This document shows, in pieces, positions 1 through 64,000 of a stretch of 64,000 nucleotides of DNA. The DNA lies in assembly GCA_918797485.1 (NCBI GenBank), contig CAKKNE010000002.1:6076474-6140473 (forward strand). The letters run 5' to 3'. The first letter of the stretch is position 1, and every line of letters begins with the position of its first letter. A program made the position numbers and the translations under genes. The notes under the pieces were generated by a model. That model was given only the letters and a program-made list of their open reading frames with translations. It had not been told where the DNA came from and searched no databases. This DNA is from Pelagomonas calceolata (Eukaryota; Sar; Pelagophyceae; Pelagomonadales; Pelagomonadaceae).

Positions 1-762
1 AGCCGTCACCGTCGCCGGCGGTATTGATGTGTCGTCGTCGAGGGCTGTGATGGCAAACGTGCCGTCGGAGGCCAGCGTTACGCGTCGCATCCAGGCCGGC
101 CGCCAGACCTCGACAGAGAGCAGGCCGCCAAACGGCGAGGCGTCGCCGACCACCCAGTCCGGCACGGCAAGAGAGCGCGCATACGCTTTGGAGCTCCTCC
201 AGACGGAACACCTGACCGAGCCGACGTGTTTCGCTCGTAGACGCATCCTGATCTCGTGGACTCCCGCATCGAGCTCGTGAGTCGATGCGAGGCTCGGGAT
301 ATATCTCCCGTAGATGTCGCCGGCCGCTAACGCGCCGTCGACTCTATACGCGGCGACCCCTTCGCATCGACAGCGGATGGCTCCTGGCGCTCTCGTCTCG
401 AAGCGCGCGACGACCAGCGCTTGCCACTCCAGGATCTCTTGTCCGCCTGCTCGATAGAGTGCGTTCCAATCGATGGCGTCAAATGATACGCGCGCGGAGC
501 CGTCGGTGCCTTTCCGCACCGTCTGCCACTCGTTGATTACTCCTCCGTTCGCGAGTTCCGAGGGCAGAGGGTGTGATAGGTGCGGTGCTGCTGCGGCGAG
601 CGCGGTCGCGTTGTCGAATGGAGAGCCCTCGACCTCATCTTTACCACATACAAAAGGCCCAAGTATATCATAGCTGCCCAGAAATATCTGTTTGTTGTGC
701 AGGACGATTGGCGGCACCGAGGAGGCACTGCAGAATTGCAGCAATAGTGCTGCTATGAGCAT
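1..762 (-). CDS. Secreted hydrolase-like protein, N-terminal 254 aa (runs off left edge)
   Basis: An uninterrupted minus-strand frame runs from an ATG at 762 to the window edge, so the C-terminus is missing. The first ~18 residues (MLIAALLLQFCSASS) form a clear signal peptide. The following segment contains a short block (FLGSYDILGPFVCGKDE) and a later block (WQTVRKGTDGSARVSFD). It resembles the beta-rich N-terminal domain found before the alpha/beta-hydrolase domain in fungal and stramenopile S9/esterase-like proteins; that resemblance is from memory and weak. No catalytic Ser/Asp/His can be judged because the hydrolase part would lie outside the window. GC3-rich codon use matches its neighbours, which supports real coding. 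A palindromic motif lies 143 bp upstream of the ATG. Confidence 0.72.
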   Translation of the reverse strand, partial: MLIAALLLQFCSASSVPPIVLHNKQIFLGSYDILGPFVCGKDEVEGSPFDNATALAAAAPHLSHPLPSELANGGVINEWQTVRKGTDGSARVSFDAIDWNALYRAGGQEILEWQALVVARFETRAPGAIRCRCEGVAAYRVDGALAAGDIYGRYIPSLASTHELDAGVHEIRMRLRAKHVGSVRCSVWRSSKAYARSLAVPDWVVGDASPFGGLLSVEVWRPAWMRRVTLASDGTFAITALDDDTSIPPATVTA

Positions 763-904
763 AGTTCCTCGATAGCGCTCGCGTGCGCGGCGGTGCGCAT
801 AGATGTGCCCTTTTCCAAGCTCTGGACGCGATGCGGTGCCCTAGACTGGCGCACGCTGTGCGAGCTCGTAGCTCTCCGGAGCTCCGGTAGAGCTGAGTTG
901 CCTC

Positions 905-927
905 GCTAGTGTCTTACAGCCGCTAGC
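905..927 (+). promoter_or_regulatory. Upstream palindrome copy 1
   Basis: Arm GCTAG, centre TGTCTTACAGCC, arm GCTAGC. It lies 143 bp upstream of the ATG at 762 (minus gene) and 110 bp past the MFS stop. One of 12 related copies in this window. Confidence 0.6.
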
Positions 928-1036
928 CGTCCATCCTGTCGGTGGTTCGAGGACTAGGCGCCGCCGCATGGCGCCTCCCAAGAAAGAAGACCCAAGATCC
1001 CCCTCCCCGCCAGATAAGTCTGGCATGAAATAAAAC

Positions 1037-2362
1037 TTAAACGGCCGAGCGGGACGACGTCGACGACACGCTCTTCCCCCACGGCTCCACCATGCCCGCC
1101 GGCGCGGGACAGCCGCCGGTCATGGGCGAGATCGTGAAGCTGAGGGAGCCGATCTTCGACCCCTCGGGGCCGTCGGCGCGCCGCGACGCGGCGCGGTAGC
1201 TGCCAGCGAGGAAGACGCCTGCCAGGCCCATCAGGCCGCAGACGACGTAGACGAGCCCGTCCCAGCCGATCGCCGTATACGCGTAGCCCGACGCCAGCGA
1301 CCCCGCGCCCGCGACGCCGAAGATGACGAGGTCGTTGATGCCCTGGACCCGCAGCGCGTCCTTCTTTTCGTAGCAAGCTGTCAGTAAGACCGTACCGCTC
1401 GTAAAACATATGTTCCACGCGATGCCGTTGAACACCATGCCCAAGATGAAATTCCACAACTGCTGAGAAATTGCGAGGATAACCGCACAGATGGCGAAGA
1501 TGACGAAGCCTAGGCCCGACGCCGCGTAGGGCCCGATGTGTTTGATCAGATACCCTGTTCCCACAATACCAGGAGCGTACATGCTAAAGAAGTGCAACTC
1601 GAGCGCCAGGGAGGTGAGTCGGAACGGGAACCCGTCGTCCTTCATCGCTAGTGTGAGCGGCGACATAAGCATCACCATCGAAGTGTGAGCGAACGTGGCG
1701 ACGGAGACCGCACAGATGGAGTCAGGCTTCCCAAAGATTTCGCGGAGCGGCGTCGGGGTCTCCTTTTCGTCGGGAGCTTCGACCGGCGCGAACCGCACAC
1801 ACGCGATCAATGCGTAGTTGATCAGATTCGCGACGGCGACCAGCAAGAAGCAGCCGCTATACCTCGCGTTCAGCCCGAGCCACGGAAATGATTGGGCTCC
1901 TACTGCCGCCTCGGGCCCCGCGAAGGCAGCGAGGATCCCACCGCTCAGTACAAGCGCGACCGCCGGCGCGCGCTCGTCCTCGTCGCAGATCTCCGTCGCC
2001 GCGAACCGGTAGAACTGCCCCAGTCCTTGGCTCGTTCCGATGAGGAAGCACGCGATGAAGATCAACCACGCCGCCCTCACCTCCATGGCGATTGCACCGA
2101 GGACGCCACCCGCGAGTCCTAACGCGCAGCCGAAGCCGAAGCCCTTCGCTCGGCCGAGCGCCGTAAATATTTGAGCGCTGTACGCGCTTATCAACGCGGC
2201 TCCGATCAGGAACATCCCGATCGTGAACGGCGCGACCGAACGGTTAATGCCAATGGAGACGGCGGCGAGAGGACTGGCGGAGGTGATGAGAGTGGAAGCG
2301 GTCAGTACTGTAGCCCAGCAACCTGCCAGTACCCATATGTCCCGCTTGAGGCATTTTCCCAT
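1037..2362 (-). CDS. Major facilitator superfamily transporter
   Basis: A 441-aa single-exon integral membrane protein starting at the ATG at 2362. Hydrophobic segments are spread over residues ~10-390 in the twelve-helix MFS pattern. A loop of ~30 residues near the middle (APVEAPDEKETPTPLREIFGK, residues ~190-210) would join the two six-helix halves. The segment GTSQGLGQFYRFAATEICDE after helix 4 resembles a conserved loop in bacterial and diatom MFS_1 carriers. The substrate cannot be told from sequence. It is transcribed in the same direction as the aminopeptidase downstream in coordinate, with the palindromic motif 83 bp upstream of its ATG. The family call is fairly sure; the membrane in which it acts is unknown. 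Confidence 0.82.
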   Translation of the reverse strand: MGKCLKRDIWVLAGCWATVLTASTLITSASPLAAVSIGINRSVAPFTIGMFLIGAALISAYSAQIFTALGRAKGFGFGCALGLAGGVLGAIAMEVRAAWLIFIACFLIGTSQGLGQFYRFAATEICDEDERAPAVALVLSGGILAAFAGPEAAVGAQSFPWLGLNARYSGCFLLVAVANLINYALIACVRFAPVEAPDEKETPTPLREIFGKPDSICAVSVATFAHTSMVMLMSPLTLAMKDDGFPFRLTSLALELHFFSMYAPGIVGTGYLIKHIGPYAASGLGFVIFAICAVILAISQQLWNFILGMVFNGIAWNICFTSGTVLLTACYEKKDALRVQGINDLVIFGVAGAGSLASGYAYTAIGWDGLVYVVCGLMGLAGVFLAGSYRAASRRADGPEGSKIGSLSFTISPMTGGCPAPAGMVEPWGKSVSSTSSRSAV

Positions 2363-2444
2363 ATGCTCAGTCGTCGGGTTAACGTCTTAATCGATGGCAC
2401 GACGTCAAAACGCGTCCTCCACAGCCCAGGACTCAAGAAAAACA

Positions 2445-2468
2445 GCTAGCGGCCTGTAACACACTAGC
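2445..2468 (-). promoter_or_regulatory. Upstream palindrome copy 2
   Basis: Reads GCTAGC, then GGCCTGTAACACA, then CTAGC on the plus strand; the reverse complement fits the consensus. It is 83 bp upstream of the MFS ATG at 2362 and 70 bp past the aminopeptidase stop. Confidence 0.6.
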
Positions 2469-2537
2469 GAGCGCTTGGGTCAGATCTACCAGGCGCTCGA
2501 GGCCACAGACTACTATGAACATATTATTCGCGCTCTC

Positions 2538-4472
2538 CTACTTCCCGAACCGCGCCTCGAGCAGCCGGAAGAGTGCCCGCATGCCCATGGCCTCGCCGCC
2601 CTCGGGCCGGCCCGGCTTCGAGCCCGTGTTGAAGGCCATCATGTCGAGGTGGAGCCACGGCGGCGCCGCGCCGCCCTCCGCGGCCGGCTCGACGAACTCG
2701 GCGAGGTAGAGCGCCGCCGTGATGGCGCCGCCGTACGGCCCGTTGCCGATGTTCTTCAGGTCCGCGACTTTGCCGTTTATCTCCTCCCGGTACCCCTGCC
2801 ACAGCGGCAGGCGCCAGACCTGGTCCTGCTCCTTCGCCGACTCCGCGACTAACACGTCCGCGACGGCGACGCCCTCGTCGTTCGCGAAGAGGCACGGCAC
2901 GTCCGTGCCCAGCGCGACGCGGCCCGCGCCCGTCAGCGTCGCGCAATCCACAAGCAAGTCCGGCGCCTCGCTGCAGGCCTCGACGAGCGCGTCGGCGAGC
3001 ACGAGGCGGCCCTCGGCGTCCGTGTTGCCGATCTCCGTGGTCTTGCCGTTTCTAGCGACTAGGACGTCGCCGGGCCGGAACGCGTCGCCTGAAATCGCGT
3101 TCTCGACGGCCGGCACGAGGACCCGCAAGCGCACCGGCAGCTGCGCGTCCATGACCATAGCCGCCAGGCCCAGCACGTGCGCCGCGCCGCCCATGTCCTT
3201 CTTCATCGTGAGCATCGCCGCGGCGGGCTTGATGTCGAGGCCGCCCGTGTCGAAGCAGACCTGTGTGGAAATCAGAATTTTACGGCGCGTTCGTGCTGAA
3301 TCATCGCGTAGTCCTCCACGCCATCGACGCAACGCCTGCTCGATGGCGTGGCGATGCCGGTTCCTCACCGCTCGACCGAGCCAGGACGGCCGCGTCATCG
3401 CACCCGACGCACTGGTTGATTTCCACACAGAAACAGACGCCCTTGCCGACGAGCGTCACCTTCGGCGCGTCTTCGGATCCCCAGGTCAGGTCGATCAGGC
3501 GCGGCTGCTGCTTCGGGCCCGCCGCGCGGCCGACGGCGTGGATCTGGGGGTAGCCCTCGAGGAGCGCGTCGCCCTCGACGGTACGAACGGACGCGCCCGC
3601 GGCCTTCGCCAGGTCGCGGGCGACCTGTGTGGAAATCAAACTTCAGGCGCCCCACGCCATCGTCGCGAGATTGTCTCCGTAGCTGCATCTGCTCGATGGC
3701 GTGGAGATTATACGCCATCGACGCGACGTTGTTCCCGTGACCGCGTCGGCTCGATGGCGTGGGTGCACCTAACTCACTGGTTGATTTCCACACAGCGGGC
3801 GACGGCCTCCAGCTCCGCGGGCCCCAGGTCCCCCGCCGGCGTGTTGATCAGGTCCCGGCAGAGGTAGGTGCCTTTCAGGGACGTCGCGTAGTCGTCCGCC
3901 GCGGCGGGCACGACGAGGCTCGCGAACTTCGGCGGGTCGTCGGCCTTCGGCTGCGAGCCCGTGCCCTTGCAGGCGTCGAACGAGTAGCAGCCCAGGCCCC
4001 ACGACAGCGCCGCCGTCGCCGGTAGCGGCTCCGCGGACTCGAGCTCGTAGACCGCGCCGTCGGAGGGCAGCCGCGCCGGCAGCGACGCAAAAGCATAAAG
4101 AGACGACGCATTCTTCGTCATGAAGGCCCACTTGCGTTCTGGCAAGAGGACGAGGGCGTCGTCCTTGAACTTCGCGAGGCCCGCGGCCTTCAAGTAAGCC
4201 TGCGTGTCGGCGGCCTGCTCGCCGAGCCAGGCCTCGTACTCGTCCTTTTGCAGCACCAAGACCGGAGTGGTAGGAGTATCGCTGGCGCTCACGAGGTTCG
4301 GCGCCCAGCGGTCCGAGCTCGGGAAGGCGCCGCCGGCCAGCGCGCGCACGTTGCGGTGGAGGCGCCGGGCGCCGCGCGCGAAGGCGCGGATCATCGGGAG
4401 CGATGCGAGCGTCAACGCCGTCCGGAAGCGCATCGGAGCCAAGCGCGCAGGTGCAGCACTGCTTGCTTGCAA
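2538..4472 (-). CDS. M17 leucyl aminopeptidase, three exons
   Basis: Exons 4472-3804, 3624-3439 and 3260-2538 join in frame to 525 aa. This is a metal-dependent leucine aminopeptidase (M17) that removes N-terminal residues from peptides. Joining exons 2 and 3 rebuilds the family signature GKG-VCFDTGG (residues ~283-292). MKKDMGGAA follows, then NTDAEGRLVL (residues ~364-373), carrying the metal ligands and catalytic Lys and Arg known from PepA. The first ~40 residues are basic and hydroxylated, consistent with an organellar transit peptide. Both introns are introner elements whose 8-bp target duplications supply the GT donors. An in-frame ATG at 4433 is an alternative start. The palindromic motif lies 134 bp upstream. 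Confidence 0.93.
3261..3430 (-). mobile_element. Introner element 1 (170 bp) in aminopeptidase intron 2
   Basis: Terminal inverted repeats CTGTGTGGAAATC at both ends, flanked by an 8-bp duplication (plus strand AAGCAGAC at 3253 and AAACAGAC at 3431). On the coding strand the upstream copy GTCTGTTT starts the intron and the element ends in CACACAG, giving a 178-nt GT-AG intron (3438-3261). The interior has complementary arms CACGCCATCGA and TCGATGGCGTG. Confidence 0.93.
3625..3795 (-). mobile_element. Introner element 2 (171 bp) in aminopeptidase intron 1
   Basis: Same terminal repeats, with a perfect target duplication (GTCGCCCG on the coding strand; 3617-3624 and 3796-3803). Intron 3803-3625 is 179 nt, GT-AG. 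The interior is more diverged from the other copies: the ATTTTACGGCG stretch is absent and the hairpin arms are partly repeated. Confidence 0.92.
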
Positions 4473-4605
4473 TTAGCTGCAACTGTGCCAGCGCTGCGTC
4501 TCAGCGCTGTTACCGATGCGCACAATACAAGAGCGTGTGTTGCAACAACAGCGGACACAGAGCAACGCGAGTTGCCACGTTTTTTGCTCAAGCCTCCAAC
4601 TCCGA

Positions 4606-4629
4606 GCTAGCGGTCTGTAAGACACTAGC
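4606..4629 (-). promoter_or_regulatory. Upstream palindrome copy 3
   Basis: GCTAGC, GGTCTGTAAGACA, CTAGC on the plus strand. It lies 134 bp upstream of the aminopeptidase ATG at 4472 and ~120 bp past the stop of the next gene. Confidence 0.62.
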
Positions 4630-4747
4630 AAATCTCAAAGCTCGTGTCCGCGACGTAAATAGCCTGAGCCTGAGCCTCGAGAGATCGTAGGCACCAACAA
4701 ACAACGCGAGGCACAGCGCGCGCGCGAGAAAACCACAAGGAGAACAT

Positions 4748-5834
4748 TTACACACCACCCTCCGCGCCGTCCTCCGCCGCAGGAGCAGCAGGAGCAGGAG
4801 GAGGCGCCTCACCGTTCTTCACTGCGGTGCGCTTCTCGAGTGCGTCGACGGAGTGTGCCAGCGCGATCAAGTTGCCCCGCAGCGCGCCCAAGTCCGCGAC
4901 GGCGTACTGATGCGACGCGACGACGCGCTGCAACTCGGCGACCGCGTGGGTCACGTTCGAGAAGTCGCCGCCCCACTGGCCGTCCAGTTTCGCCATCTTG
5001 CCCTGGATGGCGCGCTGCCGGCCTGTGTGGAAATCAAAATTTTACGGCGCGTTCGTGCTGAATCATCACGTCGTCCTCCCCGCCATCGACGCGACGCCTG
5101 CTCGATGACGTGGCGATGCCGGTTCCTCACCGCTCGAAGGAGCCAGCACGGCCGCGTCATCGCCGAGATATGACTTAGTGAAGAATTGTCGGGTGCACCC
5201 GACGCACTGTTTGATTTCCACACAGCTGCCGGCCCTCGAGCGTCGACAGCTTCGCCAGGGCCCCGGCCAGGCCCTGTCGTACGTCATTGAGAGAGCCCTC
5301 GTCGGGCGGCGGCGCCGGCGGCGACGGCGACGGCGCCGGCGCCGCGGCCTTCTCGCGCGCCGCGCACCGCGGACACGTCCGATCGGCCGCAAGGAACCGC
5401 TCGAGCCGGTCCGAGCCGACCTCGGCGTCCAGCGTCGCCCGGACGCGCTCGCCGATCTCGCGCGCGACGGCGTCGGCGAACTCGTTGACGAGCGGCCCGA
5501 CGAGCGACCGCGCCGACCGCGCCGCGGGCGCCGGCGCCGCCGCGGCCGGCCGTCCTATCGCTCGCTGCTGGGCGCCGGGCGACGACGCGGCGCCGGCCGG
5601 CCGCCGCCGCCGCGCGTCCGGGCTCGCGGCCGCGAAGAGCGAGCCGTCGTCGGGCCGGAACTCGGGGAACCGCGCGCCGTCGGCGAGCGTTAGTTCGGGC
5701 TTCGGTTCGGACGCCACCGACAGGCCCCCGAAGCGCGGCGCCGTCCAGTCGTACAGGCCCTCCGAGCCCGTCGACGCGTCGCCCTTGGAGTCCATCGAGC
5801 CGAGGGAGGTGGCGCTGTTCGAGGGGCGGAGCAT
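4748..5834 (-). CDS. Uncharacterised 291-aa protein, two exons
   Basis: Exons 5834-5234 and 5022-4748 join in frame (601 + 275 nt). I do not recognise the family. The N-terminal ~100 residues are Ser/Pro/Ala-rich and likely disordered. Residues ~105-145 (SLVGPLVNEFADAVAREIGE and onward) look helical, followed by a CPRC pair. The C-terminal exon (AVAELQRVVASHQYAVADL and onward) is strongly heptad-like, suggesting a coiled coil, and the end is an Ala/Pro/Glu-rich tail. The intron is introner 3. Its target duplication begins with GC, so the intron must be GC-AG to keep the frame (LEG|RQRAIQGK). The start ATG at 5834 is the first in the frame. Confidence 0.68.
5023..5225 (-). mobile_element. Introner element 3 (203 bp), GC-AG intron
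   Basis: Terminal repeats CTGTGTGGAAATCAA, with a perfect target duplication GCCGGCAG on the coding strand (5226-5233 and 5015-5022). Removing 5233-5023 restores the frame exactly and leaves one duplication copy, but the donor dinucleotide is then GC. Longest full copy seen here. Confidence 0.9.
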
Positions 5835-6187
5835 TTATATTGGACGCGTCGATGGCGTGCACCTGTGAATTGTGCCGTGTCGCGCAAGTTTGCACGCCCG
5901 ACAGTGTAGAGCTCTGTTGTGCAAGCTCTGGTGTGGTTTGTTTAAGCGCTGTTCTAAGCTGCGGGTCTCAAGCAAGGGGTGGCGCGGTGATGCTAAGCTG
6001 TCTTTTCCTCCAAGTGCTGTCGGATGCACGAGAATGCGGCCGCTGAACTTGGAGCCAGGGCTCTGCATGGAACCCGCACGTTCGAGATCCGTCCAAGTCC
6101 ACTCCTCACCGCGAGAAGACCACCCCTAGATGCCGAGAAGCATGCTTTCGGCGCTTCGCGGCAGGGGCGAATTTGCCCGAAAAGCTA
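5835..6187. other. Intergenic, divergent promoter region
   Basis: 353 bp between divergently transcribed genes. No ORF, RNA gene or upstream palindrome was recognised. It contains GTCGATGGCGTG, similar to the inner introner hairpin arm, but no terminal repeat. Confidence 0.5.
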
Positions 6188-7204
6188 ATGGCGCCATTTG
6201 AGAGCGTCGTCGATAGCACCGGAAATCTCGGGGTCGGGAGCACCAGGCTGCACCAGACTCGTCGAGCGCCGAGCTCCAGCCAAACCCCACGCCTCCCTGC
6301 AAAACGGGCTGCCCCGCGCCCGCCGTCGCCGCGTTCCCACCAGGAGAGCCATATGGCCATGGACTCGACGCTAAAACTCGACCCCTCCTGCGTCTTCTTC
6401 AATGACTCCGTGCTTAGTTATACCAGCATGGGCCCGCCCACGCTGAGCACGGACCTGGGCAGCCCGTCGCACCTCTTCGTGGAGCGCCCGAGCACGGCGC
6501 CCGCGCAAATCTCGCCGGGCTGCGGCGAGGTCCACGAGGATCCCCACAAGCGCCGGTTCCCCGGCCCGGGCTACTACGAGCTGCCGAGCCCGGACTGCGT
6601 CTCGCAGTTCCCGCACCGGCCGGCGAGCCCGCACTACTCGCTCGCGTCGCCGCGGAGCCGGCGCGCGCCGCCCGTCGGGCGCCGGCCGAAGGGTCGGCCG
6701 CTGCCCCCGCGGCGCTTCCCGGACTCGCCCGGCCCCGCCTCGATCCCGCGCTCCCAGCTCTCGTCCGGCCGCACGTCGACGGACCCCGGGCCCAGGACGT
6801 TCCGCTCGCCGCGGCGGGCGCGCCCGGACGTCTTCTCGGCCGACAACCCGCGCTGGAAGCTCGGGAAGCCGCACGCTTACTTTGGCCGCGACACGTTGAC
6901 GGCTGTGTGGAAATCAACCTGTGTGTCGGGTGCACCCGACAATTCTTCACTAAGTCATTTCTCGGCGATGACGCGGCCGACCTGGCTCGAGCGGCGAGGA
7001 ACCGGCATCGCCACGCCATCGAGCAGGCGTCGCGTCGATGGCGTGGAGGACGACGCGACGATTCGGCACGAACGCGCCGTCAAATTTTGATTTCCACACA
7101 GGTTGACGGCGCCGCGCGTCAAGGGATCCAAGTTCCTGCCGGGGAAACGCCACGTCGAGCCCCGCGTCTGGGGCCGCCCGCCCGCGGCCTCGCTCGTCTG
7201 GTGA
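6188..7204 (+). CDS. SHIPPO/STPG-like Pro-Gly-rich repeat protein, two exons
   Basis: Exons 6188-6894 and 7102-7204 join in frame to 269 aa. The protein is basic and rich in Pro, Ser and Arg, with PGPGYYELP near residue 115 and a further spaced pattern (PGPRTFRSPRRA). These resemble sperm-tail PG-rich (SHIPPO) repeats, which occur in axonemal and microtubule-associated proteins; that family link is tentative. After splicing, the last exon reads LTAPRVKGSKFLPGKRHVEP and ends at TGA 7202-7204. The ATG at 6353 (MAMDSTLKLD) is an alternative start and may be the true one, because the upstream 55 residues are low-complexity. The intron is introner 4. Confidence 0.7.
6903..7101 (+). mobile_element. 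Introner element 4 (199 bp)
   Basis: Terminal repeats CTGTGTGGAAATCAA and reverse complement, with a perfect target duplication GTTGACGG (6895-6902 and 7102-7109). Intron 6895-7101 is GT-AG and restores the frame (GRD-TLTAPRV). It lies in the same sense relative to its host gene as elements 1, 2, 3 and 6. Confidence 0.93.
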
Positions 7205-7278
7205 CTTTCCCGTTCGTAACCCCTCGCGCAAAGGGGACTCTATTATCTAACCACTAATCACATTACAAAACAAGACGC

Positions 7279-8883
7279 CTAGCGCGACGACGACGTCGGC
7301 CGCGACACGAGCTCGGGCCGCCGCGCCAGGAACGCCGCGAAGGTGAGGCCGGCCGCGACGACGGCCGTCGCCGACACGTCCGCGACGACCTCGAAGTCCG
7401 TCGCGTACGTCAGAGCGACGCCGGCGAGCCCGAGCTCCGCCGCGCCGGTCAGCGCCGCCTCGCACCCCTGCACGGCGTTGCGATCGGCCTCGGCGACGAG
7501 CTGCTGCTGCAGCTCGACGTACGCCACGTCGAACGCGTACAGGAACACGCGACTCACGACGACGGCGACCATGAGCGTCTGCGGCGCGTCGACGAAGGTA
7601 GCTGCGACTGTGACCGCGACGACCTGGCCAAGGATGCTAAGCGCCGCCACGTCTCGCGTCGCCAGGCGCCGAGCCTCAGATGTGGTCGTCGTTTGCGCCC
7701 GCCGCGCATCTGTGCGGCCGTCGGCGGCCGCCGCGTAGAGGGCCACGCCGCCGGCGCCCGCGAGCGCTCCCGCCGCGCGAAAGGCCGCGAGCGACTCCGC
7801 CGGCGCGCCGCGGTCGGCCAGGGCCGCCAGGAGCACGGGCGCGTGCGGCGTCAGGGCGGTGAACCAAAGCAACGCAAAGACCACGGTCGTGATCGCCGCG
7901 CCGCTCGGCTGGCCGAAGAAGGCGGCCCAGGCCGGCGCGGTCGTGATCGCCGCGCCGCTCGGCTGGCCGAAGAAGGCGGCCCAGGCCGGCGCGGCCTTCG
8001 TCGTTTCGCCCTTCGGCGCGCTGAGCGCACTGGGCGCGCGGGCGCGGAGCCGCTCGAGCGCAGCCTGGGCGGCGAGCTCGCCGGCGACGGCGGCCGCGCC
8101 GACGGTCGGCGCGCCGCTCGCGCCTAAGACGAATGCGCCGAGCGCTGGGCCAGCTAATTCCCCAAGCAGCGCCGCGTTCGAGAGCGAGACCGTTGCTTTG
8201 CGCAGCGCGTCGCCCTCGAGGAGCGTCGGCGCCCAGTCTTTGCGGGGGGCGCCCTTCGTGACGACGGCGCCGAGCGCTTCGATCGCCGAGCCGGCGAGCA
8301 GGAGCGGGAGCCACGACGTTTCGTCGGCGAGGTGTGGCAGCGCGAGGCAGCTGAGCCCGACGCCACAGGCCTGAGCGGCACGAGCGGCGCGCGCCGCGTC
8401 GACGCGCGGCGCCTTGTCGGCGAGCCGGCCCACGGACGGCGCGAAGAGCACTTTGGCGCCCGTCGTCGCGGCCATGAGCGTCGCGGCGGCCTGGGGGCCG
8501 CCGGACTCGAGCAGCGCGAGCGGGAGCGCGAACTGCCACGCGGTGGCGAACGTCGTCGAGGCGCCCGCCGACAGCGTGAGGAGGAGCGTCGTCTCGGCGT
8601 CGGCGTCTGCTTTGAGCCGGTCTCCGGCGTCGACGGCCTCGAGCCAGTACGCAGTGTCGAGCTCCGACGGCTCAGAAGTGCCCTCGACGTCTGCGAGCCA
8701 TTTCTCAGTGTCTAGGAATGGTACGGCGTTCTCGCGCTTCCCGCCGACAGAACGCTGCGCGTCCTGCTTGCTCTTGAGCAGCACATGCTCTCCTCTAGAG
8801 ACATAGGGTGTCGCGAGCCTACCAAGCGTTGCTGGTGGCTGTGTGAAGCCCCAGACAGCTGGCACGATGATCAAGAACCGCAT
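7279..8883 (-). CDS. Ferroportin-like (SLC40/IREG) transporter
   Basis: 534 aa from the ATG at 8883 (MRFLIIVPAVWGF), whose first ~25 residues look like a signal or plastid-targeting sequence. The reading frame stays open to an ATG at 9147, but that extension is Cys/Arg-rich and probably 5'UTR. About ten to twelve hydrophobic segments are present. LFAPSVGRLADKAPRVD after an early helix matches the ferroportin loop after TM2. VFLYAFDVAYVELQQQLVAE near the C-terminus matches the ferroportin 'FDL..QLLQE' region. Ferroportins export iron or other divalent metals; plant plastid members are called IREG3/MAR1. A perfect 54-bp tandem duplication adds 18 residues before the seventh or so helix. Confidence 0.75.
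   Translation of the reverse strand: MRFLIIVPAVWGFTQPPATLGRLATPYVSRGEHVLLKSKQDAQRSVGGKRENAVPFLDTEKWLADVEGTSEPSELDTAYWLEAVDAGDRLKADADAETTLLLTLSAGASTTFATAWQFALPLALLESGGPQAAATLMAATTGAKVLFAPSVGRLADKAPRVDAARAARAAQACGVGLSCLALPHLADETSWLPLLLAGSAIEALGAVVTKGAPRKDWAPTLLEGDALRKATVSLSNAALLGELAGPALGAFVLGASGAPTVGAAAVAGELAAQAALERLRARAPSALSAPKGETTKAAPAWAAFFGQPSGAAITTAPAWAAFFGQPSGAAITTVVFALLWFTALTPHAPVLLAALADRGAPAESLAAFRAAGALAGAGGVALYAAAADGRTDARRAQTTTTSEARRLATRDVAALSILGQVVAVTVAATFVDAPQTLMVAVVVSRVFLYAFDVAYVELQQQLVAEADRNAVQGCEAALTGAAELGLAGVALTYATDFEVVADVSATAVVAAGLTFAAFLARRPELVSRPTSSSR
7885..7992. repeat. Perfect 54-bp tandem duplication inside the ferroportin-like gene
   Basis: Two identical adjacent units, 7885-7938 and 7939-7992, encode APAWAAFFGQPSGAAITT twice in frame. 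Absolute identity at synonymous sites indicates a recent duplication, or possibly an assembly artefact. Confidence 0.95.
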
Positions 8884-9109
8884 TTTTAGGGTCTCTGCGC
8901 AGAGCTGCGACAGCTGTTGCTTTAGACTCAGATCTGGCTCAGCTAGAGCCATACGAACGCTAGCTGTAGCGAACGCTATACCCCTCCTGGGGCTCGCCCA
9001 CCATTGCTCTGAATCGCAAAAACAACGTAGCTCATGATCAAGACATGCCGAGTACAAAACGCGGGGGCGGGGCGGGCGTTCGGTCACGCAGCCCCGCGGC
9101 GGCCGGGTA

Positions 9110-9138
9110 GCTAGGCGGCCTAGCTCTAAGCAAAGCAA
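9110..9138 (+). repeat. 29-bp dispersed repeat, copy A
   Basis: Contains an inner inverted repeat (GCTAGG, CGG, CCTAGC) followed by TCTAAGCAAAGCAA. Identical in reverse complement to 12522-12550. It lies between the VPS9 gene stop (9171) and the ferroportin ATG (8883), about 230 bp upstream of the latter. The CTAG-containing arms recall the upstream palindrome family. Confidence 0.85.
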
Positions 9139-9170
9139 AGCACACAAAAAAGCAACTTAACAACAACCAA

Positions 9171-10955
9171 TCACGAGGGCTCGGGCCACTCCTCGCCCCC
9201 AAGCGGTGACGCCGGCGGCGGCGCCGGCGGCGCCGGCCACGACTCCCCGCCCAGATCGAGCACGGGCTGCTCTCCGGAGTCGTCGCCGTCCGCGAGCACG
9301 TCCAGCGCGCAGCTCAGCGTCGTCAGCGCGTAGCCCTCGGCGCCCAGTAACACGTCGTCGCGCGCGAAGGCGTCGACGTACGCGAGCTCGGCGCGGAGGT
9401 GCGGGACCTTGGCCTCGGCGACGCACGCGACGGCCCGCGGCAGCAAGACGTCCGCCGTCACGAGCGGCCCCTCGTCGCTGTCGCCCAGCGCCTCCAGGCA
9501 GAAGACCAGGGCCCGCAGCTTCGCGTGCGCGTCCCGGCCCGCGCCGATCTTCGCGAGCGCCGCGGCGCCCCGCCGCACGGACCGCGCCGCGCCCTCGCCG
9601 GCGCCGCCGCGCGCCGCCAGGACCCGCTCCAGCGTCGCGTCCGCGTCCCGGTTCCGCCGCACGAGCGCCGTGAACGCGTGAATATAGGTCGCCTCCGCGA
9701 CCAACGCGTCGGTGGCCGCGACGATCGGCGCGCCGTCATCGTCCGCGACGGCGAAACGCAGGGCCTCCACGTCGATGGCCGTCTCGCGCGCCCAGAACCT
9801 GGCGTCGGCGACGGCGTCGCCCCGCGCGTCCGCGCGCCGAACTTTATACAAATCATCGAGCGCCGCCCACACCTTCGCCGTCGCGGGGTCGGCTTCCAGC
9901 GCAAAGTTCGCAAAGGCCCGCGCCTGCGCGTCGAGGCCCGCGACGTCGCGCAGCGTGGCGGCGGCCCGCTCCGCGGCGCGCGCGGGCGGCCACGGCGCCT
10001 CGGCGTGCGCCGCGCGCGCGGCGGCCGCCGCCGCGGCGAACGGCTCGGCCGTCGCGCCGCCGACGGTCCGCGCCGCGCGGTTGACCGCCGCCGCGCGCGC
10101 GCCGCGGCCGCCGGCGGCCGTCGCGGCGGCGTGGATGCCGAGCGCCCCGCCGACGACGGCGCCCGTCGCCGCCGGCGACCCGAGGACGAGGCCCGCGCCC
10201 ACGATCTGCGCCGCCTTGGCGCCGAGCGCCGCGCCCGCGGGGCCGGCGACGGCGCCGCCGACGACGGCGCCCGCCGCCATGCCGCCGACGGCGGCCTTGG
10301 CGACGCGGAGCCGCAGCTCACTGCCCGCGTCCGACTCCTCGCGGAAGCGCCGCGCCGCCGCCCGGAGGCGCGCGAAGGCCGCCGTGTCCGGCGTCGCCGA
10401 CGGCGGCAGGGGCGTCGGCGCCGGCGCCGGCGCGGGCTCCGGCGGCAGCGCGTCGTCGGGGTCCCAGCGCGGCCGGCGCGGCGCCTCCAAGCCCGAGAGC
10501 GACAGGCGCGCCGCGGCCTCGCGCAGCCGCGCGACCGGCGCCGGCGCCGGCGCCGGCGCGGCGGCGGGCGGTTTCGTGTCCGCGGCGCGCGTTGCCGACC
10601 GCCAGAGCCGGTCCAGGGGCTGCTTCACGGCGACGTTGAGCACGGCCGCCGGCGACGACGTCGCGTCGAGGCGGCCCGACGGCGGCTCGGCCGGCGGGAT
10701 GTGCGAGCCGTCCGACGTGCACTTGAGCGACGCGTCGGTCTTGCACTTCTCCGAGAGCGCGTAGAGGCAGCGCCGGTGCGCCGCGACGCCGCAGAGCAGG
10801 CAGCGGTGGTCGCGCAGCGCGACGATGCGCTGGCCGCAGCCGTGGCAGACGGCGCCCGCGACCGTGTGCGACGGCGCGAAGCTGTGCCGGCTGATCGGGT
10901 GGCGGATCAGGGGGTCCATCAGGAGGGCCAGCGTCTCCTCGGGGGTGGGGGCCAT
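9171..10955 (-). CDS. C1-type zinc finger + VPS9-domain protein (Rab5-family GEF-like)
   Basis: 594 aa from the ATG at 10955 (MAPTPEETLALL). An upstream in-frame ATG at 11129 exists, but the extra 58 residues look non-coding. Residues ~20-55 form a C1/FYVE-like zinc module (HSFAPSHTVAGAVCHGCGQR, then CLLCGVAAHRRCL). The middle is Ala/Gly/Arg-rich, with glycine-zipper-like segments (residues ~230-310) that could contact membranes. The C-terminal ~200 residues match the VPS9 fold: ELAYVDAFARDDVLLGAEGY is close to the diagnostic motif. VPS9 domains catalyse nucleotide exchange on Rab5-type GTPases in endocytic traffic. The combination with C1 suggests lipid-directed recruitment (inference). Confidence 0.78.
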   Translation of the reverse strand: MAPTPEETLALLMDPLIRHPISRHSFAPSHTVAGAVCHGCGQRIVALRDHRCLLCGVAAHRRCLYALSEKCKTDASLKCTSDGSHIPPAEPPSGRLDATSSPAAVLNVAVKQPLDRLWRSATRAADTKPPAAAPAPAPAPVARLREAAARLSLSGLEAPRRPRWDPDDALPPEPAPAPAPTPLPPSATPDTAAFARLRAAARRFREESDAGSELRLRVAKAAVGGMAAGAVVGGAVAGPAGAALGAKAAQIVGAGLVLGSPAATGAVVGGALGIHAAATAAGGRGARAAAVNRAARTVGGATAEPFAAAAAAARAAHAEAPWPPARAAERAAATLRDVAGLDAQARAFANFALEADPATAKVWAALDDLYKVRRADARGDAVADARFWARETAIDVEALRFAVADDDGAPIVAATDALVAEATYIHAFTALVRRNRDADATLERVLAARGGAGEGAARSVRRGAAALAKIGAGRDAHAKLRALVFCLEALGDSDEGPLVTADVLLPRAVACVAEAKVPHLRAELAYVDAFARDDVLLGAEGYALTTLSCALDVLADGDDSGEQPVLDLGGESWPAPPAPPPASPLGGEEWPEPS

Positions 10956-11418
10956 CGGTGCTCCACGCCTGCCGCGGAGGGGCTGTGGCCTGCTCTCTGG
11001 TGGCTGCTCTTGTTGCTGGCGCAGCGATCGCAGTGATGAAAGCTTCGACGAAGCGACCCTTTGCCGATCACTTGCGCCGCGAGACCGCTTTGCCGCGCTA
11101 TGCGCGAAAAAAAAGTCCGGAGATGCCAAGCTGTGTTTCGGGTTTTTCGGGTTTTGTCGAACTCCTTCAGAATGGTCTGAGATGCCGTCGTATCATTCGA
11201 ATTGCCGCCTGACGCGTCCCATCCAGACACCGGGCCTGGATTTACGCGACAGCCACCGGACGACGTGGGTGATAGCAGACATTGGTGATCAAAGGCCTCC
11301 CAGGTGGACTGCAGTACCGAGGCAGCCCCTCCGAAATCAGGCGCAGACGCTGTCGCGGAGGCAGCATTCAGCGAACCAGGACCCACATCCACCCCTGCCT
11401 GCTAGGCAGCCTGCCATC

Positions 11419-12348
11419 ATGCAGGCGGCCGCGAAGAACCTGAGCAGCAAACCGGCGACGACAGGCTCGCGCGCGCAGCACCACATGAGCATCTTCGACC
11501 TGAACGGTGATGGGAAAGTCGACGCCGAGGACTTTCGGATAGCGGCCGAGCGCGCGCACCTGGCCGGCAAGGAGATGTCGACGTTCTGGTATAGGGCGCC
11601 CATCGCGAACCTGGTCTACGGCCTCCTGGACGGCGACCGGCCGCCGTCCCAAGAGAATCTGAAGGCCGTGCTGAACGGCTACGCCCTCGTGGACGCGTTG
11701 CTCCTGACGATCGTCATGTCCATGCCCATGTCCATGACCTTCGAGGAGATCGAGCTCGCGCGGCTGCGGTTCGACGGCGTCGTGCGCTTCGAGTTCACGG
11801 ACGAAATCGATTATGACCGGCGCTACAACGACTGGGAGGGAGTCACGGGGAAGAGCATGGTCGTGGGCTACGCGCGCTGGACGGTGGCGGCGGCCATGTT
11901 GCTGGCGCTCTCGCTCTTCGCGGTCTTCATGGTGCTCGGGCTCTGCGACCTCGTCTTGAGCGAGGTGCACCACCTGCACCGCGTGAACCGCGCGTGGTGG
12001 CGCTGGATGCGCTACGTGCTCGTCACCATCATCATCTTCACGATGCTCGGCAGTGTCGCATCGATTTACGCGTTCTCCTACACGATATACTTCAAGTGGC
12101 CCGATTATTATGTAGAGGCCCACGGCCGGCCGAACACGTGGAGCCCCTACGGCTTCGGGAACTGCTTCGTCTACGTGGCCATCCTGCCGCTCTTCATTGT
12201 TGTATGTTTATTATCCGCGGCCACACGATCCGCCTTCGACGCGATGCAGGGCGACGTCGACGGGGACGGGAAGGTCGACGAGCGGGACAAGGCGCTGGCG
12301 GCGTCCGGGTACGACGACGCGACCGCAAAGGTCGCGCCGGAGAAGTAA
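11419..12348 (+). CDS. EF-hand multi-pass membrane protein
   Basis: 309 aa from ATG 11419. An N-terminal EF-hand calcium loop (DLNGDGKVDAED, residues ~28-39) and a second at the C-terminus (DVDGDGKVDERD, ~277-288) flank a membrane region. Hydrophobic segments lie at roughly residues 95-115, 155-180, 196-220 and 246-268. Both loops have the canonical D-x-N/D-x-D-G spacing, so they should bind calcium. The function is unknown; a calcium-regulated channel or membrane adaptor is possible. The frame is open further upstream to 10825, but that part is antisense to the VPS9 gene and has no ATG context. Gene start-to-start distance from the divergent VPS9 gene is only ~460 bp. Confidence 0.82.
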   Translation: MQAAAKNLSSKPATTGSRAQHHMSIFDLNGDGKVDAEDFRIAAERAHLAGKEMSTFWYRAPIANLVYGLLDGDRPPSQENLKAVLNGYALVDALLLTIVMSMPMSMTFEEIELARLRFDGVVRFEFTDEIDYDRRYNDWEGVTGKSMVVGYARWTVAAAMLLALSLFAVFMVLGLCDLVLSEVHHLHRVNRAWWRWMRYVLVTIIIFTMLGSVASIYAFSYTIYFKWPDYYVEAHGRPNTWSPYGFGNCFVYVAILPLFIVVCLLSAATRSAFDAMQGDVDGDGKVDERDKALAASGYDDATAKVAPEK

Positions 12349-12521
12349 CTATGGTGTATATTATGAGCCCGTGGCCAGCTTGACGGACGCCATCGCCTTA
12401 TCCCGTCGACCGTGACTCGGACACGTACTCGGACGGGACTCCCGAGGATCATGATCATATGTTGCTACGCGGCGGGCCCTCAAAAGCCGGCGACAGCGAG
12501 GGGGAGCAGGACTCGGCTATG

Positions 12522-12550
12522 TTGCTTTGCTTAGAGCTAGGCCGCCTAGC
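12522..12550 (-). repeat. 29-bp dispersed repeat, copy B
   Basis: Exact reverse complement of 9110-9138. It lies in the 335-bp convergent spacer (12349-12683) between the EF-hand gene and the small unknown gene; nothing else was recognised there. Confidence 0.85.
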
Positions 12551-12683
12551 CACCAAGCCGAAGCGGTCCGCCCCTGGACCTCATACGCCGTCGCTCCGCG
12601 CGTGAGCTCGGAGGCGACAGATGCTAAACTAGAACACGCGTGGACTTGGGTCTTCTTATACGTCTTGCTTGCGCACGCAAAAA

Positions 12684-13121
12684 CTAGTCGTAGCCCTTGA
12701 TGTACGTGTACGGCGGGTCCTCAACGCCGAGGTAGCCCGCCCACTCGGGGAACTCGTGGCGCAGGAACTCCGTGAACTCCTCGATCTCGCCGTAGACGCG
12801 GCTCCGCTCCATGACTTCGCCCCGCGGCGAGATTTCTTTCTCCCACTCGCCCAGCGTGAAGCTGACGCACCGCGACAGCACGCCGATGTTCCGCGAATAC
12901 ATCCACGCGTCCGCCGCCTCGATCGCGTCGTACAGTTCCGGCGGCGTGAAGCCGCCCTCCCTATATAAGACGGGGATGTGCGGCCGCGGCCGCGGCGTCG
13001 GCATCTGGCAGCCTCTGAGATCAATCGAGATGAAGTCGCCCGTGACAAAAAGCTGGATGCGGTCCATCTTGAACTTGTCGCCCGCGCCGCCGCCGGCGCC
13101 GAAGCGCTGCGTCTTGTTCAT
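12684..13121 (-). CDS. Uncharacterised 145-aa protein
   Basis: Single exon from the ATG at 13121. Balanced, well-folded composition: many aromatic residues, and alternating strands followed by an acidic helical stretch (GEIEEFTEFLRHEFPEWAGY). No signal peptide or membrane segment, and no family recognised. A Gly-rich stretch (GAGGGAGDKF) follows the start. Codon use is GC3-biased like its neighbours, and no other frame on either strand is as protein-like, so it is probably a real cytosolic or nuclear protein. It converges on the EF-hand gene. Confidence 0.62.
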   Translation of the reverse strand: MNKTQRFGAGGGAGDKFKMDRIQLFVTGDFISIDLRGCQMPTPRPRPHIPVLYREGGFTPPELYDAIEAADAWMYSRNIGVLSRCVSFTLGEWEKEISPRGEVMERSRVYGEIEEFTEFLRHEFPEWAGYLGVEDPPYTYIKGYD

Positions 13122-13622
13122 GGTTTGTTATCTAGGCTCGTCTCCGGCTGCCCCGCCGCTGCCCTCGGCGCTGTTACGCAGAGCCTGTGGCGTTGCAAGC
13201 AGGTAGGGGGTCGTGTGGCGTCCCGGCGGCTTGCGACCACCCGGCGACGGCGTGCGAGCGGTGCGGAGCACTGGTGGCGGTATTGGTGTCGTTTACGGTC
13301 CTGCCTGGCCTTTTCTCGTCCTCCCCCCTGCGTCTCGCGGCGACTCCGTGCCTGCCCACTCTTCTTCGAGTGTGATTATACGTCTCTGAGGCGGCGGAGC
13401 GAGGCGTCGGCTGCGGGCGCCAATGCACGCGTTTTTAGCTGTGGCGGCTGTCTAATCTTCCTCCGTCGTGTGCTCGCCGGCTGCTCAGCTTTGATTGAGA
13501 AGAAAGCCGCGAGGAATCAGCTCAGTCCTCCTTCTGCTGGATATCATACGTTGCTGCAAAAATTAGCTGCAAACAAGCGAGAAATACATGAAACTGGGCT
13601 GAGGCTCCCTGTTATTCAAATC
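13122..13622. other. Intergenic, divergent promoter region
   Basis: 501 bp between the small unknown gene and the ChaN-like gene. Less GC-rich toward 13600. No RNA gene, repeat or upstream palindrome seen. Confidence 0.5.
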
Positions 13623-14978
13623 ATGAGGGGTCTCGCGCTGGCGCTCGTCGTCCACGGAGCTCACCCGCTGCGCCTGCCGAGCCGGCGGGCCTTCGCGCGC
13701 GCTGCCGCCGCGACCGTCGCCGCGCCGGTCGCCGCGCGCGCCCAAGCGCCGCCGCTGGAGCAGCCAGCAAAACCGCCGATCGACCCGTCGATGCTCGACG
13801 TCGCCGTGCAGCTCGGCGACCTCCGCCTCTCGCGGCCGTACGAGGTGCGGTCGCAGATGCTGGTCCCGACCTGTGTGGAAATGGCGCGTTCGTGCCGAAT
13901 CGTCGCGTCGTCCTCCACGCCATCGACGCGACGCCTGCTCGATGGCGTAGTGATGCCGGATCCTCACCGCTCGAAGAACCCGACGAACTGGTTGATTTCC
14001 ACACAGGTCCCGACGCCGCCGCAGACGGTGGTTGGAAGGCTGGTGGACGCAGGAACGGTGTGGCTTGGCGAAGATCGCGACCTCACGTCGGACGCGCAGA
14101 TCTCGGCGGGCATCGTGGCCGCGCTGGCGCTGGCCAAAAACGCGCAGGCGCCGTCCGAGCGGAACAAGGGCGCGCCGCTGGCCGTCGGTCTGGAGGCGGT
14201 GCGCGCCGAGTACCAGCCGACCCTCGACGACTTCGTCATGGGCAAGCTGAATCCGAAGCAGGAGGCGACGCAGGCGCTGAAGGGGCCGCTCGACTGGGAC
14301 CGGCACTGGCCCTACCCCATCGAGCGCTACGCGCCCGTCTTCGAGGTCTGCCGGGCGCTCGGTCTGCCGTTGGTGGCGCTCGGGACGAATGCGAAGGACC
14401 TGAAGACGGTCGAGGCGTCGGGCCTCGCGGGCTTGGACGACAAGGCCTGGGCGCGCCTGTCGCTGCCGGAAGGTCCCGACGCGCTCGCGGACCGCGTGAA
14501 AATCGGGACGACCTACGCGTCCTACGCGCGCGAGGTGCTCCAGCCCGACTACGAGCGCTTCGTCTCCACGACCGCGGCGCCCTTCTTCGAGGCCGGCGAC
14601 GCCGGCCCCAACGCGCGGCAGAATTTTTTTTGTGCGCGCCTCGTCACCGACGCGTCGATGGCGGCGCGCGCGGCGGCCTGGGTCGACGAGTCGCCGCGGC
14701 GCGACGCGACGATCGTCGCGCTCGTCGGCGCGGAGCGCGTCGCGTACGAGGGCGGGGCGGCGTCGCTCTGCGCCGCGCGCACGGGCCGCAGCGCGACGCG
14801 GCTCCTCATGAACCCGCCGTCGGCGACGCTCGAGCGCGCGGTCGGCGCCGAGGGGCCGCCGTCGTACGTGCCCGTCGCGACGACGAGCTCGCTGCGGGGC
14901 ATGCTGCCCGCGGCGCCGCCGCGGCCGCTGGCGGACTACGTCTGGTTCAGCGCGTACCGCGGCGAGAACTTCATCTGA
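13623..14978 (+). CDS. ChaN/Tiki-superfamily (DUF399) haem-binding-like protein, two exons
   Basis: Exons 13623-13862 and 14007-14978 give 403 aa. The N-terminus (MRGLALALVVHGAHPLRLPS, then RRAFARAAAA) looks like a bipartite plastid presequence, and ARAQAP may be a second, thylakoid-type cleavage site. The core shows GRLVDAGTVWLGEDRDL, VGLEAVRAEYQPTLDDFV, LDWDRHWPYPIERYAPVFE and LGLPLVALGTNAKDL. These follow the order of ChaN/DUF399 motifs (GEMHD, ALEMF, EWDRRW, Y-P). ChaN proteins bind haem, and the superfamily also contains metal-dependent Tiki proteases. The expected GE-H pair reads GED here, so a ligand may be altered. The intron is introner 5; at 144 nt it is phase-neutral and lacks a stop, so retention would give an insertion rather than truncation. 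Confidence 0.78.
   Translation: MRGLALALVVHGAHPLRLPSRRAFARAAAATVAAPVAARAQAPPLEQPAKPPIDPSMLDVAVQLGDLRLSRPYEVRSQMLVPTCVEMARSCRIVASSSTPSTRRLLDGVVMPDPHRSKNPTNWLISTQVPTPPQTVVGRLVDAGTVWLGEDRDLTSDAQISAGIVAALALAKNAQAPSERNKGAPLAVGLEAVRAEYQPTLDDFVMGKLNPKQEATQALKGPLDWDRHWPYPIERYAPVFEVCRALGLPLVALGTNAKDLKTVEASGLAGLDDKAWARLSLPEGPDALADRVKIGTTYASYAREVLQPDYERFVSTTAAPFFEAGDAGPNARQNFFCARLVTDASMAARAAAWVDESPRRDATIVALVGAERVAYEGGAASLCAARTGRSATRLLMNPPSATLERAVGAEGPPSYVPVATTSSLRGMLPAAPPRPLADYVWFSAYRGENFI
13871..14006 (-). mobile_element. Introner element 5 (136 bp), opposite orientation
   Basis: Shortest full copy. The left end is CTGTGTGGAAAT then diverges; the right end is TTGATTTCCACACAG. Perfect target duplication GTCCCGAC (13863-13870 and 14007-14014). 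Unlike the other five, the GGCGCGTTCGTGC end faces the host gene's 5' side, so the element is inverted relative to its gene yet still spliceable. Confidence 0.9.
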
Positions 14979-15281
14979 CGACGAATATACCGGATATACG
15001 CACCCCCCTCCGCCCCGAAGTCGACCGCTGATGTAATCCCTTGCTTTGTTCCTTACTAGTTTTTAAGGGTACGGGCAGCCCCCAAAATTGGCCCGGACGT
15101 ACCTCAGCCACACATCTTCGGGCTCCCACCCTTAGTTTCCCCGCAGCATACCGTACGCGCGCGCAGGAGGGTGGTCTCAAAACATGTTGTCCGGAGAGGG
15201 AGTCTGGTGCACTCTAAAGACAGACGACTCAAGACGAAAGACCGGTTGAGTGGAGTCCCTAGTCCTTGTAATGCGTTATTA

Positions 15282-15300
15282 GCTAGTTATAACCCACTAG
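15282..15300 (+). promoter_or_regulatory. Palindrome variant copy 4 (type II)
   Basis: GCTAGTTATAACCCACTAG followed by ATTT. The same variant is at 60788. It lies downstream of the ChaN-like gene and ~180-200 bp upstream of the SLC4-like fragment. The rest of 14979-15479 holds no recognised feature. Confidence 0.5.
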
Positions 15301-15479
15301 ATTTTGATGTTTTGTTTTTTTTGGCAAAGTTGCCGTAGTGTGACGCGACGTCACTCGAGCGATCAGGCGTTGCCTCGTTTATTTATTTACGCGACGGACA
15401 CGCGTCACCCTGGCATCGCCGACGCCGGCGACAGTAAAAGTGGCAAAATAATATTGTTTGCACCTAGCTCTGGGAGCGC

Positions 15480-15854
15480 GTGTGTTTGCTGGTGTCGGAG
15501 CCGCGGCTGCGGAGATCGGATAGAGCGTGGTACTCGTTGGAGTTCCCCGTCATCGCGCGCTTCACGCGGTTGCAGTTCGCGCTGGCTGTGGTGATTTTCT
15601 TCGTCACCGAGGTCCCGGTCATAGGCATGACCTTCCCGCTCTTCATCGCCGCGCTGGTGTTCGTGCGCACGAAGTACCTGCCGAAGAAGTACGACGCGCG
15701 CACGCTCGAGTTGATCGACCCCTTGATCGACCTGGCGCCGATCGACAAGACGCCGTCGACCGCGGACCTGCTCGAGGAAGGCTCGCCGCCGTCGAGCCCC
15801 GCGCCCCAGGTGGTGTCGAGTCCCGTCGTCCGGAACCGAGGCGGGTCCGCGTGA
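15480..15854 (+). pseudogene. C-terminal fragment of an SLC4-type anion/bicarbonate transporter
   Basis: An open frame ending at 15854 encodes ~124 residues. FPVIARFTRLQFALAVVIFF, GMTFPLFIAALVFVRTKYLP and ARTLELIDPLID match, in order, the last membrane segments and exit helix of SLC4 bicarbonate/borate transporters. In those proteins an R-x-x-H-x-FT-x-Q segment leads into the last helices and then an L-D pair. The rest of the ~800-residue transporter is absent upstream, and no ATG precedes the homologous part. It is therefore a 5'-truncated gene copy, or a last exon whose upstream exons I cannot find within 500 bp. A type II palindrome stands upstream and a type I palindrome downstream. Confidence 0.5.
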
Positions 15855-15923
15855 GAGACCGCGACGCGTGTGTATATTATGCTTCTCGATTTCTCCCTTG
15901 TCGTCTCCCGTTCCTAGGGATAC

Positions 15924-15944
15924 CTAGTGTCTTACACCGCTAGC
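15924..15944 (+). promoter_or_regulatory. Upstream palindrome copy 5
   Basis: CTAG, TGTCTTACACCG, CTAGC; 201 bp upstream of the PUS3 ATG at 16145. The left arm lacks its first G (A-C-CTAG). Confidence 0.58.
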
Positions 15945-16144
15945 TGGCTTTGAGAGCGGCTCTCCCAACTTGACCAAAAAGAGAAGAACGCTGCGCTCAA
16001 ATCACGACAAGTGACGACACAATTCATATAAAAAAGCTTGCAGGCCACCGGAGTTCGCGCCGCGAGGTGCCAGAGCCAGCAAGAACTGCAGCCTGCACTG
16101 CACCTCAGCCTCAGCGTCGCCGGTCACAGCGACAAGCGCAAAAA

Positions 16145-17655
16145 ATGGACGCCGGCCCGCAGCAGCACCAAGCCATGGACGTCGACGCCGCCGACGCCCA
16201 GGCCCTGGCCAAGCAACTGAGGGCCCTCGACGCGAAGGAGCTGCTCGCCGTCGCGCTCGACGCCCTCAAGCGGGACGCGGCGCCGCTCGCCGCGGCGCTC
16301 GCCGCGCGCGAGTCGAAGCGGCCCAAGAAGCGGCGGCGCAAGGCCCAGAAGCCCATGGACCTGACGAAGTATGAGGCGCGCGACGTGGCGCTCTGGATCG
16401 CCTACGACGGCGGCGCCTACCGGGGCTTCGCGGCCCAGGAGAAGGCCGAGGTCGACGTCGATACCGTGGAGCGGCAGCTCTTCCAGGCGCTGGAGAAGAC
16501 GTGCCTCGTGAGCGGCCGCGACGCGTGCGCCTACTCGCGCTGCGGGCGCACGGACAAGGGCGTCTCCGCCGCGGGGCAGGTCGTCGGGCTGCGCCTGCGG
16601 TCCGTCGCGCGCCGCGGGACGGCCTTCGAGCCCGCGACGCACCCGGGCGACGCGCTGGCGAACACGGAGCGGCGCGACGCGGAGACGGACGAAGTCGTCC
16701 CGAACACGCAGAAGCGCGAGCTCGACTACGTGGGCATGCTCAACCGCGTGCTGCCCGACGACGTGCGCGCGCTCGCCTGGGCGCCGGTCGCCGAGGGCTT
16801 CTCGGCGCGCTTTTCCTGCGCGTCGCGCACGTACCGGTATTGGCTCGCGCGGGAGAACGCCCACGGCCGGCCGCGCGACGTCGAGGCGATGCGGCGCGCG
16901 GCGTCCAAGTTCGTGGGGGACCACGACTTCCGCAACTTCTGCAAGATGGACGCGCGGCCGCGGCGTCTTGACCCGCTCCATGCGCCGTCGCCGCGACTCG
17001 GTCGTCTCGAACGCAGGTCGTGCACGTGAGCAACTTCCGGCGCGAGATCTACGCCGCCCGCGTCGAGGCGGCCGGGCCCGGGCTCCTGCGCTTCGAGGTC
17101 CACGGCCAGGCCTTCCTCTGGCACATGGTGCGCTGCCTCGTCGCCATCATCGAGCTGGTGGGCGACGGCCTCGAGGCGCCGGACGTCGTCGACGCGCTGC
17201 TCGACGTCGCGCGGTCGCCGCGGCGGCCCCAGTACGCTTTAGCCGACGAGGCGCCTCTGGTGTTACACGACTGCGCCTTCGACACGGTGCGGCCGGTGCC
17301 GACGCCCGAGGCCCTGCTGCAGCTCCACGAGCACCTGACGCGCGAGCGGCACGCCGCGCGCGTGGCGCTTGCGCGCACGGAGAACCTGCTCGAGAAGCTC
17401 GACGGGTTCGGCGTGCGGGCCGCGGGCGCCGAGGTGCCGTGGGCCCGGGCGCGGCCGCCGCTGCTCGCCGCCGCGGACGAGCGGGCGCGCGCGGCGCACC
17501 GGCCGCTGCTCGCGCGCGAGGGCGGCAAGACCTACGAGGAGAAGGTCGCGGCCGCGCGCGAGAACCCGACGAAGCGCTCGAAGTTCGAGGCCTGCGCGTC
17601 GAAGCGGTCGGAGAACCGCGGGGGGTTCCACGCGGAGAAGCGGCGGTGTGGCTGA
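16145..17655 (+). CDS. PUS3: tRNA pseudouridine(38/39) synthase, PUS3/Deg1-like
   Basis: Exons 16145-16951 and 17017-17655 give 481 aa, the usual length of PUS3. The enzyme converts U38/U39 in tRNA anticodon arms to pseudouridine. CGRTDKGVSAAGQVVGL carries the catalytic Asp. DFRNFCKMD and GQAFLWHMVRC are the diagnostic PUS3 blocks around the active site. The N-terminus is Lys/Arg-rich (KRPKKRRRKAQK), a likely nuclear signal. The frame changes after CKMD. A 65-nt intron (16952-17016) with a GC donor and AG acceptor gives FCKMD|VVHVSNFRR, matching the yeast and animal spacing. A sequencing indel is the alternative explanation. A CTAG palindrome lies 201 bp upstream of the ATG. Confidence 0.9.
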
Positions 17656-17738
17656 CGACTGTTTTTTCTTGGCGTAAGTGTTTGTGTGCAATCGACAATC
17701 TACATGTTACAGCGGGAACGGGTGATGGGTGGGCGCGC

Positions 17739-18347
17739 CTAGTACGTGTCCGGGTAGAAGAGGTAGCCCGCCGTGTTGAGCTCTTGCGCAACCATGCCAG
17801 CGATGCCGAGCATTGCGAGGCGGCCCACAATAAGCTCCTCGCCGCGGAGGTCGCCCTTGGCCGCGAAGCCGAGGGGGTCGAAGCCGATGTCGCCCGCGAC
17901 GCCGCGGTTCTCGTTGAACGCGTAGTAGCGGCCCTCCTCAGCGGTGCCCTTCATGTCCGAGATGTACGACGCCGACTCGATGAGGCCGATCGCGCCGACG
18001 ACAATGGGCCAGAACGTCTGGAGGGGCGTGGCCTGGAAGGCAATCAACGAGGGCTCGTTGATTGACCCGCCCCAGAGCGGATGGAAGACCTCGGCGACCG
18101 GGTAACCGAGCGCCGCGAGCATGGCGACGCGGGCGTGCTTGATTTCCGCCTCCTGCACCCAGTTCACCAGATCGGGGAACTTCTGCTGAGAGAACGGCTT
18201 GCCGAAGGAGTAGGCGAGGCCCTTCTCGGCGGCCCAGCCGTAGGCGCCCGGCATATCCTTGAAGGGCGAGACGTACGTCTGGGCGGACGTCTTCGTGTTG
18301 CCGAAGCTGAAGCCGGCGGCCGGCGCGGCGAGGGCGAGGATGAGAGC
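17739..18347 (-). CDS. Fucoxanthin chlorophyll a/c light-harvesting protein (LHC), main exon
   Basis: A thylakoid antenna protein. The exon encodes ~202 aa beginning ALILALAAPAAGFSFGNTK, i.e. the second half of a plastid signal peptide. EAEIKHARVAMLAALGYP (helix 1) and EELIVGRLAMLGIAGMVAQE (helix 3) are the chlorophyll-binding LHC helices with the paired Glu/Arg. GDIGFDPLGF precedes helix 3. An acceptor (CCTCGCAG) stands directly before 18347, so the start codon is on a short upstream exon. ATG CAG ACC TCC at 18710-18699 followed by GTGCGG is a plausible phase-0 exon (intron ~351 nt). The candidate intron contains three ~15-bp repeats (CGATGTTCGCGCGCG; 18380-18426). Other first exons are possible. 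Confidence 0.9.
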   Translation of the reverse strand, partial: ALILALAAPAAGFSFGNTKTSAQTYVSPFKDMPGAYGWAAEKGLAYSFGKPFSQQKFPDLVNWVQEAEIKHARVAMLAALGYPVAEVFHPLWGGSINEPSLIAFQATPLQTFWPIVVGAIGLIESASYISDMKGTAEEGRYYAFNENRGVAGDIGFDPLGFAAKGDLRGEELIVGRLAMLGIAGMVAQELNTAGYLFYPDTY

Positions 18348-18936
18348 CTGCGAGGAAACGGACGGGTAAGAGCTGTGTTCGCGCGCGGCGATGTTCGCGC
18401 GCGTCGATGTTCGCGCGCGGCGATGCCATGTTGCAGCCACCCGCGTGCGTGTCGGTCACCGCGCCAGTGGCCCACGCGGCGTTTTTGTGGCCGAGACGAG
18501 CTGCAGACGTTGCGCAAAGGTGCTGCACACATGCGCGACCCATGTCGCAGCGTGTAACCGCCACGAACACGATTCATGCGCAAGGTTGTGGCATGAGCAG
18601 TGTGCGCGGCGCGGTTTTTGCAGCGCTCGTTGCGCGAGTGGCCTCGGGATGCAAGCAGGAGCGCCGGGAGTGGTGAATATGGACGCGGCGGGCCGCACGG
18701 AGGTCTGCATGATGGCTGTGAGGTGTTTTCCGTATGGGTTGGGCAGTGACTTCCGAGGCTGAGCTGGGACTTGAGGCTGATTCGGGTTTTGTGCGTGGCA
18801 GAAAAAAACGTTCCTGGGGCGTTGTATAGACGTCTATGACGCCTCAACAGCTCCTGAAGCCAATGCCGTTGCGTGAAGCGGATTTGTCCCTTCGTTGGCA
18901 TTATGCGGTATGGACCAGGACCACTTGAAACTAAGA

Positions 18937-21141
18937 TTACGCAAGCGCCACACCACGTCGTCGCCACCACCGAAGCCGAAACCTCGGAACGGCCGCCCGC
19001 ACCCCGACGATCGCCGCGGCCGCCGCCAGGACGACCGCGTCCGCGAGCGCGCGCGGCGACCGCACGAGGACGCGAAGGTGCCTGAACACGAGCAGCCGCG
19101 CGACGCGCCGCCGGCGCCAGGCGGGCGGCGGCGGCTCCGTCGCGACCGGCGCGGCCTCGAAGAAGGCCGCGTCGCCGCCCAAGAGGTCGCCGCCGGCGGG
19201 GAGCACCGGCGGCGGCTTCGGGGCGCGGCGGAAGGCGCCGCGGAGCGTCTCGCGTAATTCGGGCGTCAGCGGCTTGGTGGCCGCGGCGACGGCGGCGCGG
19301 CGCGCGGCCCGCAGCGCCGGCCGCGCGTCGACGTCGTAGGCGACGCGCCGCAGCGCCCGGCCGTCGGCGTCCTCGAGCAGGAGCGCCTTGACGACGGCCC
19401 CGACGTCCGGCGCGTCGCCGGCGTCGCCCGCCGACGACGCGAGCTTCTTCAGCCGGTCGACGTCGAGGCCGTTGTCGCTGGTTAGCAGCGCGGCCCGCAG
19501 GCGCGCCTCGCCCTGCGGCGTCCGCGGCGACAGCGCGCGCCGCGCGGCGTGCGGCGCCGCCGCCGCTAATGCCGAGAGGGGCGGGTCCATGCCGGCCGCG
19601 AAGCCGTCCAGCGTGATCACCGCGCGGACGACGAAGAGCAGCCAGGGCGGCAGGATGAATTGATACGTGAGGGCGAGCTCCGTGAGGCGCGTCGTGATCT
19701 CCGTGAAGGAGCCCGCCGTGCCCTGGGACGCCTTCTCGAGCGCGTCGACGAAGGACGCGGCGAAGTCCTCCTCCGAGCACGCCTGCCAGACGCCCGGCAA
19801 GAGACCAGAGGTCGGCGCGCCCGTCTTCGCGTCGACCCAGATGTTGGGTGACGGCGGCACGAGGCCGATCTCGCGGAAGGCCTCCAAGAGGTTCGGCCAG
19901 TCCTCGCTTACGATAGACGAGACGGCGTTCGCCATGGCCTCGCCCTGCGCCGGCGTCAGCCGCGTCACCAATCCAAAATCTAATAAAACTAAGCGGTCGT
20001 CGGGGTCGTAGAGCATGTTCCCGTAGTGCGGGTCGGCATGAACAAAATTCGTCCCGAAGAGCTGCAGGAAGCACACGTCCAGGCCCTTCTCGACCATGGC
20101 GCGCTGCCGTTCCGGGGTCAACGCCCCGAGCGGCTGGCCGTCGACCCACTCCGCGAGGTGGACGCGCGGCGTCACGGACCACTTCGCGGGCGCCACGTCG
20201 CGCGAGAAGCCCGCGCGCGGCACGCGGAGGTACGACGCCTTCGGGAAGTGCACGTCCCAGAACCGCGCCGCGTTCTCCGCCTCCTTGCGAAAGTCGAGCT
20301 CGCGGAACAACCCCGCCGTCACCTCGTCGACGATGGCCGGGTAGTCCGTCGTGCCGCCCCAGAAGTCCTGGAGCCACGCCAGCAGCAAGCGGACGGCGTA
20401 GCAGTCGAGCGCGACCTGGTCGACGACGCCCGGCCGGCGCACCTTGACCGCGACGGTGGCGTTGTTCGCGGTCGTGGCCTTGTAGACCTGGGCGAGGGAT
20501 GCGGCCGCGATGGGCGCGTCCGAGATCTCTTTCAGTTTCACGGGCGCGCCGGCCTGCGTCGCGGCGGGCGGTTACCAAGCGCGACTCCGTCTCTGAAGGA
20601 CACGGGACACACGTACCAGGTCCTCCTCCACGGCTTTTTTGGCGATGGCATCCGCAAAGGGCCGGTTCGAGTCCTGGAGCGACTCGAGCGACGCCGCCGC
20701 CTCCTCCCCAATAATATCCGGCCGCGTCGCCAGCGTCTGCGCGAGCTTCACGAAGACGACGCCGAGCTTCGACACCTCGTCTCTCAAAGTCGCGCCCCGC
20801 GGCGACGCGCCGGGCCGCTGGCCGACGGCCCTCGCTTCCCGCGCCGCCTTCTGGTCGAAGTCGTCGGGGCTGCCGCGGCGCCAGGCGGCGTAGCTCCGCG
20901 CCACCGCCGCGGCGATGGCCGAGAGGCGCCTGGCTACCGCAAAAGGTCGCCGCTCGTAGTAGGCGGTAATGCCGGCGATCTTCTCGTCGAACGTCTTGCT
21001 GTCCGAGAGAATGAGCGGTTCGAGTTCGGGCGACTCGTACTGCTGCTCTGCAACTGCGGCGGCATGCAGTCGCGAGCTGTGACGTCGCGGCGGCGTTAGC
21101 GTATACCCACGGACAGCTGCAATGAGCAGCATACATCGCAT
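18937..21141 (-). CDS. ABC1/ADCK/UbiB-family atypical kinase, two exons, plastid-type
   Basis: Exons 21141-20617 and 20553-18937 join to 713 aa. ABC1 kinases regulate quinone and prenyl-lipid metabolism in plastids and mitochondria. KLGVVFVKLAQTLATRPDII is the family KxGQ-like N-lobe block (here KLAQ). IAAASLAQVYKA is the Ala-rich nucleotide loop, VAVKVRRPGV holds the catalytic Lys, FVHADPHYGNML is the HxDxxxxN loop, and LLDFGLV is the DFG. The 63-nt intron (20616-20554) has a strong GTACGTGT donor and contains an in-frame TAA, so it must be removed; the junction reads VEEDL|AGAPVKLKEI. The N-terminus is hydrophobic then basic, consistent with targeting. The C-terminus has a hydrophobic Ala-rich segment that may anchor in a membrane. 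Confidence 0.93.
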
Positions 21142-21271
21142 GGTGCGTGAGCAACGCGCCTAGAGCAGTGCACCGTTGATGCCAGGCTAGGTATGTAACT
21201 AAATATTAAATTATCACACGTAGGCCGCAGCAGCACCGCATGCAGCGGTCAGAGCCAGCTGCAGCATGTCT

Positions 21272-21294
21272 GCTAGTGTCTTACAGCCGCTAGC
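21272..21294 (+). promoter_or_regulatory. Upstream palindrome copy 6
   Basis: GCTAG, TGTCTTACAGCC, GCTAGC, identical to copy 1. It lies 131 bp upstream of the ABC1-kinase ATG at 21141 and ~75 bp past the PP2C stop. Confidence 0.65.
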
Positions 21295-21370
21295 CGCAGG
21301 AGTCCTGCCCGTAACAAAAAAGTCGGAGTCTCGGATATTATCTTACTTAGTTCACAGATAGAGGGATAGA

Positions 21371-22510
21371 TCACTCCGCTTCCGGCTCTGACCGGGCCGC
21401 CGGCGTCGACGGCAGCTCGACGACGACGGCCGTGATGTTGTCCGTGGAGCCCTTCTCGAAGGCCGCGCGCGCGAGGCGCTCGGCCGCGTCGTCGGGCCGC
21501 GCGCCGACGACGACGTCCGCGGCGCCGGCGGCGTCGAGCACGTCCCAGACGCCGTCGCACGCGAGGATGACGTGCGTCGCGCCGGCCACGGGGACCGTGG
21601 CCGTCTCGGCGTCGGCCACGACGGGGCAGCTCGACTTCATCTTGAGCGGCCGGCCGCCCAGCGCGCGAGTCAGCGTGATGCCGCCCGGGTAGACCCGCAT
21701 GGGGTTCTTCGGGTGCGTGCGGTAGGCGATGTTCGGCGAGAGCACCTTCGCGGCCAGCTTCGTCGCCTTCGAGGCCTTGGCCTCCTTCTCGTTGCGGCCC
21801 ACCAACCCTCCGGCCGCGCGGACCCGCTGGGCCTCGGCCGGGTTCGACGCGTTGTGGTCGCGCGTCAGCACGCGCGCGCCCGCGCCGGACACGACGACGC
21901 AGCGCGAGTCGCCGACCCAGCCCACGGACAGCGTGTCGCCGTTGACGACCGCGACGACGGCCGTCGTCGCGTCGACCCAGCCCGCGCGCCGGGCCTCGGC
22001 GTCCACGGCCGTCTCGCAGCTCGCGAGGAAGGCCGCGATGGCGGGCGACGCGTCGCCCGCTCTAGAATCGAGGAGGGCCTGGCGGAGCTTCTCGCTCGCG
22101 AGCCGCGCGCCGCAGAGCTTCGCCGCGCGCGCGCCGCCGCAGCCGTCGAAGACGCCCGCCACCGTGACCGGGCCCTTCGACGCCACGACGTGCGCGTCCT
22201 CCATGGCCGCGCGCTTGCCCTGCATCCCGAAGGCCGACGTCTTGTGCGCCGGCGGCTCCTCGCTGGAGCCGCCGCCGCGCAGCTTCTGCTGGGGGGGCGC
22301 CTCTCTACTTGACTCCTCGCGCTCCTTCTTGGCGCGCTTGAAGAGCAGGCCCGCCGCGACGACGACGACGAGGCCCGCGAGCGTCCCGGCCGCGAAGGCG
22401 AGGAGCCACGGAAACCAGCCCGCCGGCGGCGGCGCCTCGACGGGCGCCGCCGGCGCGGACCGGCCGCGCCGCGCGAGCGCGCCGCCCACGCGTTTGAGAT
22501 TTTTGATCAT
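21371..22510 (-). CDS. Membrane-anchored PP2C-type protein phosphatase
   Basis: 379 aa from ATG 22510 (MIKNLKRVGG). One membrane segment (FPWLLAFAAGTLAGLVVVVA, residues ~32-56) precedes a basic stretch and a PP2C domain from ~residue 90. Mn/Mg-binding and catalytic motifs run in order: RAAMEDAH, VFDGCGG, GWVGDSR, LTRDHN, ILACDGVWDVL, STDNITAVVV. The family's second motif is normally DGHGG; here His is replaced by Cys, while the metal-binding Asp and Gly are kept. A basic loop (NEKEAKASKATKLAAK) is inserted before the final metal-site motifs. Likely a membrane-tethered Ser/Thr phosphatase with its catalytic domain facing the cytosol or an organelle lumen. A second, soluble PP2C gene lies 3 kb away. 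Confidence 0.9.
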   Translation of the reverse strand: MIKNLKRVGGALARRGRSAPAAPVEAPPPAGWFPWLLAFAAGTLAGLVVVVAAGLLFKRAKKEREESSREAPPQQKLRGGGSSEEPPAHKTSAFGMQGKRAAMEDAHVVASKGPVTVAGVFDGCGGARAAKLCGARLASEKLRQALLDSRAGDASPAIAAFLASCETAVDAEARRAGWVDATTAVVAVVNGDTLSVGWVGDSRCVVVSGAGARVLTRDHNASNPAEAQRVRAAGGLVGRNEKEAKASKATKLAAKVLSPNIAYRTHPKNPMRVYPGGITLTRALGGRPLKMKSSCPVVADAETATVPVAGATHVILACDGVWDVLDAAGAADVVVGARPDDAAERLARAAFEKGSTDNITAVVVELPSTPAARSEPEAE

Positions 22511-22663
22511 GGCTGCCAATTGGCCTGGATTTGCCTGGAGCCTTCAAGTTGCGCGCGCTCGCTCGCCGTGTGCAGCGCGCTGGGATCTAGGTCTCAGCGC
22601 TCGTTTACACGCACCGGTGCTGCCTAGCGCTCCAATGCGCGAGAAAGCCGGCGGCCCGAGCTT

Positions 22664-22688
22664 GCTAGCGGCATGTAAAGACACTAGC
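22664..22688 (-). promoter_or_regulatory. Upstream palindrome copy 7
   Basis: GCTAGC, GGCATGTAAAGACA, CTAGC; 154 bp upstream of the PP2C ATG at 22510. The arms extend outward (GCTTGCTAG and CTAGCAAGC), making this the longest palindrome of the set. Confidence 0.62.
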
Positions 22689-22729
22689 AAGCAAACTCGG
22701 ACGCAGCATGCAGCCGCTTGAGTAGCCTT

Positions 22730-24250
22730 CTGTTCGCTAATGGTCCAAAGAGATCAATGGGACACTTACTGGGGGCCGAAAAAATTAAATTTTTTAATTC
22801 GCGATATTGACGATCCCGCCATGACGGCCGCGCCGGTGGAATCCTGTCAATCCCTGTCAAAGAGATCTCCCTGGGGTCGCCTGGGGTCGGTACTATACAC
22901 GTGCAAGCGTCTACACCGCATACGCCGGCGCTTCAAGCATTTTTGGCCGATTTCTCTCAGCAGACCACTCCAATTTAGCAATAAAAGGCCAAGGTTTGCT
23001 TCCAGGGCTCTCGGAGAGCACTGGGCTGCCGCATCGACGGCGTATGCGGTGCAGGCGCTTACCCCTTATCAGACCTACCTCGGGAGGCCTCCAGGAGCCG
23101 ATCTGCATCCGAAAAAAGTGTGCAATTTGGGCCCGATGGCGCCCCGTTCCCGTCAAAAACGGCAATTACCCGAGGGTCCCCAGTGGTCGCCGTAGCGGTC
23201 TCGTTGGACCCCATACTACCCCACCGATAGTCAATTACAAGTATATGGCATCTACATCACGAGAAGGGTACTTTTGGCTGCCCATGCTCGGGACGTGAAC
23301 ATCTTGATCTGGACCTCGCTTAAGTCGGTCGATCATGGGACAAATGATCGCGTCATGATGCATGGTGATGGTACACGGGCTGATGGTCGCAGGGCCAAGT
23401 AATTTGCCATTCTTTGCTAGATAGTGGGCTCGCGAGACCGACGACCCGCGCCGAGCATCTTTGGGTCTCGGGGCAATGTAGTACACGTCCGGGCCTGTTA
23501 TCTGGCCCGTCCCACAACTAAATCGCCTGAAACGCAAATTTATTTTATAAACCACCGGTCTGGGGCCTTTCCGGTGCTCCGTCTCCGCACCGTCGTCCGC
23601 GGAGAACGGGCAAGTCGGTCGATTGTGAATAGAACAACGGCGTTATGGTCCATCTGGGTGGTGGCGTCGCTGATACTCGCAGGTTTGGGATTCTTGCTCG
23701 TTTAACATAAAACGCGCGGTACCGAAGTCGTCGAATCCCGCGGCTCTAACGGGTGATCTAAAATAGCTCAGTAGTCGCTGATTCGGCCTAGATGGACTGT
23801 ACCACTAACAAACGGAAGGAAACGAACATAAACGCGAGAGTTGTCTAGTATAATTCTTTTCCCGCCCTCCGGGCGCGGGCCGTCGGCTCCGGTTCCGTCG
23901 AATATGTATGAAAACTGGGCTGGAGTTGATATGATGTACCATTTGGACGGTAGAAGGCACCGTCAAACGCTGGTGTATTTTGGCGAGCCGCAAGACGCAG
24001 TGACCTAGCGTATCGACATACTAGGAATCTGTGGGGAGCGGGAGGGGTACGGGGAACCCTGCGACGTAACTAGCCTCAGCCTCAGCCTCTGTATATATAT
24101 ACATACATATAGTATACACGTATACAGGCCTAGGCGGATGGCTTTTGAAAACAGACCTCTCCGACTGACCCCCGAATAGTGAAGTTCAAACGGCAATCTC
24201 CGCTCTGTAGGCGAAGAAGGATATATAAAATCAACGACATTACACGCATA
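22730..24250. other. Lower-GC block without recognisable genes
   Basis: About 1.5 kb with visibly more A/T than either flank, including an AT run (AATTAAATTTTTTAATT near 22784). ORFs up to ~150 aa exist on both strands, but none has protein-like composition or a recognisable domain, and the two strands share RLHRIRRR-type peptides because of an inverted repeat. It could be a decayed mobile element or an old insertion. It sits between the PP2C upstream region and the 3' end of the bL17 gene. Confidence 0.5.
22905..23060. repeat. Imperfect 23-bp inverted repeat with ~110-bp loop
   Basis: AAGCGTCTACACCGCATACG at 22905 is matched by the reverse complement of 23038-23060 with about two mismatches. 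Both arms end in CGCCG/CGGCG. Possible small MITE-like element or structured RNA within the low-GC block. Confidence 0.7.
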
Positions 24251-24252
24251 GA

Positions 24253-24723
24253 TCACCGCGGAGGTTTTGGCACGCGCAGTTCTCCGTCCCGATCCACGAA
24301 CTCGATAACGGACATCGGCGCCGCGTCGCCGCGCCGCCGCTGCATCAAGTGCAGCACGCGCGTGTAGCCGCCGTTGCGCGTCGCGTAGCGAGGCCCGATG
24401 ACCTCGAACAGCTTCCGCAGCGCTCCCTGCTCGCGCACAATGCGCGCCGCCAGATTCATGCCGTGGCGCTGGTCGCTCTTCTTGGCGTAGGTGACGAGCC
24501 GCTCGGCGTACGGCCGCAGCGTCTTCGCCTTGGGCGTGGTGGTGCGGATGCGCTCGTGTTTGATCAGCGACGTGACCATGTTCCTGAGCATCGCGATGCG
24601 GTGCGCTGACGTTCTGTTAAGCTTCTTCCTTCGATGACTCTTCAGAGAGCGCGCGGGCGTGACGACCGGGGCGCGCTGCGCAGAGACGCGCTGCACCGCG
24701 CGAGCGAAGGCGAGGCGCAGCAT
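24253..24723 (-). CDS. MRPL17: Mitochondrial ribosomal protein bL17
   Basis: 156 aa from ATG 24723. After an Arg-rich presequence (MLRLAFARAVQRVSAQRAP), the bL17 core begins KLNRTSAHRIAMLRNMVTSL and continues HERIRTTTPKAKTLRPYAER and the later TRVLHLMQRRRGDAAPM. These are hallmark blocks of the bacterial-type large-subunit protein L17. The presequence argues for mitochondria rather than plastid, though targeting is inference. Its 5' end faces the soluble PP2C gene across a 489-bp divergent promoter carrying a palindromic motif. Confidence 0.95.
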   Translation of the reverse strand: MLRLAFARAVQRVSAQRAPVVTPARSLKSHRRKKLNRTSAHRIAMLRNMVTSLIKHERIRTTTPKAKTLRPYAERLVTYAKKSDQRHGMNLAARIVREQGALRKLFEVIGPRYATRNGGYTRVLHLMQRRRGDAAPMSVIEFVDRDGELRVPKPPR

Positions 24724-24941
24724 TATCAGTGGTACGGCGGGCCAGCGATGGGCAGGGTCAGCGCAGGTGGCGGCCGCGTTTGCACAGCGGCGAGGCAGAG
24801 AGGCCTGTCAGATGATTGGGTGCGGCCGCGTGAACGCGACAATTTTCACAGCGGTGGGTCTGAGGCTCGCGCGCTGCTATGTATCGACCAGCGTTTGGCG
24901 TAACAGCGTCAAAATGGCCGCCGGCGGCCGGTGGCTTGCTC

Positions 24942-24964
24942 GCTAGTGTCTTACCGCCGCTAGC
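24942..24964 (+). promoter_or_regulatory. Upstream palindrome copy 8
   Basis: GCTAG, TGTCTTACCGCC, GCTAGC, in the divergent region between bL17 (ATG 24723, 219 bp away) and the PP2C gene (ATG 25213, 249 bp away). Nothing else was recognised in 24724-25212. Confidence 0.62.
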
Positions 24965-25212
24965 GCGACTTGGGCGCCGGTGCCCAAAAACCAGCCGGCA
25001 CGGGGAAGCCAGAGCCGCATTGGCCGCCCAAGGACCCACATCGATCGCAGCGTAGGCCTATACGCCTTCGCAGCGGCTGCAAGCTGGTACAAGGCACCCC
25101 AGTGGCTGAGCTCGTTCTCGCAAGGCGTCCTTGCGAGCTTCGGCTGGTTTTGCGAGCCCCATCGACGGACGCCAAACAATCGTAGGGGCGCAAAAGATAG
25201 GCTCGCAGAACG

Positions 25213-26070
25213 ATGCCGCGCAAAAAGGCGAAGCCCACGCGCATCGTAAAGCTCGACTACGGCTCAGCCCACACGGAGAAGGCGCGCTACGCTAGTAGGG
25301 AGGATCGCCACTTCGCGTCTGAGATCGGAAGCGCCGACGACTTCCACGACGGTGCGTTTTACCTCGTGGGCGTCATCGATGGCCATCGGGGCGCGGCGTG
25401 CGCCGAGGAAGTAGCGCGTTTCCTGCCGTCGGTGATCGGCGGCGGGTCGTCGTTCCAGGACGCATTCGCCCGCATGGACCGCGTAGTAAGGGATGAGCGC
25501 TCCGGCGCGTGCTGCTGCGTGGCCACCGTCAAGGGCGTGCTGCTGGAAGACGCGCAGCCGACGCTGGACGTCGCGTGGCTGGGCGACTGCCGGGCGTTCG
25601 TGGCGCGCCGAAGCGGCGGCGTCGAGCGCCTGACGACGGACCACGCTCCAGACAAGGAGCGCGAGCGCATCGAAGCGGCCGGCGGCATGTTAGTTGATGA
25701 CGACGGCTGTGTCCGAGTCGGCGTGAGACCCGACGACGACGACGACGCAACGACCGTCGACCTGCTCGCCGCCTGCCGGGCCTTCGGCGACGCCGACTTC
25801 AAGCGGCCCAAGCCCGTGGTCGTCGCGACGCCGGACGTGAGGACGATGCAGTTAGACTCGGACTGCGAGTTCATCGTGCTGTGCACGGACGGCTGCTACG
25901 AGGGCTTGCCGACCGACGAGCGTGTTCTAGAAGCGGTAAAGGCGGGCATCGCCGACGACGAGTCCGGGCAAGCGGCGGCGGCGGGCGCGCGAGCGGTCGT
26001 CGACGCGGCCGTCGCGGGCGGCGCTACGGATGACGTGACGTGTGTGGTGTTGCGGACCGTGCTCGAGTAA
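25213..26070 (+). CDS. Soluble PP2C-type protein phosphatase
   Basis: 285 aa from ATG 25213, about the size of a minimal PP2C domain. Motifs in order: ASREDRHF, VGVIDGHRGAA (keeping the canonical DGHxG), VAWLGDCRAF, LTTDHAPDKERERIEAAGG, IVLCTDGCYEGL and TDDVTCVVL. A run of five Asp residues (DDDDD, ~residue 177) marks an acidic insertion loop. There is no membrane segment or signal, so it is probably a cytosolic or nuclear Ser/Thr phosphatase. It is only distantly similar to the membrane-anchored PP2C at 21371-22510, so it is not a recent tandem copy. Confidence 0.9.
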   Translation: MPRKKAKPTRIVKLDYGSAHTEKARYASREDRHFASEIGSADDFHDGAFYLVGVIDGHRGAACAEEVARFLPSVIGGGSSFQDAFARMDRVVRDERSGACCCVATVKGVLLEDAQPTLDVAWLGDCRAFVARRSGGVERLTTDHAPDKERERIEAAGGMLVDDDGCVRVGVRPDDDDDATTVDLLAACRAFGDADFKRPKPVVVATPDVRTMQLDSDCEFIVLCTDGCYEGLPTDERVLEAVKAGIADDESGQAAAAGARAVVDAAVAGGATDDVTCVVLRTVLE

Positions 26071-26357
26071 ATGTGTCCTGTGCTTGTGTGGTGTGTCGCT
26101 CGCGTACCCTTCCGAGGCCAAGTGGCTCTAAGGTATTTAGTTTTTTTGCGAGACCATACCTGACGGGTTTCTCAGCGCGTTTTTGCAGCTCCGCTCGAGC
26201 CTCTGCGCTTGGTGCCTCCTCGCGTCCTCTATATAACACAACCGCTCCAACCGAGTCAACAAATCACGGGACGAAAACCATAACTCAGGGGCTAAAAACC
26301 GATCTGGATACTGGAGCCACGGCTGTGGTCGTGGAAGACCCGGCCGCGACGCTAAAA

Positions 26358-27566
26358 ATGAGGCCCCTGCGAGCGCTCTACATCGCGCTCGCGATCTGCT
26401 ACACAGCGCAAGCTCGGCTCTCGCGGTCGCGGTCGTCGCGCGTGCACCACTCGACGATGCATCACGCGACGATGCATCACGCGACGATGCATCACCCGAT
26501 TACGGCGGGGCACACGCCGCATACCTCGAAAGCCCTTGAAGCGCTACACAAGCAACGCGAAAAGAAACAAGCGGAAGCCGAGGCCGCCCGGCGCAACGCG
26601 ACCGCGAAACAGCCTCCGCCTCAAGCCCCAAAGCCGGCGCCGCGCAAGCCGCCGCCGCCGCGCCAGGCGCCGCCGCCGCGGCTCTCGCCGACTGTGGTCG
26701 CGCGCGCCGAAGCGACGTCGTGCTGGCTCCACGTGAGCGGCCTCCACCACTCGGGCACCGGCGTGTTGCGGATGCTCATCGCGAGGAACCCGCTCGCGTC
26801 GATCCAGAGCTGGTCAAATTCGCGTTTTGTGGAGCACGAAAGCCAGTGGGCCCAGCACTCGTATCCCGCCTTCGCGGCCCGGACAAATGCGACGTGCCCA
26901 CCGGGCAGCGCGGCGGCGGCGTACACGTGCCCGCAACTCCAGGCGCTCGCGACGCCGTCGACGCGGCACGCGATCGCCAAGGAGTGGCTCGCCGCGCACC
27001 GCGAGCCGACGAAGCCCATTCTCGTCCAGAAGAACCCGACGCTCGACATAGGCTTCCTGGAACATCTGTTCCCGAGGACCGCGCACGCGTTGGTCATGCG
27101 GCACCCATTTCACTGGCGCATTGGTCTCCGGACGCACTGCAACCACTCGGCGGCGTGCCGGTTCGACGTCTGGCGAGCCGTCTGGAAGGAGACATTCGAA
27201 GTCCTCCCGACCATTCGAAGGTATTTCGTCGTTCAGTACGAGGCCTTGCCGGGGTTCGAAGCGCAGGTCACCGCGTTCGCGGGACGGCTCTGCGGCGGCG
27301 CGCCTCGGCGGCGTCTCTATCTGACCGGCACCGACGTGCACTACGACGGCGCGGAAGCGTCCAAATACGATGCGGTGTGGGCCTCGGCGGACCGCGCGAG
27401 CCTGACGCCATGGGAATCATTTATGCGTGGCACGTTCGGCTACTCGCTCCTCCACCGCGAGAACGCGTCGGCGGACGTGCGGACCGGGCGGTTCCTGGCG
27501 ACTTCTCTGGAGCCGGTTGTTGGGGGCCTGGAGTGGGTGCCGCGCCCGTACGTCCGGCGCGCGTGA
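26358..27566 (+). CDS. Secretory-pathway sulfotransferase-like protein
   Basis: 402 aa from ATG 26358. A signal peptide or anchor (ALYIALAICYTAQARL) is followed by a His/Met repeat (HHATM three times) and a Pro/Lys-rich stem. The catalytic domain begins at ~residue 118: LHVSGLHHSGTGVLRMLIA contains the PAPS-binding P-loop-like segment of sulfotransferases, and LVMRHPFHWRIGLRTHC contains the downstream 3'-phosphate-binding block (R...S/H region). This gives the type II Golgi layout of sulfotransferases acting on glycans or tyrosine. The acceptor is unknown. The frame is open to 26040, but no earlier ATG gives a better signal. 26071-26357 holds no recognised feature. Confidence 0.78.
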   Translation: MRPLRALYIALAICYTAQARLSRSRSSRVHHSTMHHATMHHATMHHPITAGHTPHTSKALEALHKQREKKQAEAEAARRNATAKQPPPQAPKPAPRKPPPPRQAPPPRLSPTVVARAEATSCWLHVSGLHHSGTGVLRMLIARNPLASIQSWSNSRFVEHESQWAQHSYPAFAARTNATCPPGSAAAAYTCPQLQALATPSTRHAIAKEWLAAHREPTKPILVQKNPTLDIGFLEHLFPRTAHALVMRHPFHWRIGLRTHCNHSAACRFDVWRAVWKETFEVLPTIRRYFVVQYEALPGFEAQVTAFAGRLCGGAPRRRLYLTGTDVHYDGAEASKYDAVWASADRASLTPWESFMRGTFGYSLLHRENASADVRTGRFLATSLEPVVGGLEWVPRPYVRRA

Positions 27567-27860
27567 CTCCGAAGAGCCACGGCGCCACCACGAAACAAGC
27601 AAGACCAAAGAAGAATAAGAGTACAAAAACCATCTATAGGACGTGTCCTGCTGTACCCCACCGAGCCGCTGGGCGAAGATGACTGGCAGACTCCATCTAC
27701 ACAGACGACGGCGCGAGGCACGGCTGCGCAAAGTGATTGTGGCTTAAAGTCGCGTGAATTGCTGCATTCGCACGAGTCGAATCACAAGCGACTTTCGACA
27801 GCTGAGGTTTCAGCGGCTGCAAACCGAGCAACAGCCTGACACCTGCTGCAACGCAGAGCT

Positions 27861-30152
27861 ATGACGCGCTCGTTGATGCTCAGCGTCGTGTTAGCAGCCG
27901 CAGTAGCACTGCAGCCTGCGCGACTACGCAACGCGGCAACAACGACTCGCCTCCACGCCGCGAACATCCAGTACGGCGACACGGGCGGCGCCGCGTTGGT
28001 GCTCGACGACCTCTCGGTTCGAAGGGGCCCGGTCGAACTCGTCTCCGGCGCGACGTGGACGATCATGCCCGGCGAGCGCTGGGGCATCGTCGGCCCGAAC
28101 GGCGCCGGGAAGAGCACGCTGCTCGGCGCGATCCTCGGGATCCACGACATGACGACGGGCCACGTCGCGGTGAAGACCGATGCGGACGTCGGGTACTTAG
28201 AACAGACGGGCGTCGGCGGGAGCGACACGAGCGTGCGGACAGAAGTGATGTCGCGAATGGGGGCCCTGGCGGAAGCGCAGAAGGCCCTCACGGAGGCCAC
28301 GGAGCGCGTCGAGGGCGGCGACTACTCCGAGGAGGCCCTCGAGGCGCTCGGCGAGGCGCAAACACAGTTCGAGGAGAAGGGCGGCTACACGGCCGAGGAG
28401 ACCGTGTCCAAGGTGCTGGGCGGCCTCGGCTTCGACGTCAAGAAGGACCTGGACCGGCCGTGCTCCGACTTCAGCGGGGGGTGGCAGATGCGCATCGCGC
28501 TGGCGCGGCTCCTCCTCTCCGGCCCGGACGTTTTATTCTTGGACGAGCCGACGAACCACCTGGACAGCGCGGCGCGGGCGTGGCTCGCGACCTACCTCGC
28601 GAGCTACGAGGGCACGCTGGTGCTCGTGAGCCACGACACGGCCATGCTGAAACGCGCGTGCGACTCCATCGCCGAGATCACGGGCGACGCGCCCACCGCG
28701 GACAAGCCCGGCTCGGGCCGGCGCCTCGAGACCTACAAGTCCTGCAGCTTCGACCAGTGGCGCCAGCAGCGCGCCGAGCGCGCCCAGCGCTGGGTGTCTA
28801 CTTACGAGAGGCAGAAGGAGGAGGAGCGGGACCTGGAGGACTTCATCCGGCGCTTCGGCGCGAAGGCGTCCAAGGCGACCCAGGCCAAGGACCGCGAGCA
28901 GAAGCTCAAGCGCCTGCGGGAGGAGATGGTCGACCGGCCGCCGCGCGACGTCATCGACCTCGCGGCGACGCTCGCCGACGAGGTCGAAGCCTTGAAGCGG
29001 GCGCAGCGCGACGGCGCCCCCGAGGAGAACCTGGGCGACACGGTCGCGTCGCCGCTCTTGAAGGTGCGCGGCGGGCCGGTGCTGCGGCTGCCGTCGCCGC
29101 CGCCGTGCGGCGCGCGGCCCGTCGCCCTGGCGGGCGCGGACGTGGGGTGGCCGAACGAGGGCGAGACGCTCGCGCGGCGCGCGCGGCGCAGCGACGACGA
29201 ATTGGACCTGGAGGAGATCGAGGACGCGACGGTCATCGTAAAGAACGTCGACCTGACCATCGAGCGGGAGATGCGCCTCGTGGTCCGCGGCGCGAACGGC
29301 GCGGGCAAGTCGACGCTCATCAAGGCCCTCGCGGGGGCCATGCCGCTCGTCGGCGGCGAGCGCATCGAGGACGACCGACTCGCGTTGGGCTACTTCCGCC
29401 AGGACCTCTCGCAGGAGCTGCCCCAGGACAAGACGGCCCTCGAGGTCGCCGTGGAGACGGCGCGGCGCGACGGCGACGACATGACGAGCGAGCAGCGCGT
29501 CCGGGAGGTCCTCGGCGCGCTGGGCCTCAAGGGCGAGATGGCGCTGCGCCTCGTCGGCTCGCTCTCGGGCGGCGAGAAGGCGCGCGTCGCGCTGGCCTGC
29601 TTCGTCCTGACGCCGCAGAACGTCCTGATCCTCGACGAGCCGTCGAACCACCTGGACGTGGACACGGTCGCGGCGCTCGCGGGCGGCCTCAACGCGTTCG
29701 AGGGCGCGATCGTCGTCATCTCCCACGACCGCGCCTTCGTCGAGGAGCTGCGGCCGACGCACGTCCTGACGGTCGCGGACGGCGCCGCGACGCTCGAGAA
29801 GCGCGAGCTCGTCGACGCGGATTGGGACGTGTCCTCCATCGACGAGCGGGGCGCGATCATCGAGGAGGCGACGGCGGAGCCCGCGGTCGCGGCGCCGGTC
29901 GTCGTCGTCGAGGAGGACGCGGCGACGCGGAAGAAGCGGCACAACGCGCCGCGGCGCATGGCGAAGCTCGAGGACCTGATCGCGGAGGCCGACGCCGCGA
30001 TCGCGGCCGTCGACGACGACATGGTCGCGGCGGGCGCCGACGTCGGGAAGGCCGTCGACCTGCAGAAGCGGCGCGACGCGCTCCAGGCGGACCTGGATGG
30101 GCTGTGGGCCGAGTACGACGAGCTGGACGCGCTGCTCGCCGTGGCGGCGTGA
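27861..30152 (+). CDS. ABC-F family ATPase, plastid-type
   Basis: 763 aa from ATG 27861. A hydrophobic N-terminus (LMLSVVLAAAVALQP) and Arg/Thr-rich region suggest plastid import. The protein carries two ABC cassettes and no membrane domain, as in ABC-F/translation-associated ATPases. Cassette 1: GPNGAGKSTLL (Walker A), SGGWQMRIALARLL (signature), LFLDEPTNHLD (Walker B). The linker contains RFGAKASKATQAKDREQKLK, the conserved ABC-F 'R..A.KA.Q...R.K' stretch. Cassette 2: GANGAGKSTLI, LSGGEKARVALA, LILDEPSNHLD. The C-terminal ~70 residues form a coiled-coil-like helix pair, as in Uup/EttA relatives. It probably acts on stalled or initiating plastid ribosomes (family inference). Confidence 0.93.
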   Translation: MTRSLMLSVVLAAAVALQPARLRNAATTTRLHAANIQYGDTGGAALVLDDLSVRRGPVELVSGATWTIMPGERWGIVGPNGAGKSTLLGAILGIHDMTTGHVAVKTDADVGYLEQTGVGGSDTSVRTEVMSRMGALAEAQKALTEATERVEGGDYSEEALEALGEAQTQFEEKGGYTAEETVSKVLGGLGFDVKKDLDRPCSDFSGGWQMRIALARLLLSGPDVLFLDEPTNHLDSAARAWLATYLASYEGTLVLVSHDTAMLKRACDSIAEITGDAPTADKPGSGRRLETYKSCSFDQWRQQRAERAQRWVSTYERQKEEERDLEDFIRRFGAKASKATQAKDREQKLKRLREEMVDRPPRDVIDLAATLADEVEALKRAQRDGAPEENLGDTVASPLLKVRGGPVLRLPSPPPCGARPVALAGADVGWPNEGETLARRARRSDDELDLEEIEDATVIVKNVDLTIEREMRLVVRGANGAGKSTLIKALAGAMPLVGGERIEDDRLALGYFRQDLSQELPQDKTALEVAVETARRDGDDMTSEQRVREVLGALGLKGEMALRLVGSLSGGEKARVALACFVLTPQNVLILDEPSNHLDVDTVAALAGGLNAFEGAIVVISHDRAFVEELRPTHVLTVADGAATLEKRELVDADWDVSSIDERGAIIEEATAEPAVAAPVVVVEEDAATRKKRHNAPRRMAKLEDLIAEADAAIAAVDDDMVAAGADVGKAVDLQKRRDALQADLDGLWAEYDELDALLAVAA

Positions 30153-30255
30153 GTAAGTTGGATCTGTGAATATACTCATGTTACGGTGCTAGAACTAGTG
30201 GGCGGAGCCCCTGGGGGGAAACACCGCGCGCCGATCTGGAACAGAAAAAAATAAT

Positions 30256-30277
30256 GCTAGTGAAGTGAGACACTAGC
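30256..30277 (-). promoter_or_regulatory. Upstream palindrome copy 9 (diverged)
   Basis: GCTAGTGAAGTGAGACACTAGC; on the minus strand GCTAGTGTCTCACTTCACTAGC-like, so the TGTCT half is kept. 194 bp upstream of the helicase ATG at 30471, within the 318-bp spacer after the ABC-F gene. Confidence 0.5.
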
Positions 30278-30470
30278 TCGAGGGTCGGTCGTGGGACCGA
30301 GCGTCCTGCGCCGCGCACTGCTCTATCTCACCACAGAACGGTCTGAACGACGCTCGTCGTCGTATACGGCAGAAGACAGCGTATACTTTCAAACGCGGCC
30401 GGCGGTGCCCTCAGCAAGAGCGTTCCTGCTTGAGAGCACAAAACCACTAAGCGCGCGCGGCAACCAAAAG

Positions 30471-33400
30471 ATGGGCACCACCGTCAGCAAACTCGAGCCG
30501 GACGACCTGTTACGCTTCATAGAGATTCAAAAGGGCTACGTCGACTCCGGCCGGGAGAAGATAGACTTCTCGCAACCAACGGGGAACGAAAGTGATGACG
30601 AAGAAGAGGAGGAAAAAGAGGAGGGCGGCGGCCAGCGCCGGACCGTCGAGGAGGACGTCCGGTTCGAGTCGTACAAGCCCTCAAAACTCAAGGTCGAGGG
30701 CATGCGCCCGCACCCGAGCGACGCGGTCGAGAACGGCACGCTCGCGACGGTCGCGCCGCCGGACGTGACGTATAAACTGAACATCGCCGAGGACATGCCA
30801 CACGTCGTGACCGAGGGCCGCCTCAGTGATTTACAATTAGAGTTCGTGACCTACGCCTGCCAGCGGCACGAGCAGCGCTTAGCTTCCGGCTCGCGCCGCG
30901 GCTTCTTCCTGGGCGACGGCGCGGGCATGGGCAAAGGGCGCCAGCTCGCGGGCCTGATCCTCGAGAACGTCCTCGCCGGCCGCCGGAAGCACATCTGGTG
31001 CACAACTAATATAGACCTGAAGGAGGACGCGACGAGAGACCTACGCGACGTCGGCTGCACCATCGCCAAGGATCTAGAAGCGGCGGCCGAGAGCGGGAGT
31101 AAGCGGCGCCGAGCCGCGGTCGACGACGACGCCGCGGTCATCGACGTCTTCGCCTTACCGACTTCTTCGACCGCGAAGATCGATCCGGAGCGAGAAGGTG
31201 TCTTAGTGCTGACGTACAGCGGTCTGAGCGCCTCCGGCGGCGCCGGCTCGCGCCTGCAGCAGGTTGTCGACTGGTGCGGCGAGGACTACGACGGCTGCCT
31301 CCTGTTCGACGAGTCGCATTGCGCGAAGAACCTCATCGCCGATCTGCCGGGCACCGAGACCGCCGCGGCCCGAGCCGTGGATACGATCCAGCGGCTCCTG
31401 CCGAACGCGCGCGTCGTGTACTGCTCAGCCACGGCGGCGTCTGAGCCGCGGCACTACGCCTACATGACGCGGCTCGGCCTCTGGGGCCCGGCGTCGCCGT
31501 TTCCCTCGGCCGACGCCGAGGAGGGCGAGTCCAACAAGATGGCTATCCAGAACTTCATCAAGACGTGTGAGTCGCGCGGGGTCGGGGCCATGGAGCTTTG
31601 CGCGCTGCACCTGAAGCGCGAAGGAGCCCTGCTGTGCCGCACGCTGTCCTACGCCGGGGCCGAGTTCAGCGTCGTCGAGGCCTCGTTGACGCCGGAGCAG
31701 ATCGAGACCTACGACGCGTCGGCGCAGCTCTGGCAGATGCTCTACACGCGCATGGAACGGAAGCTCGCGAAGATGGAACTGTGGGTCAACGAGGCCCTGG
31801 ACCCGCGCGACATGGAGAACCGCAAGGAGGAGTTCAAGGACGCGAGACAGAACTACCGCTCGCAGCTCTGGAGCGGCCACCTGCGGTTCTTCCGGTCGCT
31901 GATCACCGCGATGAAGGTGCCGAAGCTCGTGGAACTCGCGAAGACGGCCCTGGCGGAGGACAAGTGTGTCGTTATTGGACTTCAGAGCACGGGCGAGGCG
32001 CACGCGAAACGGATCCGGGAGAAGCTCGAGGCCGCGGCCGCCGCCGAGGACATTCAAGAGGACATGCTCTCGGCGCCCCAGGAGACGCTCCGCTACGTCG
32101 TGAGGAAGGTCTGGGGCAACGAGCTCGCCGAGGTCGAGCGGCTCAAGGCCGTGGCCGAGCGGGCCGCAGCGCGCGTCGAAGCGCTAGCGAAGGAGGAAGC
32201 CGACGCCGCGGCCGAGAGGGCGGCGCGCCAACATGTCGACGACGGCCTGAGCGACAGCGACGAGGACATGGAGGACACCGCGGCGCTGCTGAAGAAGCCA
32301 CTCGGCAACAAGAACTCGTCGCCCTCGAAGCGGCGCTCGTCAGACGCCAAGCTCGACGTGTGGGGTTTCGACGACTCGCAGGAGGATTCGCAAGACGTCG
32401 CGGAGGCCGGCGAGGAGGAGGGCGAGGAGGGCGCGGCCGGCGCGGCCGGCGTCGGCTTCATGATGGACCTCGATGATGAGACTGAGTGGATAAAGGCGTT
32501 TTCGGACAAGATCGACGCACTCAAGCTGCCCGGCAACGCCTTAGACATGTTAATCGACGACCTCGGTGGCTTCAACAAGATCGCCGAGATGTCCGGGCGG
32601 TCAGAGCGGCTCGTGCGCAATTACAAGGGCGAGTTCTACACGCAGAAGCGATCCGAGGCGAACCAGGTCTCCATGCATGAGCAGAACCTTTTTGAAAGGG
32701 AAGAGTTCCAATCCGGCGAGAAGCTCGTCGCCATCATTAGCGACGCGGCGTCGTCCGGGATCTCGCTGCACGCGGAGCAGAACGCGCGCGTGAAGAACCG
32801 CCGCCGCCGCGTCCACATTACTCTAGAACTGCCCTGGTCGGCCGACAAAACGCTACAGCAGATGGGCCGGTCCCACCGCGCGAACCAGGCGTCGGCGCCC
32901 GAATACAAGCTATTAGTGTCGCCGCTGGGCGGCGAGCGCCGCTTCTGCGCGGCCGTCGTCAAGCGCTTGCAGTCATTGGGGGCTTTGACCCAAGGCGACC
33001 GCCGCGCGACGGGCGTCTCGAAGTCGTGGGCCTGCTTCGACGTGGATACGCGCCAAGGGACGGATGCGATCCTAGATTTGTACCACCATTCGAATTGGAT
33101 GGTCCGCGAGCTGGTCGGGCTCGAGAAAGCGAATCCGAACCGACCCCTCGTGGCGCCACCGAAGCTCCCCGCGGCTGAGTGCGAGGCGCTCGCACGCGTC
33201 GCCCTAGAGAGAGGCGGCGCCGACTTTCTGCGAGCGCCGAAGGGCTGGGACGATGAACTATACGGCGGCGGCGTCGACGCCGTCGCGGCGAAGATTCACA
33301 TGCTCCATGGCGCGCCGCTGTGGCTGTCGCTCGTGGGCATCGCCGTTGCGAGCTACGAGGGCGCGGGGTCGGCGCGCAAGGCTGTCGTGCCCAAGTTCCT

Positions 33401-34460
33401 CAACCGCATCCTCGGCCTGGAGGTGTCGCGCCAGCAAAAGCTATTTGATTACTTCGCTAGGACGCTCGAGCGTATGATACGAGCGGCGAAGCGCGACGGG
33501 AAATATGCGCAAGGCATCCAGACGGTCGACGGCCGCTCCGTCGAATTCGAGCGGCCGGCAAAAGCGCTACACGTGACTACGCCGAGTCCCTTCCCGATCG
33601 AGTGCCACACGGTCGTGGCCGACGTCGGCATGGACTTCGAGACTGCGCAGAAAATGCTCGAGGAGACGCGAAGCGCGGGCAAGGCCACCGCGATTGACAT
33701 CGACGGCGACGACGACGGCGGCGGCAGCACGGCTCTCGTTCCTAAGCGTGATAGCGACGGCGAGGGCTGGATTAGCACCGGCCGCGTGACGAACGTCTCT
33801 AATAACAACCAGGGCTTCGTCCCGCCCCCGGCGCGGCCCGGTCAGCGCTTCGGAGACCGCGACGGCTTCCGGCTCATCAAGGCGAAGTACGCCAAGGGTG
33901 ACGGCGACGGCATCTGCCTCATCATAGAATCCGGCGAGAGCTCGATGCGCGGGCTGAGCGTCAAGACGGACCGCTTCCAGGTCTACTTCCCGGGAGAATG
34001 CCAAGACCAGTACTATTGGTCGCAGCTGAAGAACAAGACGGAGGCGCTCGACGACTCGAGGGCGAAGCGGCTGTGGGATGCTGGCTTCCGGAACCGCTCC
34101 AAGGATCAGAAGAGTTATCTATTGACCGGCCCGGTATTGCACGTCGTGCCGCAATTAGTCCAGGCGCAGTGTAGGTGCATGGTCAAGAATCCGGTGCGCG
34201 TCGAGGTCGCGCGGGCCGACGAGAAGGACGAGGAGGGCAAGCGCAGCGGCGCTACTCTCCTAGGCGTATTGCTGGATGACGAATACGCGGATGAAATCGT
34301 GCGACATATCGAGGAGAAAGCCAACCAGGACGACGAGGAGCGCGCCAACGCCCTGATCGACGAGATCAACGCCCGCGACCGCGACAAGGAACAACGGCAG
34401 GCGCACGCGAAGAGCGTCGCCGGGAAGGAGCGCGCCAAGAAGCGAGCCAAGAAGGCCTGA
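30471..34460 (+). CDS. SBNO: Strawberry-notch (SBNO)-type helicase-like protein, copy 1
   Basis: 1,329 aa, single exon from ATG 30471; MGTTVSK makes N-myristoylation conceivable. An acidic N-terminus is followed by the SNO superfamily-2 helicase core. FFLGDGAGMGKGRQLAG is Walker A (~residues 144-160), LLFDESHCAKN is the DExH box, VVYCSATAAS is motif III, and LQQMGRSHRANQ is motif VI. An acidic linker (EEGEEGAAGAAG) separates the two RecA lobes, and a coiled Lys/Arg-rich tail ends the protein (KERAKKRAKKA). SBNO proteins act as nuclear transcriptional coregulators in animals and as chromatin factors in plants. A second, intron-containing paralogue lies at 44936-49078. Confidence 0.93.
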   Translation: MGTTVSKLEPDDLLRFIEIQKGYVDSGREKIDFSQPTGNESDDEEEEEKEEGGGQRRTVEEDVRFESYKPSKLKVEGMRPHPSDAVENGTLATVAPPDVTYKLNIAEDMPHVVTEGRLSDLQLEFVTYACQRHEQRLASGSRRGFFLGDGAGMGKGRQLAGLILENVLAGRRKHIWCTTNIDLKEDATRDLRDVGCTIAKDLEAAAESGSKRRRAAVDDDAAVIDVFALPTSSTAKIDPEREGVLVLTYSGLSASGGAGSRLQQVVDWCGEDYDGCLLFDESHCAKNLIADLPGTETAAARAVDTIQRLLPNARVVYCSATAASEPRHYAYMTRLGLWGPASPFPSADAEEGESNKMAIQNFIKTCESRGVGAMELCALHLKREGALLCRTLSYAGAEFSVVEASLTPEQIETYDASAQLWQMLYTRMERKLAKMELWVNEALDPRDMENRKEEFKDARQNYRSQLWSGHLRFFRSLITAMKVPKLVELAKTALAEDKCVVIGLQSTGEAHAKRIREKLEAAAAAEDIQEDMLSAPQETLRYVVRKVWGNELAEVERLKAVAERAAARVEALAKEEADAAAERAARQHVDDGLSDSDEDMEDTAALLKKPLGNKNSSPSKRRSSDAKLDVWGFDDSQEDSQDVAEAGEEEGEEGAAGAAGVGFMMDLDDETEWIKAFSDKIDALKLPGNALDMLIDDLGGFNKIAEMSGRSERLVRNYKGEFYTQKRSEANQVSMHEQNLFEREEFQSGEKLVAIISDAASSGISLHAEQNARVKNRRRRVHITLELPWSADKTLQQMGRSHRANQASAPEYKLLVSPLGGERRFCAAVVKRLQSLGALTQGDRRATGVSKSWACFDVDTRQGTDAILDLYHHSNWMVRELVGLEKANPNRPLVAPPKLPAAECEALARVALERGGADFLRAPKGWDDELYGGGVDAVAAKIHMLHGAPLWLSLVGIAVASYEGAGSARKAVVPKFLNRILGLEVSRQQKLFDYFARTLERMIRAAKRDGKYAQGIQTVDGRSVEFERPAKALHVTTPSPFPIECHTVVADVGMDFETAQKMLEETRSAGKATAIDIDGDDDGGGSTALVPKRDSDGEGWISTGRVTNVSNNNQGFVPPPARPGQRFGDRDGFRLIKAKYAKGDGDGICLIIESGESSMRGLSVKTDRFQVYFPGECQDQYYWSQLKNKTEALDDSRAKRLWDAGFRNRSKDQKSYLLTGPVLHVVPQLVQAQCRCMVKNPVRVEVARADEKDEEGKRSGATLLGVLLDDEYADEIVRHIEEKANQDDEERANALIDEINARDRDKEQRQAHAKSVAGKERAKKRAKKA

Positions 34461-34610
34461 AGTGGGTGTGCGCCCGAGCCGCTATGGCGCGGGTGAAGTG
34501 TAAAATCATGATTCATAACACCGACCCATTCATCGCCAAAGGAGGAGACACTTCCGGCGCTGGCGACGACGACGACGGCTCCCACGTTATATATATAGCA
34601 AAAACACAGA

Positions 34611-36251
34611 TTACGTAGCCGAAGACCCCTCCTCGCCGACGACCTCGACCGGCCCCGCCACCCCGATCCGAACTCCCGCCGAGGACTCCGCGGCCGCGGC
34701 CGGCGCGCTCTCGGCGTCCTCCAGCTCCTTGCCCGGGGACCGCAGCGCGCGCTCGATGATGCGGTTCTCCTCCTGCAGGTCGAGGATGATGTTCTCCGAG
34801 TAGCGCCGCAGCGGCAGCAGCTCGGGCCGCCGCACGCCCCCGAGTCCGAAGGGCTCCTCGATGTTGTGGCCGATGACCTCGATGCCGAAGAGGAACCACG
34901 AGATCACCGTCGTCGACAGCACCGTGCCCGGCACGGAGTCCATGATGCCGACGAGCGCCAGGGGCAGCATGAGCGTGAACATGGACACGACGCGCGAGCT
35001 GTGCCGCGAGTAGGAGATGGGCACCGGCGTGCCCGCGATGGCCTCGGAGCGCGCGATGACCTCCGTCAGCTTCGTCACCTGCTCGTTGCACGAGTACCAG
35101 AGGTAGCTCCCGCCCGGCGACGGGTCCGTCCGCAGGTCGGCGAGCAGCACGCTCATCGACAGCGTCAGCGCCAGCGGCAGGTTGTCCGCCGTCGAGAGCT
35201 CGTTGACCTCGGACGTCTCGAGGTACGGCTCGAACTCGTCCATGTCGCGCTGGCCCCGCAGGTGCTGCCGCAGCGCGACGGGGTAGGCCTGCATGAGCCG
35301 CAGCAGCGCCTCGTAGCGGCTCGGCTTGCAGTTCGCCGCCGCGAGCCGGCCCAGGTTCCGCACCGAGTTAGCGACGTCGGCCCAGAGCTGGCGCCCCGCC
35401 CAGAAGCGGTCGTACGACTGCGACGTCCGGAAGGCGAGCAGCACGCCAAGCACCGTGCCGCTCAGCGAGTGCAGCGCGATGGGGATGGGCTTCACGTGCT
35501 TGAGCCCCAGCGTCGTGAAGAGCGGCCGGAACAGCGCAGCGCCCGCCACGAAGCACCCCCGCAGCAGGGGGAAGCGCGCCAGCACCGCGTTCGCCGCCAG
35601 GGCGCTCGACAGCTGCCGCGACGCCGCGCGCGGGCCGAGCGCCGCGTGCGGGCTGTGCGCCCACGCGACGACCCAGGCGAACAGCGCCGTGGCGACGAGG
35701 CGGCCGCGCATCGCCGCGAAGGTCCGCGACCCGAAGCTCAGCAGCAGGTTCTGGAACCACGTCTCCGGCTCGTAGCCCTGCGGCTTCGACAGCGACCGCC
35801 CGCTGTAGGCCCAGTTCGTCAGGCCCTCGAGGTACGAGTCGCACGCGTTCTGGCCCGCGCCGACGTCGCAGTCCTCGGCCTCCTCGTCGACGGCCTCTTC
35901 CTCCTCGGGCTCCGGCAGGCTCTCGAGGTAGTCGTCCACGTCGAAGTACTCGTCGAGCTCGCCGTCGCCCCCCAGCTTCGACGCGAGGACGGCCGCCTCC
36001 TCCTGCAGCGCGGCGTCCACGCCCAGCTCGCGCATCGGCTCCTTCTCCTCAATCGTGGCGCTCCGGCGCCGCGTGGCCCGCCGCGCAGGCGCGCGGTCGT
36101 CGGACCGCGCGAGCAGCCGCGTGCCCCGCCGCGCGTTTTGAACGGAGCCGCGCCGCGCGAGGGGTCGCCGCCGTCGCGGGCGCAGCGCCGGCGGCACGCG
36201 CAGCGCGGTGGTCGTCAGGCAGAGGAGGGCCAGCCCTATCGGCGGTTTCAT
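34611..36251 (-). CDS. Bestrophin-like anion channel, plastid-targeted type
   Basis: 546 aa from ATG 36251 (MKPPIGLALLCLTTTAL, a signal-like start). A long acidic linker (residues ~75-145, including PEPEEEEAVDEEAED) precedes the bestrophin fold. Diagnostic blocks: LLAFRTSQSYDRFWAGRQLW (bestrophin 'R..YDRWWEGR' region), TPVPISYSRHSSRVVSMFTL, and GIEVIGHNIEEPFG (the Ca/anion gating 'IEDPFG'-like region). In plants and algae such proteins are thylakoid or envelope Cl-/bicarbonate channels (VCCN, BST). An Ala/Glu-rich C-terminal tail follows. It is transcribed toward the helicase gene, with 150 bp between the stops. Confidence 0.88.
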   Translation of the reverse strand: MKPPIGLALLCLTTTALRVPPALRPRRRRPLARRGSVQNARRGTRLLARSDDRAPARRATRRRSATIEEKEPMRELGVDAALQEEAAVLASKLGGDGELDEYFDVDDYLESLPEPEEEEAVDEEAEDCDVGAGQNACDSYLEGLTNWAYSGRSLSKPQGYEPETWFQNLLLSFGSRTFAAMRGRLVATALFAWVVAWAHSPHAALGPRAASRQLSSALAANAVLARFPLLRGCFVAGAALFRPLFTTLGLKHVKPIPIALHSLSGTVLGVLLAFRTSQSYDRFWAGRQLWADVANSVRNLGRLAAANCKPSRYEALLRLMQAYPVALRQHLRGQRDMDEFEPYLETSEVNELSTADNLPLALTLSMSVLLADLRTDPSPGGSYLWYSCNEQVTKLTEVIARSEAIAGTPVPISYSRHSSRVVSMFTLMLPLALVGIMDSVPGTVLSTTVISWFLFGIEVIGHNIEEPFGLGGVRRPELLPLRRYSENIILDLQEENRIIERALRSPGKELEDAESAPAAAAESSAGVRIGVAGPVEVVGEEGSSAT

Positions 36252-36446
36252 GGTCGTCGCGGCAGTAGTGGCAGTGCTCTGATGTGTCACTGAGTACTGA
36301 TGAAAAGCTCCGTGTCACGCCGTCGAAAGCACGCAGAAGTTTCAGCCTCGCTGGGCTTTGTGTGATTGCACAATATGCAGCCTTGGGAGCCGTTCGTAGG
36401 CGCTGCACGAGCCTTGACACGCGCACTCCCATGCATGAGTCTGCTT

Positions 36447-36470
36447 GCTAGTGTCTTACAAGCCGCTAGC
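36447..36470 (+). promoter_or_regulatory. Upstream palindrome copy 10
   Basis: GCTAG, TGTCTTACAAGCC, GCTAGC; 196 bp upstream of the bestrophin ATG at 36251. Confidence 0.63.
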
Positions 36471-37632
36471 GAAATTTTTTTAGGTGGAGACTCCTCTGCA
36501 GACGACCGTTCGGAGCAGGACAAAGAACGGCCTCGGCTTCCGAGGCTTCGAATCGCGGGAGCTGTGCCCAAGCTCAGGACACACAGCGAGACTGAGCCCA
36601 AAAGAGCGGCTGCAATCCGCCCCTTGCGCAAAAGAGTGGCGCAGCGCGACTGCTTTCAGGGTGCAACTGACTTTTCTGAACGCGTTCTGCAGCGAGCGCG
36701 CGCTCAAAAGCAAGGGTGCAGCAGTAGAGCTAGCACTGCCTGCAGCAGCGCGCGCGAAGGAGCGCTAGCGACGCAACAAAAAACCGCACCCAGCAGCGTC
36801 TAAAAAAAGCGAGAGACCGCGCGCTGCTTAGTCAAGCTCCCGGGGCGTTACGACAAAGACGTCGACCCCGGCAGAAGTATCGCAAGAGGACCTGCCGTCA
36901 ATAAGGCCGGCGAAGCGACGCCAGTTCGCGAGCTGGTAAACAACCGGCGCACACGCAGGTCCGCGACCGCGTCCCGTGCCGCGACTCCCGCGCGCGCCGA
37001 AGATGTATAACACACCTGTCCCGAAGAGATTCACCCCTGCACAAGGGGCTCGCTGCCGGCGACAACCCTCTAAGAAGTACTGAGGTCCCCGGAGCGCCGC
37101 GCGCGCGCGCCCGCCTGTCGCGGCGCGCCTCATCCATTCGTCCGCAGGCGCGCGGCGGCCTCCGCTACGAGAGAAGTGCACCCCCGCGTCGCAAAAACCT
37201 CCACTCGCGCGCGCCTATGACGAAAACAGATCTCTGACACCTCTTGTTTGAGAGCTCCGGTTCGCTGAACGTACACCTTTCTTTCCATGCTAATGCCGAG
37301 GCTCGATTGCGTCGTCGAGGCACGCTCGATCGACCGCCGAGGTCGTTCGTTGACCTATCGTACTCACAGGTGCCGCGCAGCTCCGGCGGCATCCACCAAA
37401 ATAACTTAACAACAGTCGCGCCCCGCGCGGGAATCAAACGCGCGGAGAACACAAACGCGAAACGTCCGGAGGATTACGAAACATAGATGACGAGTCTGAC
37501 GCGGACCCCATCCATTCATTCGGGGGAAGCGACTTATGTGATGCACGATACGAGGCATTTGTATGACGGGCGAACGACACGCGCACCACGCCTGATCGAG
37601 GCTAGGCGTCCGGGACCACGCGACGCGCAGGC
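36471..37632. other. 1.16-kb intergenic stretch, no gene recognised
   Basis: Short ORFs on both strands have no protein-like pattern. No rRNA, snRNA or full tRNA was recognised by eye. Base composition is near the local average in 36480-37180 and less GC-rich at 37180-37560. Confidence 0.5.
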
Positions 37633-38830
37633 ATGGTGCTGCTGCTCGACGGCGGCGTCGGCCACGAGTGGAAGAAGGCGCACGGCGACGCGAGCTTCCT
37701 GGGCGGCGCGCTCGCGTGCGAGACCGACCCGGCGCGGACCGGCGTCCCTTCTCTTCATGTGAAGCTCTCGTGGCCTAATGGACAAGGCGTCGCCCTCCTA
37801 AGGCGAAGATTGCGGGTTCGAGTCCCGTCGTGAGTATTTTCTGATTGGTCCGCGCGCGCAGGAGGGCGTCGCTGCGGTCCACGAGGCGTTCTTCGCCGCC
37901 GGCGCCGACGTCGCGACGACCAACAGCTTCGTGGCGACGCCGCACCACGCCGGCGACCGCGCCGTGCCGCTCGTCACGGCCGCGGCGCGCTGCGCGCAGC
38001 GCGCGGCGCGCAGCACCGCGCAGCCGCTGCCGGCGATGCGCAAGGTCGCGGGCTGCCTCCCGCCGCTCGGCGAGTGCTACGCCGTGCGCCGCGACCGCTC
38101 GGACGCCGACGCCGCGGTCTACGAGCAGCTGGCCTTCGCGCTCGCGGACGAGAAGGTCGACGTCCTGCTGGCGGAGACGCTGACGCACTCGAGCGAGGCG
38201 GCGAACGTGATCTTGGGCGTGAAGATGGCGTCGCTGAAGCGGGGCTACCGGCTGCCGCTCTGGGTCGTCTTCACGCTGGCGGACGACGCGACGGGCCGCC
38301 TGCGGGGCGGCGAGCGCGCGGCCATCGCGATCCAGCGCGCGCTCGACGCGGCGGACGGCGCCGGCGTGCTCCTGAGCGGCGTCGGCGTGAACTGCTGCGC
38401 GCCGGGCGCCGTCGACGCGGCGCTCGCGGACGTCGTCGAGGTGGCCGAGGGACGGGAGGTCATCGTCTACGCGAACGCGTTTGAAAGCACGACGTCGGAG
38501 TGGCTCAAGAAGGAGGGCCGGCCGGACTGTTGCGGCAAGCCGTGCCGCGGGAACCCGCGCGAGTACGTCGACGGCGTCATGACGCCGGACGCCTACGCGC
38601 GGCGGGCGGCGTCGTGGGCGCGCCGCGGCGCGACGGTCGTCGGCGGCTGCTGCGGCACGACGCCGGCCCACACGAAGGCGTGCCGCGTCCTGTTCGACCG
38701 GCAGCGCCGGCGGTCGCGGTTCTTCGGCTACTTGACCTTTCTTGCGGTCGTGCTTGCGGTGCTGGCGCGCGCGCTTGGGCCGGCGCTGGCGCTGGCGCTC
38801 GCGGAGAAGAGGGTATGGGATGAACTATAG
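37633..38830 (+). CDS. Homocysteine S-methyltransferase-like protein with C-terminal membrane tail
   Basis: Exons 37633-37743 and 37862-38830 give 359 aa. The enzyme transfers a methyl group to homocysteine to make methionine (or uses selenohomocysteine). LLLDGGVGHEWKK opens the barrel, and EAFFAAGADVATTNSF follows directly after the splice. GVGVNCCAP and VVGGCCGTTPAH carry the three zinc-binding Cys residues. The C-terminus adds a hydrophobic helix (YLTFLAVVLAVLARALGPAL), so the enzyme is probably tail-anchored, which is unusual for the family. The 118-nt GT-AG intron contains a complete tRNA-Arg gene on the same strand. The stop is 14 bp from the stop of the convergent IMPACT gene. Confidence 0.87.
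37764..37836 (+). tRNA. trnR-CCU: tRNA-Arg(CCU), nested in an intron
   Basis: 73 nt fold as a cloverleaf. The acceptor GCTCTCG pairs with CGTGAGT (one U-U mismatch and a terminal G-U). The D-stem is GCCT/AGGC, the anticodon stem TCGCC/GGCGA with loop CTCCTAA (anticodon CCT, decoding AGG), and the T-arm GCGGG-TTCGAGT-CCCGT. The discriminator is A. No intron. A and B box promoters are intact, and TTTT follows at once. It fills most of intron 1 of the methyltransferase gene, in the same orientation. Confidence 0.93.
37837..37840 (+). terminator. RNA polymerase III terminator of tRNA-Arg
   Basis: TTTT immediately after the tRNA discriminator base. It may also serve as part of the pyrimidine tract before the host intron's AG. 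Confidence 0.75.
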
Positions 38831-38844
38831 ATTTTTTTCCACAT

Positions 38845-39912
38845 TTAATTATTTCGTCGGCCGACACCGTTCGCCTCGAGTATCCGCTGCGTGCACTTGG
38901 CGATGTGCTTGAAGCGGTCGGGCCCGAGCTTGATACCGCCGTACCACCTCGCCACGATGACGAGGCAGTTGTCCGCGTTCAGGACGCTCAGGACGTAGGC
39001 CATCTTCGCGCCGGCGCCGTCCTCGCCGTCGTCGTCGTTGTCCGCGTGACCTGTGTGGAAATCAAAATTTGACGGCGCGTTCGTGCTGAATCATCGCGTC
39101 GTCCTCCACGCCATCGACACGATGCCTGCTCGATGGCGTGGCGATGCCGGTTCCTCGCCGCTCGACTGAGCCAGGTCGGCCGCGTCATCGCCGAAAATGA
39201 CTTAGTGCCGACACACTGGTTGATTTCCACACAGCGCGTGACTGATGCCGTCTCCGTCCACGAAGCGATACGCGAGCATGTTATGTGTGGCTTTGGCGAC
39301 GTTCTTCCTCCCTAAAATATTCCGCCGCGCCCACTGGACCTTTTCATCCGAATCAACGCCCGTCGCTAGATATGCCTTGAACGTCGATTTGCGGTCGACG
39401 ACGGGCTCTCCTTCGACAATCGGCACGGCGTATTTCTCGTCCGCGCTGGCGCTGTCGAACCGGACGGGGCGCTGGCCGTACTGCGGGCAGGCCGGGTGGA
39501 ACGTGAAGGATGCGTCGTTTTGTGACGGCGGGGCGGCGGCCGCGGCGGCGGCCGGCGCGGCCTCGAGGCGCGCCCGGACGGCCTCGACGACCTCGAAGAC
39601 GCACGGCGCGCCCGCCGGCGTCCGCGCGGCGGCCGCGGCGGCGGTCTCCGTCAGCTGCCTTCTCAGCGCCTCGGAGACGCCGGCAAGAGCCTTGACCGCG
39701 AACTCGGGCTTCACTTGCGACGGGTAGCCGCGCGGCAGCCGCGCCTCGAGCGCCGCTTTCGCGGTCTCGCTTTCCAGGGCGATCGCGACCCGCGCGACGG
39801 CGCCCATCTCGAACGGCAGGAGCTCAAAGTCCGCGCCGAAGATCGCGGCGAGCGCCTCGAGCTCGTCGCCGCGCGCGCCGCTGTCCTCGGCGCCGTCCGT
39901 CAAGGCGCTCAT
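38845..39912 (-). CDS. IMPACT: IMPACT-like RWD + UPF0029 protein, two exons
   Basis: Exons 39912-39243 and 39050-38845 give 291 aa. The N-terminal RWD domain (residues ~12-115: LEALAAIFGADFELLP and the later RLPRGYP) binds GCN1-type partners. The C-terminal YigZ/UPF0029 domain includes RKSTFKAYLATGV and, rebuilt across the splice, FVDGDGISHA|DNDDDGEDG, then VARWYGGIKLGPDRFKHI. IMPACT/Yih1 proteins inhibit GCN2 signalling by competing for GCN1. An Ala-rich linker joins the domains. The intron is introner 6, inserted in the catalytic-like DNDDDGED region. The stop is 14 bp from the convergent methyltransferase stop. Confidence 0.93.
39051..39234 (-). mobile_element. Introner element 6 (184 bp)
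   Basis: Terminal repeats CTGTGTGGAAATCAA, with a perfect target duplication GTCACGCG on the coding strand (39235-39242 and 39043-39050). Removing 39242-39051 (192 nt, GT-AG) restores the IMPACT frame. The internal sequence is close to elements 1 and 3, suggesting recent spread. Confidence 0.94.
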
Positions 39913-40491
39913 GATGCGGTAGCCTGCTTCTAGCGCACCGCTGTGCGAGAATGCTTTTTACCGTTGTGAAGACTGCTTTGTTAGCCGCACCGCTGCCGTA
40001 CCGCGTTTGCTCACAGGCTGCTGCCCCCTCCTGCACAGGCTACGCTTGTGAGACGACCTGGGGCCGCACGAATGGAAAGGAGAGGCTCACAAGCGTGAGA
40101 AGCGATGCAGCAACTGCTGCACACTGCGCCGACGTCGCTTTTTTGTTTCTTTTGGGACCGCTGTTTTCAAGCTCGAGGAGCCGAGCCACAACGTGCGGGC
40201 TTTCCAGCCGAGAAACATCCATGGAAAACCCGAAGAGAGAAAGCTCGGATCGAACCCTCAAGACAGGTCGTAGGGCTGGAGTACGTAGCCTGCGCTCTAG
40301 AAAACCCGAGGGCCCAGCAGCCAACGGCTGGACGCAGCTTGGGCCATTGCGGCGGCTCCTCCAAGGGGTGAGGCAGCCCCGGGCGCACGGACCGACCGCG
40401 CACGCCACTGCGCGACGACGTGCCACGGCGCACGCCACCGCGCAACGACGACGCCCGTAGCACGCCCGCAACGCCCCAGCCCCGACGAAGC
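39913..40491. other. Intergenic, divergent promoter region
   Basis: 579 bp between the IMPACT and kinase genes. It contains a short imperfect tandem repeat (CGCACGCCACCGCGCAACGA-like units, 40395-40455). No palindromic motif or RNA gene recognised. Confidence 0.45.
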
Positions 40492-42579
40492 ATGAACCGC
40501 TACAAGATCACCAAACAACTGGGAGATGGCACCTACGGGTCCGTCTTACGGGCCGTCAACCGCCAGACCGGCGAGGTCACGGCCATCAAGAAGATGAAGA
40601 AGAAGTTCTACACGTGGGAGGAGTGCATGCAGCTCCGCGAGGTGAAATCACTGAAGAAGCTGAACCACCCGAACATCGTCAAGCTGAAGGAGGTGATACG
40701 GGAGAACGACGAGTTGTTCTTCGTCTTCGAGTACATGGAGATGAATCTGTACGAGGTGATGAAGAAGCGCGAGCGCCACTTCCCCGAAAGCAAGATAAGG
40801 AACGTCATGTACCAGATCTTCCAGGGCCTGGCCTTCATGCACAAGCACGGCTTCTTCCACCGGGACATCAAGCCGGAGAACATGCTGGTGAAGGGCGACA
40901 CGTGCAAGGTCGCCGACTTCGGACTGGCGCGCGAGATCCGGTCGCGGCCGCCCTACACGGACTACGTGTCCACGCGGTGGTACCGCGGGCCCGAGGTCCT
41001 GCTGCGGTCCGTGAACTACAATTCGCCCATCGACCAGTGGGCCTGCGGCTGCATCATGGCGGAGCTGTTCACGCTCCGGCCGCTCTTTCCCGGGTCGAGC
41101 GAAGCCGACATGATCTACAAGATCTGCTCCGTGCTCGGGTCGCCGTCCGTCGCCGACTGGCCCGAGGGCCAGAAGCTCGCGTCGCAGATGAACTTCCGCT
41201 TCCCGCAGTTCGTGCCGACGCACCTGTCGATCATCATCCCGAACGCGTCGCCGGAGGCCATATCGCTGATGGAAGATTTGATGCGGTTCGACCCCCAGAA
41301 GCGGCCGGGCGCCTCGCAGACGCTCCAGTACCCCTTCTTCCAGGTCAACGCGTCGCTGCCGCCGCCGCAGCCGGCGCCCGTCGCGGCCCCCGTCGCGGGC
41401 ACGCCGCAGCGGCCCCAGTCGCGCCACGCCGGCGCGAAGCCGAAGCTCGAGCGGCCCAAGTCGCGCCACTCCGGCGCCAAGCCGGCCAAGCCCCTGACGA
41501 AGTCCCCCGAGCCCGACATTCTCGACGACGCCTTCGCGCTCGGCGTCGGCGGGCCCTCGGAGAAGCCCCCCAAGCTCCCGATGCAGGGCTCGGCCGCGCA
41601 GAACGCCCAGCCGGACCCCTTCGCGGACCCCTTCTCCTCGCCGGCCAAGAAGGCGTCCTTTTCCGACCCCTTCGCGTCCTCGCCAAAGAAGGCGTCCTTC
41701 CAGGACCCCTTCGCGCCGCCCGTGCAGAAAAAGCCGTCCCTTCACGACCCGTTCAACGTGGGCGTGGCGCCCAAATCTAATTTTCAGGACCCGTTCGCGG
41801 ACCCGTTCGCGGCGCCGGCGGCGAAGAAGCAGTCGTTCGCCGATCCCTTCGGCGCGCCGGCGGCGAAGAAGGCGTCCTTTAGCGACCCCTTCGCGGCGGC
41901 GGCGCCGAAGGCGGCGGACCCCTTCGCGGAGCCCCTCTTCGGGGGCGGCGGCGCCGCGGCGGCGTACGGCGGCGGGGGCGCCGCGTCGCCGGGCGGCGTG
42001 TCGCGCTACGCGCGCAACGCGCGCTACGGCCCCGGCCTGAACTCCGGGGGGAGCGCCAAGAAGAAGTCGCCGGGCAGCGGCAAGAAGGAGAAGCGGCGGT
42101 CGGCCTACGCGCCCTTGAACTTCCGCGCGAAGCCGGACCCCTTCGCCGCCGCCGCCGCCGCCGAGCCGGACGACGGCCTCGAGCTGGGCCTGCGGCCCTA
42201 CGGCGGCTTCGGCGGCCAGCGCGCGCTCGGCCGCGGCGGCCTCGGCGGCGGCGGCCTCGGCGGCGGCGGCGACGCGCTCGACCAGCTCGGCGGCGGCGGC
42301 TTCCCGGCCGCGCGGCGGCCGAGCAACGGCTTCGGCGGCGGCGGCTCGAAGTTCGGCGGCGGCGGCGGCTTCGGCTTTGGCGGCGGCGGCGGCGGGCTCG
42401 GGGGCGGCGACGCGGGCTTCGGCGGCACGGGCGGCCTCGGCGGCGGGCTCGGCGGTGGCGGGCTCGGCGGCGGCGGCCTCGGCCGGCGGCGGCGCGGCGG
42501 CGCCCTCGGCGCCGCGCGGGGCGGCGGCGGCGGCGGAGGTTTCGGCGGCGGCTTCGGCGGCGGGCGACACCGGTTCTAG
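40492..42579 (+). CDS. MAK/ICK/MOK-type (RCK) kinase with DPF-repeat and Gly-rich tail
   Basis: 695 aa from ATG 40492. The kinase domain covers residues 4-~285: GDGTYGSV P-loop, AIKKMKKK (catalytic Lys), [12 protein letters not shown] (HRD), [10 protein letters not shown] (DFG) and a TDY activation loop, typical of ciliary/cell-cycle RCK kinases. RCK kinases regulate flagellar length and intraflagellar transport. The tail (~residues 375-490) has about a dozen DPF tripeptides (DPFADPF, FSDPFA, FQDPFA). In endocytic adaptors DPF binds the AP-2 alpha appendage. It ends in a ~180-residue Gly-rich, Phe/Leu-dotted low-complexity region, expandable through GGCGGC repeats. The DPF array on an RCK kinase is not something I know from other lineages. 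Confidence 0.92.
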
Positions 42580-42635
42580 GATACCAGTTTTTATTAATTA
42601 CAAATTCGTACCGTGCTACTCAGTTGAAGATACCT

Positions 42636-43404
42636 ATATATCAACAACAGCTAAGGCTTCGTAGGAGTATCCGCAGCAGCAGGCTTCGCGAGCCGCGCCG
42701 ACGCCCGCTAATTAAATAATAAATAAATAAATAAATAAATAAATTAAGGAAGACCTAAAAAAGGAACAAGCTCCTAGGAGCCTTCTCCCTGCTCGGTCAG
42801 GATGCCCAACCGGAGCCTCGAAATAGCAGTAAGGTATCTATACAACGGATTTTCAATCTCCCGGGGTAACTCGTCCCCCATGACCAAGCGACATCGGCCC
42901 TCATCGGTCAATCGCCGTGCCGGGGGGCAAACCGAGTATAATCTCGCAAGAAATGCCTGCCGTTCTTCCTCAAAGGCCTCGCATTCAAACAACGTGTGTT
43001 GGATTGTTTCCGACTCGACGGACCTTCGTGCTCGGGCAAGTTCAAGATCGCGGCCAACGCGGCGTCCTGACGCGCGCGCTCGGCGATGTCGAAACTATGG
43101 CCCGGCGGAAGAATATCGGTACCGATCTTAGCGTACTCATCTCTGAACAGGTTTGCGACCTCCGAAGGGTCTGCCGTCGTTTGTTTCTCGCAGTGCGGGT
43201 TTTGGCCATGGACATACAACTCGATCGCGTCCGCGCAGTCGGAAGCAGCCCTCTGCAGTAGGACGTTCCAAAACTGCTTGGTGCGCGTTGGATCAGACGC
43301 CAAATCCTTCAATTACAAATCGAAAATATTATATATCAACACAGCTAAGGCTTCGTAGTAGTATCCGCAGCAGCAGGAGGCTTCGCGAGCCGCGCCGACG
43401 CCCG
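42636..43404. repeat. ~73-bp direct repeats flanking a LINE remnant
   Basis: Copy A 42636-42708 and copy B 43331-43404 match almost base for base (AGCTAAGGCTTCGTA, GTATCCGCAGCAGCA, GGCTTCGCGAGCCGCGCCGA). A 3-bp GGA differs. Copy B is the real last ~20 codons and 3'UTR of the AlkB-like gene; copy A is the duplicate. AATTACAAAT also recurs outside (42596) and inside (43311). Confidence 0.88.
42713..43320 (-). mobile_element. Truncated non-LTR retrotransposon (LINE-like) remnant
   Basis: Two overlapping minus-strand frames, 43312-42908 and 42992-42774, look like separated pieces of one reverse-transcriptase ORF. The first (TKQFWNVLLQRA, VANLFRDEYAKIGTD) resembles the linker between endonuclease and RT. 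The second (MFECEAFEEERQAFLARLYS) resembles the C-terminal Cys/His 'H..F.C....ER..F' region. The frameshifted overlap implies an internal deletion that removed the RT core. The low-coordinate end carries an AAAT-type microsatellite (42718-42746), as expected of a LINE 3' tail. Non-functional. The call rests on residual motifs only. Confidence 0.6.
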
Positions 43405-44706
43405 CGTGGGCGCCGCTCGGGGCTTGGGCTCGCGCTTCGGCTTCCGCGGCTCCTTGCGCGGCGCGAACTGCCAGTAGACCTCCTTGTTCGCGAACGCGGG
43501 CGTGTGGAGCCCGAAGCGTAGGTTCATGGACTCGCGCGGCTCGTCCGCGCCGGCCGACCGGCGAGAGCTACCGCACAACACGCCGTGGTCGCACACGTTT
43601 CGAGCGTCTCCCGACAGCACGTAGCAGTCGCCCACTTGGAGCGGAAAAGTCCAGCACTTTTCGCGCTGCTCCTCCGTGAAGACCTCAAAGTCGGATTCCG
43701 TGCCCTTGAGCAAAGCTATGATCGAGGGCGGCCCCGCCATCTGGATCGTCACGATGACGACGCCAAAGCCCTCGTGCATGGGGAAATCGAGATGAGGAGG
43801 CAAATGCCGCGCGTCGTTGTGCAAGTTCGGCTGCAGCGCGATGAGGTTCTCGAGGGAGACGTACTTCCGGTACTTCTCCGCGACCCGCTCCTTCACGAGG
43901 TCTACGACCGCCGCGAGGGCCTTCCGCGCCTTTCGGTCGACGTCCTGCTCCAGTAAAGTAAAGCTGCTCCGCCAGTTCGCCTCGCAGTCCCGCTTCGCGT
44001 CCAAGCCCTCCTTCTCGGGGGCCCAGAACTGGAGGCCGCACGCCTCCAATCGTTTGCGGTCCCACTTCGCGAGGCTCGCGGGCAGGAACGCGTAGCCCTT
44101 CTTGCGCACGTCCGAGCCCTTGCCCTCCCACGACTGCAGGAGCTTGCCTCGCTTGAGCGCCGCCACGATGCTGCCGTGGAGCTGGCGCAGCGGCGCGAAG
44201 ACCTTGGGGTCCAACGAACAGAACCCCGCGCCCGCGCAGGCGTGGTCGGCCGGGGCCATGCCGCCCTCGAAGCGTAGCGGCCGCGCCTTCTCGACGAGCG
44301 CCTCGAGCTCCTCGCGGTCCTTTCGTTCTTCTTTCGAGTGGGCGCGGTTCTCCTTCTTCTTCTTCGGAGGCGACGGGAGCGGCTCCGGCTGCTTCTCGAC
44401 GCGGCGCTTCTTCGGCTTCTTGCAGTCCTGGCAGAGCCACTCGCCGCGCGGCAGCCGCGTCAAGCCGACGCACGCAAAGTGGAACCAGTTGTCGCAGCCG
44501 CCTTCGCACGCGACCATCTCGCCGTAGTAGCTGCCGCCGCAAACGCAGCCGCGCCAGTCGGCCCACTCGTCGTCGACGCCCTGGACCAGGGGCGCGGCCT
44601 TGTCGTCGGCAGCTGCGGCCTGCTCGCGCGCGTACGCCTCGCGGATCGCTTCCGCACTCTGGTCCGCCGCGAGCGTGCGCGCCTCGTCGTGCATGGGGTC
44701 ATCCAT
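43345..44706 (-). CDS. PHD-finger + AlkB-like 2OG/Fe(II) dioxygenase protein
   Basis: 453 aa from ATG 44706. A PHD finger (residues ~50-95: [20 protein letters not shown], then WFHFACVGL and WLCQDC) would read histone H3 tails. A Lys-rich linker ([18 protein letters not shown]) follows. The C-terminal ~200 residues fit an AlkB-type dioxygenase: [14 protein letters not shown] (H-x-D iron ligands), [20 protein letters not shown] (distal His) and [10 protein letters not shown] (Arg pairs for 2-oxoglutarate). A basic Pro/Ala tail ends the protein. The likely role is chromatin-recruited demethylation of nucleic acid or protein (inference). The stop codon sits inside one copy of the long direct repeat flanking the LINE remnant. 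Confidence 0.8.
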
Positions 44707-44935
44707 GCTGAAGGTCTCTGCACGCCTTCGTCGGGCGCAAAAGCTGCGCGCTGTCGATGGCTTATACCAAACGTGTCAAAAGCGATTTTTACGCAGCGAA
44801 TACTTGCGTAAATGGCCAAGTTCTGGCTGTGTTGACCTCGAGACAAAACCCGTGCCGACTCTCGAAACCTGTCGCTGGCGCCAAAAAAAAAACACTAAAA
44901 TTCACAAACGAGAGAGAGTGACTACTTTTACACAG

Positions 44936-47900
44936 TTATACCTTCGCCGCGCCGCACGCCGCGCACTGGAGGAAGCCCGCCTCGGCCTCGGAATGGGCGT
45001 AGGTGCACTTGGAGCAGGTCCAGGGCTCCGCATCGACGTCGAAGACGACGTCCGAGGCCGACGGCTTCTTCGGCGCGGGCTTCTTGGCCTTGGGCGCGAA
45101 GAAGCTGCGCACGTCGCCGCCGGCCGACGACGCCTTGCGCTTGGCGGGAGCGGAGCGGCGCTTCGCGGGCGGCGCCCGCTGCGATGGCGGCGCCCGCTGC
45201 GGCGGCGGCGGCGGCGGCTTCGGCGCGAGCGGCGCCCGAGGCGCGCCCGAGTCGTCGCCCTTCTTCTTGAAGAAGGACTGGATCGTCTTGGGCGGCGTCG
45301 TCGCCGCGCGGAGCTTCGCCGCGTCGACAGGCGTCGGCGGCTCGGCTCGCACGTGCTGGCGCGCGTGGGCCGCGCGCTGGCGGCTCCGCTGGGCGAGCGC
45401 CGCGCGCAGCGTATTGAGGACGTGCGTCGGGAACCGCACGCCGACGATCGTCTCGGACGGCAGCACGACGCGGACCGCGCGGAGGCGCTGGTCCTCCTTG
45501 TTCATCTCGACTTGGCGCTCCGCGACGGTCTGGGCGAGCGCCGGCCAGAGCGGCAGGACGTTGCCCGCGACGAGGCCGAGCCGCTTGAGCCGGCCGCCGT
45601 TGTCCTGGTTGTGCGACGACTCGTACTCCAGCGTCCACGCCTTGCGCAGCTGCTCCCGCTCCTCGTCGGACGCCGACGGCAGGCCGCCAGCGTGGCACGT
45701 GTACTTGCTAATGATGTCGTGCGCGAAGAGCTCGGTCGCGTTGGCGCCCGTGTTCGGCCGCGTGATGAGAAAGGTCTGGGCCGCGTTCGCCTTGCGGACC
45801 GCCATCATGATGTAGGGCCGCTTCGTCCGCGTGTTGGTGTGGTTCGAGATGTAAAAGCCCGCGCCCCGAAACGACCGCCGCGTCGCGTCCGGGTCGTTGT
45901 CGCCCGGCCTTGCGTTCGCGCGGCCCGTGCGCAGCTGGTCCTGCGCCGCGTCGAACGACGCGCCGCGATCCAGCGTGAGCTCGTAGAGTTTGGTAGACGC
46001 GCCGGACACGGCGTCGACGTCGACGGTGGTCACGGCGTTCACGACGACCGACGACGCGCGCACGGACGCCAGCCCGGCGTCGTAGGACCCCGCCGCCTTG
46101 GCCGCCTTGACGACGGCGGCGTGCGCCACGGAAAAGTACTGGAACAGCAGCTTTTGGTCCGCGACGGGCGTCGCCTGGAGCCGATTCAAGAACAGCCTCA
46201 CGTCGCCGTCCTTTTTTGGTTCGAGGTCGAGCGTGTCGTAGGCGTGGTGCGCGGCCGCGGCGAGCATGGACGTCTCGTCGGAGGCGTTGTAGAGCTGGGG
46301 CGCCTCCTCGTAGAGGTAGGGCGCGAACGCGTCGTAGGCCGCGCGCCGCGTCGACCGCGCCCTCGCGGCGTCGCGCGCCATCGCGACGGCCGCGCGCAAG
46401 GCGTCGTTCTCCGCGCCGTCGGGATCGACGTTGGCCGCGACACTTCGCGGGTCCCGCCCGTAGTCGCGGCACGCGCGCGCCACGTTCTTCAGCGCGTCCC
46501 GACCCTGGGGCGTGTCCAGGTCAAAGTCGCCCAGGTCCTGGCCCGACGCCGCCCGGCGGTCGCCCTTGGTGAGGGCCCCCAGGGACGCCAGACGCTTCGC
46601 GACGGCCGCGGCGAACCGCGCTTCTCCCCCGAGATCCGTCGCCAGCAGCGCGTAGACGGGCGCCGTGGCCTGGTGCGAGCGGTGCGTCCGGCCCAATTGC
46701 TGGATACACTTGTCCGCGGACCAGGCCAACTCCAACGTCACGTGGACGCGGCGGTGCTGCGCGCCTTTGGAACCAATGGCCGCGTGCAAGGACACGCCCG
46801 TCGAGGCCGCGTCCGAGATGATGGCGATGCGCTTCTTGCCGTCCTGAAAGGCCGCGCGCTCCCGGAGGTTCGTCGTCGTGCTGTCCTGGTCCCGCGAGGC
46901 GTCGAACCGCTGCTCGTAGCGGTAGCGGCCGTTCTTGCGCGCGACGCGGAGGCCCCGGCCCGTCATTTCCGCCACCGTGTCGGGCCCGCCGAGCCGGTCG
47001 ATGAGATCATCTAAAGGCGACGGTGGCACCGGCAAGTCGTCGAGGCGCTGAAGGATCGCGTCGCGCAGCGCGACGAGCTCGGGGATGGGCTCGCCCTGTT
47101 TCTCCGCCGCCGCGCGCCGCGCGGCCTTCCACCGCGCGACGTGCTCCGCGGAGGGCGGGCCCCGGTCCGTCGTCAGGATCTTCCGCACGACCGCGTCGTC
47201 GATTTCCTCCAGGGGCTCCGGCGCCGGTTGTACCGGAAAGTGCTGCTGCACGAACGCGCGCGCCGACGAGCGCGCCGCGGCCACGAGCCCCGGCGCCGCG
47301 TCGCCGACCTTGGCGTGGGCCTCGGCCATGACGTCCCGCAGCCCCGCCTCGCCGGTCGACTGGAGGCCGACGACGACGGACTTGCCGGCGGCCACGGCCT
47401 CCTTGGCGCGCTCGGCCACGTACGGCACCTTGGCCGCCGTCTGGACCTCGCGGAAGAAGCGGAGCTGCGCGCCCCAGAAGCGCTGGCGCGCCGTGCCCGC
47501 CGCCGCGCCGCGGAGCTGCGTGCGCGTGATGGCGCGGTCGAGGGCGCGCCGGAGGCCTGCGCGCGCGAGGAGCCCGTTTGGTTTCGTTTCGAGAGAGGGG
47601 ACGCGGCGTCGGCACCGCGCCACCACGCCGCCGCCTCGTCGTACGCGTCGCTGGCCTCTTTATCCAGATCGCAGGTCCAGCGCTCGAACTCGCAGCGCTG
47701 CCAGGCGAGGCCCCGCGACACGTAGGCGCCGCTCGACTTGAGCTCGAGCGCGAGCAGCTCCAGCGCGCCGACGCCGCGCTTCTCGAGCGTGTCGGCGAAT
47801 GTCTTAAAGTCGGCGAAGGACGTGCCCGCGCCCCACAAGCCCAGCCGCTCCGCGTAGGCCATGTTCTTGATCTCCGAGACGCCCGTCGCCGACGCGTAGA

Positions 47901-49078
47901 TCACTCGCGACAAAGGGAGCTTGTCCTGCAGGGCGCGGACGGCGCGCGAGACCTTCGTCGAGGCCTCCTCGTTGGACGCGTCAAAGTTCTTGGCGCCTGT
48001 GCGTCGCAATACGTCTAAGCCACGACTACGGGCGACGAGAAGTGTAAAGCTATTTCAAAACACAGCTTCGCTACGGTGCGCCTCGTCGAAGATGACGCAG
48101 CCGTCGAAGCTGGGGCCGCCGCACCACGCGACCAGTTGGTCGAGGCGCGACTGCTTCTTCGTCGTGGCGGCCGAGACCAACGTCGCGTAGGTCGCGAAGA
48201 GGACCGCGTTCTTGAGCGTCGGCCCGCCAAAGGCCTTCTTTTGTAACGCGTCGAGGCCGCGGCAGCCGTCGAGGACGGGAATGTGGCACGACACCGCCTG
48301 GAGGTCCCGCTCCGCGTCCACCCGCAAATCGGTGCCGACCGAGAACCAGAGGTGCCGGCCGCGGCCGCGCGCGACGCCGTCCAGGATGCACCCGGCGAGC
48401 TGGCGGCCCTTGCCGACGCCCGCGCCTGCGTGCGAATCGATCGATCATGCCATCTGCGCTCCGTGGAAAATGAATGCGATTCGCGCGCTGGCCCGCGCCG
48501 TCGCCCAGGAAGAATCCCGCGCGGACGCCGTTCGCGACGACGGCGTGGCGCCGCGCCGCGCGCAGCGCGCCCTCGAGCTGCAGCGCCGACAGCGCGCCCG
48601 AGTTCGCGCAGGCCTCGAGCGCCGCGCCCGGGTCGACGTCGACGAGGGAGGGCGCGGCGACCGACGCCAACAGCACGGACTCGCTGATCTCGCCCGGGTG
48701 CACGCGGGCGTTTGCTAGACTTGCCGGCAGCGGCGGCGCCGCGTAGGCGGCGAAGACCTCGGCCTCGATCGCCTCGTCGACGGCGTCCGCGTCGTCCTCC
48801 TTGGGCTGCGGCGCGGCGCCGGACGCCGGAGCTGCGTGCGCGGCGCCGGCCGCGGGCGCGGCGCGCGGCGGCGGCGGCGCCGACGACGAGGCCTTCGAGT
48901 CGTCGTCGCCGAACTTGAGCATGCGGTACAAGGCGACCTCGGCCTGCTGCGCGTTGAGGCCCTCCGCCTTCTTTTGGACGTAGAATTGGCAGCAGCCCGA
49001 GATTAGCGACGCGTCGGGGCGCTTAACGCTCGCGCGCTCGAGGGCGCGCAGCGCGGCTGCTCTGGACTCAGCACTCAT
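44936..49078 (-). CDS. SBNO: Strawberry-notch (SBNO)-type helicase-like protein, copy 2, four exons
   Basis: Exons 49078-48499, 48425-48075, 47996-47616 and 47556-44936 join in frame to 1,310 aa. Each junction rebuilds a family motif: FFLGDGA|GVGKGRQLAG (Walker A), IFDEAH|RAKNFDASNEE (DExH) and AAWWRG|LRRALDRAITR. LQSTGEAGLRDV, GVSLHAAIGSKG and QQLGRTHRSHQA (motif VI) follow. The C-terminus adds a RanBP2-type zinc finger (EPWTCSKCTYAHSEAEAGFL, then QCAACG) absent from copy 1. Introns: 73 nt GC-AG (an introner of a second family), 78 nt GT-AG and 59 nt GT-AG. The overall layout parallels the intronless copy 1 at 30471-34460. Sequence divergence is high, so this is an old duplication. Confidence 0.9.
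48426..48490 (-). mobile_element. Second-family introner (65 bp)
   Basis: Terminal inverted repeats CTGCGTGCGAATCG and (other end, reversed) CAGCGCGCGAATCG. Perfect 8-bp target duplication GCGCGGGC on the coding strand (48491-48498 and 48418-48425). Removing 48498-48426 (73 nt, GC-AG) restores the Walker A motif GDGAGVGKG. The TIR sequence differs from the CTGTGTGG family, but the logic is the same: donor from the duplication, AG from the element end. Confidence 0.8.
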
Positions 49079-49368
49079 TTTTTTGAATCCAGTAGGGAGA
49101 GCGCTCCTCGCGCTCTCGGTCAATGCGCAGCGCGCGCGGCTCGCGCAGCGCTTTTAGGTCGCTGCGAGCTCTTGCGGCGAGCACCTCCCACTCGTAGGCG
49201 CCCCGTCGAGCAGCGCTCGAGCTGAAATCGGTCCATGACGGGTTTTTGTCCCAAAAAAAGCGCTGGCCAAAGCGCGCCAAAACGGCAGGTCAGAAGCACG
49301 CAGACCTCGTGAAAGACGCCCATTTGACGTATCGTACCAAAGCAAGCCAAAAAGCGCACAGCTGTCGG

Positions 49369-50274
49369 ATGCGCCTTTGCAGCATCGCGGCGCTCGTCGC
49401 CGTGCGCGCCGCAGCGCTGCAACCCGTGCGACGGCTGCAGCCACTGCGTGCAGCAGCCACCGCAGAGCCAGCAGCGCGAAAGCCTGCGAACCTGCGCGCC
49501 GCGGCCTCGGCGACCGCCTGGGCCGCGAGCGCCGCGTACTCTCTCGGCACGTACAAGCCCCACCGCATAGCTCACAACGCCGTCGGCATTGCACAAGCAC
49601 TAACCGCCCTACCGCTCGTCGCTGCCGCGGCCCAGGCGCCCGACGACAGGCGCCTCGCGCTGGCCTGGGCCGCCGCGAGCGCGTGGTCGGTCGCGTGCGT
49701 CGTCTTTGCGCCGGCGGTCACGCGCGCGTTCGTGCGGGGCACGTCGCACCCGGTGCGCTACCCGCCAGCCCTCGCTGCGCTGGCGATCGGGCTGCACGTC
49801 TTTGCGGGAGTCGGCGCGACGCGGAGCTGGCGTCGGGCGGGCGGCACGCCGGACACGGCGGTGAGCGGCGTGCTCCGCGGCGTCGCGCCGGCCGAGGACG
49901 TTTCGTCGACGGCCGCCGTCGAGCTCGCCTTTTGCGCCCGCGCGTTCGCCGTCTTCGCCGCCGGCGCGATCCTGGCGCCGTTCCCCGTCGCGACGCTGCC
50001 GAGTCTCCTGGGCAAGCGGATGGCGCGCGCGTTCGGCGCCTGGTCTCTGCTGGGCGCCGCGGCGTGCCTCTCGCTGCGGGACGCGAAAGGCGCCGCCGCG
50101 CGGCCGCTGAAGCGCGGGCTCCGGGCGCACGCGCTGGCACACGTCGCCCTCGCCGCGGCGCGGCCGTTCGTCGACGGCATGGGCCTCTACCCGGCGGCGA
50201 CGGCGTGCGCGCCCGCCTGGGCGGCGACGCTCCTCGCGTACGGCGTTTTGTTGGACGGAGTAAGGCGGTGCTAG
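49369..50274 (+). CDS. Uncharacterised multi-pass membrane protein, plastid-like N-terminus
   Basis: 301 aa from ATG 49369. The first ~45 residues (MRLCSIAALVAVRAAALQPV, then basic/Ala-rich) resemble a stramenopile bipartite plastid presequence, with AALQPVRR near the expected cleavage. Six or so Ala-rich hydrophobic segments follow. Conserved-looking short blocks include LGTYKPHRIAHNAVG and PFVDGMGLYP. I do not recognise the family. Codon use matches its neighbours. It is divergently transcribed from the second helicase gene, 290 bp apart; no motif was seen in that spacer. Confidence 0.72.
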   Translation: MRLCSIAALVAVRAAALQPVRRLQPLRAAATAEPAARKPANLRAAASATAWAASAAYSLGTYKPHRIAHNAVGIAQALTALPLVAAAAQAPDDRRLALAWAAASAWSVACVVFAPAVTRAFVRGTSHPVRYPPALAALAIGLHVFAGVGATRSWRRAGGTPDTAVSGVLRGVAPAEDVSSTAAVELAFCARAFAVFAAGAILAPFPVATLPSLLGKRMARAFGAWSLLGAAACLSLRDAKGAAARPLKRGLRAHALAHVALAAARPFVDGMGLYPAATACAPAWAATLLAYGVLLDGVRRC

Positions 50275-50565
50275 TTTTTATTTCTGAGGCTGATCAGCTC
50301 GTTCCGGGACGTTTCTAGAGTCCGAGATTTTCCGAGATTTATTTAGCGGCTCTTTGGCATGATCGCCTGCGGTCCTGCGGTACTCCGCCTCACCAAAAAA
50401 GAAGCCAGCGAACGCATCGTCGCGCCGCGTCCCCCGACCCCCGCCACACGCGCAACTGTCCCCATCTCCACGCGCTGCGGCGAGCGGGGGGAGCTGCGCA
50501 AACAAGGCAATCTGGGGGCAGCCCCTCTTCTCTGGCATCGACGCCGTGCCGCGAACCCGCCCCTC

Positions 50566-52167
50566 ATGAAGCTCGCCCTCCTCGCCCTCGCGGCCACGAC
50601 GGCGCACGCCGCCTGCCCGAACTCGTGCAGCGGCCACGGCACGTGCGGCGCCGACGACACGTGCACGTGCTACCAGGACTGGGTCATGGGCGACCAGGAC
50701 GGCGGCGACTGCTCGGACCGCCGCTGCCCCTACCAGGTCGCCTGGTCGGCCGGCCCCGACAAGACGGGCAACATCCACACGTACGCCGAGTGCGCCGGCG
50801 TCGGCATCTGCGACCGCGGCTCGGGTGACTGCGAGTGCTTCGAGGGCTACACGGGCCGCGGCTGCGGCCTCCAGACCTGCCCGAACGACTGCTCGGGCCA
50901 CGGCGAGTGCGTCTACGCCGAGGACGTGACCTTCGGCACCGTCTACGGCGACTACAACGTAGACGCACCGTCTGGGGGCCTCGGCGTCGGCGCCGTCAAG
51001 ATCCCCCAAAAGCCCAACTGGGACTCGGGCAAGGTGCGCATGTGCGTCTGCGATCCGGGCTACACGGACATCGACTGCTCGCGCCGCATGTGCCCCAAGG
51101 GCAACGACGTCATGGACGAGCGTTTGGACCTGGTCACGGCGCTCAAGTACCACAGGCAGTATTTGGTTCTCATTGGCGCCGGTGCGCTCGGCGACGGCGT
51201 CGCGTACGACGACGCGGGTGCCGAGTGCCAAACGTCGCAGATCAAGTTCCAATCTACCCAACCCACTTCCGACGCGTGCTTCGCCGACCTCGTCGGCCGC
51301 TCCTTCGCCCTCACGTTCACGTCCCAGCTCAACCAGTCCTACACGACGAGGCCCATCGTCATCGCGAAGATCAGCGACCAGACCGGCAGCACCGACACCG
51401 AGAAGCGGGACGCCGCCCAAACGGCGACGGCCGCGGCCGTGAAGGACGCTTTGCGCGAGCTCCCCAACTACGTCATCGATGACTGCGAAGTGGACTGCTG
51501 GTACGAGGATACCTCGGGCGTCGGCGCACACTACCCGTCCGTGAAGTGCGAGGTCGAGTTCACCGGGTCGTCCGTCGCGGGCCCCCAGTACCTCCTGGAG
51601 GTCGAGGCCGACAAGTGCGACTCCGGCTGCACGCCCCAGCTGTCGAACCCGGTCCGGCTCAAGTCCGCCCTGAGGCCCTCGACGGAGGGCAACCCCACGT
51701 GCCCATACCCACCCTATGAATGTGGGACTGCCTTCTGGGGCAAGAGCGGGACGTATGGTATTGTGGGCACAGCGGGGATTGATGATAGTGCTACGACGCT
51801 TCCCGTAACGGATGGTGCTGATATTGGTGTAGATGCAACCGGTCTTGACAAATACATCATGGTCGGCAGCGAGGTCATGCAACTTACCGCCATCGCGGGT
51901 ACGTCTCTGACTGTAGTGCGCGGCCACGATGGAACGACTGCTGCGGCTCACGCCGGTGGAGATATAGTATACCTCTTATCCGGCACGACCAAGGGTTCTC
52001 AAGGTCCGCACCCGGACGTCCTCTCGCACGTCGCTGAGGAGGAGGCTGCCGACTACAACTCGTTCGAGTGCGGCCGCCGCGGCAAGTGCGACTACTCGTC
52101 CGGCGAGTGCGAGTGCTTCGAGGGCTACATGGGCGACCGCTGCCAGACCCAGACGGCGCTCATCTGA
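50566..52167 (+). CDS. Secreted EGF-like (tenascin-type) repeat protein with an inserted foreign-looking module
   Basis: 533 aa from ATG 50566; signal peptide [15 protein letters not shown]. Cys-rich EGF-like modules lie at residues ~17-45 ([20 protein letters not shown]), ~65-110, ~110-175 and ~505-530 ([20 protein letters not shown]). This is the arrangement common in stramenopile surface proteins. Residues ~200-400 hold a non-EGF region with scattered Cys pairs. Residues ~400-475 ([20 protein letters not shown] to [18 protein letters not shown]) resemble a small beta module found in phage and viral structural proteins, and its codons are AT-rich at third positions, unlike the rest. The probable role is extracellular adhesion or cell covering. 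Confidence 0.82.
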
Positions 52168-52294
52168 GCCGTCCCTCCCCGTCCCCCCCCCGGCCGGTCG
52201 CGTCGACTTTCGTTCGGTCAAGTTGAGCGTTTCCGCGAATACATATTTCCAAGTCCTAATACTAGTAGGCATCTTTCCTTAAAGTTAGACCTGC

Positions 52295-52409
52295 TGCTTC
52301 CCAAACGCCGCCAAAATACCCGTATATTTCACTATCAAATATTAATAAACAGAAATCGCCAGCCGAGCCGCCATCAGCTGATGAGGGGCGACGTCGCCGC
52401 GAAGACCGC
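52295..52409 (-). repeat. Inverted copy of the 3' end of the TPR-glycosyltransferase gene
   Basis: On the minus strand this ~115-bp stretch closely matches 62571-62693 (last ~12 codons, stop and 3' flank of the gene ending at 62609). It includes GCGGTCTTCGCGGCGACG, CTCATCAGCTGATGGCGGCT, ATTTCTGTTTATTAATATTT and ATAGTGAAATA. A few substitutions and 2-3-bp indels separate the copies. Confidence 0.88.
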
Positions 52410-52431
52410 AGGAGCTTATCCGTCTGATTTA

Positions 52432-53137
52432 CTAGAAGCAACAAACGCGCACGCCGACCGAGCAGCCGTCCGGCGGATGGCCGGGGGCCATGCACGCGCA
52501 GAGGCGATTATTGAAGGTCTCCCAGTCCTCGTCGTGCTCATGCCAGTGGAACGTGTTGGTGCCCGACGTTCGCCGGTACTCGCGGCCGCAGAGAGGTTGA
52601 GGGAAACAGCATTGAAAGTCACGCACGTACGCGTCTTCGTCAACAGCCCGGAGCGTCGCGCACCAAGGGAAAACCATCAACGCCCACCCGCACCAGACCC
52701 CTCTGAGAGAATGGGCCGAGATGCGACCTTCGAAGTGTGTCTGGCCGTGCCATTGTCCCCGCTCCATCGGTATTGGCACGACCGGCGTGAATTGCTCCGC
52801 CGCCGCGGACGCTTGCAGCCTGAGGAATAACGACGGCTTCCTGCATCTCATGTCCGACGACATAACCCTGCACGATCTTTTCCCCTTCGTACACCTCCAT
52901 CTCTATTGCGGCGGGTGGTGTCTGGGCTGCTGCCAAAAGGGGCAGCTTATTTACACAAAATGTGCAAGACTCTGCTGTTTTTGCGCAGGTCACGATCTCT
53001 TTGGCACCATACCGATTGGCCACGGCCGCCTGCCGGTGAAATCGGCGCCGCGCGCCTCCTCGTGTTAGTTCCAGGCTCCTGGTGCTCTGGATGCTCTCCC
53101 CCCCTAATTTTACCCCCCCCTGCGTCCACAGAGCCAA
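52432..53137 (-). pseudogene. Possible degenerate gene, two overlapping frames
   Basis: Frames 53137-52640 and 52863-52432 overlap with a shift and could be pieces of one broken ORF. The first contains EMEVYEGEKIVQGYVVGHEM and the second TNTFHWHEHDEDWETFNNRL, which look more protein-like than random frames. No family recognised. The 3' side joins directly to the inverted duplicate at 52295-52409, so this may be a diverged relative of a subtelomeric gene. The remainder of 52168-53435 holds the tRNA-like stretch and nothing else I can name. Confidence 0.3.
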
Positions 53138-53175
53138 AAAACAAAAAAGAAGGGTCTGATTACCGTGCTCAATAC

Positions 53176-53275
53176 CGGGAGGTCGCCGAATTTGATCGGG
53201 CTCGAACCGGTGACCTCAGGCAAGCTTCCTTCATGGAGAAGGGCATAAGACCTGCACTCTGACCAAATACCCGGA
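53176..53275 (-). other. tRNA-like sequence, probably a tRNA pseudogene or tRNA-derived repeat
   Basis: On the minus strand a near-consensus B box (GGTTCGAGCCC) lies ~60 nt after an A-box-like stretch (TTGGTCAGAGTGC). ATTTG and CAAAT could form part of an acceptor stem, and CCTT/AAGG part of an anticodon stem with loop CTCCATG. The full cloverleaf does not close: the D-arm and acceptor have several mismatches. Not a confident functional tRNA. Confidence 0.35.
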
Positions 53276-53435
53276 CAAGGAGTCCTCTGAGTTAATCGAG
53301 CAATAATCAGCGGCCGGCGCACACGCGTGTAGGAGTGCTGCCAGACCTGCTTTTTCGGCGTTTTTGTGAGATAGGTAGGAACGCAAAAGAAAACCCGGTG
53401 GCCCGTAAATCAGTCCGAGGCTGCCACAAAACACC

Positions 53436-55291
53436 ATGCCGCCCACCGCGCGCACCCCGCTCGCCCGCCCGCAGCGACCACAGCGATGCTGCCCGCGAAA
53501 ATTCACGCGCTGCGTAGTAATAACCGCGGTGTTTGCCGCCATCTCCCTGCTCTTGGCCTGGGAAGTCAAATCGGGCGGCGCCTGGGCGCGGCCGTCGACG
53601 TGGCGCGACTACACGTCGTCGCACCACAACGCGCGGCTGCGTAGCCTCGAGACGTGGCGCGCGAACGCGACGGCCGAGATCGCCGCGCTGAAGCGGCGCG
53701 ACGCCGAGCTCTCGGACCGGATAAAAGCGCTCGAGGGCGGCGGCGGCGGCGGCGCGTCGTCCTCGAAGAGCCTCGAGGAGCGCCTCGCCAAGGACGAAGC
53801 CCAAGAGCAGGCGGACGTCAAGACGCTGCGCAAGGAGACGGACGCGGCCCAGGCCAAAAGCCAGGCCTACACCGACCACCGCGTCGAGGAGTCCGACGCG
53901 AAGACGAAGGAACGCGTCGATGGCGTCGAGGCGGCGCTCGGTCCGCACGGCTGCGTCGCTTATTGTTCCGAGGCGCCTTCACCCGTTCCTCGAGTATCGG
54001 ACCCCCAACCACGAAACCACACAGGCGCGTACCAGGAGGAGGCCGGCATCGCAATGGATAGGGAACGCGACCTCGTCTACCACTGGATCGCCGGCACGTT
54101 CGCTTTATTATGCTGCGTGATCGCGCTGGGGGGCATCGTCGCGCACGCGCGCGCGCTCGCGCGGCCCGAGGTCCAGCGCAAGATCCTCGCCTTATTGTGG
54201 ATGCCGCCGATCTATGCGTTGTGTTGCTGGTGTTCGCTGCTCTTCCCGCCGTACGCGCCGTTGTTGGCGGTAGGCCGCGACGCGTACGAGGCGTACGCGA
54301 TCTGGGTGTTTGTTCGAGGCCGGCGTCCCATTTTTTTGTATCGGCGATCCTTGCGTCGATGGCGTCAATGGCCCCGCCGCGCCGCCGCCGCCGGCTCAAC
54401 GCGCGCAAAACGCAGGTCGCCTTCCTGATCGCGGTGCTCGGCACGACGTCCAACAGCGACGGCGACACGTCGGCCGCGACGAAGTACGCCGTCGTCGTCG
54501 CCAAACTAGAAACGGACGACGCGGCGGGCGAGCACGCGCTGCCGCGCGCCTTCTGCCCGCCCTGCGGCCGCAAGCCGCCTGCCAAGGTGTTCGTGCGGCA
54601 GTGCATGCTCGCGGTGATGCAGTTCGTTTTGTTGAAGCCGCTGCTGGGCGTGGCGGACTACGCGCTTGGTGTGGCGGCGGACGACGCCATTGAACGGCAC
54701 GACTCCATCAAGTGGGCCGAGCGCGCGAGGTTAGGGATCTTGGTGCTGCAGAACGTCTCCGTCTCGATCGCACTGGGCGCGTTACTCAAGGTGTACCACG
54801 CGACGGCGTACCGACTACGCGAGCACAACCCCTGGCCCAAGTTCGTCTGCGTCAAGGGCGTGGTGTTTCTGACCTTCTGGCAGGGGACCGTGATCTGGGC
54901 GCTGACGGGCTCGGGCGACACGAAAAAAATGTTCGCCACGAAGGACGTCGCAGACGCGGTGCAGAACTTCCTGGTCTGCGTCGAGATGTTCGTGGCCGCC
55001 GTCGTGCACTCGTACACGTTCGGCCCCGAGGAGTGGCAGCCGGGCTACGCCGCGGGGCCCGGTCTGGCCGTGAGCGACAACTTCGCGGCCGGCGACTTTT
55101 TCAGCGACGTGAAGTACGCCTTCCAGCGGCAGCGCGCGCGGTCCGCGTCGGATCCGGCCGCGCCGCCGGCGCTCTCGCCCGGGCGTGACGGCGACGGCGA
55201 CCCGCCCGCCGTCGCGGCAGGCGATGACGGCGACGACGACGCGGCGGCGTGGACGCGCGGCGGCGACGGCGACGACGACGCGGTGCCTTGA
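53436..55291 (+). CDS. TMEM184/OST-alpha (DUF300) family membrane protein, two exons
   Basis: Exons 53436-54311 and 54416-55291 give 583 aa. The N-terminus has one membrane segment (CVVITAVFAAISLLLAWEV) and a coiled-coil region (residues ~60-165), unusual extras for the family. The seven-helix core starts at HWIAGTFALLCCVIALGG. WMPPIYALCCWCSLLFP, RDAYEAYAIWVF|VAFLIAVLG (rebuilt across the splice), HNPWPKFVCVKGVVFLTFWQ and NFLVCVEMFVAAVVHSYTF match TMEM184/OST-alpha blocks in order. The family includes bile-acid/steroid transporter subunits and plant vacuolar proteins. The Asp/Gly-rich C-terminal tail is acidic. The intron is 104 nt, GT-AG, without TIRs or target duplication. Confidence 0.88.
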
Positions 55292-55488
55292 TGCTGTTTC
55301 CTTGTTTATTTTGAACTAACTACTGCTCTCTGTCTTCTCGCATTGATCAGCGCAGAGGCGTCTTAGAGAGGCGTCCCAACCGTTGGACCCAACGCGTGCT
55401 TATCTCTCCGCGAGGGTAAGGACAGTGGACGTCAGTGGGCCGAATAGTCCTAGATAGCTAGTTACGACGGGAGAAGAAGAAGCGACGG

Positions 55489-56658
55489 CTAGCCGCGGCG
55501 CGCCGCGGCGCGCTCGGCGCGCGACGGCTTCGCGCCGACGAGCTCCCCGAGCTTCTTGAAGCGCGCCCGCGAGAAATTGTCCTTGTCCGTCCAGCCCGGC
55601 TTGTTCGTGTACGTCAGGTAGAGCGTCGGCCGCGGCTCGTCGGACTTGTTGCCCATGCCGCGGTGGCCGAGGCGGTAGTCGAAGAGGATCGCCGTGCCCA
55701 TGCGCGGCGCCGGGTTCACGCAGCGCTCCTTGACCCAGGCGTCCCGTCCTAATACGTGCGTGCCCTTGCAGAACTCCGTCGGCCCGTTCGAGGCCGAGCC
55801 CGGCGGGATCAGGTCCACCAGAGGCACGAAGACGTTCACCGCGTGCGGCGGCGCGTGGTTCCTCAAGTTCAAGTGGACGCCGTCCGTATGATAATTCTGG
55901 GCCTCGGCGCCGGGCATGGACAGGAAGACGCCCGCCGCGATGAGCTCCGGTTTGTCGGTGCCCAGGATCTTGCGCAGCACGGGCTTCCAGTCCGCGGCGC
56001 CGTCGACGAAATCGGCAAAGGGCCCCTCGAACTTCGCCTCGTCGCGCTGCGGGAGGCACGGCGGGTTCAGGTCGAAGCGGCCGCGGCCTCGCTCCCGACA
56101 CACGTCGAAGCCCGCCTGGAGCTCGTGGTGCAGGCCCCGCGCCTGCACCGTGCGCAGTACGGCCTCGTAGAACTCGAAGGCCGCGTCGCGTGCGGCCTCG
56201 ACCGTCTCCTCGCGGACGTAGGGCGCGTCCATGACCGCGAGGCCGTCCCGCTCAAAGGCCGCGGCGTGCGCCGCGACGGGGTCGTCGCCGGCGCCCTCCG
56301 CGGCGGCGGCGATGAGGCGGTCCCGCTCGCGGTCCGCGGCGACGCGCCGCTCCGCCGCGCGCCGGCTCCGAAACTTGGCCCCGTCGGGCGCGTACCATTG
56401 GTGGTACGCCTGGCCCGCCGACCGGTCGTTCTTGCCCCGGCGCAGGGTCATGACGGTCCAGCCGTCGGGGCACCAGACGCGGCCGTCGTCGACCGTCGGC
56501 GCGCCGCCGACGTGCGCCTTTGTGCTCAGCGAGTCGAGGAGCCGCGCCTTGGCGTCCCCGACGTCCTCGAAGCGGTGCTCCTTGCGGCGGCCGATGTAGC
56601 CGGCGCCCCCGCGCTTTGCCGGCGCGGCGTTCTCGTCCTCGCTGCGGCGCTTCGACAT
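55489..56658 (-). CDS. Phytanoyl-CoA dioxygenase-like protein with MBD-like N-terminal module
   Basis: 389 aa from ATG 56658. Residues ~62-105 (CPDGWTVMTLRRGKNDRSAG, then QWYAPDGAKFRSRRAAERRV) resemble the TAM/MBD fold (methyl-CpG-binding-like). The C-terminal ~230 residues match the PhyH-type 2OG/Fe(II) dioxygenase fold: QNYHTDGVHLNL (H-x-D), NGPTEFCKGTHVLGRD, and GTAILFDYRLGHRGMGNKSD (distal His, then Arg further on in RPTLYLTY). The ends are basic (KRRSEDE, RAERAAARRG). A nuclear dioxygenase guided by a DNA- or chromatin-binding module is a reasonable guess; the substrate is unknown. It converges on the TMEM184 gene with ~200 bp between. Confidence 0.8.
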   Translation of the reverse strand: MSKRRSEDENAAPAKRGGAGYIGRRKEHRFEDVGDAKARLLDSLSTKAHVGGAPTVDDGRVWCPDGWTVMTLRRGKNDRSAGQAYHQWYAPDGAKFRSRRAAERRVAADRERDRLIAAAAEGAGDDPVAAHAAAFERDGLAVMDAPYVREETVEAARDAAFEFYEAVLRTVQARGLHHELQAGFDVCRERGRGRFDLNPPCLPQRDEAKFEGPFADFVDGAADWKPVLRKILGTDKPELIAAGVFLSMPGAEAQNYHTDGVHLNLRNHAPPHAVNVFVPLVDLIPPGSASNGPTEFCKGTHVLGRDAWVKERCVNPAPRMGTAILFDYRLGHRGMGNKSDEPRPTLYLTYTNKPGWTDKDNFSRARFKKLGELVGAKPSRAERAAARRG

Positions 56659-56991
56659 TGTTTCTGGCAGCTCAAATTAGGCGCGCCAAAAATGGATGCG
56701 GTTGCAGCGCCTAAGAGAGCGTTACCGCTCGCAGCAGCAAACCACAGCCCACAGGTCGTGCTGCACGAACTCTCTACTATCGCTGCAGCGCGTAGTGCGC
56801 GTTTGCGTGCCGCGCCAAGCTGTTGCTTTGAAACCTAGCTCAGAGACATACTAGGCAAGTTCGGAGAGTTATTCCGAGGTAACTCCACTCAGATGAATCG
56901 TACTAATATGAAAAACGCGGCCCGAGAGGAAGGAGGAGGGCCGACGAATCGACGCGCGGTGGCTAGTCAGTCAAACAGGAATTCATTTTAG
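56659..56991. other. Intergenic, 333 bp
   Basis: Between two minus-strand genes. Contains GCAGCGCGTAGTGCGCG-like GC-rich repeats and a more AT-rich centre. No motif, repeat or RNA gene recognised. Confidence 0.45.
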
Positions 56992-58092
56992 TCAAGACAG
57001 CAGCCACTTCCGCAGCGCGTAGTAGAGCGCCGCGTGGCGCACGGCGTAGAGCCCGAGCGCCGCCGCGGCGCCGCCGGACGCCGCGTCCGCGAGCGTCGCC
57101 ACGTAGTCCGCCGCGTCGACGCCGAGGAGCACCAGGAGCGCCGGCGCGAGGACGGCCAGCGCCGCGCCCTCGCCGGCGAGCGGCACGGCGAAGGCGCGCG
57201 ACCACTCCTCGCCCCGCTGGCGCGCGTAGCCCGCCTTCCGGAGGCGGCCGTCGAGGTCTCGCAGGTGCGCGACGCCGTAGAGGACGTGCGCATCGCCTTC
57301 CGTCGCCGTGACGGCCTGGACGCATTTTTGATTCCTTTTTCCGATGAGGACGTCGTCCGCCGAGCGGGCGGGCGCCTCGGCGAGGAGCGCTCGAGCGAGG
57401 CCTAATCGGGAGAGCGCCCCCGTGTCAAGCCGGAGCGCGCCGGCGGCTACTGCCCGAGCGGCCGCCTCCGTGTTGACGCTCTTGCCGCCGCCTTGCCAGT
57501 CGAGCGCCGCGACCGCGAGCTCCGGCGCGGGCGCCAGCGCGCACAGGACCCGCGCCGCAGCGGCGCCGAAGGTCACTTCCACGCGCTCTTTCTTGGGCAC
57601 GTCGCGCGTGAGGTAGCGGAGCTCGGACGGCCTCTGCTCCGCGCCGCCGATCTCGGCGCGCGAGAGGTCCGCGACGCGCCAGTCGTTCGCTTTCGCCGTG
57701 CCGCCGAGCGCGTCGAGCTGCGGGACTAAGGAACAGCTCGCCGCGGCGCTCCGCGCGTCGTCCGTCGCCGCGATCGACGTCGTGAGGGCGCCCTTCTCGT
57801 CGATGAGCGACGCGTCCACGATCGACTCGAAGAGCACGCGGCCCTCGATATTTTGAACGTCGCGCCAGTAGGCCTCCTCGGCGACGTGGACGACGCCGCG
57901 CACCGTTAGTTTCGCGCCCGCCGGCGTCGTGTAGGCCCTGGACGCCGTCTCGACGACGAGCCGGTCGTTCTCTCGCGTCGCGCGGATCCACGACGGCGCG
58001 GCCACCGCGGCCGGCGACAACCGGGCGGTGCTGGGACCGATGGCCACGCCGGCGGCTTGCGTTATGTAGAGGAGCGCGAGACGCGGCCGCAT
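56992..58092 (-). CDS. TraB/Tiki-like membrane protein, plastid-type presequence
   Basis: 366 aa from ATG 58092 (MRPRLALLYITQAAG, signal-like); an upstream open frame to 58215 has no better start. KLTVRGVVHVAEEAYWRDVQ recalls the opening GxxH block of TraB/Tiki proteins, which are metal-dependent protease-fold or membrane proteins of organelles. LIGKRNQKCVQAVTA and HVLYGVAHLRDLDGRLRKAGY recall the later R-N and GxxH blocks. Two hydrophobic C-terminal segments (ALAVLAPALLVLLGV and AAALGLYAVRHAALYYALR) suggest membrane anchoring. With the ChaN-like protein at 13623 this gives two members of the broad Tiki/EreA/ChaN clan in the window. The family call is moderate. Confidence 0.68.
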   Translation of the reverse strand: MRPRLALLYITQAAGVAIGPSTARLSPAAVAAPSWIRATRENDRLVVETASRAYTTPAGAKLTVRGVVHVAEEAYWRDVQNIEGRVLFESIVDASLIDEKGALTTSIAATDDARSAAASCSLVPQLDALGGTAKANDWRVADLSRAEIGGAEQRPSELRYLTRDVPKKERVEVTFGAAAARVLCALAPAPELAVAALDWQGGGKSVNTEAAARAVAAGALRLDTGALSRLGLARALLAEAPARSADDVLIGKRNQKCVQAVTATEGDAHVLYGVAHLRDLDGRLRKAGYARQRGEEWSRAFAVPLAGEGAALAVLAPALLVLLGVDAADYVATLADAASGGAAAALGLYAVRHAALYYALRKWLLS

Positions 58093-58260
58093 TTTATAAA
58101 TCCAGAAGAAACCAGGAGAGGCTGCCTGCTGACTTTTTACGGCGAGTGCTCTCGCCAGCGCTTGCCTCGGCTGTGCTGAGGAGTGTTTGTGACCGATACT
58201 TCTTCCGTTAGCCACGCGTCAGGGCGCTCCTGGTGCGCGAAGCAGCACAAAACGATTCAT

Positions 58261-58284
58261 GCTAATGTCTTACAGGACGCTAGC
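58261..58284 (+). promoter_or_regulatory. Upstream palindrome copy 11
   Basis: GCTAA, TGTCTTACAGGAC, GCTAGC (left arm with G-to-A). Lies in a 304-bp divergent promoter, 169 bp upstream of ATG 58092 (minus) and 113 bp upstream of ATG 58397 (plus). Confidence 0.6.
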
Positions 58285-58396
58285 GCGCTACGCACAACAA
58301 AACCGACACGGGCTGCCCGATGCACCAATGACACCATCGATGATGCCCAAAGGGCAAAACCGATGATATCTCCAGCCATGCGGCGAAAGGGGTAAG

Positions 58397-59257
58397 ATGC
58401 ACCACCTTTGGTGGTGGGCCCTGCTGCTCCTCTGCGGGGCAGCATCCCTGGACGACCGACAGCAGTTCGGCAAATTCCTCCAGCAGCTGAAGCGCAAGCC
58501 CACACATGGCGAAGGAGGCATCCCGCGCCTCCTCTTCACGTCGCACCGGACGCCGCGCGCCGAGCTGCCCCCGAAGCTCCGGGAGAACGTGGACGCCTGG
58601 CGGCGCCTGAACCCGAGTTTCGCCTTCCGTTACTTCGACGACGCCGCCCAGTCGAAGTTCATGCGCGAGACCTGTGCAGTGCCGCGCTGCCTCGAGGCTT
58701 ACGACGTCCTCGTCTCCGGCGCGGGCAAGGCGGATCTCTTCCGCATCGCGTATCTATACTACGTGGGCGGGTGGTGGGTCGACGCGGATCTCAAGCCGGG
58801 GCCCATCGCGGAGAACTGCGACCTCGCGTACCCGGAGAAGCTCCTGCTCGTGGCGGAGCGCCACGGCATGCCGCGCTTCATGATCTTGGCAGGGAACGGC
58901 CACCCGCTGCTAGCCAAGACGCTCGCGACGCAGATTGCAAATGTCTTCCGCAACCACAGGCGCAGCCCGGAGAACCGCCGCAACACGTTGTTCGTCACGG
59001 GGCCGTCGACGCTTGCGAAGAGCATCTGCGACGAGCTCGGCGCGGACTTAGGGAGTCCGCACTGCGGCCGGGGCCGCTTCGTGGGCTTCGCCGGCGCGAC
59101 GAAGCTAGCCCCGTTCGCCGCGCGCGCCTTCGCCGGCGGCTTCCGCATGGACACGTGCTCCGAGTTCTGGTTCAGCCCCTTCCCCGATTTCGACCACAAG
59201 CGCGAGCTGCGGAGCATGAACCTGACGCACTACAGCCTCCTGCGCACGGCGAGGTAG
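58397..59257 (+). CDS. GT32-like glycosyltransferase (OCH1/DXD type)
   Basis: 286 aa from ATG 58397; signal peptide or anchor WWWALLLLCGAASL. GIPRLLFTSHRTPRAELPPK opens the fold. SGAGKADLFRIAYLYYVGGW and WVDADLKPGP carry the GT32 signature with the metal-binding D-x-D. GTs of this family (OCH1, MIPC synthase) add hexoses in the Golgi. The protein ends soon after the catalytic domain. It converges with the Spinster-like MFS gene, whose stop lies 41 bp away. Confidence 0.85.
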   Translation: MHHLWWWALLLLCGAASLDDRQQFGKFLQQLKRKPTHGEGGIPRLLFTSHRTPRAELPPKLRENVDAWRRLNPSFAFRYFDDAAQSKFMRETCAVPRCLEAYDVLVSGAGKADLFRIAYLYYVGGWWVDADLKPGPIAENCDLAYPEKLLLVAERHGMPRFMILAGNGHPLLAKTLATQIANVFRNHRRSPENRRNTLFVTGPSTLAKSICDELGADLGSPHCGRGRFVGFAGATKLAPFAARAFAGGFRMDTCSEFWFSPFPDFDHKRELRSMNLTHYSLLRTAR

Positions 59258-59298
59258 TTCGATTTGTAATTATTACGTTGTACGACAGACAAGAGAAA

Positions 59299-60675
59299 CT
59301 AGGCAACATCACCACAGAGCGGCGCCTCGAGCGGGGCGTCGTCCGGCGCGGGATCGTGGCGCACGTGGTCGGCGGCGGCGCGGCGCGCGAGCAACGCAAA
59401 AGCCGCGTAGCCCGCCGCGCACGCGAGCAGCACGCTGCGGAAGCCGAGCAACAGGCCGACGCGGTCGACGACGCGGCCGCCGACGAGGGGCACGATCGCC
59501 TTCATCAGGTTCTGCGCCGCGAACTGGATCCCGGACGCGATCGTCGCCGCGTCGCGCGGGCTCGCCGCCAGCACCACGCCGTTGATCGCCGGCGTCGGCA
59601 GCGCGCCGAAGAACAAAAAGCCCCAGCAGAGCGCGATGAAGGGCCAGGGCCGGCCCGGCCCCGCGAGCGGCAGCAGCGCGACGCAGCCGACGGCGCCGAG
59701 CGCCGCCGCGCTCACGAAGCTAAGCGTCGGCCCGAGGCGGTCGTAGCCGCCGATCCGCTTTTCCACGACGTAGGCGCCCACCAGGTTGCCGGGGATGGGC
59801 GCCGCGACGAAGACGGCCGACACCGCCGTCGTCTGCAGCGAGGTCGGCCACGAGGGCGCCTCGCGCGCGGCGACCTGCTTGATGAAGTAGAGCACGAAGC
59901 CCACCGTGCCGCAGACGAACGCGCCCGCGCCGACGGTGCGCGCGACGACGGGCGTCGCCAGCGTCGCGCGGAGCTTGGTGAGGCCGGACCGCTGCGGCGC
60001 CGCGGCGCCGAGCAGGCGCTGCGCCTCGCCGGTGCGGGCCACGTCCATGATCTCGGCCGGGAAGCACGCCGCGGAGACGGCCGCGAGCGCCATGAGCCCG
60101 GCCTCGACGAGGTAGAGCCGCGTCCAGGGTGCGCTCACGGCGCTGCCGATGGCGAAGCCGCAGAGAATGCCGCCGAGCAAACAGACGTTCAGCAGCGCGA
60201 GCCAGAGCGGCTTGCGTTTCGACGGCGCCCTCGCGTCGACCCAGGCGGGGAAGTGCACCGCGGCGCAGCCCCAGCCGAGGCCGCCGAGCGCCCGCGCCGC
60301 GACGAGCGCGCGGTAGCTCGGCCGCAGCGCCGCGGCGGCCGCAGCGACGGCCGGCAGCGCGCACGCGCCCACGAGGACCTTCCGCGCGCGCACGCGCTCG
60401 AAGAGCGCCATGGCGATGATGCCCGCGGGCACGATGCCGTAGTCGGGCGCCGCCGCGACGACGCCCTCCTGCGCGTAGTCGAGGCGCAGGCTCGCGGCGA
60501 TGCGCGGCATCGCGCTCGAGACGACGCCGGCCTCGAAGGCGCGGGCCACCGTCGCGGCGCAGGCGAACGCGAAGAAGACGTGCGTGATGACGCTCCGTTT
60601 GATGACGACGACGGGCTCCTCCCCTGGCCCTGGGGGTGGTGCTGCTGCTGCTGCAGCGTCGGCAGTAGGGCTCAT
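59299..60675 (-). CDS. Spinster-like major facilitator superfamily transporter
   Basis: 458 aa from ATG 60675 (MSPTADAAAAAAPPP). The frame stays open to an ATG at 60885, but that 70-residue extension would overlap the divergent promoter and the palindromic motif, so the shorter start is preferred. Twelve hydrophobic segments. SSAMPRIAASLRLDYAQEGV near TM1/2 resembles the Spinster/MFS 'L....G...' start. The loop PAWVDARAPSKRKPLWLAL between TM4 and TM5 matches the conserved acidic-basic loop. GRVVDRVGLLLGFRSVLLAC sits near the C-terminal half. Spinster proteins export sphingolipids or lysophospholipids; the substrate is not certain here. Ala-rich and GC-rich throughout. Confidence 0.78.
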   Translation of the reverse strand: MSPTADAAAAAAPPPGPGEEPVVVIKRSVITHVFFAFACAATVARAFEAGVVSSAMPRIAASLRLDYAQEGVVAAAPDYGIVPAGIIAMALFERVRARKVLVGACALPAVAAAAAALRPSYRALVAARALGGLGWGCAAVHFPAWVDARAPSKRKPLWLALLNVCLLGGILCGFAIGSAVSAPWTRLYLVEAGLMALAAVSAACFPAEIMDVARTGEAQRLLGAAAPQRSGLTKLRATLATPVVARTVGAGAFVCGTVGFVLYFIKQVAAREAPSWPTSLQTTAVSAVFVAAPIPGNLVGAYVVEKRIGGYDRLGPTLSFVSAAALGAVGCVALLPLAGPGRPWPFIALCWGFLFFGALPTPAINGVVLAASPRDAATIASGIQFAAQNLMKAIVPLVGGRVVDRVGLLLGFRSVLLACAAGYAAFALLARRAAADHVRHDPAPDDAPLEAPLCGDVA

Positions 60676-60787
60676 TCTTTTTGTTGGCGTTGGCTTTGCT
60701 GCGGGTATATTACTACGAAACAGCTGTACTATGCTTGCGAGGCGCCCTGCGTAAGTGTTTTTTTCGCGGCGCCGCAGCCCTAATCGA

Positions 60788-60806
60788 GCTAGTTGTAACC
60801 CACTAG
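60788..60806 (+). promoter_or_regulatory. Palindrome variant copy 12 (type II)
   Basis: GCTAGTTGTAACCCACTAG followed by ATTT, one base different from 15282-15300. In the divergent promoter 113 bp from ATG 60675 (minus) and 96 bp from ATG 60902 (plus). Confidence 0.55.
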
Positions 60807-60901
60807 ATTTACATCCCGCATCCGCTGGTACGCCTGGTGGAGCTGTCGCTGGGGCAGCGGGCCGCTGCCTAAACACCGCACGCATTCATCTCTGCACAAA
60901 A

Positions 60902-62609
60902 ATGGGCAGCCGTGCGGCCCTCGCCACACTTGTGGCATTGGTCCTAGCAACAACCAAAGCGGACGAGGCGTCAAGCGCCGCCGCGCGCGCCGCGTTAGCA
61001 CGCAGAAAAGGTCTCGAATTGTACGCGCCGCAGCATCAGATCGAAATGGTCCCGGGAACCGCTCCTGTACCCGGGACGAACGAGACGGCGCGGCTTCTCG
61101 AGGCGAAAGCGTGGTTCGAGAAAGCGGTGGAAGCGGACCCGAGCGACGCCACGAACCACGCATACCTGGGCAACGCCTGCGTGCGCTTGGACGACTTGGA
61201 AGGCGCCGAGCGCGCGTACGCGCGCGCGCTCGAGCGCGACCCCACGAACGCGCGCGTCCTCTCGAACTGGGGCAGCGCGTACGCCAAAATAGGCAACTAC
61301 GGCCGTGCGGTGGAGCTCTTTGATCAAGCTGTCAAGCTGACGCCGGAGGATGGCACCCTTGCAAAGAACCGGGACTCGGCCGACATGTTTCTGCGGGTGG
61401 AGCAGATGGCCGCCGTCGTGCGAGGTCACGGTGACGTGGAGGACCCCTGGGATTTCGCGGGCTTTCTCGCGGGTATCGCTTGTGTGGAAATCAAGTTTCA
61501 AATTCCCCCGTGCCAACCTGCGAAACATAGGCACCAACTACAGCGAGCGAGGCGAGGTCGCGTTCAAGATGGTCGTCGAGACGTACCCGGACCTGCACGA
61601 GAGCGCGCTCGCCCACTTGCGCGCCGCGACCGCCGCGCGCCCGCTCGGTGCCGCTCACGCCCATGTGCTGGCCAACACGCTGGTCGCCGCGCACATGGCC
61701 CGGCACCCGGAGCGGATCCGCCGCGGCGCCGCGGCGCCCCTGCTCGACGAAGCAACGGCGGTGCTCAACGCGACGTTGAACAATGCGCGCGGCCTGAGCG
61801 TCGAGGCCCGGCGGCTGCGGCCCGGCGGCGGCGCGCTTCGCGTCGTCTGCGTGGCGTCGAGCGAGCGAGCCGAGCTGACGCGGCTCCGCGCCTCCGTGAA
61901 ACGACTTGGCGCCGAGCTGACCGTACTGGGTCTCGGCCAGCCCTGGCGGGGTCTGGGCAGCAAGGTCGCGCTGCTCGCGGCGCACCTCGATGCGAGCGGT
62001 GTCGCCGCCGACGACTTGATTCTCTTCCTCGACGCCTACGACGTGCTGCTGCTGCCCGCCGCCGCGCAGTTGCGCAAGCGATTTACAGCGCTCGAGCGGG
62101 AAAAGCAGGGCGCCGTCGTCTTTAACTCCGAGGTGAACTGCGCGCCGGACCCGTCTATGCGTCTCCTGTACGGCCGCCCGGCCGACGGCGCGCCGTTCCG
62201 CTTCCTGAATTCGGGTATTTATCTCGGCCGCGCGCGAGACGTACGCTCCATGCTGGCGGTGGTCGCTGCTGATGTCGAAGCGCACCACGCGTCGTTAGGC
62301 GCCGACCCGTACCGCTTCGACGACCAGCGGTGGTTCAATCGCTTCGCCATCGCATTTCCAGAACGCGTCCACCTGGATGCTCGTGCGAGCTTCTTCCACA
62401 CGCTGCAAGACATGGACGCGTCCGACTTTGATATCGTCGACGGCGACCTTGTTTCGAGAATCTCCGAAGCAGCGCCGATGGCGGTCCACGGCAACGGCAA
62501 CGGCATTACCGCTTTCCACGACCTCTCGCGGCGCCTGGCCGCGGACCTCGGCTGGCCCGACTCCTCCGACGCGGTCTTCGCGGCGACGACGTCACCGCTC
62601 ATCAGCTGA
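60902..62609 (+). CDS. TPR + PLOD-like glycosyltransferase, secreted, two exons
   Basis: Exons 60902-61472 and 61531-62609 give 549 aa. Signal peptide MGSRAALATLVALVLATTKA. TPR units occupy residues ~62-160 (AKAWFEKAVEADPSDATNHA, RAYARALERDPTNARVLSNW, RAVELFDQAVKLTPEDGTLA). The second half matches the glycosyltransferase domain of procollagen lysyl hydroxylases/GT25-like enzymes: LILFLDAYDVLLLPAAAQLR (D-x-x-D metal site), VVFNSEVNCAPDPS, FRFLNSGIYLGRARDV and DDQRWFNRF. Such enzymes glucosylate hydroxylysine in the ER. The TPRs may bind the substrate, as in prolyl hydroxylases. The 58-nt intron is a decayed introner. It is the last gene before the telomere. Confidence 0.88.
61473..61530 (+). 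mobile_element. Decayed introner remnant forming a 58-nt intron
   Basis: Begins GTATCGCT then TGTGTGGAAATCAAG, one base from the introner terminal repeat CTGTGTGGAAATCAA. The right terminal repeat and second target duplication are lost, and the intron now ends AACATAG. Splicing gives FLAG|TNYSERGEVAF in frame. GTATCGCT fits the position of the original duplication. Confidence 0.72.
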
Positions 62610-62693
62610 TGGCGGCTAGGCTGGTGATTTCTGTTTATTAATATTTTATAGTGAAATACGGACATTTTGGCGGGGTTTGGGGCGCAGCCTTGG
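62571..62693 (+). repeat. Source/partner of the inverted duplicate at 52295-52409
   Basis: Covers the last codons of the TPR-glycosyltransferase gene, its stop and ~85 bp of 3' flank. See the paired feature on the minus strand. Confidence 0.85.
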
Positions 62694-63758
62694 GGCCCGA
62701 AGGGCCCTGGGGCTGGGTGTTGGACACAGGGTTAGGGTTCGGGCCCGGAGGGCCCGAAGGGCCCGAAGGGCCCTTCCAGCACCTTGGGCTGGATGTTAGT
62801 GTTCTGTGTCAGGATTGAGGTTGTGAATAGTCTTTCGTGAGGTTATGGGCAGTCTTTGGTGGCCGGTGCTGGCCACAGGGTTAGGGTTCGGGCCCGGAGG
62901 GCCCGAAGGGCCCGAAGGGCCCTTCCAGCCCATTGGGCTGGATTTTAGTGTTCTGTGTCAGGATTGAGGTTGTGAATAGTCTTTCGTGAGGTTATGGGCA
63001 GTCTTTGGTGGCCGGTGCTGGCCACAGGGTTAGGGTTCGGGCCCGGAGGGCCCGCCGGCTCGAAGGGCCCTTCCAGCCCATTGGGCTGGATGTTAGTGTT
63101 CTGTGTCAGGATTAAGGTTGTGAATAGTGTTTCGTGAGGTTGTGGGCAGTCTTTGGTGGCCGGTGCTGGCCACAAGGTTAGGGTTCGGGCCTTGGGCCCG
63201 GAGGGCCCGAAGGGCCCGAAGGGCCCTTCCAGCCCATTGGGCTGGATTTTAGTGTTCTGTGTCAGGATTGAGGTTGTGAATAGTCTTTCGTGAGGTTATG
63301 GGCAGTCTTTGGTGGCCGGTGCTGGCCACAGGGTTAGGGTTCGGGCCCGGAGGGCCCGAAGGGCTCGAAGGGCCCTTCCAGCCCATTGGGCTGGATGTTA
63401 GTGTTCTGTGTCAGGATTAAGGTTGTGAATAGTGTTTCGTGAGGTTGTGGGCAGTCTTTGGTGGCCGGTGCTGGCCACAAGGTTAGGGTTCGGGCCTTGG
63501 GCCCGGAGGGCCCGAAGGGCCCGAAGGGCCCTTCCAGCCCCTTGGGCTGGATGTTAGTGATATATGTCAGAATTGAGGCGCTGGTAGTGTTCGGTGGGGT
63601 TGTGGGTAGTCTTTAGTGGCTGGTGCGGGACATAGGGTTAGGGTTCAGGCCAGCTCCCCGGGCAGGGCCCGAAGGGCCCTGGCTTCGGGCCCTGGGGCTG
63701 GATGTTAGTGTTCTGTGTCAGGATTGAGGTTGTGGGCAGTCTTTGGTGGCAGCAGCGC
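62690..63758 (+). repeat. Subtelomeric ~150-bp tandem repeat, about seven copies
   Basis: Units start near 62729, 62878, 63027, 63175, 63331, 63480 and 63635, spaced 148-156 bp. Each has GGGTTAGGGTTCGGGCC, a palindromic GGGCCC-rich stretch (GGCCCGAAGGGCCC), GGCTGGATGTTAGTGTTCTG and TGGTGGCCGGTGCTGGCCAC. Each unit therefore embeds a telomeric TTAGGG. The last copy is shortened before the telomere. No genes. Confidence 0.95.
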
Positions 63759-64000
63759 GGGTTAGGGTTGGGTTAGGGTTGGGTTAGGGTTGGGTTAGGG
63801 TTGGGTTAGGGTTGGGTTAGGGTTGGGTTAGGGTTTGGGTTAGGGTTAGGGTTAGGGTTAGGGTTAGGGTTAGGGTTAGGGTTAGGGTTAGGGTTAGGGT
63901 TAGGGTTAGGGTTAGGGTTAGGGTTAGGGTTAGGGTTAGGGTTAGGGTTAGGGTTAGGGTTAGGGTTAGGGTTAGGGTTAGGGTTAGGGTTAGGGTTAGG
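63759..64000 (+). repeat. Telomere, (TTAGGG)n with proximal variant repeats
   Basis: 63759-63834 is an alternating 12-bp variant (TTAGGG + TTGGG[T]); 63835-64000 is uninterrupted TTAGGG. The G-rich strand runs 5'-3' toward the window end, so this is the right chromosome end. The TTAGGG type is usual in stramenopiles; green algae and plants mostly use TTTAGGG. Confidence 0.98.

Follow-up and report, generated by a model that had tools for sequence, protein, structure and literature searches.

In yeast, the sites of Reb1, Abf1 and Rap1 mark nucleosome-depleted promoters of many unrelated genes, are free of orientation, have A/T tracts as neighbours and are often shared by divergent promoters. 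Toxoplasma, like Pelagomonas, belongs to the wider SAR group. Its factor TgAP2XI-5 binds a palindromic GCTAGC sequence in promoters, as described in two reports (PMC4035076, PMC6631176). In vertebrates, the CGCG element, TCTCGCGAGA, is described as a palindromic, bidirectional and methylation-sensitive element of TATA-less promoters, which is enriched at ribosomal-protein and housekeeping genes and whose activity was shown by reporters (PMC6192621).

Here, an inverted pair of CTAG blocks upstream of genes is described in the alga Pelagomonas calceolata. This species is among the most abundant ocean eukaryotes. No such element is named among the matches listed for literature on pelagophyte promoters and CTAG motifs, and a search with four motif strings found neither of the two 14-base strings, and no paper that looked related, among the matches listed. 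The main text of the P. calceolata genome paper mentions neither motif nor promoter, and that of a 2026 Pelagomonas paper contains none of the terms motif, promoter, transcription factor, cis-regulatory or upstream.

Sequence and copy number of the paired-CTAG motif

The window is a 64-kb stretch of the P. calceolata genome. The main motif is a near-palindrome of 22-25 bp with two CTAG blocks and the consensus GCTAGTGTCTTACA-N-CGCTAGC. Its arms are inverted copies of GCTAGYG, and its spacer varies from 1 to 4 bases among copies with both arms exact. The original prediction had listed twelve copies in the window. All twelve are present, the one placed at 15924 beginning at 15923, and ten of them fit the main form within 3 mismatches. 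The other two, at 15282 and 60788, are copies of a rarer sister motif, which should be kept apart from the main form. The sites of the window are given below.

905..927, plus strand: main motif with a 2-base spacer and both arms exact; the minus-strand ATG at 762 is 143 bp away
2445..2468, minus strand: main motif with 1 mismatch, lying upstream of a minus-strand MFS transporter gene modelled at 1037-2215
4606..4629, minus strand: exact copy of the main motif, lying upstream of a minus-strand M17 aminopeptidase gene modelled at 2538-4433
8942..8964, plus strand: weak copy of the main motif, 4 mismatches, absent from the earlier list of twelve; a ferroportin-like gene on the minus strand (7279-8883) has its modelled start 69 bp from the centre of the copy
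15282..15301, minus strand: sister motif, CTAGTGGGTTATAACTAG in the minus-strand reading; tandem region
15923..15944, plus strand: main motif with 1 mismatch and a 1-base spacer; a plus-strand gene is modelled to begin at 16145, 200 bp further on
21272..21294, plus strand: main motif, exact arms; inside a 394-base intron per the gene model, more likely in the space upstream of an ABC1-kinase gene (ATG 21141 or 21136)
22664..22688, minus strand: main motif whose left arm has an extra T (counted as 3 mismatches at a 4-base spacer); a modelled minus-strand start (22510) is 153 bp away
24005..24024, minus strand: 16-spaced CTAG pair, near-palindrome CTAGTATGTCGATACGCTAG in the minus-strand reading; in the same tandem region as 22664
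24942..24964, plus strand: main motif, 1 mismatch; between divergent genes, at 218 and 248 bp
30256..30277, minus strand: variant GCTAGTGTCTCACTTCACTAGC with 3 mismatches and GCTAGTG in both arms, lying 193 bp ahead of a Strawberry-notch-like helicase gene
36447..36470, plus strand: main motif, exact; 195 bp from the start of a bestrophin-like gene (36251, minus)
56835..56854, minus strand: 16-spaced CTAG pair; tandem intergenic region
58261..58284, plus strand: main motif, 1 mismatch; between divergent genes, at 168 and 112 bp
60788..60807, minus strand: sister motif, CTAGTGGGTTACAACTAG in the minus-strand reading; between divergent genes, at 112 and 238 bp

The whole genome (32.4 Mb, 8 contigs) was searched. 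A scan of the kind envisaged with the original prediction, using the strict pattern GCTAGTGTYTTACA-N2-5-GCTAGC, found 919 copies against 0 for a backwards control. A relaxed search at fixed spacing with at most 3 mismatches found 2257 against 0, and a 264-kb sample contained 48 copies with at most 4 mismatches, the control again giving 0. Therefore, a chance origin is excluded. The 20 loci beyond the window were selected for their exact copies and all come from the first 0.73 Mb of a single contig; 8 of them are from the part below 393,000, which is probably the extent of a published duplication. The motif is about twice as dense in the window as in the genome.

The sister motif CTAGTGGGTTAYAACTAG occurs, exactly or with one mismatch, at only 16 places in the genome. 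The main motif is included in a wider family of inverted CTAG pairs, which numbers 7104 in the genome. Its arms are most often 16, 17 or 18 bases apart, spacings of 13 and 14 also being found. Among bacterial genomes, the strict pattern matched two contigs, both with Pelagomonas-like stretches under a bacterial label; in viral contigs, three motif patterns had no match. At two wild loci, the extent of the comparison with wild sequences, identity to the genome was 90-96% by segment, and the motif kept all 24 bases at one and 21 of 22 at the other while the flanks had changed.

An RNA-gene element was considered and rejected. The 16 sister-motif loci had no Rfam match, and the one tRNA that Rfam found in the window, at 37764, is not at a motif site. 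ARAGORN found no tRNA in 36 loci; in the window it made three tRNA calls, one of which was backed by Rfam.

Position relative to modelled genes

Start codons and coding sequences were taken from our own HMM gene finder, which includes an intron-length cost. By these models, complete intergenic regions hold 42 of the 48 local copies: 27 are in divergent regions, 15 in tandem ones and none in convergent ones. The main motif was found in 41 of 92 promoter-containing regions and in 0 of 37 convergent ones (P 4e-8, with loci partly chosen by the motif). In the window alone, the figures were 9 of 22 and 0 of 7, with 6 of 13 tandem and 3 of 9 divergent regions occupied, and the wider CTAG-pair family was present in 12 of 22 and 0 of 7. 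By length, divergent regions were only weakly favoured (P 0.02). Even in this motif-enriched sample, 51 of 92 promoter-containing regions were without the main form. The GCTAGC core is also over-represented between genes, with 52 occurrences in 52.0 kb of intergenic sequence and 11 in 191.2 kb of coding sequence. Under a cruder definition by ORFs alone, 31 sites were nearer to the 5' end of an ORF and 17 to the 3' end, which does not differ significantly from random non-ORF positions (P 0.11).

The claim that copies lie outside coding sequence held for non-overlapping ORFs of at least 900 nt, which span 48% of the bases and contain none of the 48 copies, but not entirely for the HMM models, which place 1 of 48 in coding sequence and 2 in introns. 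These three placements are suspected to be gene-model errors. The predicted distances to start codons were reproduced within 1 base at 15924, 22664, 24942, 30256, 36447, 58261 and one side of 60788, and exactly at 905 (ATG 762) and 21272 (ATG 21141) when upstream ATGs were listed directly. The remaining distances are uncertain, because the gene models begin the genes elsewhere, which gives 229 bases at 2445, 172 at 4606, 325 at 15282 and 238 on the second side of 60788.

In tandem regions, the median distance from site to ATG was 197 bp (interquartile range 178-222, range 69-810), and in divergent regions the distances to both starts were mostly about 60 to 420 bp. Divergent sites are central: their relative position is 0.41, compared with 0.32 under a null in which 56 bp or more separate the site from both starts (P 0.002). 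There was one site in each of 25 divergent regions and two in one region. Both orientations occur, as predicted: in the small sample of 15 tandem sites, 9 have the direction of the gene and 6 the opposite one. TATAAA is rare: when the 250 bp preceding each of 148 starts were examined, 4 contained it.

A putative promoter factor and its alternatives

With a probability of about 0.62, the paired-CTAG element is the site of a putative promoter factor acting like a yeast general regulatory factor. The factor is probably a dimer, since both arms are inverted copies of the same sequence. We infer that such a sequence-specific protein would bind promoter-proximally, about 100-300 bp upstream of start codons and beside short A/T tracts, would keep the TATA-less promoter nucleosome-free, and would then permit transcription outward to one side or both. 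As a rule, a single site would serve the entire intergenic region and would thus be shared by divergent neighbours. The original reading as a transcription-factor, core-promoter or nucleosome-positioning element gains support from the enrichment in promoter-containing regions, with start codons as the proxy for promoters.

The flanks suit this reading. A- or T-runs of at least 4 bases were found within 30 bp at 42 of 96 site edges, compared with 58 of 384 later 30-bp bins (P 7e-9), and 34 of 48 sites have such a run within 30 bp. A/T runs and AAGC beside the motif were also among the strongest signals of a word search by position from the motif and from the ATG. The flanks tell against a short mobile or insertion-derived element with a preference for promoters, such as a MITE or Introner remnant. 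Although the arms are inverted and this genome is reported to have introns of Introner-like length, the flanks of 46 copies are unrelated from 6 bases outward (mean pairwise identity 0.26, highest pair 0.47), with only a weak TT directly before the left arm in common and nothing further. Direct repeats at the edges, sought as target-site duplications, were near chance: 3 of 46 sites had one of at least 4 bases and 1 of 46 had one of at least 5, where shuffling gave 1.8 and 0.4. The unrelated flanks and the lack of clear target-site duplications imply that the main motif is not a mobile repeat, an outcome that would have counted against the original prediction. Moreover, the spacer varies while both arms are exact, and no local copy lies in a long ORF. 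A mobile origin is thus hardly credible.

Specific factors usually have long and well conserved sites, and the likeliest alternative, though it is unlikely, is a factor with a very large regulon that responds to a condition such as light, iron, nitrogen or cell cycle. It would agree with the presence of the main form in only part of the promoter-containing regions (41 of 92) and with the binding of GCTAGC by TgAP2XI-5, which is reported to be linked to S/M-phase genes. However, of the 66 genes behind the motif, 60 were scanned and 40 received a Pfam family, and in this small set the families are very mixed, including transporters, kinases, SUMO, proteasome, bystin, tRNA and cap methyltransferases, BEACH and enkurin. 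No functional theme was evident in an informal comparison of this small set with 40 of 74 other genes. The A/T tracts also suit a chromatin role. As binder, the heat-shock-factor family, whose 31 genome matches have no link to the site, is a candidate at most, and so is an AP2-domain protein. An element that fixes the transcription start in place of TATA or initiator is improbable. The rarity of TATAAA and the narrow range of most tandem distances favour it, but the free orientation and the divergent distances, which are too variable unless 5' leaders are equally variable (the ATG being a proxy for the start), do not. Both properties point instead to a factor site further upstream, as does the central position between divergent genes. 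A chromatin boundary, replication origin or other non-promoter element is very improbable: the site often lies mid-way between divergent genes, but convergent regions lack it (0 of 37), and tandem regions of the window carry it at least as frequently as divergent ones. The density of the 7104 CTAG pairs is also high for replication origins.

If the promoter-factor reading is extended to the whole family, a bolder and rather doubtful picture arises, in which perhaps half of the promoter regions would be organised around one inverted CTAG pair of spacing 16, 17 or 18. A single family of dimeric factors, specific to the lineage, would recognise the pair and replace TATA-type signals, with divergent genes sharing one site. 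Should the family serve a large share of promoters, it would show how a TATA-poor, GC-rich and compact algal genome marks them. A near-exact site of 22-25 bp at about 1000 places is in any case usable as a promoter mark in annotation and as bait for its binding factor, and could help to interpret existing iron, light and nitrogen expression data.

Comparison with known promoter elements

Each of the known systems shares some properties with the algal motif. The site of TgAP2XI-5 has the same palindromic GCTAGC core in promoters, but it is a single hexamer of stage and cell-cycle genes, whereas the algal motif has two CTAG arms, most often 16-18 bases apart, and conserved inner bases. The CGCG element resembles it in being palindromic and in its TATA-less promoter setting. 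The algal sequence, however, is related neither to TCTCGCGAGA nor to the known Reb1 and Abf1 consensus, from which its inverted CTAG arms and variable spacer also set it apart, and it is known here from sequence alone. The yeast Reb1, Abf1 and Rap1 sites are matched in arrangement: the algal motif likewise lies upstream of many unrelated genes, is free of orientation, is flanked by A/T tracts and is often shared by divergent genes.

Copy number and form of the motif

The eight contigs of the Pelagomonas calceolata genome (C1-C8; 32,445,274 bases) were scanned for the motif, a near-palindrome of 22-25 bp in which two inverted CTAG arms are separated by a short spacer. All twelve sequences of the original prediction were found at their positions by direct check of the window, and the genome-wide scan proposed with them, for GCTAGTGTYTTACA-N2-5-GCTAGC, returned 438 + 481 = 919 copies, compared to 0 for the reversed pattern used as control. 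The control likewise gave 0 against 1177 matches for GCTAGTGTCTTACA alone and 2257 for the 24-base form with at most 3 mismatches. The spacer is most frequently 3 bases (34 of 46 local copies); copies with exact arms and spacers of 1, 2, and 4 bases number 53, 148, and 24 genome-wide. All 77 of the exact copies with 1- and 4-base spacers lie on C1-C6, with 0 on C7 and C8. The RCC100 assembly is described as six nuclear contigs of 32.4 Mb and two organelle contigs (PMC9481584). Copies on C1 and C5 pair up near the contig starts (112202 and 112263, 145549 and 145624, as examples), in agreement with the 393-kb duplication described as linking the ends of contigs 1 and 5 in that assembly (PMC9481584).

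The grouping of the twelve sites as one motif was upheld except at 15282 and 60788, which belong to a third, rare type. This type occurs at 16 places genome-wide; AAAT precedes it at 11 of them and CTCA follows it at 12. Divergent regions hold 9 of the places and tandem regions 5, with 1 more in a convergent region and 1 falling within a predicted gene.

Position relative to genes

The window and 20 fetched 10-kb loci around exact copies (264 kb) contain 48 copies at up to 4 mismatches, compared to 0 for the reversed control; at 5 mismatches, signal and control no longer separate (4 versus 6). Genes were modelled with a self-trained finder that covers both strands and allows introns; it called 160 genes and 69 introns, all starts being modelled start codons. 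Both the modelled gene density and the number of introns per gene are close to the published values, the latter being 0.45 (PMC9481584). Pfam families were present in 40 of 60 scanned genes behind the motif (n=66) and in 33 of 40 scanned other genes (n=74). Two separate window genes about 10 kb apart, 30471-34457 and 44939-47554, carry a Strawberry-notch helicase C-terminal domain.

Most sites lie in divergent (27) or tandem (15) intergenic regions, the others being at a locus edge (3), in a predicted intron (2), or in predicted coding sequence (1), against a coding share of 72% of the sampled positions in our models. Of the 42 sites whose intergenic region is complete, 0 were convergent versus 5.9 expected by length (P 0.0015). 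Sites occurred in 41/92 promoter-containing regions, a share inflated by the choice of 20 loci around exact copies, and in 0/37 convergent regions (P 4e-8). In the window alone the figures for the main motif are 9/22 and 0/7, the former probably raised by the window's own richness, about double the genome mean for strict copies (4, versus 1.8 predicted). A cruder test on open reading frames alone likewise showed avoidance of coding sequence: 0/48 sites fell in non-overlapping frames of at least 900 nt, which cover 48% of bases. In that test the nearer end was 5' for 31 and 3' for 17, a 5' excess that did not reach significance relative to random non-ORF positions (P 0.11). Since the divergent preference over length expectation is weak (P 0.02), and tandem regions match divergent ones in the window (6/13 versus 3/9 with a site), the motif is a promoter signal and not a mark of divergent pairs. 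That it is a promoter-associated protein site is near certain (probability about 0.93), and a general-factor role is likely.

In tandem regions, the median distance from site to ATG is 197 bp (IQR 178-222, range 69-810), compared to quartiles of 89 and 279 for random positions in the same regions; site direction does not track the gene (9 sites with it, 6 against). Sites in divergent regions lie near the middle (relative position 0.41 versus 0.32 expected, P 0.002). Of the 26 divergent regions with a site, 25 have a single copy; the other has two, 37 bp apart, at L021:4888-4948. Runs of at least 4 A or T within 30 bp were found at 42/96 site edges versus 58/384 later bins (P 7e-9), and 34/48 sites have one. 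TATAAA occurs in 4/148 of the 250-bp stretches upstream of modelled starts. Additionally, ACGCCATCGA and its overlaps are strongly over-represented in the sampled intergenic sequence (12 versus 0.1 expected, in 11 regions), which may reflect a further promoter element or the sequence context of start codons.

The wider family of CTAG pairs

The density of CTAG is fivefold higher in intergenic sequence (4.99 per kb) than in coding sequence (0.95 per kb). CTAG-CTAG spacing peaks at 18 and 16, followed by 17, with few at 13 and 14. There are 60 pairs at 13-19 bases versus 6 at 26-32, a figure inflated by the 20 loci picked for the motif. CATG, GATC, GTAC, and ACGT give 2-3 pairs each at 13-19 bases; AGCT, TGCA, and TCGA give 12-19, with 11-18 at 26-32, and so lack a spacing preference of the CTAG kind. 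Genome-wide, CTAG pairs at 13-19 bases occur at 7104 places versus 2930 for GATC; the latter is an imperfect control, being more frequent than CTAG within coding sequence.

CTAGTRTGTC-N1-10-CTAG, a second form, matched 604 places genome-wide versus 2 for the control. Among the matches listed, 37/99 have 16-base spacing and come near the palindrome CTAGTRTGTCGATACGCTAG; reading the right half of this palindrome backwards gives CTAGCGTATC. A 327-kb stretch of C1 (about 2,600,166-2,927,311) holds no strict or second-form copy among the matches listed, with about 15 expected from genome-wide density; the stretch may correspond to the low-GC centromere region published for C1.

In the window, a CTAG pair or main site is present in 12/22 promoter-containing and 0/7 convergent regions. 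Extended to all promoter regions, a share of one half is an upper estimate, because the window has about twice the genome's strict copies. The same richness slightly lowers the odds of an already rather unlikely reading, in which perhaps half of promoter regions are organised on one inverted CTAG pair read by one lineage-specific dimeric factor family.

Wild copies, candidate factors, and known systems

A mobile repeat was rejected: flanks are unrelated from 6 bases outward, and edge repeats are at about chance level. The only shared flank feature of the main motif is a weak TT directly before the left arm.

Two contigs filed as bacterial MAGs in run ERR599032, L029 and L030, contain stretches matching the P. 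calceolata genome. Identity is 96% and further on 90% in L029, and 94% in L030, falling to 91% with gaps around the site. The L029 motif retains 24/24 bases beside four one-base gaps in about 16 bases on one side; that of L030 retains 21/22, the last base being G in the genome copy and the consensus C in the wild copy. As judged from these alignments, the motif is kept in wild Pelagomonas-like DNA at two loci. The L029 site was modelled in a predicted 398-base intron, an uninformative placement because the first exon lies beyond the algal match; the only informative point is its distance of about 270 bases to the algal exon that follows at 2437. The L030 site lies 364 bases upstream of a plus-strand gene whose model begins at 5966. 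The Pelagomonas-like DNA spans about 2043-3615 of L029 and 5370-7515 of L030, GTDB MAG contigs labelled Spirochaeta and Desulfobacteraceae; bacterial-looking genes flank the algal stretch of L029 on both sides. Chimeric assembly is the most likely origin.

The inverted GCTAGYG arms, with a spacer varying from 1 to 4 bases, suggest two identical DNA-binding units joined by a flexible link. AP2 domains would be a lead, because TgAP2XI-5 of Toxoplasma is reported to bind GCTAGC (PMC4035076, PMC6631176). Heat-shock-factor-type domains, with 31 matches in the genome, are another lead. The giant virus that infects Aureococcus, a related pelagophyte, is reported to methylate adenine in CTAG and related motifs (PMC12700378). 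Neither the motif sequence nor its pelagophyte use was found in the top-ranked papers on the motif itself, pelagophyte promoters, and CTAG motifs or in the main texts of the genome paper and a 2026 Pelagomonas paper; a broadly used palindromic promoter-factor site is a known kind of element. In position, orientation, A/T runs, and scarcity of TATAAA, the motif resembles the sites of yeast general regulatory factors.
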